Assembly (NCBI GenBank): GCA_025357915.1
Contig: JANYLH010000037.1
Location: 1 to 35,523 of the forward strand
Length of the DNA: 35,523 nt
Source of the DNA: Gammaproteobacteria bacterium
GTDB taxonomy: Bacteria > Pseudomonadota > Gammaproteobacteria > Steroidobacterales > Steroidobacteraceae
Direction of reading: 5' to 3'
In this document: positions 1 through 35,523 of the stretch, in pieces
How positions within the stretch are numbered: the first letter of the stretch is position 1
How the letters are laid out: every line of letters begins with the position of its first letter
The notes under the pieces: model-generated
Seen by the model: only the letters and a program-made list of their open reading frames with translations
Told to the model about the DNA's origin: nothing
Database searches by the model: none
Translations under genes and position numbers: made by a program

Positions 1-1044
1 CCCAGCTGGCAGATCGTCACGCACGTCAGCGCGCTGAAGAAGAGCGGCGACTTTGCCACGCTGGATATCGGTCCCGAAAGTGTCTTCGTCATTCGTGACC
101 GCGAAGGCGCGATCCGCGGGTTCCACAATGTCTGCCGGCATCGCGGTGCCCGCCTGGTCGATGGCCAGGGCACCTGCCCCACCTCGGTCACCTGCCCCTA
201 TCATGGCTGGTCGTACCGGCACGACGGCACGCTGATGGGTATGCCGGTGCGCGAGAGTTTCCCGGACCTCGATCGTGCGCAAAACGGCTTGCGTCCGATC
301 AAGGTGGACGTAGCCTTCGGGTTCGTGTTCGTCGCGTTGAGTGGCAATCCGCAGCCGGTCAGGGAAATGTGGGGTGCGCTGGGCGAAGAGCTGGCGCCGT
401 ACCGCTTCGAAGAGATGGAGGCGCTCACGCCGATCACCGTTGAGCACTGGAATGTCGACTGGAAGATCGTGATGGACAATTACCTGGAGTCGTACCACGT
501 GCCGATCGGACACCCGGGCCTCAACCGAATGTTCACTCCCGACTACGAAGACCAGAAGGGCGTTCCGGGTGTGGCGCGCGGCACCGGCTGGTTTCGAGAA
601 CAGCTGTCGCCCAAATGGTCGGAGCGCACCTACCAGAAAATGATCGGCGGCATCACCCAGCACCTGCCGGAGCCGAACCGCCGCTGCTGGCGCTTCTACA
701 GCATGCTGCCCAACCTCGGGATCGACGTCACGCCAGACCAGATGGATTTCTTCCAGATCCTGCCCAATGGTCCGGGGAAGGCCATCATCCGCGGCGCCTT
801 GTACGGGCTGCCGGATACGCGCCGGGAGATGCGCATCGCGCGGTTCCTGAGCGATCGGATCAACCGCCAGACCAACCGCGAAGACACCTGGCTTTGCGAG
901 CGCGTGCAGCGCGGCCTGCAGTCGAGCAGCTACGTGCCCGGGCGCCTCTCGACGCTGGAGCGCTGGATGCTCGAGTTCCACGAGCTGCTGCGCGAGCGCA
1001 TCCCGGAAGTCCGGCTGCCGTCGGCGCCGGCACGCTTTGCCTAG
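1..1044 (+). CDS. Rieske non-heme iron oxygenase, alpha subunit (5' partial), likely quaternary-amine type
   Basis: The reading frame is open from base 1, so the start lies upstream; 347 residues are visible. The Rieske [2Fe-2S] motif is C-x-H (bases 133-141), a 17-residue spacer, then C-x2-H (193-204, in CPYHGW). The mononuclear iron site is in NYLESYHVPIGH (478-513), giving two histidines four residues apart. A Glu (487-489) sits where most ring-hydroxylating oxygenases have the bridging Asp. Carnitine monooxygenase CntA is known to use Glu there, so a quaternary-amine substrate is plausible. With its carnitine and sarcosine neighbours, glycine betaine demethylation (GbcA-like) or carnitine oxygenation are the best guesses. 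No reductase partner is visible. It is the first visible gene of a plus-strand operon. The family is certain, the substrate is inferred. Confidence 0.88.
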   Translation, partial: PSWQIVTHVSALKKSGDFATLDIGPESVFVIRDREGAIRGFHNVCRHRGARLVDGQGTCPTSVTCPYHGWSYRHDGTLMGMPVRESFPDLDRAQNGLRPIKVDVAFGFVFVALSGNPQPVREMWGALGEELAPYRFEEMEALTPITVEHWNVDWKIVMDNYLESYHVPIGHPGLNRMFTPDYEDQKGVPGVARGTGWFREQLSPKWSERTYQKMIGGITQHLPEPNRRCWRFYSMLPNLGIDVTPDQMDFFQILPNGPGKAIIRGALYGLPDTRREMRIARFLSDRINRQTNREDTWLCERVQRGLQSSSYVPGRLSTLERWMLEFHELLRERIPEVRLPSAPARFA

Positions 1045-1103
1045 GGACTGACCCGCCCCTGGCGCAATGGCTTATTTATTTCGAACTCGATAACATCCTG
1101 GAC

Positions 1104-1580
1104 GTGCAGGCCCTGAAGATCTACTCCACGGCGGTCGAACCCGAGTGGATCGACTATAACGGACACCTGCGCGACGGGTATTACGGGCTGGTGATGAGCC
1201 TCGCCTGCGATGCACTCATGGACCACCTGGGCCTCGGCGAGCCTTATCGCCGCGAGACGGGCTGTACGCTGTACACGCTCGAGCAGCACCTGCATTTTCT
1301 GCACGAGGTCAAGGACAGCGAGCGGATCGATGTGCGGGTGCGCATCCTTGCCGCCGATCGCAAGCGCATGCACGCCGCCTTCGATTTTTACTGCGCGCGC
1401 TATGCCGACCCGGTGGCAACAGGAGAGCTCATGCTGTTGCACGTGCGCCAGGGCGAGAGCGTGACGTCCGCTCCTTTCCCGGCCCCGATCCTTGCGGCTA
1501 TCGAGACGCTCATGGCGGTAACCGCCGCGATGGATCCGCCCGGACCGGGCTCGCGGCGCATCGAACTGCGGGCGCGCTAG
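1104..1580 (+). CDS. Hotdog-fold acyl-CoA thioesterase, betainyl-CoA thioesterase-like
   Basis: About 158 residues, of 4-hydroxybenzoyl-CoA thioesterase type. The key motif is PEWIDYNGHLRDGYY near the N-terminus, whose Asp corresponds to the catalytic Asp of this family. The same PEWIDYNGH block occurs in the thioesterase domain fused to carnitine dehydrogenase at 6281-7762, so the two are paralogues. Known betainyl-CoA thioesterases (CdhB type) release glycine betaine after 3-dehydrocarnitine cleavage; here carnitinyl-CoA is an alternative substrate. The start is taken as GTG 1104, because the in-frame sequence upstream runs into the Rieske gene and offers no better start. No strong ribosome site is seen. 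The stop is followed with no gap by the next gene, so the two are probably translated together. Confidence 0.82.
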   Translation: MQALKIYSTAVEPEWIDYNGHLRDGYYGLVMSLACDALMDHLGLGEPYRRETGCTLYTLEQHLHFLHEVKDSERIDVRVRILAADRKRMHAAFDFYCARYADPVATGELMLLHVRQGESVTSAPFPAPILAAIETLMAVTAAMDPPGPGSRRIELRAR

Positions 1581-3677
1581 GTGGCCGAGCCCACAGCAAC
1601 GGGCCTCGGCGAGGCGGCGATCCGTCGCCTGCTGCGGCCCCGGAGCATCGCGTTGATCGGCGGCGGCTGGACCGACGCGGTGGCCGCCGGCAACGAGGCG
1701 ATTGGCTATCGCGGACAGATCTGGCGCGTGAACCCCAACCGTGATTCCACGGCCCACTGCACCTACTATCGTTCCGTCGATGAACTGCCCGGTTCGCCAG
1801 ACCAGGCGTTCATCGCGGTGCCCGCGCGTGAAGCTGTCGGCGTGGCCGCCGCCCTGGAGCGGCGCGGCGCCGGCGGGTTCGTGTGTTTCGCGTCGGGTTT
1901 CGCCGAGCTCGGGACCGACGCGGGCCGCGCGTTGACAGCATCACTGGTCGAGAGCGCACCTACCGTGCCCTTCTTTGGGCCCAACTGCTATGGCATCGTC
2001 AATTTCTTTGATCGCTGCGCGCTGCTGCCGGACCAGGTCGTGGGCCCGCCGCTCGAGCGCGGCGTGGCGCTGATCTGCCAGAGTGGCACCATCGGCCTGA
2101 CCCTGACCTTCAATGGCCGCAGTGTGCCCATCGGCTATCTGTTCACGGTCGGCAACCAGACCCGGCTGGCAGTCGAAGACCTCATTGAGATGCTCTGCGG
2201 CGACGAACGCGTCAGCGCCTTCGGCCTGTATGTCGAGGGCATCAAGGATCCTGGCCGCTTTGCGCAGGCCGCCCGGCACGCCCGGGCGGCCGGCAAGCCG
2301 ATTGCCCTGGTCAAGGCCGGCCGCACCGAGGTGGCGGCGCGCACTGCGCAAAGCCATACCGGCGCCCTGACCGGCACCGATGCCGTGTTCGACGCCTTCT
2401 GTCACCAGGCAGGCATCGCCCGCTGCGAAACCCTGAGCACGCTGTGCGAAACGCTGAAGGTGCTGCATGCGGGTGGCCCACTACCAGGACGGCGCGTGCT
2501 GGTCATGGGTTTTTCGGGCGGCGATATCGCGATGACAGCCGATGTGGCCCGCCACACGGGCCTGAGCTTTCCGGCATTCAGTCCGCAACTGACCGGACAG
2601 TTGCGCGAACTGCTGGGTGAGCGCGTGACGATCGGCAACCCCTTCGACCTGCACACCTATGCCTGGTTCGACCTGCCCCGCCTGCGCACGCTGTTCGACA
2701 GCACGCTGAGCTGCGGCCTGGACGCCGTGGCACTCATGCTCGATTGCCCGCCAGAAACCGCGGACACGACAGCGTTTACGAATGTGATTGGGGAATTCTC
2801 CAGCGCGGCCTCGGCGCCCGGCGCTTCGCGCGCTGCCCTGCTCGCATCGCTCCCAGAGACGATTCCCGCCTCGGTACGCGCTGACTGCCTGGCGAGTGGC
2901 GTCGTGCCCTTGCAGGGCCAGCGCGAAGCATTGGAAGCACTCGATCTGGCCGGTGCCGTGGGCGAGGCCTGGCGGAGCGATGCGAGCGTTGCGTTGCTCC
3001 GGCCCGCTGCAACGGCCGCCGTGTTGCGCACGCTGTCTGAGTTCGAGGCGAAGGCCGCACTGGCCCGGTTCGGGATCGCGGTTCCGCGCTCGCTCCGGGT
3101 GCCGGTTGCCGAAGCCGTGGCCACGGCGGCGAGGCTGCAGTTTCCGGTAGTGATGAAGGCGGCCGGGGATGTCATCGCCCACAAGTCCGACATCGGCGGC
3201 GTGATCCTGAACATCAGGAATCCGGCCGAGGCGGCCGCGGCGGCCATGCGGCTGGCGGCGCTTTCGGGTACCGTGCTGGTCGAGGAGATGATCGTCGATG
3301 GCGTGGCCGAGATCCTCGTGGGCGCGATCGTCGATCCGCAGTTCGGACTCACGCTGGTGGTGGGCGCCGGCGGCGTGCTGACCGAGTTGCTGCACGACAC
3401 GGTAAGCCTGCTGCCGCCGTTTACGCGCCCGAGCGTGCAGGCCGCCCTTGAACGGCTCAACGTGTACCGGCTGCTCGGCGGGTTCCGCGGGAAACCGGCG
3501 GGCGATCTGCCGGCGCTCGTCGCTGCCATCCTCGCGGTGGGCCGCTATGCCGAAGCAAATCTCGACGTGCTGGCGGAACTCGACGTGAACCCGATCATTG
3601 TCCGGCCCGCCGGCGCCGGCGTGGTGGCGGTCGATGCCCTGATACGAATTGCCAAGGAGAGCTTGAGTCATGGCTAA
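1581..3677 (+). CDS. Acyl-CoA synthetase (NDP-forming), fused alpha-beta type
   Basis: 698 residues, starting at GTG directly after the previous stop. The order is a CoA-binding Rossmann domain (about 13-110, with SIALIGGG), succinyl-CoA-ligase-like domains carrying SHTGALTGTD near residue 260 (the phospho-histidine motif of NDP-forming acyl-CoA synthetases), then a C-terminal ATP-grasp domain from about residue 485 with HKSDIGGV, the second phosphate-relay histidine. There is no GNAT acetyltransferase domain. The family makes acyl-CoA plus ADP and phosphate from acid, CoA and ATP. Next to a CaiD homologue it likely activates gamma-butyrobetaine, crotonobetaine or carnitine, the job of AMP-forming CaiC in E. 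coli. The substrate is inferred from context only. Confidence 0.85.
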   Translation: MAEPTATGLGEAAIRRLLRPRSIALIGGGWTDAVAAGNEAIGYRGQIWRVNPNRDSTAHCTYYRSVDELPGSPDQAFIAVPAREAVGVAAALERRGAGGFVCFASGFAELGTDAGRALTASLVESAPTVPFFGPNCYGIVNFFDRCALLPDQVVGPPLERGVALICQSGTIGLTLTFNGRSVPIGYLFTVGNQTRLAVEDLIEMLCGDERVSAFGLYVEGIKDPGRFAQAARHARAAGKPIALVKAGRTEVAARTAQSHTGALTGTDAVFDAFCHQAGIARCETLSTLCETLKVLHAGGPLPGRRVLVMGFSGGDIAMTADVARHTGLSFPAFSPQLTGQLRELLGERVTIGNPFDLHTYAWFDLPRLRTLFDSTLSCGLDAVALMLDCPPETADTTAFTNVIGEFSSAASAPGASRAALLASLPETIPASVRADCLASGVVPLQGQREALEALDLAGAVGEAWRSDASVALLRPAATAAVLRTLSEFEAKAALARFGIAVPRSLRVPVAEAVATAARLQFPVVMKAAGDVIAHKSDIGGVILNIRNPAEAAAAAMRLAALSGTVLVEEMIVDGVAEILVGAIVDPQFGLTLVVGAGGVLTELLHDTVSLLPPFTRPSVQAALERLNVYRLLGGFRGKPAGDLPALVAAILAVGRYAEANLDVLAELDVNPIIVRPAGAGVVAVDALIRIAKESLSHG

Positions 3678-4446
3678 TGGAATCATCATTACGCGCACTG
3701 GTGCGGTGCTCGAAGTCAGGCTGGATCGCCCGAAGGCGAATGCCATTGATCTGGCGGCCAGTCACGCGCTCAATGACACGTTCAAGACTTTTCGTGACGA
3801 CCCGGAGCTGCGGGTGGCGATCGTGACCGGTACCGGCGAGAAGTTCTTTTCGGCCGGCTGGGATCTGAAAGCCGCCGCCGGCGGCGAGGCTACCGACTCC
3901 GACTGGGGCGAAGGCGGCTTTGGCGGTCTCAACCATCCGCGCAACCTGAACAAACCGGTCATCGCTGCGGTGAACGGCATCGCCTGCGGTGGCGGCTTCG
4001 AGCTCATGCTGGGCGCGGACCTCATCGTCGCCGAGGAACACGCCACCTTTGCGTTGCCCGAAATCAATGTCGCCGTGCTCGCGGACGCCGGCACCATCAA
4101 GTTGCGACGCCGTATCCCCTACCACGTGGCCGTGGAATTCCTGATGACGGGCCGCTGGATGGACGTGGCCGAGGCCAAGCATTGGGGCCTGGTAAACCAC
4201 ATCGTGCCCAAGGGGGGGGCGCTGGCGAAGGCGCGCGAGATCGCGCAACAGCTGGCCGCAGGCCCGCCGCTGCTGTTCCCGGCGATCAAACAGCTGCTCC
4301 GCCACAGTGAGATGGTCAGCGAGCACGAATCTTTCCGGCTATATGACTCGCTCGATCTGGTGCAGCGGGTCGCGCGTTCCGACGACCTCAAGGAAGGCAC
4401 GCGCGCCTTCTCCGAGAAGCGCGCGCCGCGCTGGACGGGCCGCTAG
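3670..4446 (+). CDS. caiD: Crotonobetainyl-CoA hydratase / carnitinyl-CoA dehydratase (CaiD)
   Basis: 258 residues of the crotonase superfamily, strongly resembling E. coli CaiD as I recall it: LDRPKANAID, FRDDPELRVAI, GEKFFSAGWDLKAAA and the C-terminal FSEKRAP..W.GR all match. Glu111 (in GGGFEL) and Glu131 (in FALPE) fall at the same residue numbers as the two active-site glutamates of E. coli CaiD. The enzyme interconverts crotonobetainyl-CoA and carnitinyl-CoA. The start overlaps the end of the ligase gene by 8 bases. An AAGGAG at 3654-3659 lies 10 bases upstream of the ATG. It ends 30 bases before the convergent acyl-CoA dehydrogenase gene. An unusual point is the ADAG stretch (near 136) where E. 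coli has PDSGG. Confidence 0.93.
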   Translation: MANGIIITRTGAVLEVRLDRPKANAIDLAASHALNDTFKTFRDDPELRVAIVTGTGEKFFSAGWDLKAAAGGEATDSDWGEGGFGGLNHPRNLNKPVIAAVNGIACGGGFELMLGADLIVAEEHATFALPEINVAVLADAGTIKLRRRIPYHVAVEFLMTGRWMDVAEAKHWGLVNHIVPKGGALAKAREIAQQLAAGPPLLFPAIKQLLRHSEMVSEHESFRLYDSLDLVQRVARSDDLKEGTRAFSEKRAPRWTGR

Positions 4447-4476
4447 CCACCGGCGGCGCAGCACCCCCGACTCGTC

Positions 4477-5640
4477 TCAACCGCCCAGGGGCCGCAGCAT
4501 GGCCCGCGAGATGATGTGGCGCTGGATCTCGCTGGTGCCGTCCCAGATGCGATCGATCCGGGCGTCGCGCCAGATGCGTTCGAGGGGCAGGTCGGACATC
4601 AACCCCATGCCGCCGTGGATCTGCAGCGCCTCGTCGGCGACCATGGCCAGCATTTCCGTCGCCTTGAGCTTGGCCGCGGCAAAGTCGGAATCAGTGGCAA
4701 TGCCCTGGTCGTGCTTCCACGCGGCCTCGAGCACCATGAGTTCAGCCGCGCGCAGTTCCACTGCCATGTCGGCGAGCTTGAAGCTGACACCCTGGAACTT
4801 GCCGATCGACTGTCCGAACTGCACCCGATCCACGGACCACTGCTTGGCCAGCTCAAGCGCCCGCTCGGCGCGCCCCAGGCAGCAGGCCGCCACCTGCAGC
4901 CGCGTGGCACCGAGCCAGGTGTTGGCCACGTCAAACCCCTTGTCCACCTCGCCCAGAACGGCGTCGGCGCTGACGCGACAATCGCTGAACTTGAGGATGC
5001 AGTTGTTGTAGCCGCGATTAGATACGTTGCGGTAGCCGGGCAACACTTCAAAACCCGGGTGACCCATGTCGACCAGGAACGCCGTCATTTTCTTGCGTGG
5101 TCCGCGCGCTGATTCCTCGACGGCGGTGGCTGCGATCAGGATGACGAAGTCGGCATGGTCGGCATGACTGATGAAATGCTTGGTGCCGTTGATGACGAAA
5201 TCATTGCCGGTGCGCACCGCCGTGGTCTTCATGCCACGCAGGTCGGAGCCGGCCCCCGGTTCGCTCATCGCCAGGCAGTCCGTACGTTCACCGCGCACTG
5301 CCGGCAGCAGGTAGCGCTCGCGCTGCCCGCCCTGGCAGGCGAGCAGGATGTTCGAGGGCCGGCCCACGCAGCAGTAGTGCAGCGCATAGTTGGCCTTGCC
5401 CAGCTCTTTCTCGTAAAGCACCCAGGTGACGGTGTCGAGGCCGCCGCCGCCGACCTCGGTCGGCATGTTGGCCGCATACAGCCCGGCCTCGATCGCCTTG
5501 CGCTTGAGCTCGTTGAGTAGCTCGATGCGCAGGACGCCGGTCTCCTCGACCTCTTTCTCGTGCGGGTAGAGCTCCTGCTCGACGAACTCACGCGTGGTCT
5601 TGACGATGAGCTGTTGTTCTTCGCTCAGTGAAAAATCCAT
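4477..5640 (-). CDS. Acyl-CoA dehydrogenase, probably gamma-butyrobetainyl-CoA / crotonobetainyl-CoA type
   Basis: 387 residues, the usual length of a soluble FAD acyl-CoA dehydrogenase. N-terminal helical domain (MDFSLSEEQ), flavin and substrate motif CLAMSEPGAGSDL near residue 125, C-terminal QIHGGMG and IWDGTSEIQ. The catalytic base position in this last motif, usually Glu in xEGT, is Asp367 here (codon GAC). GGGAGA at 5648-5653 lies 7 bases before the ATG. It is the last gene of the operon with carnitine dehydrogenase and TetR, and faces the caiD operon. With CaiD and the ligase it would oxidise gamma-butyrobetainyl-CoA to crotonobetainyl-CoA, or run in reverse like CaiA. The role is inferred from neighbours; the family is clear. 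Confidence 0.87.
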   Translation of the reverse strand: MDFSLSEEQQLIVKTTREFVEQELYPHEKEVEETGVLRIELLNELKRKAIEAGLYAANMPTEVGGGGLDTVTWVLYEKELGKANYALHYCCVGRPSNILLACQGGQRERYLLPAVRGERTDCLAMSEPGAGSDLRGMKTTAVRTGNDFVINGTKHFISHADHADFVILIAATAVEESARGPRKKMTAFLVDMGHPGFEVLPGYRNVSNRGYNNCILKFSDCRVSADAVLGEVDKGFDVANTWLGATRLQVAACCLGRAERALELAKQWSVDRVQFGQSIGKFQGVSFKLADMAVELRAAELMVLEAAWKHDQGIATDSDFAAAKLKATEMLAMVADEALQIHGGMGLMSDLPLERIWRDARIDRIWDGTSEIQRHIISRAMLRPLGG

Positions 5641-5658
5641 GCCGCAATCTCCCGTAAA

Positions 5659-6267
5659 TCAGTCGCCGTTCGCGGTTCGTGCCCAGCCCCGGAGCAGTAC
5701 CAGATGGAGCTGCAGCTGGCGGATCTGCTCGCGCGCCGGCCAGTCCCTCGGGCTCGCAACCGCACTGGTCGTAAGGCCATTGATGAAAGTGATGAGCGAG
5801 CGTAACACCTGGGCGCGCACTGCTGGCGGCCAGGCGACCGATTCCGGCCAGTGTTCACCGAGGCACCGCTCGAATAGTTTACGGTATTCGCGATGCACCC
5901 AGGCATTGAGGCGCTTGAGTTCCCGATCGGCCGACAACTGACCCCAGAACGCCGTCCAGAAGGAGCACTCGATACGCCGTTGCGCATCGATCGGCAGGGC
6001 CTCGCTGAGCACGCCGAGCAGATCGGCCTGTGCGCCACCGCCTGGACGTCGCAGGCGCTGGTCCATGCGGCGCAGGATCAGCCGCAGCGCGGCGAGCAGG
6101 ATCTCCCGCTTGGAATCGAAATAGGGCGCCACCATGCCGGTGGTGTAGCCCGCTGTGCGAGCAATGCGTTCGACTGTCGCCTGTGCGAAGCCGCGTTGCG
6201 CGATGGCCTGGCAGGCGGCCAGGGCAATCTCATCGCGCCGTTGCGCGTGATCGACCCGCTTTGGCAA
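5659..6267 (-). CDS. TetR-family regulator, BetI-like
   Basis: 202 residues from a TTG start (6267), read as MPKRVDHAQRRDEI. The N-terminal helix-turn-helix covers about residues 10-56 (RGFAQATVERIARTAGYTTG then PYFDSKREIL), followed by an all-helical ligand domain with FWTAFWGQL, as in BetI-like repressors of betaine genes. No ATG lies in the right place. TTG 6267 is 13 bases past the carnitine dehydrogenase stop and gives a BetI-like N-terminus. It sits between the carnitine dehydrogenase and acyl-CoA dehydrogenase genes on the same strand, so it probably controls its own operon and perhaps the facing one, with a quaternary amine or its CoA ester as ligand. The ligand is inferred. Confidence 0.83.
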   Translation of the reverse strand: MPKRVDHAQRRDEIALAACQAIAQRGFAQATVERIARTAGYTTGMVAPYFDSKREILLAALRLILRRMDQRLRRPGGGAQADLLGVLSEALPIDAQRRIECSFWTAFWGQLSADRELKRLNAWVHREYRKLFERCLGEHWPESVAWPPAVRAQVLRSLITFINGLTTSAVASPRDWPAREQIRQLQLHLVLLRGWARTANGD

Positions 6268-6280
6268 GGCCGGGGGCCTG

Positions 6281-7762
6281 TCAGCGCGGCTGGCCGATCG
6301 AGCGGCCGGCCTGCCCCGGGAGCGGTTCGGCCGCCTGCGCGAGGCGGATCCGCTCGAGCTGCGCACGCACGTTTTCCGGTGCCGGGCCCGCCTTGCCGGT
6401 GGCGACCCCCACGTGCAGGTGCATGTGCTCGCCCGTGGCGGCCAGCGCCTGGTCGCGGGCGCGGTACACGCTGTGGAATACCCGCAGCCGCTTGGCATCG
6501 AGCGAAATCACGCGCGTAGTCACATGGAACGGCTCGCCGGCCTTGAGTTCGGCACGGTGCGTCGTGTGACTCTCCACGGTGTAGTACATGCCGACGCGCT
6601 GGCGGTAGTCCTCGTCGATGCCCACCTGGCGGCATAGCGCATCCATGGCGTCCCCAAAGACCTGCTGGTAGCGCGAATCGGTCATATGCCCGTTGTAGTC
6701 GATCCACTCTGGACGCACCTGCCCCGCCAATGGCGGAATGGCGGCGGCAGTGCCCGCTCCGGCCGTCGCTGCGACCCGCGCCTGGTCGACATAGAGCCGT
6801 TGCTCGAGCGCCTTCAATGTCGCACCCGCGCCAATGTCGTACTGGCGCAGCACCTGCTGGATGGCGACCAGGTAGTCATCGCGAAGTCGTTCAAGCTCGC
6901 GGATCGAGCGGCCTCCCGCCTGCTCCTGGGTGCCCTTGACCATCCGGTCGATCAGTTCTTCGGTCAGCTCTGGCGCCTCCAGCTTGGTCCACGGCCACTT
7001 CAGGCAGGGGCCGAACTGGTGCAGCATGTGGCGCATGCCGCTCTCACCGCCGGCGAGGTGATAGATCATGTTGGTGCCCATCGCCGCCCAGCGCAGGCCC
7101 GGTCCGTAGATGATGGATTCATCCAGCTCGCCGGTGGTCGCGACGCCCTCGTTGACCATGTGCAGGATCTCGCGCCAGATGGCTTCCTGGAGCCGATCGG
7201 TCAGGTGCCCCGGAACCTCGCGGCGCACGTGTAGCGCGTGCATGCCGATATAGGCGTAGAACCGGCGTGCCGCCTCGATGGTGGCCGGCGCGGTCTGCTT
7301 GCCGCCAACCAACTCCACCAGCGGCAATAGGTAGACCGGATTGAACGGGTGGCCGACCAGCAGACGTTCCGGCGCCACCATCTTTAGCTGCAGGTCGCTC
7401 GGCATCAGGCCGGAAGTGCTCGAGGCAATGATGACGTCAGCGGGCGCGGTGCGGCTGACGTCCGCGAGCACGCGTTGCTTGAGCTCGAGCTGTTCGGGGA
7501 TGTTTTCCTGGATGAAATCGGCCTGGCGCGCCATCTCATGCAGGTCGGTCGTAAAAGTCAGCGTGCCCTTGGGCGGGAGTGGTGCCAGCGTGAGGCGCGA
7601 CAAGGCCGGTTCCGCGTTCGCCACGGCCTCGCGGATCCACTGTTCCATCTGCGGCTTCACGTCCGCGGCGATCACATTGATGCCAAAGTGCATCGCGCGC
7701 GCGGCCCAGCCGCCGCCGATGACTCCCGTGCCCATCAACCCGAGCGTCCTGATCTTTCTCAC
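6281..7762 (-). CDS. lcdH: L-carnitine 3-dehydrogenase fused to betainyl-CoA thioesterase
   Basis: 493 residues in two parts. Residues 1-325 form a 3-hydroxyacyl-CoA-dehydrogenase-like carnitine dehydrogenase: NAD site GLMGTGVIGGG (8-18), Ser117 in SSTSG, His138 in GHPFNP and Glu150 in VELVGG, spaced like the catalytic residues of that family. After an Ala/Gly-rich linker (330-345) comes a hotdog thioesterase domain with PEWIDYNGHMTDSRY (351-365). It oxidises L-carnitine to 3-dehydrocarnitine with NAD+, and the second domain would hydrolyse betainyl-CoA. Such fusions are known in rhizobia and other Pseudomonadota. It starts at GTG with GGGGAG 7 bases upstream (7770-7775). It is the first gene of the operon. 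The cleavage enzyme joining the two steps is absent here. Confidence 0.93.
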   Translation of the reverse strand: MRKIRTLGLMGTGVIGGGWAARAMHFGINVIAADVKPQMEQWIREAVANAEPALSRLTLAPLPPKGTLTFTTDLHEMARQADFIQENIPEQLELKQRVLADVSRTAPADVIIASSTSGLMPSDLQLKMVAPERLLVGHPFNPVYLLPLVELVGGKQTAPATIEAARRFYAYIGMHALHVRREVPGHLTDRLQEAIWREILHMVNEGVATTGELDESIIYGPGLRWAAMGTNMIYHLAGGESGMRHMLHQFGPCLKWPWTKLEAPELTEELIDRMVKGTQEQAGGRSIRELERLRDDYLVAIQQVLRQYDIGAGATLKALEQRLYVDQARVAATAGAGTAAAIPPLAGQVRPEWIDYNGHMTDSRYQQVFGDAMDALCRQVGIDEDYRQRVGMYYTVESHTTHRAELKAGEPFHVTTRVISLDAKRLRVFHSVYRARDQALAATGEHMHLHVGVATGKAGPAPENVRAQLERIRLAQAAEPLPGQAGRSIGQPR

Positions 7763-7873
7763 TGCGCTGCTCCCCGACGGTCCGCTTATATGTCACGGCT
7801 ATGATAATAAGACCGGGTCGGACAGGGAAGCAACGCTCGATGGCGCCGCACCCCGTGCCGGGTCAGAGACCTG
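7763..7873 (-). promoter_or_regulatory. Upstream region of the carnitine dehydrogenase operon
   Basis: This 111-base gap precedes the lcdH-tetR-acd operon and follows the 3' end of the next minus-strand gene. It is AT-rich around 7785-7815, unlike its surroundings, and holds the GGGGAG ribosome site (7770-7775). A promoter and perhaps the TetR operator should lie here. A weak split repeat, GTCCG at one side and CGGAC at the other, flanks the AT-rich part, but I could not fix a convincing operator or -35/-10 pair. Confidence 0.35.
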
Positions 7874-10192
7874 TCAGCAGTGCAGGCGCCTGCTAGTGCG
7901 CGCACACAGCAGCAGAAGCGCCGAGCACAGATCGAGGAGTCCTAGAGCGCCACCGCCGCCGCCGCCGCCGCTGCCACCGCCGCTGGGAGGGGGCTTGGCA
8001 TTGACAATCACGGTCACCGCAGCCGATGTGCTCGGGCCGTTGTTGCCGTCACCGCCATACTCGGCCGTCAGGGCATGGCTGCCGACGCTCAAAATACTGG
8101 TACTGAAGGCCGCACTGCCGGCCACGAGCGTAGCTGTGCCCAGCGACAGCGTGCCGTCCTTGAAGGTCACCGTACCGTTCGGGCTCGCACCTGTGACGAT
8201 CGCCGTCATTGTTACCGACTGTCCGTCGGTGACGGTCGTCGGCGTCACTGCAAGACTGGTCGTGCTCGTGGCAGCGTTGACGGTTTCGGTGACAGTCGCC
8301 GAGGTGCTTGGGTCGTTGTTCGCGTCGCCACCGTAGCTCGCGCTGATCGCGTGACTGCCGACGATTAGCGTGCTGGTGCTGAACGTGGCGCTTCCAGCCA
8401 TGAGCATGGCCGTGGCGAGCGTCGCCGCACCGTCCTTGAACGTCACCGTACCGGTCGGATTCGAACCCGTTACAGTAGCGGTCAGCGCGATTGACTGCCC
8501 GACGGTACTGGTGCTGGGCATCAATGTCAGGGTCGTTGCGCTGGCATTGATCGTGACGGCCTGTGTCACCACTTGCGAGGCGCTGGGACCATTACCTGCA
8601 TCGCCGCCGTAGGTCGCAGTCACGTTATGCGTACCCACGTTCAGCGAGCTGGTGCTGAACATCGCAGTGCCAGTGCCGTCAAGCGGCAAAGTGACCGAGC
8701 CCAGCGTCGCGACGCCATCTTTGAAGGTCACTGTGCCAATAGGATTCAGGCCCATAACGGTGGCCGTAAAATTGACCGTCTGGCCGTGGCTGCTCGGATT
8801 TGGCGATGACGTGAGTGTCGTCGTAGAAGCAGAACCAATCAGCGTGACCCTGGCGATGACCGCGGTCGTTGCGCAGCTGACGGTGCAGCCGGTGGCTGCG
8901 CTGGCGCCGCCGACGAGAAATGCACTCGACTGACTGCTGTCGACGAACTGCAGCGACTGCCATGCCGAGCCGACGCCGTTCAGCGCCTGGACGTCGGTGA
9001 CCGAGGCGAAAGCAGCATCCGCCGCGCCGCTGGCCGTGAGGCGGTAGAGCCGCGTGTCGTGATCGAGCACGTACACCCGGTTGATCGCGTCAGTGCGCAC
9101 GTCGATCACTGCGTTGCCGCCGAGTCCCAGCACGACTCCGCCTGTGCCAAAACTGCTGTCGGCGACACCAGCCGAGGTGAGCCGTGTCACGTAGCCCGTA
9201 CGGCTGGGCGATCCGGCCGTCGAAAAACTCCCGGCAACCACCACGTTGCCGGAACTATCCACTGTGATTCCCTGTGGGCTGCCGCCGGTTGCGGTGGGTG
9301 CAAGCGCCACGGCGAAACCTGCGGTGCCGAATGCCGTATCAAGCGAGCCGTCGGCTCCATTCAGGCGCGCCACGAATTGCGCTACCGTCTGGGTGCCGCC
9401 CGATCCAAGGCAGTTGGCGGCGCAGGCGAAACCCGCGAGGTAGTACTCGCCGGAGTTAGAGTCCTGCGCGATTGCGGTGCCCGCGGCAAAGGTATAACCG
9501 GCGGGAAATGTCGCGATGGTCGAGAAACCATTGATGCCAAACGCAGGATCCGGAATCAGGTTGCGGCCGATAATCACCTGCCCGTTGTACCTGGCATTGG
9601 CTATCAGGCGCACGGCGGCCAGCTGCAGGCCGGTTCCGCTCGGGTCTCCATGGAAGCAACTGGCGACAATCCGCCCCTGTTTGTCGAGGATCGGGCGGCC
9701 AAGACAGGCCGACTGGTCGGTTACGCCGGCCGCCACTCTCGCGTATGTGCTGGATACACCGTTAGAGGGGTTCAGCCACGCGGCTCCAGCGGTGAGTAGT
9801 CCAGTGGAGTCGGCATTACTCCCGCTGACGAACGTGTCGCCCAGATTCGGCGCCATGACCACACCACTCGGGCCGTTCAGCGCGGTTTGTGTGTAACTAT
9901 TGGCACTCGCGGTGCCGCCACCCGGAAGTTGCCAGATGAACAGCTCGGGATATGGCGCTGCGGCGCCGGGCGGTCGTGTACGTTCCTCGAACCCGGCGGC
10001 CTTTACCGTGCCGCTGGCCAGCTTCTGCGCGCCGTACAGGTAGGCGTGCGTCGTATTCGGAAAGGCGATATTGACTACGCCATTGGTGCCGAACGTACTG
10101 TCGAGTTCACCATCTGCCCATGAGGCAGTCGCCGCCAACGCCATGATGACGGCGCCTCGCCAGACGGAGCAGTGCTCCCGCGCAGTGTTCAT
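7874..10192 (-). CDS. Exported delta-60/Ig-like repeat protein with GlyGly-CTERM-like tail
   Basis: 772 residues. A signal peptide (about 1-26, ending ATASWA) is followed by delta-60-type beta-propeller repeats with LDSTFGTNG, PDPAFGINGF, LDTAFGTAGF and DSSFGTGG spaced through residues 30-350. Three bacterial Ig-like domains follow at about 456-550, 551-640 and 641-732, each with GTVTFKDG and YGGD. The tail has a PPPS and Gly-run stretch, a hydrophobic segment (LGLLDLCSALLLL) and a basic end (RTSRR). That layout resembles GlyGly-CTERM/rhombosortase sorting signals, though its Cys residues are atypical. Probably a surface or secreted protein; its binding function is unknown. It seems unrelated to the amine genes around it. 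Confidence 0.8.
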   Translation of the reverse strand: MNTAREHCSVWRGAVIMALAATASWADGELDSTFGTNGVVNIAFPNTTHAYLYGAQKLASGTVKAAGFEERTRPPGAAAPYPELFIWQLPGGGTASANSYTQTALNGPSGVVMAPNLGDTFVSGSNADSTGLLTAGAAWLNPSNGVSSTYARVAAGVTDQSACLGRPILDKQGRIVASCFHGDPSGTGLQLAAVRLIANARYNGQVIIGRNLIPDPAFGINGFSTIATFPAGYTFAAGTAIAQDSNSGEYYLAGFACAANCLGSGGTQTVAQFVARLNGADGSLDTAFGTAGFAVALAPTATGGSPQGITVDSSGNVVVAGSFSTAGSPSRTGYVTRLTSAGVADSSFGTGGVVLGLGGNAVIDVRTDAINRVYVLDHDTRLYRLTASGAADAAFASVTDVQALNGVGSAWQSLQFVDSSQSSAFLVGGASAATGCTVSCATTAVIARVTLIGSASTTTLTSSPNPSSHGQTVNFTATVMGLNPIGTVTFKDGVATLGSVTLPLDGTGTAMFSTSSLNVGTHNVTATYGGDAGNGPSASQVVTQAVTINASATTLTLMPSTSTVGQSIALTATVTGSNPTGTVTFKDGAATLATAMLMAGSATFSTSTLIVGSHAISASYGGDANNDPSTSATVTETVNAATSTTSLAVTPTTVTDGQSVTMTAIVTGASPNGTVTFKDGTLSLGTATLVAGSAAFSTSILSVGSHALTAEYGGDGNNGPSTSAAVTVIVNAKPPPSGGGSGGGGGGGALGLLDLCSALLLLCARTSRRLHC
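7950..7985. repeat. CCG/GCC triplet microsatellite in the glycine-rich tail
   Basis: A run of CCG-type triplets with two interruptions encodes the poly-glycine linker of the exported Ig-repeat protein on the minus strand. Slippage by whole triplets would only change linker length, so it is not an on/off phase switch. Confidence 0.7.
7997..8827 (-). repeat. Three tandem repeats of about 270-285 bases encoding Ig-like domains
   Basis: Three consecutive units within the exported repeat protein code for domains of 95, 90 and 92 residues. All keep GTVTFKDG, FSTS and YGGD at matching positions. The units differ at many bases, so they are not recent copies. Confidence 0.8.
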
Positions 10193-10368
10193 AGTCTTAC
10201 CCGCTACTTGTGTGTCGCATTGGGAGCCAGATACTCTAAAAAAACCTCCAGGTGGCTGGCTTCAGCAATACGAGCTAACCCTACCCGAGGCTGGCATTAT
10301 GGTAGGAGAAGGTGCCAGCGAACCCGGCGTAGCCAGATGCTTAACCGATGCAACGAAGGAGTCGCAAG
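10193..10368. promoter_or_regulatory. Divergent intergenic region, 176 bases
   Basis: It separates the exported Ig-repeat gene (minus) from the aminotransferase gene (plus), so it should hold two promoters. It includes a run of seven A residues near 10238 and a CATTAT stretch near 10300 that could be a -10 box for the plus strand. I recognise no riboswitch, operator or terminator with confidence. Confidence 0.35.
10356..10361 (+). promoter_or_regulatory. Ribosome binding site fixing a TTG start
   Basis: AAGGAG lies 7 bases before TTG 10369. The in-frame ATG at 10348 has no such site upstream, so TTG is preferred as the start of the cysteine desulfurase-like gene. Confidence 0.65.
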
Positions 10369-11601
10369 TTGACGACGTTCCCCATTGAAAAGGTTCGCAG
10401 CCAGTTCCCGGCACTGCGAAACCCTGTCGCGTTTCTCGACAACCCGGCCGGCACCCAGGTGCCACAACGGGTAAGCGAGGCCGTGGCCGCGGCGATGACC
10501 GATGCCGCCAGCAACCTCGGCGGTTTCTTTCAGGCTTCGCAGGCCGCTGACGCCATCTACGACCGCGCACACGAGGCGATGGCCATGCTCCTCGGCGGCG
10601 CCTCGGGCCGTGAAATCGTCATTGGCCAGTCAATGACCATGCTGACTTTCCAGATGTCGCGTTCGCTTGGCCGCGCCTGGCAGGCCGGTGACGAGATCAT
10701 CGTCACGCAGATGGACCACGAAGGAAACGTTTCGCCGTGGCTGCGACTCGCCGAGGATCGTGGCATGACGGTACGCTGGTTGCCGTTCAATCGTGAAACC
10801 TGGCGCATTGAACCGGACGATCTCAAGCCGCTGCTCACTGAACGCACGCGGCTGCTGGCCCTGAATTACGCCAGCAACCTGACTGGCTCCATCAACCCCG
10901 TGGCCGAGCTGACGGCGCTGGCCAAACGGGCGGGCGCGCTGGTGTACGTGGATGCCGTGCAGTTCGTGCCGCATGGCAAGGCGGAGGTGGCGCGACTGGG
11001 CTGTGATTTTCTCGTCTGCTCCGCCTACAAGTTCTTTGGGCCACACCTCGGCGTGTTGTGGGGCCGGGAGGCACTGCTGGCCGAGACCTACGCCTACGCC
11101 GTGCGCTGCGCGCCGCAGGAACCGCCGGGCCGCCATGAAACCGGGACGCCGCAGACCGAACTGCTGGCTGGACTCGCCGCGGCCGCTGATTATCTGGCGT
11201 GGCTGGGTCAACTGACCGGCACCACCGGTGCGCCCGCCGATCGCATTGCCGGCGCGTACCACGCGGCGACGCCCTACGAGATGGGGCTCGCGCAGCAGCT
11301 CATCGACGGTTTACTCACGATTCCGGGGCTCAAGGTACAGGGCATCACGGACCCGAAGCGACAGCATCAGCGCGTGCCCACCGTGTCGGTGACTCACCCG
11401 GCCCATCGCAACGCCACGCTGGCAAGGGCGCTCGCCGCCCAGGGCATCAACGTCTGGTCCGGGCACAACTACGCGCTGGAAGTGGCGCGGCGGCTGGGCC
11501 TGGACGAAAAGGAAGGCGTGCTGCGCATTGGCCTGGCGCACTACAACACTGCAGCCGAAGTGGAACGCATGCTCGCTTCGCTGCATGGCTTGCTGGGCTG
11601 A
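10369..11601 (+). CDS. Class V aminotransferase, cysteine desulfurase-like
   Basis: 410 residues from TTG 10369, chosen for its ribosome site; an ATG at 10348 would add seven. It is a fold-type I PLP enzyme: FLDNPAGTQVP near the N-terminus, Asp195 in VYVDAVQ (pairs with the pyridine nitrogen) and Lys221 in CSAYKFFGPH (PLP Schiff base). The pattern fits the cysteine desulfurase-like subgroup distinct from IscS and SufS. I see no adjacent sulfur-acceptor gene, so true desulfurase activity is unproven. The C-terminal VLRIGLAHYNT is typical of the group. The gene is followed 4 bases later by an exported protein gene, suggesting co-transcription. No obvious link to amine catabolism. Confidence 0.85.
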   Translation: MTTFPIEKVRSQFPALRNPVAFLDNPAGTQVPQRVSEAVAAAMTDAASNLGGFFQASQAADAIYDRAHEAMAMLLGGASGREIVIGQSMTMLTFQMSRSLGRAWQAGDEIIVTQMDHEGNVSPWLRLAEDRGMTVRWLPFNRETWRIEPDDLKPLLTERTRLLALNYASNLTGSINPVAELTALAKRAGALVYVDAVQFVPHGKAEVARLGCDFLVCSAYKFFGPHLGVLWGREALLAETYAYAVRCAPQEPPGRHETGTPQTELLAGLAAAADYLAWLGQLTGTTGAPADRIAGAYHAATPYEMGLAQQLIDGLLTIPGLKVQGITDPKRQHQRVPTVSVTHPAHRNATLARALAAQGINVWSGHNYALEVARRLGLDEKEGVLRIGLAHYNTAAEVERMLASLHGLLG

Positions 11602-11605
11602 TCCC

Positions 11606-12424
11606 ATGCCCGGGGCTCGGGAACGCAGCTGCCGGAGGAACCCGGCCGGACTGGTCGCTGCGGCCACCATGGCACTGCTGTTCGTGCGAGGCAGCCCGGC
11701 GGCGGAACCCGGTGGCCTGGTGCGGGAACAGAAACTCGTGGTGGTGGACGCCAGCAAAGAAACATGGATGCTCGAATGGCAGGCCGCGCCACTTCCTATG
11801 TGCGGTGCGGAGGATGTTTCGACGGCCTTGTCCTGTTCTTGTTCGGGCTTCGCGTATGGGGAAGCGGGCCAGTTGATCCTGGTGCGGCTTCGGCGCGGAG
11901 TGAGCCGGGAAGTCCTGGACCTGACGCCCTTCTTCAAGGGGGAGGCGAGCCCGGGTGGCGGCATCGCCGTACTGCAGCGCTGGCGGCCGGTACCTGCCAC
12001 GGCCCACGATGAGGACGATGACTGGCACCACGGCTCCGACTTCAATTTCACCAAACGGGTGCAGGCCCGTGGCACTGTGGAAGTCATGCGCATCGGCGAC
12101 TACAACCATGATGGGCGGGCGAGCGAGTTCCTCCTGCAGGTGGGTACGCAGCCTTGTGGCAGACAGGTCATGGTGCTGGTCGGCATTTCACGGCTCAATT
12201 CGCGACTGCATGTGTTTGCATCCGCAGAGGCGCCGACCGTTCCGCTGGAAATGGGTCCACGGGTCTGGGATGCCGTACGCGCGAGCGCCAGGCCCGCGCG
12301 CGTGGTCGAGTGGCCGTGCGGCGAGCAGGAGAACGAGGTGGAATCCACCATCACGGTGGCCGTGCGGCGCGGCATCTTCCACGTACGACGCGATACTCGC
12401 GCTTGTCCGACGGAGAGTCAGTAG
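11606..12424 (+). CDS. Exported protein of unknown function with a calcium-loop-like motif
   Basis: 272 residues from ATG 11606. A basic N-terminus and hydrophobic stretch (AGLVAAATMALLFV) ending SPAAEPG look like a signal peptide; a later in-frame ATG (11669) would cut it short, so the longer form is preferred. The mature part has several Cys (MCGAEDV, SCSCSG, PCGRQ, PCGEQ), an acidic stretch DEDDDWHH, and IGDYNHDGRASEF near residue 170, which resembles the Asp-rich calcium loops of FG-GAP/VCBS-type repeats. I do not recognise the family. It begins 4 bases after the aminotransferase gene. Confidence 0.72.
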   Translation: MPGARERSCRRNPAGLVAAATMALLFVRGSPAAEPGGLVREQKLVVVDASKETWMLEWQAAPLPMCGAEDVSTALSCSCSGFAYGEAGQLILVRLRRGVSREVLDLTPFFKGEASPGGGIAVLQRWRPVPATAHDEDDDWHHGSDFNFTKRVQARGTVEVMRIGDYNHDGRASEFLLQVGTQPCGRQVMVLVGISRLNSRLHVFASAEAPTVPLEMGPRVWDAVRASARPARVVEWPCGEQENEVESTITVAVRRGIFHVRRDTRACPTESQ

Positions 12425-12481
12425 CAGAGCCGCTGAAGTGCGCCGCGCGCAGGCGTGGCTGCGATCAGGAATAGCCCTGCT

Positions 12482-12862
12482 TCATTTCCACTGGCGCGCT
12501 TCCAGTGCGAAGGCTTCCCCTTTGGCGTGGACTACGCAGAATCTCTGGCCCGTCGGCGCCTCCATCACCCACCACGAACCGGCCTGTTGAATGCGCCGGG
12601 CGCCGAGCTGTTCGAGCCGGCGAACCTCAGCTTCGACATCATCGGATTCGATATCAAGGTGCACGCGGCTGGGGTGCGATACCGACTGCACTTCGACGTG
12701 CAATCGATCGGCGGGATCGACCAGTTGCACGTATTTCTCGCCCTCTTCCCCCGGCAACGCGCGCACTGCCATGCCGAGCGCGCCGCCCCAGAACTGTGCT
12801 GCGGATGCCAGGTCCGCCGTGTTGCAGTCGATGATGAATCCCGCCAGTCTGCTGCGATGCAT
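12482..12862 (-). CDS. VOC (glyoxalase/bleomycin resistance) family protein
   Basis: 126 residues, the length of a single paired-beta-alpha-beta-beta-beta unit. The N-terminus LAGFIIDCNTADLASAAQFW and GALGM match the usual start of glyoxalase-like VOC proteins. RVHLDIESDDVEAEV and FCVVHAKGEAF supply the second half. Many relatives bind a metal and act on small electrophiles or bind antibiotics; the substrate here is unknown. It starts 5 bases after the stop of the MDR oxidoreductase gene on the same strand, so the two are probably co-transcribed. It ends 57 bases from the exported protein gene on the other strand. Confidence 0.78.
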   Translation of the reverse strand: MHRSRLAGFIIDCNTADLASAAQFWGGALGMAVRALPGEEGEKYVQLVDPADRLHVEVQSVSHPSRVHLDIESDDVEAEVRRLEQLGARRIQQAGSWWVMEAPTGQRFCVVHAKGEAFALEARQWK

Positions 12863-12867
12863 ATTCT

Positions 12868-13896
12868 CTATATCCGTACCAGTAGTTTGCCGAGGTTCGC
12901 TCCGGTGAACAGGCTGTTCAGGGCTTGCGGCAGGTTATCGAATCCCTCGACGATGGTTTCCTCGAACACGATCTCGCCGCGCTGCACCCAGGGCGCGACG
13001 ATAGGCCGCATTTCATCCATCCGGTGCGCGTAGTCGCGGGCCAGGATGCCCTGGATGGTTGCGCGCTGGAACAACATATGCTGGAGCAAGCGCGGCCCGG
13101 GCTCCGGCTGGTCGAGACCGCCGTCATACTGGCTGATCGCCCCGCAGATGATGATGCGCGCGCGTCGCCTGATCAGCGGTATCACGGCATCAGTGATCCA
13201 GCCGCCGACATTGTCGAAATAGACGTCGACGCCCCCGGCGACTCGCTGCAGTTCAGCGGCCATTGCCAGGGCGGTGGAAAAGTTCCGGTAGTCGATGGCC
13301 GCATCCAGCCCGAGTCGTTTGGTGAGGAACCGGCACTTGTCGGCACCGCCGGCGATCCCGATCACGGTGCAACCCGCGCGTTTGCCAAACTGTGCGACCA
13401 ATGAGCCCACGGCGCCCGCGGCGCCCGAAACCACCAGCGTTTCGCCCGGCTTGGGCCGGCCGGCATCCATCAGCCCGAACCAGGCGGTGCGGCCGGGCAT
13501 GCCGAGCACACCAAGCGCGGTGGTGACTGGCGCTGCCGCAGGATCGAGCTTCTGGAGTTCGTCCGCGTGCGCACGGTGGTAGCGCTGCCAGCCGCCGTAC
13601 CCCAGCACCCAGTCCCCGGGCGCGAATCGCGCGCTGGCCGACGCCACCACCTGCCCCACCGTGCCGGCGCGCTGCACGATGCCCAGCGGGTGCGGCACAT
13701 CGTAGGTATCACGCGTCGCCTGCTGGATACGCATGTAGGGATCGACGCTCACGTAGCGCACCTCGACGACGACCTCGTTGGCCGCCACCGCGGGATCGAG
13801 CGCCGTGGCGCGTCGCTCATAGTGCTCTGGTCCCACGCGGCGCTCGGGGCGCCTGGCGTAGATCCATTGTTCATTGTTCAGCGTGGCAGGCAGCAT
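12868..13896 (-). CDS. NADP-dependent MDR oxidoreductase (zinc-independent, leukotriene B4 dehydrogenase/CurA type)
   Basis: 342 residues from ATG 13896 (MLPATLNNEQWIYARRP); in-frame sequence upstream runs into the divergent gene and is not coding. The GroES-like half carries YVSVDPYMRIQ, typical of prostaglandin/alkenal reductases. The Rossmann half has VVSGAAGAVGSL at about residues 150-162, then YFDNVGG and FLTKRLGLDAAIDYR. The family reduces double bonds of alpha,beta-unsaturated carbonyls with NADPH. The physiological substrate is unknown. It precedes the VOC gene and diverges from the aldolase gene across 67 bases. Confidence 0.87.
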   Translation of the reverse strand: MLPATLNNEQWIYARRPERRVGPEHYERRATALDPAVAANEVVVEVRYVSVDPYMRIQQATRDTYDVPHPLGIVQRAGTVGQVVASASARFAPGDWVLGYGGWQRYHRAHADELQKLDPAAAPVTTALGVLGMPGRTAWFGLMDAGRPKPGETLVVSGAAGAVGSLVAQFGKRAGCTVIGIAGGADKCRFLTKRLGLDAAIDYRNFSTALAMAAELQRVAGGVDVYFDNVGGWITDAVIPLIRRRARIIICGAISQYDGGLDQPEPGPRLLQHMLFQRATIQGILARDYAHRMDEMRPIVAPWVQRGEIVFEETIVEGFDNLPQALNSLFTGANLGKLLVRI

Positions 13897-13963
13897 TTCC
13901 GGACTCGATGGCGCGTGGTGATTGCGCGCATAATACGCCACGGGTGCTGCAGACACGGGAGCG

Positions 13964-14743
13964 ATGCAAGTGGCCATAGACAGCCTGGCGACGACCGCGA
14001 AATTCACGACCCGCGAGAGCGCGGAGTGGGCGCTGCGCGTCGATCTGGCGGCCGCCTTCAGGCTCGCCGTCGAATTCGACTGGCATGAATCAGTGGGCAA
14101 CCATTTCAGCGCCAGCGTCTCGGCGGATGGGCGCCAGTTCCTGATGAATCCGCGCTGGAAGCATTTCTCCACCGTCCGGGCGAGTGACCTGCAGCTGCTC
14201 GATGCCGATGACCGAGAGACCATGGAGCGGGCGAATGCGCCCGACTCATCCGCCTGGTGCATCCACGGAGCAGTGCATCGCCAGGTGCCGGAGGCTCGTG
14301 TGCTGCTGCACTGTCATCCGCCCTACGCCACCGCTCTGGCCACGCTCAAGGATCCGACGCTCCAGCCGATCGATCAGAACACGGCGCGTTTCTACGGCCT
14401 GGTCGGCCTGGATCTCGCCTACGGCGGGCTGGCCGACAATGACGCGGAAGGCGCCCGCATCGCCGCCGCACTGAATCGGCACCCGATCCTGCTGATGGGA
14501 AATCATGGCATCTCGGTCACGGCGCCCACGGTCGCGGAGGCCTTCGAGCATCTTTATTTCTTTGAGCGCGCCAGCCGCACGCTGATCCTCGCCTATTCCA
14601 CGGGGCAGCAGTTGAACGTGATGTCGGAGGCGACCGCGGCCCGCACAGCCGAAGACTGGCGTGCCTACGACCAAGCGGCCTTTGCCCATTTCGAACAGCT
14701 CAAGTCCATGCTCGACGCGAAGGATGCGTCGTACCGGGAATAG
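13964..14743 (+). CDS. Class II aldolase/adducin-family protein
   Basis: 259 residues from ATG 13964, preceded closely by GGGAG. Metal-binding histidines are visible: His116 and His118 in LLHCHPPYAT and His181 in GNHGI. SVGNHFSASV is the phosphate-binding-type loop. In true fuculose/rhamnulose phosphate aldolases a catalytic Glu follows the SS of the segment here reading DSSAWCIHGAV; here it is Ala97, so ordinary aldolase chemistry may be lost. Members of this subgroup are often annotated only as adducin-like. It is followed 2 bases later by the PEP-mutase-family gene, suggesting a two-gene unit. Confidence 0.82.
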   Translation: MQVAIDSLATTAKFTTRESAEWALRVDLAAAFRLAVEFDWHESVGNHFSASVSADGRQFLMNPRWKHFSTVRASDLQLLDADDRETMERANAPDSSAWCIHGAVHRQVPEARVLLHCHPPYATALATLKDPTLQPIDQNTARFYGLVGLDLAYGGLADNDAEGARIAAALNRHPILLMGNHGISVTAPTVAEAFEHLYFFERASRTLILAYSTGQQLNVMSEATAARTAEDWRAYDQAAFAHFEQLKSMLDAKDASYRE

Positions 14744-14745
14744 CG

Positions 14746-15516
14746 TTGGGGGCGCAGAGCAGCCTGGTTGAGCGGCGCCGGGTCTTCCGGCAACTGCATG
14801 GGCAGGGGTGCTTCCTGTTGCCGAACCCCTGGGATATCGGCGGCGCCGTGTGTCTGGAACGCATGGGTTTCAAGGCGATCGCCAGTTCCAGCTCAGCCGG
14901 TGCCAAGGCGCTGGGGCGTACCGACTATGAGATTACGCTCCCTGAGGCGCTCGAGCAGCTGCGCCTCCTGGTCGGCGCAACCAGCCTGCCCGTCAACGCG
15001 GATTTCGAGAACGGCTTTGCGGATGAACCGGAACAGGTGGCGGAAAACGTACGCCTGGCGATCGCCACCGGCGTGGCGGGCCTGTCCATCGAGGATCGGC
15101 TTGGGGACTCACTGTTCGATGCCAGGCGCGCCATCGAGCGCGTCGCCGCGGCAAAGCAGGCGATTGTGGCATCGGGCGAGGATGTCGTCCTGGTCGCGCG
15201 CACTGAAGCCTATCTCCAGGGTGAACCCGAGCCGGCCTCGGTCATCGACAGTCTGTTGCAATTCGCGGCGGCGGGGGCGGACTGCGTGTACGCGCCGGGC
15301 ATCACGGACATCCGGGCGATTGGCGACCTGGTCCGCGCTGTGGCTCCCACTCCGGTAAACGTGCTGCTGTTCACGGCGCAAATGCGGGTCAGCGAACTGG
15401 CGGCCGCCGGCGTGCGCCGCGTGAGCCTAGGGGGCGCGCTGGCCTCGGCAGCCTGGCAGGGATTCGAGTCCGCAGCCCGGCGATTTCTCAACGAAGGAAG
15501 CTTGCCGCCGCCCTGA
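14746..15516 (+). CDS. Isocitrate lyase/PEP mutase-family enzyme
   Basis: 256 residues from TTG 14746, two bases after the aldolase stop; no better in-frame start precedes LLPNPWDIGGA. The TIM-barrel markers are NPWD (27-30), ASSSSAG (46-52), NADFENGF with Asp86 and Glu88 for magnesium, SIEDR (114-118) and ARTEAYL. The isocitrate-lyase KKCGH lid is absent, so a carbon-carbon lyase or 2-oxoacid hydrolase/decarboxylase of the PEP-mutase group is more likely. The substrate is unknown. The pairing with an adducin-type aldolase may indicate a small carbon-acid pathway of its own. It converges on the dimethylglycine-dehydrogenase-like gene, 17 bases away. Confidence 0.83.
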   Translation: MGAQSSLVERRRVFRQLHGQGCFLLPNPWDIGGAVCLERMGFKAIASSSSAGAKALGRTDYEITLPEALEQLRLLVGATSLPVNADFENGFADEPEQVAENVRLAIATGVAGLSIEDRLGDSLFDARRAIERVAAAKQAIVASGEDVVLVARTEAYLQGEPEPASVIDSLLQFAAAGADCVYAPGITDIRAIGDLVRAVAPTPVNVLLFTAQMRVSELAAAGVRRVSLGGALASAAWQGFESAARRFLNEGSLPPP

Positions 15517-15533
15517 GCCTGCCCGCTCTGCGA

Positions 15534-17945
15534 TCAGCTCCGCATGCGCCCGCCGGACGGATCGAAGGGCGCTTGCGCGAGGCGCGTGGCTGCCCGACGT
15601 TCGCCGATGAGTTCCACCGAGAATCCCGCTGTCGCGGCCGCAACCGCCTTCGACACGTAACCCAGCGCCAGCGACTGGCCGACGCTGTGGCCGTAACCCC
15701 CGGAAGTCACCCAGCCCACGACCTGATCGTCATGGTAGATCGGTTCGTCGCCGATCGCATCCGCGTCCGCGGCCTGTACGGACAGCGTTATCAGGCTGCG
15801 CTCGCCGCCCTGCTCTTTTTCCTTCGCCGCCGGTGCGCGGCCAATGAACTCGCCCTTGCCGAGGTCGACGAATCGCCCAAGGCCCGCCTCGTAGGGACCA
15901 TAGATGGGCCGGTATTCGCGGGCCCAGGTGCCAAAGGATTTCTCCAGGCGCATGGCGTTCAGCGCGCGGCCACCGAAGGGCCGGAGCGAATACTTGCGGC
16001 CGGCTTCCGTCAGCAGGTCATAGAGCGCGCGTTGATATTCGGTGGTGACCCAGATCTCGTAGCCGAGGTCACCCGTGAAGGAGACGCGGCCTACGAAGGC
16101 CGGCACCATGCCGACGTCGAGTTGGCGGAAACTCATGAACGGAAAGGTTGCGTTCGACAGGTCTTCGGTCACGAGACCCTGCAGCAGCGCGCGAGCGTTC
16201 GGGCCGGCGATCGACAGACCGACGTACTCCATCGCGCAGGGCCGCACGGTCACGCCGCTGGCCGGAAGCGTCTTTTCGAACCAGCGCAGATAGAACTGTT
16301 CGGCCGCGTAGGTACCGATAAGGAATACTCGTTCCTCGGCCACGCGGCACAGCGTGAAATCGCCGATCAGGCGGCCGCGCTCGTTGAGCATCGGTGACAG
16401 CGACAGGCGGCCGACTTTCGGCACCTTGTTGGCCATGACCACCGACAGCCACTCCATAGCGCCGGCACCGCAAACCTCGAACTTGCCGTAGTTGGTGATC
16501 TCGATCATGCCCACACTCTCGCGCACAGCGTGGCACTCTGCAGCAACGTGCGCGTGCGCATTGGAGCGGCGGAAAGTCACTGCTTCGCGCGGCTCGCTCC
16601 CCTTGGGCGCGAACCACAGTGCGTGCTCGAGCCCGCAGTACTCGCCGAACACGGCATTTTCCGCCTGCAGCCGCTCGTACACCGGTGAGGTACGCAGCGG
16701 CCGCGCGGCCTCCAGCTCTTCGTTCGGGAAGCGGATACGGAAGCGGCGCGAGTAATTCTCGCGCACCTTGGCGTTCGTGTAGGCCAGCGTCGCCCATTCG
16801 CCGTAACGGGCCACGTCCATGGCCCAGATATCCGCGCCCGGATCGCCCTCGACCATCCAGTTGGCGAGCGACAGCCCGACCCCGCCCCCCTGGCTGAATC
16901 CGGCCATCACGCCGCAGGCCACCCAGTAATTGCGCAGGCCCTTGACCGGTCCGACCAGCGGATTGCCATCCGGCGCAAAGGTAAAGGGGCCGTTGACCAC
17001 CTTGCGGATGCCGACCTCGGCGAGTCGCGGGAAATGCTGGAATCCCACCTCGAGGCTCGGGCCGATGCGCTCGAGGTCGTTGGGCAGCAGGTCCTGGCCG
17101 AAATCCCAGGGAGTGACCTTGGGTGACCAGGGAACGCCGGCACGCTCGTAGGTGCCGAGCAGCATGCCGCCGCGCTCCTGGCGCATGTAAATCTCGCCCT
17201 CGAAATCGATGCAGTGGATCTGTTCTTTCTGGCCAGCGAATTCCGGCAGGTCCTCAGTGATCAGGTACTGGTGTTCCATCGCGAGGATCGGCAGCTCCAG
17301 GCCCACCATGCGCCCCACTTCGCGGGCCCACAGTCCCCCGGCGTTCACCACATGCTCGGCATGGACGTTGCCCTTCTCGGTGATGACGTCCCAGGTGCCG
17401 TCGCTCCGCTGCCGAGTGTCGACAACCCGGGTCTGGCGCACGATTTCGGCCCCGCCGATCTGCGCGGACTTCGCATAGGCATGCGTGACTCCGAACGGAT
17501 CGATGTGGCCTTCGATGGGATCGAAGATGCCGCCGACGAAGTGCTTCTCGTCCATGAGCGGGTAGATCTTCTTCAGCTCGGCGGCCGACAACAGCTCCAG
17601 TTCCATGCCCAGGTACCGGCCACGCGCCTGCGCCATCTTCAGCCAATCCATCCGCTCGCGCGTGCCCGCGAGCATGACGCCACCGGTGATGTGCATGCCG
17701 CAGGACTGACCGGAGATTTTTTCGATCTCGCTGTAGAGCTTGATGGTGTACTGCTGCAGCTTGGCGACGTTCGGATCGCCGTTGACGGTGTGCATGCCGC
17801 CGGCCGCATGCCAGGTCGAGCCGGAGGTGAGCTCGGCGCGCTCGATCAGCTGCACGTCCTTCCAGCCGGCCTTGGTGAGGTGATAGAGCACGCTGGCGCC
17901 GACCACGCCGCCGCCGATGACGACCACCCTGACATTCGTTTTCAT
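15534..17945 (-). CDS. Dimethylglycine/sarcosine dehydrogenase-like flavoprotein (DAO-FAO_M-GcvT), copy 1
   Basis: 803 residues. N-terminal FAD-binding oxidase domain (VVIGGGVVGASVLYHL, 8-23) with GSTWHAAGG, where His46 matches the residue that carries covalent FAD in mammalian dimethylglycine dehydrogenase. A middle FAO_M segment (about 370-425) is followed by GcvT/aminomethyltransferase domains (about 430-790) that bind tetrahydrofolate. The family oxidises N-methyl groups and passes the carbon to tetrahydrofolate. It begins 2 bases after the stop of the MttB-family gene, and both follow a LysR gene, so the three form one operon. The substrate could be dimethylglycine or another methylated amine handled with MttB; a second paralogue sits at 23678-26092. 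Confidence 0.9.
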   Translation of the reverse strand: MKTNVRVVVIGGGVVGASVLYHLTKAGWKDVQLIERAELTSGSTWHAAGGMHTVNGDPNVAKLQQYTIKLYSEIEKISGQSCGMHITGGVMLAGTRERMDWLKMAQARGRYLGMELELLSAAELKKIYPLMDEKHFVGGIFDPIEGHIDPFGVTHAYAKSAQIGGAEIVRQTRVVDTRQRSDGTWDVITEKGNVHAEHVVNAGGLWAREVGRMVGLELPILAMEHQYLITEDLPEFAGQKEQIHCIDFEGEIYMRQERGGMLLGTYERAGVPWSPKVTPWDFGQDLLPNDLERIGPSLEVGFQHFPRLAEVGIRKVVNGPFTFAPDGNPLVGPVKGLRNYWVACGVMAGFSQGGGVGLSLANWMVEGDPGADIWAMDVARYGEWATLAYTNAKVRENYSRRFRIRFPNEELEAARPLRTSPVYERLQAENAVFGEYCGLEHALWFAPKGSEPREAVTFRRSNAHAHVAAECHAVRESVGMIEITNYGKFEVCGAGAMEWLSVVMANKVPKVGRLSLSPMLNERGRLIGDFTLCRVAEERVFLIGTYAAEQFYLRWFEKTLPASGVTVRPCAMEYVGLSIAGPNARALLQGLVTEDLSNATFPFMSFRQLDVGMVPAFVGRVSFTGDLGYEIWVTTEYQRALYDLLTEAGRKYSLRPFGGRALNAMRLEKSFGTWAREYRPIYGPYEAGLGRFVDLGKGEFIGRAPAAKEKEQGGERSLITLSVQAADADAIGDEPIYHDDQVVGWVTSGGYGHSVGQSLALGYVSKAVAAATAGFSVELIGERRAATRLAQAPFDPSGGRMRS

Positions 17946-17947
17946 GA

Positions 17948-19504
17948 CTAGGTTACCGGCGGCGCGCCGCCCTCGCTCTTGCGTCGCTCGACAAAGGCAG
18001 CAAGCGCTTCGACCAGGGCCGGATCGCGCGCGGGCGCGACGAAGTTATCCAGTGTCGAGTGCCAGATGGTGTTGGCACGCTGCGTCGCGGTCTTTGCGCC
18101 GTCGTCGTTCCAGCTGCCAAAATTACGCCAGTCGGAGACCAGCGGAGCATAGAAGGCAGTACGGTAGCGTTCCATGGTATGAGCGCAGCCGAAGAAATGG
18201 CCGCCCGGACCCACTTCGCCCACTGCCTCGATGCCGAGGTCCGCGCTCGTGGCGCCGACCGGCTGGAATACCTCGGCGAACATCTGCAGCATTTCGACAT
18301 CGAGAATGAATTTCTCGTACGAGGTCGACAGGCCGCTCTCCATCCATCCGGCCGCATGCAGGATAAAATTGCAGCCGCCCAGCAACGCGCCCCACAAGCT
18401 CATCTGCGCTTCGTAGGCGGCCTGCGCATCGGGCACGTTTGCGGCAGTGGCGTTCGACGAGCGCCACGGCAGGCCGAGGAAACGTGCCAGCTGTCCGGCG
18501 CCGAAGGCCGCCTTGACGTATTCGGGCGTGCCAAAGGCCGGCGAGCCCGATTTCATGTCGACGTTGGAGGTGAAGCTGCCGTAGACCACCGGCGCACCGG
18601 CGCGCGTGATCTGCGCGAGCGTGAGACCAGCGAGCGCCTCGGCGTGCGCCAGCGTCAGCGCCCCGGCGATCGTCACCGGCGCCATCGCTCCCGCCAGCGT
18701 GAAGGGGGTGATGATGGTAGGTTGCCCGGCCGCTGCGAAATCGATGATGCCCTCGGACATCGGGATGTCGAGCTGGAGCGGAGAGTTGGTGTTGATGACC
18801 GTGTAGGTATAGGGGCGCTCGGCAAACTGCGCTTCGCTCAGGCCGTGCGCGATCCGCAGCAGCGCGAAGTTGTCGGCGATCTGCTGCCGGCCGCGGGAGA
18901 AGATGAAAGGTACCTTGTCGGTCAGGAGCAGCTGCGTGCGCATGACTTCCAGGTGGCGGACATGCACCGGGATGTCCTGCGGCTCCACCGCGCCGCCGAG
19001 CACATGGATCGCCTCGAAACTCTGGCACAGCTTCATCAGGTTGCTAAAATCCTCGAGCGTGCCCGCGCGCCGGCCGTGTTCGATATCCATGATGTTGGGC
19101 GGCCCCGAAGTCGGAGCAAACACGACGTTGCGTCCCGCGAGCGATACGGTGCGGGCGGGATCGAGCGCGTGCAGCCCGAAGGAGCGCGGCGCGCTGGCGA
19201 GCGATTGGGCGACGAGACCGCGGTCCAGCCGCACCATCATGGTCGGTTCATCGACCTGTGCCCCGCCCTCCGCGTAGCGCACGCGGGCATCGGCCGCCAG
19301 CACCTTCATGCCCGTGTTCTCGAGCAGGCCGAGCGCGGCCTCGTGGATGGCAGCGACCTGGTCGTCGGAGAACACCCGCAGCGGCTCGAATGGATTGGTC
19401 AGGTGCCGGTAGCTGAGTGACCGTTCGGGAGCGGCGGGAGCGGGTTCGGCTGCGCCGGGACGCCGGCGGCCACGGCGGGCCCCGCGCTCATCGCGCTCAT
19501 TCAT
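17948..19504 (-). CDS. Trimethylamine methyltransferase (MttB) family protein, non-pyrrolysine
   Basis: 518 residues from ATG 19504. After a basic, disordered-looking start, the MttB/COG5598 TIM-barrel follows, with FAPTSGPPNIMD, GAVEPQDIPVH, TPFTLAGAMAPVTIAGAL, YGSFTSNVDMKSGSP and EAVGEVGPGGHFFG. The frame is uninterrupted, so there is no amber pyrrolysine codon. Relatives without pyrrolysine demethylate glycine betaine, proline betaine, carnitine or gamma-butyrobetaine by moving the methyl to a corrinoid protein. No corrinoid protein or corrinoid-folate methyltransferase gene is visible here; the next gene is a FAD/GcvT protein. The start overlaps the end of the LysR gene by 8 bases, which implies coupled translation. 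Confidence 0.87.
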   Translation of the reverse strand: MNERDERGARRGRRRPGAAEPAPAAPERSLSYRHLTNPFEPLRVFSDDQVAAIHEAALGLLENTGMKVLAADARVRYAEGGAQVDEPTMMVRLDRGLVAQSLASAPRSFGLHALDPARTVSLAGRNVVFAPTSGPPNIMDIEHGRRAGTLEDFSNLMKLCQSFEAIHVLGGAVEPQDIPVHVRHLEVMRTQLLLTDKVPFIFSRGRQQIADNFALLRIAHGLSEAQFAERPYTYTVINTNSPLQLDIPMSEGIIDFAAAGQPTIITPFTLAGAMAPVTIAGALTLAHAEALAGLTLAQITRAGAPVVYGSFTSNVDMKSGSPAFGTPEYVKAAFGAGQLARFLGLPWRSSNATAANVPDAQAAYEAQMSLWGALLGGCNFILHAAGWMESGLSTSYEKFILDVEMLQMFAEVFQPVGATSADLGIEAVGEVGPGGHFFGCAHTMERYRTAFYAPLVSDWRNFGSWNDDGAKTATQRANTIWHSTLDNFVAPARDPALVEALAAFVERRKSEGGAPPVT

Positions 19505-20462
19505 TCGAAACCGCCAGCCTGATGCCGGCCTCCATCGGGGGCGCACTCTTGCCGAATCGTTCGATCAGCCAGGAGCGGAACAGCGCAACAGCCGTGTCGC
19601 TCAAGGCCTCGGGGTGCGTAATCAGGTAGTAACCGTAGCCGTCATCGAGCGTCCCTTCAAAAGGCCTGACGAGCTTGCCGCTGCGAATTTCCTCGCTGAA
19701 GAGGTTCTCGTCCACCAGCGCCACGCCCTCGCCGCTCAATGCGTACTGCACCGCCAGCGTCGCGGTATCGAACACCAGGCCGCGCTCGAAATTTACCGAA
19801 CTGATGCCCGCCTGCCGCAGGAACTGCGCCCACAGGTGATGGCGCGGCAGTTCGGCGAGGCGCACGTGAATCAGTTCATTGTCGGCAAGAAACGCCGGCA
19901 GGTCCTTACCTGCATGCTTCGCCGCCAGGGCCGGATGACACAGCAGGCTCAGGCGCACGGGCCAGAGCAGGTCCGCGATCATGTGGGTGACGGTGGGCTT
20001 CGAGTAGATCACCGCCACGTCGACGTCGCTCAGCGGCGGGCCCACGCCGTAGGGGCTGACCAGGTCGATCTCGACTTCCGAGCTCGCACGCCGGAAATCA
20101 CGCAGGATCGGCACCGCCAGCTGCACCGCGAAACTCGGGGGCATCTGCACACGGAGCCGGCGCTGGGTAGGCGTGCCTTCGTTGCGGATGTCATCGAGCG
20201 CGTATTCCAGGCGGTCGAAGGATTTGATTACCGCGGGGAGCAGATGTTGTCCCGCCTGGGTGAGCACCAGGGAATGCGGGCGGCGCTCGAACAGCTGTGC
20301 GCCAATCAGGGTCTCGAGGGCGATGACGTGGCGCGACAGCGCGCTTTGGGAAATGAGCAGCGTATTGGCCGCGACCGTGAAACTGCCGTGCTTGGCCACC
20401 CCTTCAAAGGCCCGCAGGGCGTTCAGGGGCAGCCAGCGGCGGCCTATGGCGGGTTTAGTCAT
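19497..20462 (-). CDS. LysR-family regulator, GcvA-like
   Basis: 321 residues. N-terminal winged helix (LNALRAFEGVAKHGSFTVAA then SQSALSRHVIALE, about 13-60), followed by a periplasmic-binding-like effector domain, with PTQRRLRVQMPPSFAVQLAVP opening it. The resemblance is to GcvA-type regulators, several of which control glycine and betaine genes. It is the first gene of the operon with the MttB-family and dimethylglycine-dehydrogenase-like genes, and diverges from the aldehyde dehydrogenase gene. This is the standard layout for a regulator acting on the shared promoter region. The effector is unknown; a quaternary or methylated amine is likely from context. Confidence 0.9.
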   Translation of the reverse strand: MTKPAIGRRWLPLNALRAFEGVAKHGSFTVAANTLLISQSALSRHVIALETLIGAQLFERRPHSLVLTQAGQHLLPAVIKSFDRLEYALDDIRNEGTPTQRRLRVQMPPSFAVQLAVPILRDFRRASSEVEIDLVSPYGVGPPLSDVDVAVIYSKPTVTHMIADLLWPVRLSLLCHPALAAKHAGKDLPAFLADNELIHVRLAELPRHHLWAQFLRQAGISSVNFERGLVFDTATLAVQYALSGEGVALVDENLFSEEIRSGKLVRPFEGTLDDGYGYYLITHPEALSDTAVALFRSWLIERFGKSAPPMEAGIRLAVSNE

Positions 20463-20595
20463 GGTGGCTCATAGTATCGTGCGCGCGCGTGCTTAGAAAT
20501 GACCCGACAGGACAATGATTCCATGACATTTTTCGATACAGGCATGCCATTTCCAGCCCCCCTGGGCCCCAAACCCGCTGGAGCAATGCACCGCC
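20463..20595. promoter_or_regulatory. LysR/aldehyde dehydrogenase divergent control region
   Basis: The 133 bases between two divergent genes should hold both promoters and LysR sites. The part at 20497-20558 is AT-richer than the rest, with an AAATG at one end matched by CATTT further on, and a partly symmetric AATGATTCCATGACATT at about 20513-20529. A T-N11-A LysR box may lie here, but I cannot place it firmly. A GGAG lies about 13 bases before the aldehyde dehydrogenase ATG, farther than usual. Confidence 0.4.
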
Positions 20596-22101
20596 ATGAC
20601 GCCTGAACTCGCAGATCGCCCGCGCGCCGCGTGGGAGGCCCTGTCCCGTTCAATTCGCCCGGAAGGCCGGGCACTCATCAACGGACAGCTGCGCGCTGCG
20701 GCCAGCGGGCGCACCTTCGAGTCCATGAGCCCGATCGACGGACGGGTCATCGGTGCGGTGGCCCGTTGTGGAGCCGCCGACGTAGACGCCGCCGTGGCGG
20801 CGGCGCGCGCTGCGTTTGAGTCAGGTGTCTGGCGCCACATTGAGCCACAGCAGCGCAAGCGCGTGCTGCTGCGCTTCGCGGAGCTGATCCGCGGCGACCT
20901 CGAGTGTCTCGCACTGCTCGAAACGCTCGATGTCGGCAAACCGATCCGGGATTCGCTCAGCTCCGACGTGCCCTCGGCGGCCACCTGCATCGCCTACTAC
21001 GCCGAGTTCGCCGACAAGCTCTACGACGAAATTGCCCCCACGGGGCCGAACGACCTGGCCATGATCCGCCGCGAGCCACTTGGCGTGATAGCGGCCATCA
21101 TCCCGTGGAACTATCCGCTCGTCATCGCCGCCTGGAAGATCGGACCCGCACTGCTGGCCGGCAACTCGGTGGTGCTAAAGCCCGCCGAACAATCGCCGTA
21201 CGGCGCGATCCGCCTCGGCGAGCTGGCGCTGGAGGCCGGTATTCCTCCGGGCGTATTCAACGTCGTGCCGGGCTTCGGCGCAGAAGCCGGCAAGCCCCTC
21301 GCGCTCCATCCCGACGTCGACATGATCACCTTCACTGGTTCGACGCAGGTCGGCGGATTGATGATGCGTTACGCGGGCGAGTCGAACCTCAAGCGCGTGG
21401 CGCTGGAGCTCGGCGGCAAGAGCCCGCAGATCGTGTTGCGCGATGCAGACCTGGGGCTGGCCGCGACCGACATTGCCTGGGCGATCTTCTACAACCAGGG
21501 CGAATCCTGCAATGCCGGCTCGCGCCTGATCTGTGACGCGGGCATTAAGAGCGAATTGCTCGCCGAGGTCAAGCGGGTCGCGGCGACCATTACGCTCGGG
21601 CACCCGCTTGATCCGGACACGAAGATGGGCGCGCTGATCGATGAAGGTCACATGCGCCGCGTACTGGGCTTCGTCGACAGCGGCATCGCCGAGGGCGCCG
21701 AGGTGGCGCTGGGTGGCCGCCGAACCATGCAGGAGAGCGGCGGTTTCTACATGGAGGCCACCATTCTCGACCAGGTAGGCCCGGCGACACGGGTGGCACG
21801 CGAGGAAATCTTCGGCCCGGTACTGGCGGTCACCGCTGTGAAAGACGAGGCCGAGGCCCTGCGCATCGCCAACGATTCCATCTTCGGGCTCGCCGCCGCG
21901 GTGTGGACCCGCGACATGGACGCGGCGCACCGGCTGTCGAATTCGCTGCGCGCGGGCACGGTCTGGGTGAACACCTATTTCAAGTCGGCGATGACCACGC
22001 CCTTTGGCGGTTTCAAGCAATCCGGGTTCGGGCGCGACCGCTCGCCGCATGCGATTGAGAAATACACCGATCTGAAGACCATCTGGACGACTTACCGCTA
22101 A
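20596..22101 (+). CDS. NAD(P)-dependent aldehyde dehydrogenase, PuuC/betaine-aldehyde type
   Basis: 501 residues, full length for the family. Asn171 (IIPWNYPL), the NAD loop FTGSTQVGG (246-254), Glu271 in LELGGKSP and the catalytic Cys305 in NQGESCNAGSR are all present. Overall it resembles E. coli PuuC (gamma-glutamyl-gamma-aminobutyraldehyde dehydrogenase), with matching segments such as LLETLDVGKPIRDSL and a C-terminus reading TDLKTIW. In an amine cluster it may oxidise betaine aldehyde, 4-trimethylaminobutyraldehyde (giving gamma-butyrobetaine) or another aminoaldehyde; sequence alone does not decide. It is transcribed away from the LysR gene. Its stop overlaps that of the convergent NCS1 gene. 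Confidence 0.9.
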   Translation: MTPELADRPRAAWEALSRSIRPEGRALINGQLRAAASGRTFESMSPIDGRVIGAVARCGAADVDAAVAAARAAFESGVWRHIEPQQRKRVLLRFAELIRGDLECLALLETLDVGKPIRDSLSSDVPSAATCIAYYAEFADKLYDEIAPTGPNDLAMIRREPLGVIAAIIPWNYPLVIAAWKIGPALLAGNSVVLKPAEQSPYGAIRLGELALEAGIPPGVFNVVPGFGAEAGKPLALHPDVDMITFTGSTQVGGLMMRYAGESNLKRVALELGGKSPQIVLRDADLGLAATDIAWAIFYNQGESCNAGSRLICDAGIKSELLAEVKRVAATITLGHPLDPDTKMGALIDEGHMRRVLGFVDSGIAEGAEVALGGRRTMQESGGFYMEATILDQVGPATRVAREEIFGPVLAVTAVKDEAEALRIANDSIFGLAAAVWTRDMDAAHRLSNSLRAGTVWVNTYFKSAMTTPFGGFKQSGFGRDRSPHAIEKYTDLKTIWTTYR

Positions 22102-23522
22102 GATCCGCCGGGGTGGAGGGCGCGGTCAGCCCGCTCGGCGGCCACCCATTCTTTTTCCATGTCGAGTGAGCGACAGGCCAGCAGGTAGACGATCGAGGAA
22201 ACCGGCAGGCCGACCAGCATCGCGAGGTCGGCGCCGCCCAGCTCCACGGCGATCGGACCCTTGTAGTGCGCGGTGCTGAAGAACGGAATCATGGCGGCGA
22301 AGCCCACGGCGTAGGCCAACAGGCCACGCCAGCTCCAGCGTCCGTAGATGCCGTGCGGATTGAAAATTTCGCGCACCGAGTAGCGGCATTTACGCACCCA
22401 GTAGAAATCGACCAGGTTGATGGCCGTCCACGGCGTGAACAGGTACAGCAACACGGAAAGGAGATCTTCGAAGCGATTGGCGAATTCCCGGGAGGATGCC
22501 AGCGCCAGGCCGAGTGACACGGCGAAGGCAATCAGCAGCGCAACGATTCTGCCCTTGATGCCGGAGTGTTGCGGCTTTACGCAATCGGCAACGCTCAGGA
22601 GCGTGAGCGAAGCGCCGTAGAAATTCAGCGCGGTGATCGACACCAGCCCCAGTATGCCGCCGGCCAGCAGCACCGCGCCAAACCCGGGCATCACCAAGTC
22701 GGCCGCAGCCTGCACGGCCGCTGCGACGTCAGGATGCGGGCTGATGGCAGCGACCAGGGTGCCGATCAGCATCAGCCACACGCCGCCAATGAATGCCCCC
22801 AGGTAGGTCCACCAGAACGAGGCCGCCACGCCGACATTGGCCGGCAGGTAGCGTGAGTAGTCGCTGACGTAGATCGACCAGCTCAGCTGGTAGGCCGCCG
22901 CCGCGAAGAATTGCACCAGGAACGGCACGCTCTTGAACCCGCCCAGTTGCATCAGCACGGCCGGCATGGGGATCAGCCACAACGCGGTCAGGGTAAAAAT
23001 GCTGAGCAGCGCCAGCATTGAGTAAGCGAACACTCGTTGCACGCGATGAATCCAGTCGTAGCCGACCGCCGCCATGGCCAGCGCGGTCACCGAAAACCAG
23101 AAAATGATGGCACGGTCGGCGACCGCATGGGCGCCCAGCAGCTGGCGGGTTGCCTGGGCCGCGAGCACGCAGTTGAACGCGTTGTAGCCAATATAGGCAA
23201 TCAGCGCCACGACCCAGACCAGGAGCGCGCCGAGGTATCCAAACTGCGGCCGCGACTGGATCAGTTGCGGCAGCCCCAACTGCGGCCCCTGCGTGGAATG
23301 AAAGGCCATGAAGAAGGTGCCGAACGCGCAACCGCCGATCACGGCTATCGTCGTCCACCACATCGACAACCCCAGGCCCACGCCGATCACGCCCACAGCG
23401 AGCGTCGCAAGATTGGCTTCGCCGGAAAACCATACCGGCCAGAGATCGCGAACCTTGCCGTGGCGCTCGGCCAGTGGCACGTAGTCGATCGAGTGACTTT
23501 CAATCGTGAGTCGATGTGCCAC
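22098..23522 (-). CDS. NCS1-family permease (cytosine/purine/allantoin type)
   Basis: 474 residues from GTG 23522, placed by a strong GGAGG 6 bases upstream; an in-frame extension to 23624 has no such support. About twelve membrane helices are readable. N-terminal SIDYVPLAERHGKVRDLWPVWFSGEANLA matches the conserved NCS1 opening, and AYQLSWSIYVSDYSRYLP the central motif. NCS1 carriers are proton or sodium symporters for nucleobases, hydantoins, allantoin or vitamins; a role in amine uptake would be new and cannot be told from sequence. It lies downstream of the sox operon on the same strand but across a 155-base gap with its own control signals. Its stop codon overlaps the aldehyde dehydrogenase stop. 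Confidence 0.88.
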   Translation of the reverse strand: MAHRLTIESHSIDYVPLAERHGKVRDLWPVWFSGEANLATLAVGVIGVGLGLSMWWTTIAVIGGCAFGTFFMAFHSTQGPQLGLPQLIQSRPQFGYLGALLVWVVALIAYIGYNAFNCVLAAQATRQLLGAHAVADRAIIFWFSVTALAMAAVGYDWIHRVQRVFAYSMLALLSIFTLTALWLIPMPAVLMQLGGFKSVPFLVQFFAAAAYQLSWSIYVSDYSRYLPANVGVAASFWWTYLGAFIGGVWLMLIGTLVAAISPHPDVAAAVQAAADLVMPGFGAVLLAGGILGLVSITALNFYGASLTLLSVADCVKPQHSGIKGRIVALLIAFAVSLGLALASSREFANRFEDLLSVLLYLFTPWTAINLVDFYWVRKCRYSVREIFNPHGIYGRWSWRGLLAYAVGFAAMIPFFSTAHYKGPIAVELGGADLAMLVGLPVSSIVYLLACRSLDMEKEWVAAERADRALHPGGS

Positions 23523-23528
23523 GTTGCG

Positions 23529-23533
23529 CCTCC
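23529..23533 (-). promoter_or_regulatory. Ribosome binding site fixing a GTG start
   Basis: GGAGG on the minus strand lies 6 bases before GTG 23522 and decides the start of the NCS1 permease gene. Confidence 0.7.
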
Positions 23534-23588
23534 AGACCGGTCTTATCGTTGTCGCGGCAGTATATGCGGGGCTGGCGTGCGGGACGCG

Positions 23589-23614
23589 GAGCCAGGACCC
23601 GCCTGTCCTGGCTC
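23589..23614. repeat. Perfect 10-bp inverted repeat (hairpin)
   Basis: GAGCCAGGAC, a 6-base loop CCGCCT, then GTCCTGGCTC form a perfect stem. Read in the direction of the sox operon it lies about 64 bases past the last stop. No T-run follows on that strand, so it is not a classic intrinsic terminator; it may stabilise a 3' end or lie in the permease leader. Confidence 0.8.
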
Positions 23615-23630
23615 TATAATCCAATAAAAC

Positions 23631-23668
23631 ATAGAGTTAGCCCTTATTGTTAACGTAATCTACTCTAT
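23631..23668. repeat. Imperfect long inverted repeat around GTTAAC
   Basis: ATAGAGTTAG at 23631-23640 is matched by CTACTCTAT at 23660-23668 in inverted order (one base of slippage), with the palindrome GTTAAC between them. The position, just upstream of the NCS1 gene and overlapping a possible -35 box, suits a regulator operator. No cognate protein can be assigned. Confidence 0.55.
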
Positions 23669-23677
23669 ATATGGCAG

Positions 23678-26092
23678 CTAGCTGCGCAGGCGCAGTCCCC
23701 GCGGGTCGTAGCAGGCCTCGAGACCGACCGCGGCCTGGCGTGTCACGCCCAGTATGTCGATCTCGAAGGCTTCGCCCTCGCGCGCCAGCGCCGCGGGCAC
23801 GTAGCCGGCCGCAAGGCTCTTGTCCACGCAATGACCGTAGGCGCCCGAGGTCACGTAGCCGACCGCGGCGCCGTCCTTGATGATTGATTCATAGCCCACC
23901 ACTTCGGCGTCCGCGTCCATGACCTCCATGACCACGAAGCGCCGTTTCGGACCGGACTCGCGTTCCGCCAGCGCCGCAGTACGGCCGGCAAAATCGGGCT
24001 TGCTGAAATCAACGTAGCGATCGAGGCCGGTCTCGCCCGGCGTGTAGTCGGGGCGAAAGTCCTTGTTGAAGGAACCGTAGCCCTTCTCCAGCCTGAGCGA
24101 AGAGAGCGCGCGGCCGCCGAAGAGCGTGAGGCCGAGCTCGTGCCCGGCGTCGCGCAGCTGGTCGTAAAGCGTAAGGAAGTAATCGGGCGTGGTCCAGATC
24201 TCGAAGCCCAACTCGCCGGTGAACCCGGCGCGCGTGAGGACGGCAGGCGCCATGCCCACCGCGGTTTCCCGGACATCGAACAGATGGAAGGCCGGGGCAG
24301 ACAGGTCGATGCGCACCAGCCGCTGCAGCAGTTCGCGCGCACGTGGGCCGGCAATCGACACGCCCGCGAGGGTCGAGGTGGCCGAGCGCACGTGCACGTC
24401 GGCGGGCGGCTCCGAGGCCCAGAACCAGCGCAGGTGAAATTCCTCAGCGAAACCCGAGCCGATGACGAGGAAGCGGTCTGCGGCGAGGCAGGCGATCGAC
24501 AGGTCGCCCACGATTCGACCGGCCTCGTTCAGCATCGGCGCGAGGCCCAACCTGCCCGGCCGCGGTATGCGGCTGGCGAACACGCGATCCAGCCAGGCGC
24601 GCGCTCCCCGGCCCGTGACTTCGTACTTGCCATAGTTGCTCGTCTCGTACAGGCCGACGCTGGCGCGCACCGCGCGGCACTCGGCGCGTACGATCGGAAA
24701 CGCTTCAGAGCGGCGGTAGCTCGGGGTCTCCAGTGGCGCGACTCCGGCAGGCGCGAACCACAGGGCGTTCTCGATGCCGAAGTTCGCGCCCATGACCGCC
24801 CCGGCCGCCACCAGCCGATCGTAGATCGGCGAGCGGCGCAGCGGCCGCCCCGCCGGCAGCTCTTCGTTCGGATAGGCCAGGCGGAAACGCCGCGCATAGT
24901 TCTCCGGTACCTTGACCGAGGTGTAGCGCGGCGTCGCGAAAGCGCCGAAGCGGGCCACGTCCATGGACAGGATGTCCTGTCCCGGATCGTTGTGCGCCAT
25001 CCAGCGCGAGAGCACGAGCCCGATGCCGCCGCCCTGGCTGAAGCCGGCCATCACGGCACAGGCCACCCAGTAATTGCGCAGTCCCCGCACCGGGCCTACC
25101 AGTGGATTACCGTCGGGGGCGAAGGTGAACGGACCGTTGATCGCCTTGCGGATGCCCGCGCGGCCGAGCGCCGGAAAATGCCGGAAGCCCACTTCGAAGT
25201 ATGGCGCCAGGCGTTCGAAGTCATCGGGCAGGAGCTGCATCGCGAAGTCGTCCGGAGTCTGCAGCGGCGACCAGACCACACCGTGCGGTTCGTAGGTGCC
25301 GATCAGTGCTCCGCCACGCTCCTGGCGCAGGTAGATCTCGCCCGCGTAGTCGGTGGTGTTGACGATTTCCTGCGCGCGGCCCCGCAGTTCGGGAATGTCC
25401 TCGGTCAGCAGGTAGTGATGCTCCATCGCCAGCACCGGGAGCTCGATGCCAACCATCCGGCCGATCTCGCGCGCCCACAGGCCCGCGCAATTGACCACAT
25501 GTTCGGCGTGCACGGTGCCTTTGTCGGTGACGAGGTCCCAGCTGCCATCTGGTCGCTGTGCCAGCGATTGCACGCGCGTGAAGCGCTCGACCGTGGCGCC
25601 GAGTGTACGCGCCGCCTTGACATAGGCTTGCGTGGTGCCCGAAGGATCGCAGTGTCCACCGTCGGCGCGCCACAGCGCACCGCAGAAATATTGCGGATCG
25701 ATGAGCGGGTTGAACTGCCGCGCCTCTTCGAGCGAAATCATCCTGGTTTCCATGCCCAGGTACCGCGCGCGCGAGCAGATGAGTCTCAGGCTGTCGAGTT
25801 CACCTGGGGTCGCGGCCAGCATCAACCCGCCGTTCGGGTGCAACCCGCAGGACTGTCCGGACAGCGCCTCGATCTCGCGGTAGAGATCAATCGTGTATTT
25901 CTGCAGCCGGGAGATGTTGGCCTCACCGTTGAAGGTATGCATGCCGCCCGCGGCATGCCAGGTCGAACCCGAGGTGAGTTCGCTTTTCTCGAGCAGCAGC
26001 ACGTCGGCCCAGCCGATCTTGGCGAGGTGATACAGCACGCTGGCGCCGACCACGCCGCCGCCGATGACCACGGCTCTCGCGCAAGTCTTCAT
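23678..26092 (-). CDS. Dimethylglycine/sarcosine dehydrogenase-like flavoprotein (DAO-FAO_M-GcvT), copy 2
   Basis: 804 residues from ATG 26092. It has the same architecture as copy 1 at 15534-17945: FAD motif VVIGGGVVGASVLYHL, GSTWHAAGG with His46 for covalent flavin, AGFSQGGGIGL, a central FAO_M segment and GcvT domains to the C-terminus. Length and motif positions match copy 1 almost residue for residue. It is the fifth gene of the sox operon: its ATG overlaps the soxG stop in an ATGA. That position next to sarcosine oxidase makes dimethylglycine to sarcosine the likely reaction, with the methyl going to tetrahydrofolate. An in-frame extension to 26176 lies inside soxG and is rejected. Confidence 0.9.
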   Translation of the reverse strand: MKTCARAVVIGGGVVGASVLYHLAKIGWADVLLLEKSELTSGSTWHAAGGMHTFNGEANISRLQKYTIDLYREIEALSGQSCGLHPNGGLMLAATPGELDSLRLICSRARYLGMETRMISLEEARQFNPLIDPQYFCGALWRADGGHCDPSGTTQAYVKAARTLGATVERFTRVQSLAQRPDGSWDLVTDKGTVHAEHVVNCAGLWAREIGRMVGIELPVLAMEHHYLLTEDIPELRGRAQEIVNTTDYAGEIYLRQERGGALIGTYEPHGVVWSPLQTPDDFAMQLLPDDFERLAPYFEVGFRHFPALGRAGIRKAINGPFTFAPDGNPLVGPVRGLRNYWVACAVMAGFSQGGGIGLVLSRWMAHNDPGQDILSMDVARFGAFATPRYTSVKVPENYARRFRLAYPNEELPAGRPLRRSPIYDRLVAAGAVMGANFGIENALWFAPAGVAPLETPSYRRSEAFPIVRAECRAVRASVGLYETSNYGKYEVTGRGARAWLDRVFASRIPRPGRLGLAPMLNEAGRIVGDLSIACLAADRFLVIGSGFAEEFHLRWFWASEPPADVHVRSATSTLAGVSIAGPRARELLQRLVRIDLSAPAFHLFDVRETAVGMAPAVLTRAGFTGELGFEIWTTPDYFLTLYDQLRDAGHELGLTLFGGRALSSLRLEKGYGSFNKDFRPDYTPGETGLDRYVDFSKPDFAGRTAALAERESGPKRRFVVMEVMDADAEVVGYESIIKDGAAVGYVTSGAYGHCVDKSLAAGYVPAALAREGEAFEIDILGVTRQAAVGLEACYDPRGLRLRS

Positions 26093-26691
26093 CCGGATTC
26101 GCTCCTGCACAGATCGGCCACGCTGATGATTGATTGTGGCATGAGCCCGAAGGGTTTCGCCGCCGCGGCGAGCCATTCGCGAAAATGCCGGGCGGTACTC
26201 GCGCTCGTCAGCAGCAGCAGGCCGGAAGGCACCGCCGCAAGAATTACCGGGACCTGCGCCATGATCGTGGCTGCGGCAAGCCCCACCGGAAACAGCAGCG
26301 GGTCGAGATCGAGCCGGCAGCCGCGGGCGAGCACTTCGCGGCTACGCGGGCCGGCCAGGAGCAGCGTCGCCCAGGCCGACGACTGATCGACCGCGGCGCC
26401 CGCTTGCGCGGCGGATTCCCACCAATCCACGCGGTCCGGGCCTGACGCGGCCGGCGCCGGCGGCGCGAGCAGCAGCAACCAGCGGTCCGGGCGGACGCAC
26501 AGCGCCAGGCGGTCCGAGCTGTAGGCGATGCGGCCGAAGGTCGGGAGTTCGATACCACGGCCGCGTGCGATTTCGACAAGTTCACCCGCCCTGCCCGGTC
26601 GCGCGATGATCTCGACCACGCCCATCGTGCATTCGTCGACCCGGACGCCGGGGAGCTCAGCGGGGCTGCCCGGGTATTCAGGACCGGACAC
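26089..26691 (-). CDS. soxG: Sarcosine oxidase, gamma subunit
   Basis: 200 residues from GTG 26691. GGAG 7 bases upstream (26699-26702) supports this start, which overlaps the end of soxA by 14 bases. The protein is the small GcvT-like gamma subunit: VEIIARPG near the N-terminus, DRWLLL, DQSSAWATLLLAGPRSREVLARGC and LLFP in the middle, HFREWL at the end. The order soxB-D-A-G is the standard one for the heterotetrameric enzyme. The gamma subunit has no known catalytic residues and helps assembly. Its stop overlaps the start of the next gene (ATGA). Confidence 0.88.
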   Translation of the reverse strand: MSGPEYPGSPAELPGVRVDECTMGVVEIIARPGRAGELVEIARGRGIELPTFGRIAYSSDRLALCVRPDRWLLLLAPPAPAASGPDRVDWWESAAQAGAAVDQSSAWATLLLAGPRSREVLARGCRLDLDPLLFPVGLAAATIMAQVPVILAAVPSGLLLLTSASTARHFREWLAAAAKPFGLMPQSIISVADLCRSESG

Positions 26692-29632
26692 GTTGGTTCT
26701 CCGGATCGAGCATGTGCGGGCTGAGGATTTCAACCTCCGTGTGTTCATCGTGAATGGGCGAGGTGGCGAGCAGCCGCGTGCCGATGCGCTGTCGCCCCCT
26801 CGCCAGCAGCGCCAGGCCCACCCAACCGTCGAGCGCCACGGCGGGCGTCGAAGAGGTCACATAACCCAGGCTTGCGCCGCGCTCACTCGCGTCGATCAGC
26901 TGGGTACCGTTGCGCAATCGCCCGGCAGGATCGACGGGTCGCAAGCCGACGAGCTGCAGCCGGTCCGGCGCCGCAAGTCCCGGGCGGCCCGCTAGCGTGC
27001 GGCCGATGAAGTCACCGTTTCTCTTCAGCAGGCGCTGAAACCCGAGATCCCCGGCGCTGGTGTTGCCATTGAGTTCGGCCCCGGTCACGTGCCCCTTTTC
27101 AATTCGTAAAGTATTGAGTGCATCGAGGCCATAGGGCCGGATGCCGCAAGGCTTGCCAGCCTCGAGCAGCGCCACCCAGGCCGCTCGTGCAGCGCGCGCG
27201 GGCACGGCGAGCTCGTACGCCAGCTCACCCGAAAAGGAAATGCGGAATACGCGGCCCGCGATGCCGCCGATTCGCGCCTCGGCCACGGCCATGAACGGAA
27301 ACGCGTCAGCGCAGAGGTCCGCAGCGGAAACCACGGCTGCGACCACCTCACGCGCACGCGGCCCGGCGACGGCGAACTGCGCCCAGTGCTCGCTGACATC
27401 CGTGAGCACCACATCGAACTGCGGGCAAGTTGCCTGCAGGTGAAACTCCATGTGTTCGAGCACCGCAGCGCTGTTGGCCGTGGTGGTCGTGACCAGGAAA
27501 TGCTGCGGGCCGAGGCGCGAGGTCGTGCCGTCATCGAGCAGCATCCCGTCTTCGCGCAGCATGATGCCGTAGCGCGCCCGGCCGACGGGGAGTGTGGAGA
27601 ACGTATTCGCGTAGATGAAATCGAGGAACCGCGCGGCATCCGGCCCCTGCACGTCGATCTTGCCCAGGGTTGAAACATCGGTAATGCCCACGGCGCGGCG
27701 GACGTTGCCGGCCTCGGCGAGCACGGGTTCCCAGCCGCCCTGGCGCGCGTAGACGAGCGGCCGGAGCCACAGCCCGACCGGGACGAAGGTCGCTCCCGCC
27801 GATTCGTGCCAGTCGTGCAGGGGCAGGCGGCGCTTTGGCTTGAAGTGCTGGCCCGTCTCGCCGCCGGCCAGCGCGGCCAGCGGAACCGGTTGCGAGTACG
27901 GGCGCGGCCTTGACAGACCCACCGTGGCCAGCGGCATGCCGCGCGCCTCGGCGAGCACGGCGCTGCCAACCAGGCCGCCACTGCGCCCCTGGTCGGTGCC
28001 CATGCCGTGGGTGGTGTAGCGTTTCATGTGCTCGACATGCTCATAGCCCTCGCGCGAGGCGAGCCGCACGTCCTCTGCCGTCACATCGTTCTGCAGATCC
28101 ACGAAGGCCTTGCCGCGGCAGCGCACTTCCCATAGCGCGCTGATCGGCGTGGCCTCGGGATCAGGCGGCAGTTCCGCTTCAGCATCCGCATCGGCACCCG
28201 CAACGCGCACGGCGCAGTCCAGTTGCGCGGCGATTACACGTGCGGCCGCCCGACCGTCATGCGCCGCCGCCGCGAGACCGCAGTGGCCGCGTGCGGCACC
28301 CGCTGCCTGGCCCAGGTCGGGCGAAAGCTCTGGCACGAACCCGGCGATCGACTCCTCCCAGCGCAAGGCGGCGCCCAGCTGGCTGGCCAGCGCGGTCGCG
28401 GGCGAATATCCGCCGGACATGAGCAGACAATCGGCTTCAAGCTTGTGCCGCTGGCCGCCTGCGCGAGCGGCCCATCCGAGCCCGCGAACCTCATGGCGAC
28501 CGTAGACTTTCTCGACGACGGCTCCGGCGTGGACTTCGATGCCCATGTCCCGGGCACGGTCGGCCGCAAGGGAGCGCGGCCGCGAGTCGATGACGCCAGC
28601 GCAGCAGATGCCGGCTGCCGTGAGCGCATAAACCGATTCGTAGGCTTCATCATTGTTGAGGAAAAAGGCCGGGCGACGCCCAACCGCAACGCCGTAGCGG
28701 CGCAGGTACGCAAGCGCGGCGCCGGCCAGCATGACTCCCGGCCGATCATTGCCCGGAAAAGCGATCAGCCGCTCGTGTGCACCATTGGCGAACAGCACGC
28801 GCCGCGCCCGAATGACGCGCAAGCGCTCGCGCATGCCGCCAAACGCCGCGGATTCCGCGGGGTCGAGGGTCTGGATGGCGGCATAAACACCGTGTCCGTA
28901 AGCGCCGCTCACCGTGGTCCCGGGCAGGCGCCGTACGGCGGCGGTACGCGCGAGTTGCGCGCACACCGACTCGCGCCAGCGGGTCCAGCGGGCATCGAGC
29001 AGCGTGCCTCCGCCCAGGACGGTGTCCTGATCGGCCAACAGGACCCGCAACCCGGTGGCGCCGAGGACCTGCGCGGCCGCCAACCCTGCGGCGCCGGCGC
29101 CGACTACGAGTACGTCGGCGTGATCGTGCACACTCTCCGCTGGCGTCGCGTGAGCGGGCACAATGGCATCCAGCCGCCCGAGTCCGGCAGCGCGCCGGAT
29201 CAGGGGCTCGTATACACGTTCCCATGCCCAGCCGGGTGCCATGAAAGTCTTGTAGTAAAAACCGGCCGGCAGAAAGCGCGCCATCAGGTTGTTGATCGCC
29301 AGTACATCGACTCTGAGCGAGGGCCGGCGATTCTGGCTTTCTGTTGCCAGGCCTTGGAATAAAGCGAGCGTCGTGGCGAGTTGATTGGGCTCGCGCCCGT
29401 GAGCTCCAATGACATCGACCAGAGCGCAGGGCTCGTCCGGCCCCGCCGTCACGATGCCCCGCGGCCGGTGGTACTTGAAGCTCCGCCCGACGAGCCGTAC
29501 GCCGTTGGCGAGCAGCGCCGAGGCAAGCGTATCGCCGGAAAAGCCCTGCATGCGGCGCCCATCGAAACTGAATTGGACGGATCGCGTCGCGTCGACTCCC
29601 CAACCGCCCACAATGCGTGCCGGGCCACGCAT
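26678..29632 (-). CDS. soxA: Sarcosine oxidase, alpha subunit
   Basis: 984 residues, the normal size. N-terminal ferredoxin-like domain (VQFSFDGRRMQGFSGDTLASALLANG and the KYHRPRG motif), an NAD-binding domain (VLVVGAGAAGLAAAQVLG near 175-192), then C-terminal GcvT-type folate domains (LGKIDVQGPDAARFLDFIYAN, ELNGNTSAGDLGF). In the complex it binds NAD+ and tetrahydrofolate and receives the methylene from sarcosine oxidation as 5,10-methylene-tetrahydrofolate. The ATG shares one base with the soxD stop (TGATG), and soxG starts inside its 3' end. The tight packing implies coupled translation of the subunits. Confidence 0.94.
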   Translation of the reverse strand: MRGPARIVGGWGVDATRSVQFSFDGRRMQGFSGDTLASALLANGVRLVGRSFKYHRPRGIVTAGPDEPCALVDVIGAHGREPNQLATTLALFQGLATESQNRRPSLRVDVLAINNLMARFLPAGFYYKTFMAPGWAWERVYEPLIRRAAGLGRLDAIVPAHATPAESVHDHADVLVVGAGAAGLAAAQVLGATGLRVLLADQDTVLGGGTLLDARWTRWRESVCAQLARTAAVRRLPGTTVSGAYGHGVYAAIQTLDPAESAAFGGMRERLRVIRARRVLFANGAHERLIAFPGNDRPGVMLAGAALAYLRRYGVAVGRRPAFFLNNDEAYESVYALTAAGICCAGVIDSRPRSLAADRARDMGIEVHAGAVVEKVYGRHEVRGLGWAARAGGQRHKLEADCLLMSGGYSPATALASQLGAALRWEESIAGFVPELSPDLGQAAGAARGHCGLAAAAHDGRAAARVIAAQLDCAVRVAGADADAEAELPPDPEATPISALWEVRCRGKAFVDLQNDVTAEDVRLASREGYEHVEHMKRYTTHGMGTDQGRSGGLVGSAVLAEARGMPLATVGLSRPRPYSQPVPLAALAGGETGQHFKPKRRLPLHDWHESAGATFVPVGLWLRPLVYARQGGWEPVLAEAGNVRRAVGITDVSTLGKIDVQGPDAARFLDFIYANTFSTLPVGRARYGIMLREDGMLLDDGTTSRLGPQHFLVTTTTANSAAVLEHMEFHLQATCPQFDVVLTDVSEHWAQFAVAGPRAREVVAAVVSAADLCADAFPFMAVAEARIGGIAGRVFRISFSGELAYELAVPARAARAAWVALLEAGKPCGIRPYGLDALNTLRIEKGHVTGAELNGNTSAGDLGFQRLLKRNGDFIGRTLAGRPGLAAPDRLQLVGLRPVDPAGRLRNGTQLIDASERGASLGYVTSSTPAVALDGWVGLALLARGRQRIGTRLLATSPIHDEHTEVEILSPHMLDPENQRVRS

Positions 29633-29916
29633 CAGCGCGCGGCTGCCGGCCGCGCTGACAACGCCTCGGCGCTGTCGCGGACCGAGCGGATTTCGTGCGT
29701 CAGCGTATGACGCTCGATCTCAAGCAACCGTCGACAGCCGCCGGTGTGCAGCCACCACTCGAGATGCCAATCGCGGCGATTGTCGCGTTCGTAAACGTAG
29801 CTAAAAAATGCGTCGACTCCGCCATCGCCTGCCGGACGGATTGCCGTGGCATCGCCCCGATAACGGAATTCGATCTCGTCGCGCAGACCGCACCAGGGAC
29901 AGGGGATCCTGAGCAT
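29632..29916 (-). CDS. soxD: Sarcosine oxidase, delta subunit
   Basis: 94 residues from ATG 29916, the usual length. IPCPWCGLRDEIEF at the N-terminus gives the first two zinc-binding Cys, and GGCRRLLEIERHT further on the third; WHLEWWLHT is typical of SoxD. The subunit binds zinc and has a structural role. It sits between soxB (14 bases upstream) and soxA (one shared base). In-frame sequence upstream to 30183 lies inside soxB and is not used. Confidence 0.92.
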   Translation of the reverse strand: MLRIPCPWCGLRDEIEFRYRGDATAIRPAGDGGVDAFFSYVYERDNRRDWHLEWWLHTGGCRRLLEIERHTLTHEIRSVRDSAEALSARPAAAR

Positions 29917-29930
29917 GCAACGGCCGCCGG

Positions 29931-31238
29931 TCAGTGCGCGTAGGGAAACGGGCCGAGGCCGCGCTCGTCGACCGTGCGTCCGGCCGCGAAACGTTCGAGC
30001 GCCAGGTGCGCGGCCAGCGGGTGCGGTGTACCGCACGCGATCAGGTGCGCCGTCGCCATGCCGCCCGCCGGTATCGCCTTGAAGCCGCCGTAGCACCAGC
30101 CGCCATTGAGGATCAGTCCGTCGAGTGGCGTACGCGATATCAGCGGCGAACCGTCCATGCTCATGTCGACCACGCCGCCCCATTGCCGCAACACCCTGAG
30201 CCGCGCCAGAGCGGGCATCAGCGTCAGCGCCGCTGCGGCCACCTCTTCCGCCATCGGCAGCGTGCCACGCTGGGCGTAGCTGTTGTAGCCGTCTATGGCG
30301 CCGCCGTACACCAGGCCACCGCGATCCGACTGGCTGACGTAGAAATGCCCGGCCCCGTAGGTGAGCACAACGTCCAGCAGGGGCTTGACGCTTTCCGTCA
30401 CGAAGGCCTGCAGTACATGGCTCTCGATTGGCAAGCGGAGCCCCGCCATCGCCGCCAGGTGCGAGGAGTGGCCGGCCACGGCAAGGCAGACCGTATCCGC
30501 GGCAATGGCGCCACGCGTGGTCTCGACGCCGATCACGCGCTTGCCATCACGGTGGATACCCGTGACCTCGCGGTTCTCGATGATATCGACGCCCGCTGCC
30601 GACGCCGCCCGCGCGTAACCCCAGGCCACGGCGTCATGTCGCACCGTGCCGCCACGGCGTTGCAGGAACCCACCCAGCACGGGGTAGCGGCCATTGTCGA
30701 GATCGACGAGCGGCACCAGCGCCCGCACCGCCCCACGGCTCACCGCTTCGGCGTCGACACCCAGGAGCCGCATCTGGTTGGCGCGGCGCGTGAACAGATC
30801 GCGTTGCGCCTCGGTGTGAAACAGGTTGAGCGTACCGCGCTGGCTGACCATGGCGTTGAAATTCAGCCGCCGCTCGAGGCCTGCCCACAGCCTGAGCGAG
30901 TAATCGTAGAAGCGCACGTTCTCGGGGCGGAAATAGTTGGAGCGGATGATGGTGGTGTTGCGCCCGACGTTGCCCAGTCCGATTGGCCCGCGTTCCACGA
31001 CTGCGACATCCGTGATGCCGAACTCGCTGGCCAGGTAATACGCCGTGGCCAGGCCCTGCCCGCCGCCGCCGACCACGACCACGCGGTAGCGCGGTCGAGG
31101 CGTCGCCTTCGCCCAGGCCTGGGGCCAGCCGCGCTGGCCGGTGAGGCCCTCGAGAAACAGGCGCCAGCCCGAATAGCGGCCGGCGGACTGGCGCGCGTCA
31201 CGCGCAGGTTGCAGGCTGGAGGTCGCGGTTGCGTTCAT
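29931..31238 (-). CDS. soxB: Sarcosine oxidase, beta subunit
   Basis: 435 residues. A FAD-binding domain begins after a 50-residue lead (VVVVGGGGQGLATAYYLA, 53-70, then VERGPIGLGNVGRNTTIIRSNY). RGGTVRHDAVAWG contains His201, at the place where the beta subunit carries covalent FMN. WGGVVDMSMDGSPLI and LNGGWCYGGFKAIPAGG close the C-terminal part. The subunit oxidises sarcosine to glycine and a methylene passed to folate in SoxA, with oxygen as acceptor. It is the first gene of the soxBDAG plus dimethylglycine dehydrogenase operon and diverges from the betaine importer genes. The folate- and formaldehyde-handling genes often found beside sox operons are not in this window. Confidence 0.94.
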   Translation of the reverse strand: MNATATSSLQPARDARQSAGRYSGWRLFLEGLTGQRGWPQAWAKATPRPRYRVVVVGGGGQGLATAYYLASEFGITDVAVVERGPIGLGNVGRNTTIIRSNYFRPENVRFYDYSLRLWAGLERRLNFNAMVSQRGTLNLFHTEAQRDLFTRRANQMRLLGVDAEAVSRGAVRALVPLVDLDNGRYPVLGGFLQRRGGTVRHDAVAWGYARAASAAGVDIIENREVTGIHRDGKRVIGVETTRGAIAADTVCLAVAGHSSHLAAMAGLRLPIESHVLQAFVTESVKPLLDVVLTYGAGHFYVSQSDRGGLVYGGAIDGYNSYAQRGTLPMAEEVAAAALTLMPALARLRVLRQWGGVVDMSMDGSPLISRTPLDGLILNGGWCYGGFKAIPAGGMATAHLIACGTPHPLAAHLALERFAAGRTVDERGLGPFPYAH

Positions 31239-31323
31239 GGGTGCTGACCATAATAAAGCCTAATGCGAACGGCGACACGCCGCGGGGCTTGACGCAGGGG
31301 GCAGCAACCGACAACGTAACGCG
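31239..31323. promoter_or_regulatory. Divergent promoter region between soxB and yehZ
   Basis: These 85 bases separate catabolic and import operons. On the plus strand TTGACG (31289) is a good -35 box for the importer, but no clear -10 follows. On the minus strand TTTATTATG lies just before soxB and could be a -10 box, giving a very short leader. A shared regulator binding here would couple uptake to sarcosine oxidation; no site is identifiable. Confidence 0.4.
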
Positions 31324-32235
31324 ATGAGCCGCATACTGAAGTGGTTACTGGCAAGCGTCGGCCTGGCATTCTTTGCCGTCGCGCCGCTCAACGCCGCTGT
31401 CGTCGTCTCCTCAAAGCTGTCGAGCGAGTCGGCGATGATCGGCCAGATGATCCGCCTGATGCTGGACGCGCGCGGCGTCCCGACCGTCGACCGCATGACG
31501 CTCGGCGCGACCCCGGTGGTGCGCAAGGCGCTGCTTGAGGGCGAGATCGACCTTTATATCGAGTACACGGGCAACGCTGGCTTCTTCTTTAACGTGGCGA
31601 ACGATCCTGCCTGGAAGGACCTGCAGCAAGGCTACGCGCTGGGTGCCCGGCTCGACTATGCCGCCAACCGGATCGTGTGGCTCACGCCCGCGAACGCCAG
31701 CAATGCCTGGGCACTGGCCGTGCGGAGCGACGTGGCCGCAAGCAATCACCTGAAGACCATGAGCGACTTCGCGCGCTGGGTCAACGCTGGCGGCCCTGTG
31801 GTTCTGGCTTGCTCGGCCGAATTCGCCAACGCCGGTACGCTGCGCTCCCTCGAGAAGACCTATGGCTTCAGGATGCGTCCCAACCAGCTGATCGTGCTCG
31901 CGGGCGGTGAGACCTCGGCAACGATTGGCGCCGCGGCGGCCCGCACCAACGACATCAACACCGCCATGGTGTACGGGACGGACGGCGGCATCGTCGCGGC
32001 GCAGCTCGTATTGCTGGAGGATGACCGGCACAACCAGCCCATCTACGCGCCGGTCCCCATCGTGCGCGAAGCCGTGCTCAGGGCGTATCCGCAATTGACG
32101 GGCATCATCAAGCCCTTGATGGCGAGTCTGGACAGCGACACGCTGCGCAGGCTCAACGCGCGGGTGCAGATCGACGGCGAATCGGCGCAGGTTGTCGCCG
32201 CGGATTACCTGCGCGCGCAGGGATTCGTGCAATAG
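31324..32235 (+). CDS. yehZ: Betaine/choline-type ABC importer, substrate-binding protein (YehZ/OsmF-like)
   Basis: 303 residues, close to E. coli YehZ in length. The N-terminal signal peptide ends near LNAAVVV. Characteristic blocks are ATPVVRKALLEGEIDLYIEYTGN, split across the ligand cleft, FFFNVANDPAWKDLQQGY, RIVWLTPA, LAGGETSATIGAAA and QPIYAPVPIVREAVLRAYPQ, all with counterparts in E. coli YehZ. The protein is exported to the periplasm and would capture a quaternary amine such as glycine betaine or carnitine. It opens a four-gene importer operon with no spacing to the next gene. The ligand is not fixed by the sequence. No strong ribosome site precedes its ATG. Confidence 0.9.
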   Translation: MSRILKWLLASVGLAFFAVAPLNAAVVVSSKLSSESAMIGQMIRLMLDARGVPTVDRMTLGATPVVRKALLEGEIDLYIEYTGNAGFFFNVANDPAWKDLQQGYALGARLDYAANRIVWLTPANASNAWALAVRSDVAASNHLKTMSDFARWVNAGGPVVLACSAEFANAGTLRSLEKTYGFRMRPNQLIVLAGGETSATIGAAAARTNDINTAMVYGTDGGIVAAQLVLLEDDRHNQPIYAPVPIVREAVLRAYPQLTGIIKPLMASLDSDTLRRLNARVQIDGESAQVVAADYLRAQGFVQ

Positions 32236-33393
32236 ATGAGGCGAGCCGCCCGCATCGATCGGCTCGGCGTGCTGCTCACGGTGGCCGGAGCCGCCGCGCT
32301 CGCCTTCCTGCCGTTCGTTGTGTTCAAGCACAACCGCATCCTGCCCGGCGACCCGCTCGGCCTGTTTGCTGCCCTGCCCGCGCCGGCCGCGTACGCCTGC
32401 GTGGCGACGCTGATTCTGGCCGTCGTCACCGCGCTTGGCGTTGGGCATGCGAAAACCCGCTTTATCGTGGCGCTGGTCGGCATCGCGGTGGTGGCTTTCG
32501 CGATCGCCATGGCCGGCACGGCGCTCACGCCTCCGGGAAACCGCGTGGTGCGCGTGGCCCCGGGCGCCGGCGGCTGGCTGTTGCTGGCGACCCTGGTGTT
32601 GATGGCGACCGATGCCCTTACGCGGCTGCGCCCGCGCCCGCTCACGCGCGTACTGCTGCTGGTCCTGTGCGCCGTCGCTGCCGGTTTCGCGCTCGGCCAC
32701 GGCGTCTTTGACCAACTGTCGATCATGCGCGAGTACGCCGTCAATGCCGGGCGCTTTGCGCGCGAACTGCACGTGCACCTGTGGCTGGCGCTCGGCTCGC
32801 TCGGCGCGGCCCTCATCATCGCCCTGCCGCTCGGGATCCTCTGCCACCGCGTGCCGCGGCTGCGTGCGGGCACGCTCGGCGCGCTGAACATGATCCAGAC
32901 GATTCCCTCGATAGCGCTGTTCGGGATCCTCATGGCGCCGCTCGCGGCGCTCGCCGCCGCGGTCCCGCTGGCTGCGCAATTGGGCATTCGCGGCATCGGC
33001 GCCGCGCCGGCGGTTATTGCCCTGTTCCTGTACTCGCTGCTGCCGATCGTCGCCAACACGGTCGTCGGGTTGAAGCGGGTCTCATCGGCCGCAGTCGAAG
33101 CCGCGCGGGGCATGGGCATGACTCCCGGACAGGTCCTGGCCCGGATCGAACTCCCGCTCGCCCTGCCGGTGATCCTCTCGGGCGTGCGCATCGTGCTGGT
33201 GCAGAACATCGGCATGGTGACCATAGCGGCGCTGATCGGCGCCGGCGGGCTCGGCGCTTTCGTCTTCCAGGGGATCGGGCAGACCGCGATCGACCTGGTG
33301 CTGCTGGGCGCGATTCCCACGGTGGCGATGGCATTCGCCGCTTCGGTGCTGCTGGACGCGCTGGTGGAAACCCTGGATCGGATACCGCCATGA
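32236..33393 (+). CDS. yehY: Betaine-type ABC importer, large permease (YehY-like)
   Basis: 385 residues, the length of E. coli YehY as I recall it. It has an extra set of N-terminal membrane helices (about 10-160) ahead of the standard binding-protein-dependent permease domain (about 175-375). The EAA-type loop appears as AVEAARGMGMTPGQVLARIELPLALPVILSG. It begins directly after the yehZ stop, and its own stop overlaps the ATPase start (ATGA). It forms the membrane channel with the smaller permease at 34325. Confidence 0.9.
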   Translation: MRRAARIDRLGVLLTVAGAAALAFLPFVVFKHNRILPGDPLGLFAALPAPAAYACVATLILAVVTALGVGHAKTRFIVALVGIAVVAFAIAMAGTALTPPGNRVVRVAPGAGGWLLLATLVLMATDALTRLRPRPLTRVLLLVLCAVAAGFALGHGVFDQLSIMREYAVNAGRFARELHVHLWLALGSLGAALIIALPLGILCHRVPRLRAGTLGALNMIQTIPSIALFGILMAPLAALAAAVPLAAQLGIRGIGAAPAVIALFLYSLLPIVANTVVGLKRVSSAAVEAARGMGMTPGQVLARIELPLALPVILSGVRIVLVQNIGMVTIAALIGAGGLGAFVFQGIGQTAIDLVLLGAIPTVAMAFAASVLLDALVETLDRIPP

Positions 33394-34325
33394 TCAGAAT
33401 CGAGAACCTGAGTAAGCAGTACGGGGCGACCACCGTAGTCGACGCCGTGTCGATGGAGGTCGAACGCAACACGATCACGGTGATCGTTGGTACTTCGGGA
33501 TCTGGCAAATCGACGCTGCTGCGCATGATCAACCGCCTGGTTGAGCCCAGCAGCGGCCGCGTATTGATCGATGGCAAGGACACGCGCAGCGAACCCGCGC
33601 ACCTGCTGCGACGCCGGATCGGCTACGCGATCCAGGGACACGGGCTGTTCCCGCATCGCACCGTGGCGCAGAACATCGCGACCGTGCCCCACCTGCTCGG
33701 CTGGTCCGAGCTGCGCATCGGCGCGCGGGTCGCGGAACTGCTGCGAGCCTTCCAGCTCGACCCGGCCGAGTACGCGGGCAAGTACCCGCACCAGCTCTCG
33801 GGGGGACAGCAACAGCGTGTCGGTGTGGCGCGCGCCCTGGCCGCCGAGCCATCCGTGCTGCTGATGGATGAGCCTTTCGGCGCGCTCGACCCGATCATCC
33901 GCAGCAAGGCGCAGGACGACCTGCTCGATATCCAACGCCGCTTCGGCACAACCATCGTGCTGGTGACGCACGACATAGACGAAGCCTTCCGGCTCGGTCA
34001 GCGCGTCGCGGTGATGAGCCAGGGCCGCGTGCTGCAGTACGATCGTCCCGCAGCGCTCCTCACGCGGCCCGCTGATTCCCTGGTTGCGCGGATGACCGGC
34101 CTCGCCGATCGGGCGCTGCGGCTCCTGTCGCTGACGACTGCGGGACAGATCGCCACACCGGGCAGTGCCGGCGGTCCGACGATCGCCGCCTCCGCTTCGC
34201 TGCGCGATGCGCTGTCGGAAATTCTCTGGCACGGCGCCGAGTCGGCCCAGGTCGTGGATGAGCGCGGCGCGCCGCGAGGTTCGCTCACCGTGGCGGCCAT
34301 ACTCGCGCATGGCAGGCCGGAGTGA
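33390..34325 (+). CDS. yehX: Betaine-type ABC importer, ATPase (YehX/OsmV-like)
   Basis: 311 residues. Walker A GTSGSGKST (34-42), Q-loop at Gln82, signature LSGGQQQR (136-143), Walker B VLLMDEP (156-162) and switch His in LVTHDIDEAF are complete. The stretch from about 255 to 308 (SASLRDALSEIL then AQVVDERGAPRG) resembles a single degenerate CBS unit, which in related betaine transporters senses osmolarity. The ATG overlaps the permease stop by four bases, and the next permease starts in its TGATG. It is a soluble subunit bound to the inner face of the membrane. Confidence 0.92.
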   Translation: MIRIENLSKQYGATTVVDAVSMEVERNTITVIVGTSGSGKSTLLRMINRLVEPSSGRVLIDGKDTRSEPAHLLRRRIGYAIQGHGLFPHRTVAQNIATVPHLLGWSELRIGARVAELLRAFQLDPAEYAGKYPHQLSGGQQQRVGVARALAAEPSVLLMDEPFGALDPIIRSKAQDDLLDIQRRFGTTIVLVTHDIDEAFRLGQRVAVMSQGRVLQYDRPAALLTRPADSLVARMTGLADRALRLLSLTTAGQIATPGSAGGPTIAASASLRDALSEILWHGAESAQVVDERGAPRGSLTVAAILAHGRPE

Positions 34326-35065
34326 TGCCGCGCGCCGCCACGCTCCTCCGTGTAGCCGCGCTGGGCCTGCTGGCGGCCTTCCTGCTGCGGCCGCAGGCCT
34401 TCGCAGCGCTGTTCGCACCGCTGACGCAATACGGCGCGCCGCCGATCTACGATCAGGGCAACCTGCTGACGCTCACGCTGGCGCACCTCGCAACGGTGTG
34501 CGCCGCCGCGGTCGCCAGCACCATCGTGGCGGTCGGGCTCGGCATCCTGGTCACGCGCCAAAGCGGCGCCGAGTTCCTGCCGCTCTCGCGGGCGTTGGTG
34601 AATATCGGCCAGACCTTTCCTCCGGTGGCGGTACTCGCCGTTGCGGTGCCGCTGGTCGGGTTCGGCGTGAAACCGACGCTGATCGCGCTGTTCGCCTATG
34701 GCCTGCTGCCGATCTTCGAGAACACGATCGCCGGGCTGCAGGGTTGCACGAGTGAACTGCTCGAGGCCGCCAGCGGCATGGGCATGAGCGCGCGCCAGCG
34801 CCTGCTTGAGGTGGAACTGCCGATGGCGATGCCACTGATCCTGGAAGGTGTGCGATTATCCCTGGTCATCAGCGTGGGTACCGCGACGATCGGTTCCACG
34901 GTGGCCGCCAGGGGGCTCGGCGAGGTGATCATCGCCGGGCTCCTGTCCAGCAATACGGCGTTCATCCTGCAAGGCGGTCTGGTAACCGGCCTGATGGCCG
35001 TTCTCCTCTATGATGCCATGGGCCTGGTGGAGCGGCGGGTGTGCCGGGCCGCTCATGTTGCCTAG
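34325..35065 (+). CDS. yehW: Betaine-type ABC importer, small permease (YehW-like)
   Basis: 246 residues from ATG 34325 (GTG 34322 is possible). A binding-protein-dependent permease with about six membrane helices and the ATPase-contact loop LEAASGMGMSARQRLLEVELPMAMP. Its size matches E. coli YehW, and the gene order Z-Y-X-W is the same as in E. coli. It overlaps the ATPase stop by one base. Its own end overlaps the downstream desaturase-like gene by 11 bases if that gene starts at 35055, hinting at coupled expression. Confidence 0.9.
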   Translation: MPRAATLLRVAALGLLAAFLLRPQAFAALFAPLTQYGAPPIYDQGNLLTLTLAHLATVCAAAVASTIVAVGLGILVTRQSGAEFLPLSRALVNIGQTFPPVAVLAVAVPLVGFGVKPTLIALFAYGLLPIFENTIAGLQGCTSELLEAASGMGMSARQRLLEVELPMAMPLILEGVRLSLVISVGTATIGSTVAARGLGEVIIAGLLSSNTAFILQGGLVTGLMAVLLYDAMGLVERRVCRAAHVA

Positions 35066-35523
35066 AGTCGGAGGTCGGGAGTTGAGGGAAGTCGTTGCCG
35101 ATCCGGAAGTACCGGGAGTGCAGGCCGCCAGCGCACCAGCGGCTGCGGTGGAAGTGCCCACGGTCGCGCTGATCCTGGCCACCTATGCCGGGTGGCTGGC
35201 GATCACGCACGCCTACGCTCATTGGCCACTTGTGATCGTCGCGCCCGTCGCCGTGGCGTTGCTCACGCTGCACAGCTCGCTGCAGCACGAAATTCTCCAC
35301 GGTCACCCGACCCGCTGGGCCGCGCTCAACCGGCTGCTGGCGATCGTGCCGCTGTCATTGTGGTTGCCGTACGTGCGCTACGAAAGGTTGCACCTGATTC
35401 ACCACCGTGACCAGCGGCTCACCGATCCGCTCGATGACCCAGAGTCCTTCTACTGGACGAGCGAGGCCTGGGCGCGGCTCAGCCCGTTCTCGCGCGCCAT
35501 GCATCGGCTGCAGCAAACGCTGG
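35055..35523 (+). CDS. Membrane fatty-acid-desaturase-like diiron enzyme (3' partial)
   Basis: 156 residues are visible before the window ends. Two histidine boxes of membrane diiron desaturases/hydroxylases are present: HEILH (78-82) and HLIHH (113-117). Hydrophobic stretches at about 35-50 and 58-73 precede the first box, and another lies between the boxes. The third box should lie beyond the window. The start at ATG 35055 overlaps the importer permease by 11 bases; a later TTG or GTG start remains possible. Attachment to a betaine importer raises the chance that it acts on a quaternary amine or a related lipid instead of an ordinary fatty acid, but this is conjecture. Confidence 0.8.
   Translation, partial: MLPRVGGRELREVVADPEVPGVQAASAPAAAVEVPTVALILATYAGWLAITHAYAHWPLVIVAPVAVALLTLHSSLQHEILHGHPTRWAALNRLLAIVPLSLWLPYVRYERLHLIHHRDQRLTDPLDDPESFYWTSEAWARLSPFSRAMHRLQQTL

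Follow-up and report, generated by a model that had tools for sequence, protein, structure and literature searches.

A 35-kb locus in a Steroidobacteraceae-like genome raises the question whether it encodes one route from gamma-butyrobetaine through carnitine to glycine, as the initial annotation held, and where 3-dehydrocarnitine cleavage and betaine demethylation are encoded. The window analyzed here is a whole contig (C72, 35,523 nucleotides) of a 2.67-Mb genome whose kin are Steroidobacteraceae-labelled MAGs. The genome is a draft of 87 contigs, and the two other contigs discussed below, C42 and C53, are tied to the window by binning only. The reading we favor, with a confidence of roughly 0.68, is that this quaternary-amine island of an uncultured bacterium has lost its own BKACE in place, that a gene on C53 stands in for it, and that glycine betaine is demethylated by cobalamin chemistry before DMGDH-like proteins and SoxBDAG lead on to glycine. 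The island is mostly of a known kind, apart from the clean loss of BKACE, which a related gene elsewhere seems to replace. As for the single route proposed initially, its upper part is borne out, its placement of BKACE and of a Rieske reductase just upstream of base 1 is not, and the Rieske protein as first demethylase finds little backing.

The upper route to 3-dehydrocarnitine

All gene families named in the initial annotation were detected by family searches, far above chance. Curated NCBIfam cutoffs were mostly missed, narrowly or widely, and the names used here are therefore family-level. Substrates and fluxes are predicted throughout. The plus strand carries a free acyl-CoA thioesterase (Pfam 4HBT_2; 1104..1580, GTG start taken from the alignment), which had previously gone unnamed, an NDP-forming acyl-CoA ligase (Succ_CoA_lig and ATP-grasp_5; 1581..3677), the proposed gamma-butyrobetainyl-CoA synthetase, and a CaiD-like protein (ECH_1; 3670..4446), whose best NCBIfam model is crotonobetainyl-CoA hydratase (293 bits, cutoff 500). 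On the minus strand lie an acyl-CoA dehydrogenase (4477..5640), proposed from family search and neighborhood to act on gamma-butyrobetainyl-CoA, a TetR/BetI-type regulator (TetR_N and TetR_C_6; 5659..6300, start approximate) and carnitine 3-dehydrogenase (CDH) fused to a thioesterase domain (6281..7762; 574 bits, cutoff 592). In the predicted sequence of steps, the ligase would activate gamma-butyrobetaine, dehydrogenation and CaiD hydration would follow, a thioesterase would free L-carnitine, and CDH would convert it to 3-dehydrocarnitine. BKACE would then yield betainyl-CoA, most likely through the unlinked gene on C53, and the fused domain, a putative betainyl-CoA thioesterase, would release glycine betaine.

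This gene set is conserved. The ligase, CaiD, acyl-CoA dehydrogenase and CDH-thioesterase, found together in the window, also occur together in 32 CDH loci out of the 80 fetched (14/30 close and 18/50 other loci), counts that take in loci cut by contig ends. The dehydrogenase adjoins CDH in 24 of the 30 close and 21 of the 50 other loci, and a free extra thioesterase is present in 17 and none, respectively. One relative, G004, carries the whole initially annotated gene list plus BKACE on a single 39-kb contig. The CDH, free thioesterase, ligase, CaiD and dehydrogenase genes of the window are open frames, 78-92% identical to those of G002 and G004, except that the G004 CDH-thioesterase aligns as a pair of segments, of which the latter is 65% identical. 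Pseudomonas aeruginosa and Sinorhizobium meliloti are described as degrading carnitine through a CDH-thioesterase and a BKACE (PMC12482172). The window resembles that system in its fused CDH and in the dehydrogenase, NDP-forming ligase and CaiD adjoining it, as in Rhizobiales loci; it differs in having the extra free thioesterase and in its BKACE, which lies off-site on another contig.

BKACE is absent from its usual position

The 3-dehydrocarnitine cleavage gene, a BKACE, had been expected just upstream of base 1 or elsewhere. Its conserved position is directly before the free thioesterase gene, and there the window has none; nor does a BKACE lie anywhere else in the cluster. Alignment with G002, G004 and G013 shows the open reading frame cleanly absent between the Rieske and thioesterase genes, with a junction at 1098..1103 and the leader kept (1065..1097, plus strand; 94% identical to the pre-BKACE stretch of locus L063). 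This absence in the present assembly, like gene content, conservation and co-occurrence, was observed directly. Of the other distinct loci with the free thioesterase, 28 of 28 have BKACE as the gene immediately before it. The count covers all fetched loci (51 rows with 30 distinct thioesterase sequences), of which one sequence is the window's own (three rows: L008, L209 and L226) and another, L234, was left out as the fetched region cut through the gene; the same site is whole in L124/L174, with BKACE present. A smaller row count gave 21/21. The window's junction was seen in none of 14 other genomes of the genus, nine of which have any match.

The genome nevertheless encodes a BKACE, as a single copy on contig C53, unlinked to the island; the initial annotation had held that its route would fall if no such gene existed anywhere in the genome. 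In the tree this protein falls inside the CDH-linked BKACE clade (as a lone branch, 98/83), and of the 62 columns that are nearly invariant across 66 CDH-adjacent BKACEs it matches 61, whereas four distant BKACEs match 39-46 (one of these four, L087, lies in a CDH locus and was excluded from the 66). By clade and conserved residues it is a predicted dehydrocarnitine-cleaving enzyme, though only 51-56% identical to the cluster BKACEs of the family. Since it keeps these conserved positions, the carnitine route is probably complete in trans. Against this, none of the island reference proteins had a match within the 10 kb examined around it; in its favor, C53 holds one 0.9-kb stretch with 83-85% identity to G002/G004/G013. 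The contig ends 0.5 kb past BKACE. C53 was also considered as the contig upstream of base 1 and rejected: the frame following BKACE looks, by eye, like a CadC-type DNA-binding regulator and not like a Rieske gene.

Two other accounts of the missing gene have to be weighed. An assembly artefact in an otherwise normal operon is quite unlikely. The draft state of the genome, the presence of BKACE in every other distinct locus, the start of the window inside the Rieske gene and the two G013 contigs that end at this site too all speak for it; against it, the gap takes out one frame almost exactly while both neighboring frames stay open, the leader has no second copy within the window, and the rest of the genome holds no BKACE of the operon type. 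A decaying island, in which loss of BKACE would stop carnitine at 3-dehydrocarnitine and leave the genes to serve other betaines, is very improbable, considering the open and well-conserved upper-route frames and the conserved positions retained by the C53 protein; only the loss in place itself fits it. Loss of the operon's own BKACE together with a divergent BKACE elsewhere, the reading we favor, makes displacement in trans open to testing here.

Demethylation of glycine betaine

Contig C42 encodes an MTTB, a RACo-type RamA, an MtgD-like protein (359 bits, above the cutoff of 259), MTHFR, DUF1638, an MtgC-like corrinoid protein (204 bits, below the MtgC model cutoff of 370) and a GbdR-like regulator, along with GMC (choline-dehydrogenase-like), aldehyde dehydrogenase and SoxB/D/A genes. 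MTTB, MtgC, MtgD and RamA are thus in one cluster, with the MtgC models below cutoff. Standalone MtgC was found in 22 of 23 MTTB-positive genomes versus 1 of 37 MTTB-negative genomes. Given this full MtgB/C/D-RamA-MetF set, cobalamin chemistry, and not a Rieske enzyme, probably demethylates glycine betaine, most likely via MtgB, MtgC, MtgD, RamA and MetF2 on C42. The precedent comes from Ruegeria pomeroyi, where MtgBCD is the glycine betaine methyltransferase (PMC12478193). The two systems share MTTB, MtgC-, MtgD-, DUF1638-, RamA- and MetF-like genes, here all on C42; unlike R. pomeroyi, the present organism is a gammaproteobacterium, non-marine judging by the names of its relatives, and also encodes a MetH-like protein of 1279 residues. 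One lineage of apparent soil and peat bacteria would combine a nearly complete route for gamma-butyrobetaine and carnitine with a full set of the MtgBCD type, which would extend a route described for marine bacteria.

The remaining methyl groups would be oxidized by DMGDH-like proteins and SoxBDAG to give glycine. The window holds two DMGDH-like flavoproteins (DAO and GCV_T) on the minus strand, DMGDH-1 (15534..17945), with a GcvT (folate) domain, and DMGDH-2 (23678..26092), and a heterotetrameric sarcosine oxidase operon, SoxG, SoxA, SoxD and SoxB (26089..31238, minus strand), in which only SoxB reaches its NCBIfam cutoff (SoxB 620/529, SoxA 1116/1164, SoxD 89/117 and SoxG 62/144 bits). The island of G002 lacks DMGDH-1, DMGDH-2 and SoxBDAG, and G013 lacks DMGDH-1 beside MTTB; the lower route is therefore not constant.

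The initial annotation had assigned the first demethylation to the Rieske oxygenase (Rieske and Ring_hydroxyl_A; 1..1044, plus strand, 5' end cut by the contig end) with an unseen reductase, leaving DMGDH-like proteins and SoxBDAG to finish. Several observations agree with this: the gene lies directly upstream of thioesterase-ligase-CaiD in the window and of BKACE-thioesterase-ligase in G002, G004 and G012, GbcA is its top NCBIfam model, and 6y9c, a carnitine monooxygenase, and 4qup, the demethylase Stc2, are among its best PDB matches. The GbcA cutoff of 670 bits is nevertheless far from reached by the window protein (146 bits) or by its full-length G002 ortholog (160 bits). In all 13 genomes where the 5' side can be seen, orthologs (at least 61% identity) adjoin a class III aminotransferase, and in several of these genomes they lie kilobases away from BKACE. 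The reductase had been placed just upstream of base 1 or elsewhere; the window's own upstream DNA is outside the assembly, and in G002 and G004 that side holds the aminotransferase, two amine oxidases, a GcvT-like protein and an ABC ATPase, with no reductase. In a genome-wide search for a dedicated reductase, FAD_binding_6 genes numbered just two: one looks on inspection by eye like a PyrK-type subunit, the other is DmmA-like and adjoins a HODM gene. The window protein belongs to the same broad group as the GbcAB/CntAB demethylases and departs from them in this score and in the missing adjoining reductase. With the cobalamin betaine set in the same genome, first demethylation by the Rieske protein appears unlikely, and the gene probably belongs to the neighboring aminotransferase/amine-oxidase module. 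In the present assembly the best aminotransferase match is 34%, and that module is therefore absent from it.

The MTTB-DMGDH pair of the island

Adjoining DMGDH-1 is an MTTB-superfamily methyltransferase without pyrrolysine (17948..19504, minus strand; PF06253 at 651 bits, above cutoff; PDB relatives 4yyc, 2qne and 9yce), which the initial annotation had not named. Under the cobalamin reading, the pair would be a second methyltransferase unit using the same MtgC, and a model in which several MTTB members share one corrinoid protein has been published (PMC12478193). Tree and loop set this MTTB apart. The loop R-x-G-G-x-L-x-x-[SA]-K is common to 2qne (the solved betaine enzyme), 4yyc and the C42-type MTTBs, and the aligned G014 sequence reads RCGGNLCGSK; the window protein has RSSNATAAN. 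Compared with R. pomeroyi MtgB, it is of another clade, inside a carnitine island and without the betaine-type loop. The loop may decide substrate choice; G056, where MtgC/MtgD/RamA genes adjoin an MTTB with an SSN-type loop and no betaine-type MTTB is listed, speaks against this, and the loop alone therefore does not exclude glycine betaine. The substrate of the window MTTB may be glycine betaine, or carnitine or gamma-butyrobetaine.

Demethylation of carnitine or gamma-butyrobetaine itself by this pair (norcarnitine-type, like the anaerobic MtcB/MtyB), parallel to the BKACE route, is doubtful yet conceivable. Besides the RSSNATA loop, it is favored by the betaine-type MTTB with its loop that 13 of 13 genomes with a window-type MTTB (at least 70% identity) already hold, by 6 of 30 close loci that hold MTTB and DMGDH-1 no more than 10 kb away from CDH (L049 among them has just a fragment of MTTB), and by two Leisingera plasmids that carry both genes (51% identity) roughly 10 kb away from CDH and BKACE. 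The G056 arrangement tells against it, as do the BKACE in all 10 genomes with this MTTB (among 40 genomes) and the other members of the clade that stand apart from carnitine genes, for example in Mesorhizobium. On a still more speculative and rather unlikely version, the carnitine-linked pair would be an aerobic cobalamin system that demethylates intact carnitine or gamma-butyrobetaine and shares the genome's sole MtgC with the glycine betaine enzyme. Such a branch could have made this genome less dependent on the operon's BKACE, and the gene would then have been lost in place. The carnitine and gamma-butyrobetaine methyltransferases MtcB and MtyB are known from the anaerobe Eubacterium limosum (PMC8604678). 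They and the window protein share the non-pyrrolysine MTTB superfamily; unlike them, the window MTTB is paired with an oxidative DMGDH-like flavoprotein. Among the titles and abstracts listed from a partial open-access collection, none described aerobic bacteria with an MTTB-DMGDH pair linked to carnitine genes; it is one concrete protein pair with an assayable substrate.

Other genes of the island

The TetR-type operator found before BKACE (TATCG-N4-CGATA) has 12 matches in the window versus 8.3 expected, and no regulon was therefore inferred. Interspersed genes, none of them named initially, encode an Ig-like surface protein, a cysteine-desulfurase-like protein, a class II aldolase and a PEP-mutase-like protein. 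Three more of these are a LysR regulator (19497..20462, minus strand), which often adjoins an MTTB of the window's type, an aldehyde dehydrogenase (20596..22101, plus strand) and an NCS1-family transporter (22098..23564, minus strand). The island continues with a betaine-type ABC importer, YehZ/OsmF, YehY, YehX and YehW (31324..35065, plus strand), whose OsmF/YehZ protein (31324-32235) scores 396 bits against a cutoff of 400.

The carnitine island

The window makes up the entire contig C72 of a genome of 2,668,664 bases (87 contigs, 93% completeness). The gene families named in the initial annotation were confirmed with Pfam and NCBIfam, and two proteins had gone unnamed, an MTTB protein (trimethylamine-methyltransferase superfamily) at 17948-19504 and a free thioesterase at 1104-1580. 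In a scan of named genomes, the highest-identity match to the carnitine 3-dehydrogenase fused to thioesterase (CDH) was locus L063 from the Gammaproteobacteria MAG fen_1191 (90% over the best segment), and four MAGs labelled Steroidobacteraceae (L039, L052, L060, L062) have proteins 70-74% identical.

We fetched 80 CDH loci, 30 with CDH at least 65% identical to that of the window and 50 others. The ligase, CaiD and acyl-CoA dehydrogenase (ACDH) are present in 14 of the 30 close loci and in 18 of the 50 others, Sinorhizobium and Ensifer among them; these counts are lower bounds, loci cut by contig ends having been included. The recurrence bears out the proposed gamma-butyrobetaine/carnitine island, and these three genes with CDH are an already established kind of gene set. 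Judged by enzyme family, the steps would run from activation through dehydrogenation to hydration. Among 45 matches to the ACDH (4477-5640, minus strand), 20 carry the motif IWDGTSEIQ, 9 carry IWEGTSEIQ and 16 match neither pattern; the Asp of the first motif occupies what we take to be the position of the catalytic Glu.

The predicted 3-dehydrocarnitine-cleaving enzyme

The cleavage enzyme (BKACE family) had been expected just upstream of base 1 or elsewhere in the genome. The first is the wrong place, as the usual site lies directly before the thioesterase. The gene order Rieske, BKACE, thioesterase, ligase is found in three relatives (L063/G004, G002 and G012), and in a fourth, G013, BKACE precedes the thioesterase close to a contig end. 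Over all fetched loci, the other distinct thioesterase genes number 28, and every one of them has BKACE directly upstream, at a distance of -7 to 57 bases (L234, where the fetch cut the thioesterase site, was left out of this count; the same site is whole in L124). Alignment with G002, G004 and G013 shows that the window keeps the leader preceding BKACE and continues with the thioesterase start, the entire BKACE open reading frame being gone.

Less probably, this absence reflects an assembly error. The BKACE-less junction was not found in any of the 14 further genomes from the genus, nine of which gave some match to it. A single BKACE is encoded elsewhere in the genome, at C53:73427-74284. No match to other island reference proteins was seen in the 10-kb stretch covered, and the contig ends 0.5 kb downstream. 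In the tree, it forms a lone branch within the clade of CDH-linked BKACEs (support 98/83), and it matches 61 of the 62 columns that are near-invariant among 66 CDH-adjacent BKACEs. Three BKACEs from the same order match 56-58 of these columns and four distant ones 39-46 (L087, one of the four, comes from a CDH locus and, for its long branch, is not among the 66). A single 0.9-kb stretch of C53 is 83-85% identical to G002, G004 and G013, so this contig is not obvious contamination. From these sequence comparisons, we infer that the operon BKACE was displaced in trans by the C53 gene.

The Rieske oxygenase and an adjoining module

A dedicated Rieske reductase just upstream of the window found no support in the 5' neighbours of the orthologous genes of G002 and G004. 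A full-length Rieske ortholog scored 160 bits (GbcA cutoff, 670). Fifteen of 79 genomes surveyed have an ortholog at least 61% identical, with the 5' side visible in 13 (the window and G012 excepted). A divergent class III aminotransferase stands beside the ortholog in all 13, followed in 10 by two FAD amine oxidases, a GcvT-like protein and a PotA-like ATPase (as at L138:11070-17981, L233, L237, L240, L244 and L245); of the remaining three, G013 and G014 reach a contig end and G036 shows the aminotransferase and ATPase only. None of six fetched Rieske paralogs (40-46% identity) has the aminotransferase within flanks of up to 1.5 kb. On gene order, this module is a separate unit, though often near carnitine genes, and its substrate is perhaps a methylated amine or trimethyllysine. 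Elsewhere in the window's own genome, on contig C64 (L013:8238-11970), a DmmA-like reductase, an HODM alpha-like protein and a GcvT-like protein are grouped in a probable dimethylamine monooxygenase-type cluster.

Probable cobalamin-dependent demethylation

The island as initially described lacked a cobalamin side, represented by the window MTTB and by a gene set on contig C42. The C42 set consists of an MTTB together with a RACo-type activator, a pterin-binding methyltransferase, MetF-like and DUF1638 proteins, a corrinoid protein resembling MtgC and a regulator resembling GbdR. Genes for a GMC oxidoreductase, for an aldehyde dehydrogenase and for SoxB/D/A lie on this contig too. This set corresponds to the one described for glycine betaine demethylation in Ruegeria pomeroyi (PMC12478193). 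A MetH-like protein is also encoded in the genome. Among 60 genomes, this one included, a standalone MtgC of at least 57% identity occurs in 22 of 23 with MTTB vs 1 of 37 without (by genus, 14/14 vs 1/26), the MtgC of G004 and G019 being counted as fragments; G012 (83% complete) and G031 depart from the pattern.

Orthologs of the window MTTB at 70% identity or more are found in 13 of the 60 genomes (own included, one partial) and form a clade separate from the C42-type MTTBs. The latter share with the solved proteins 4yyc and 2qne the motif R-x-G-G-x-L-x-x-K, in a loop aligned to the X residue (pyrrolysine) of MttB; at this place the window clade shows RSSNATA or similar sequences. All 13 genomes also contain a C42-type MTTB with the former loop, and against 4yyc the C42 protein scores 759 bits vs 356 for the window protein. 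It thus appears that the window MTTB is a second enzyme beside that of C42. A case against interpreting the loop strictly is G056, where MtgC/MtgD/RamA genes adjoin an SSN-loop MTTB and no C42-type protein is among the MTTB matches listed. In G026, a window-type ortholog lies near MtgC and DUF1638.

In 6 of the 30 close loci (one with an MTTB fragment only), CDH has within 10 kb both the MTTB and DMGDH-1, one of two dimethylglycine-dehydrogenase-like (DMGDH-like) proteins of the window. On two Leisingera plasmids, an MTTB of 51% identity and a DMGDH-like gene are located about 10 kb away from CDH and BKACE, and in Mesorhizobium no carnitine genes accompany the pair over the sequence covered. 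Candidate substrates of the window MTTB may be glycine betaine, or carnitine/gamma-butyrobetaine. The pathway does not appear fixed, since the G002 island lacks DMGDH-1, DMGDH-2 and sarcosine oxidase SoxBDAG (island only) and G013 lacks DMGDH-1 beside MTTB. Five MTTB matches occur in the window's genome altogether; two further genes (L151 and L152, on C38 and C23) are each paired with a DMGDH-like gene, one pair also adjoining SoxB/SoxA.

According to a study of Stordalen Mire (PMC10805028), Proteobacteria express non-pyrrolysine mttB homologs in the palsa, a habitat in which glycine betaine and choline were detected. Relatives of the window genome may come from a comparable setting, to judge by MAG names such as fen_1191.

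Other genes of the window

An Ig-like-repeat (Big_3_5) surface-type protein is encoded at 7874-10192 (minus strand), between CDH and a cysteine-desulfurase-like gene. Its gene looks like a lineage-specific insertion, because the flanking genes are only ~160-190 bp apart in L063 and G002. Oxidoreductase, class II aldolase and PEP-mutase-like genes (12868-15516) are conserved in L063, the latter two also in G002 and G013. At 35010-35522 (plus strand), the start of an open frame truncated by the contig end resembles, by eye, a membrane fatty-acid desaturase.
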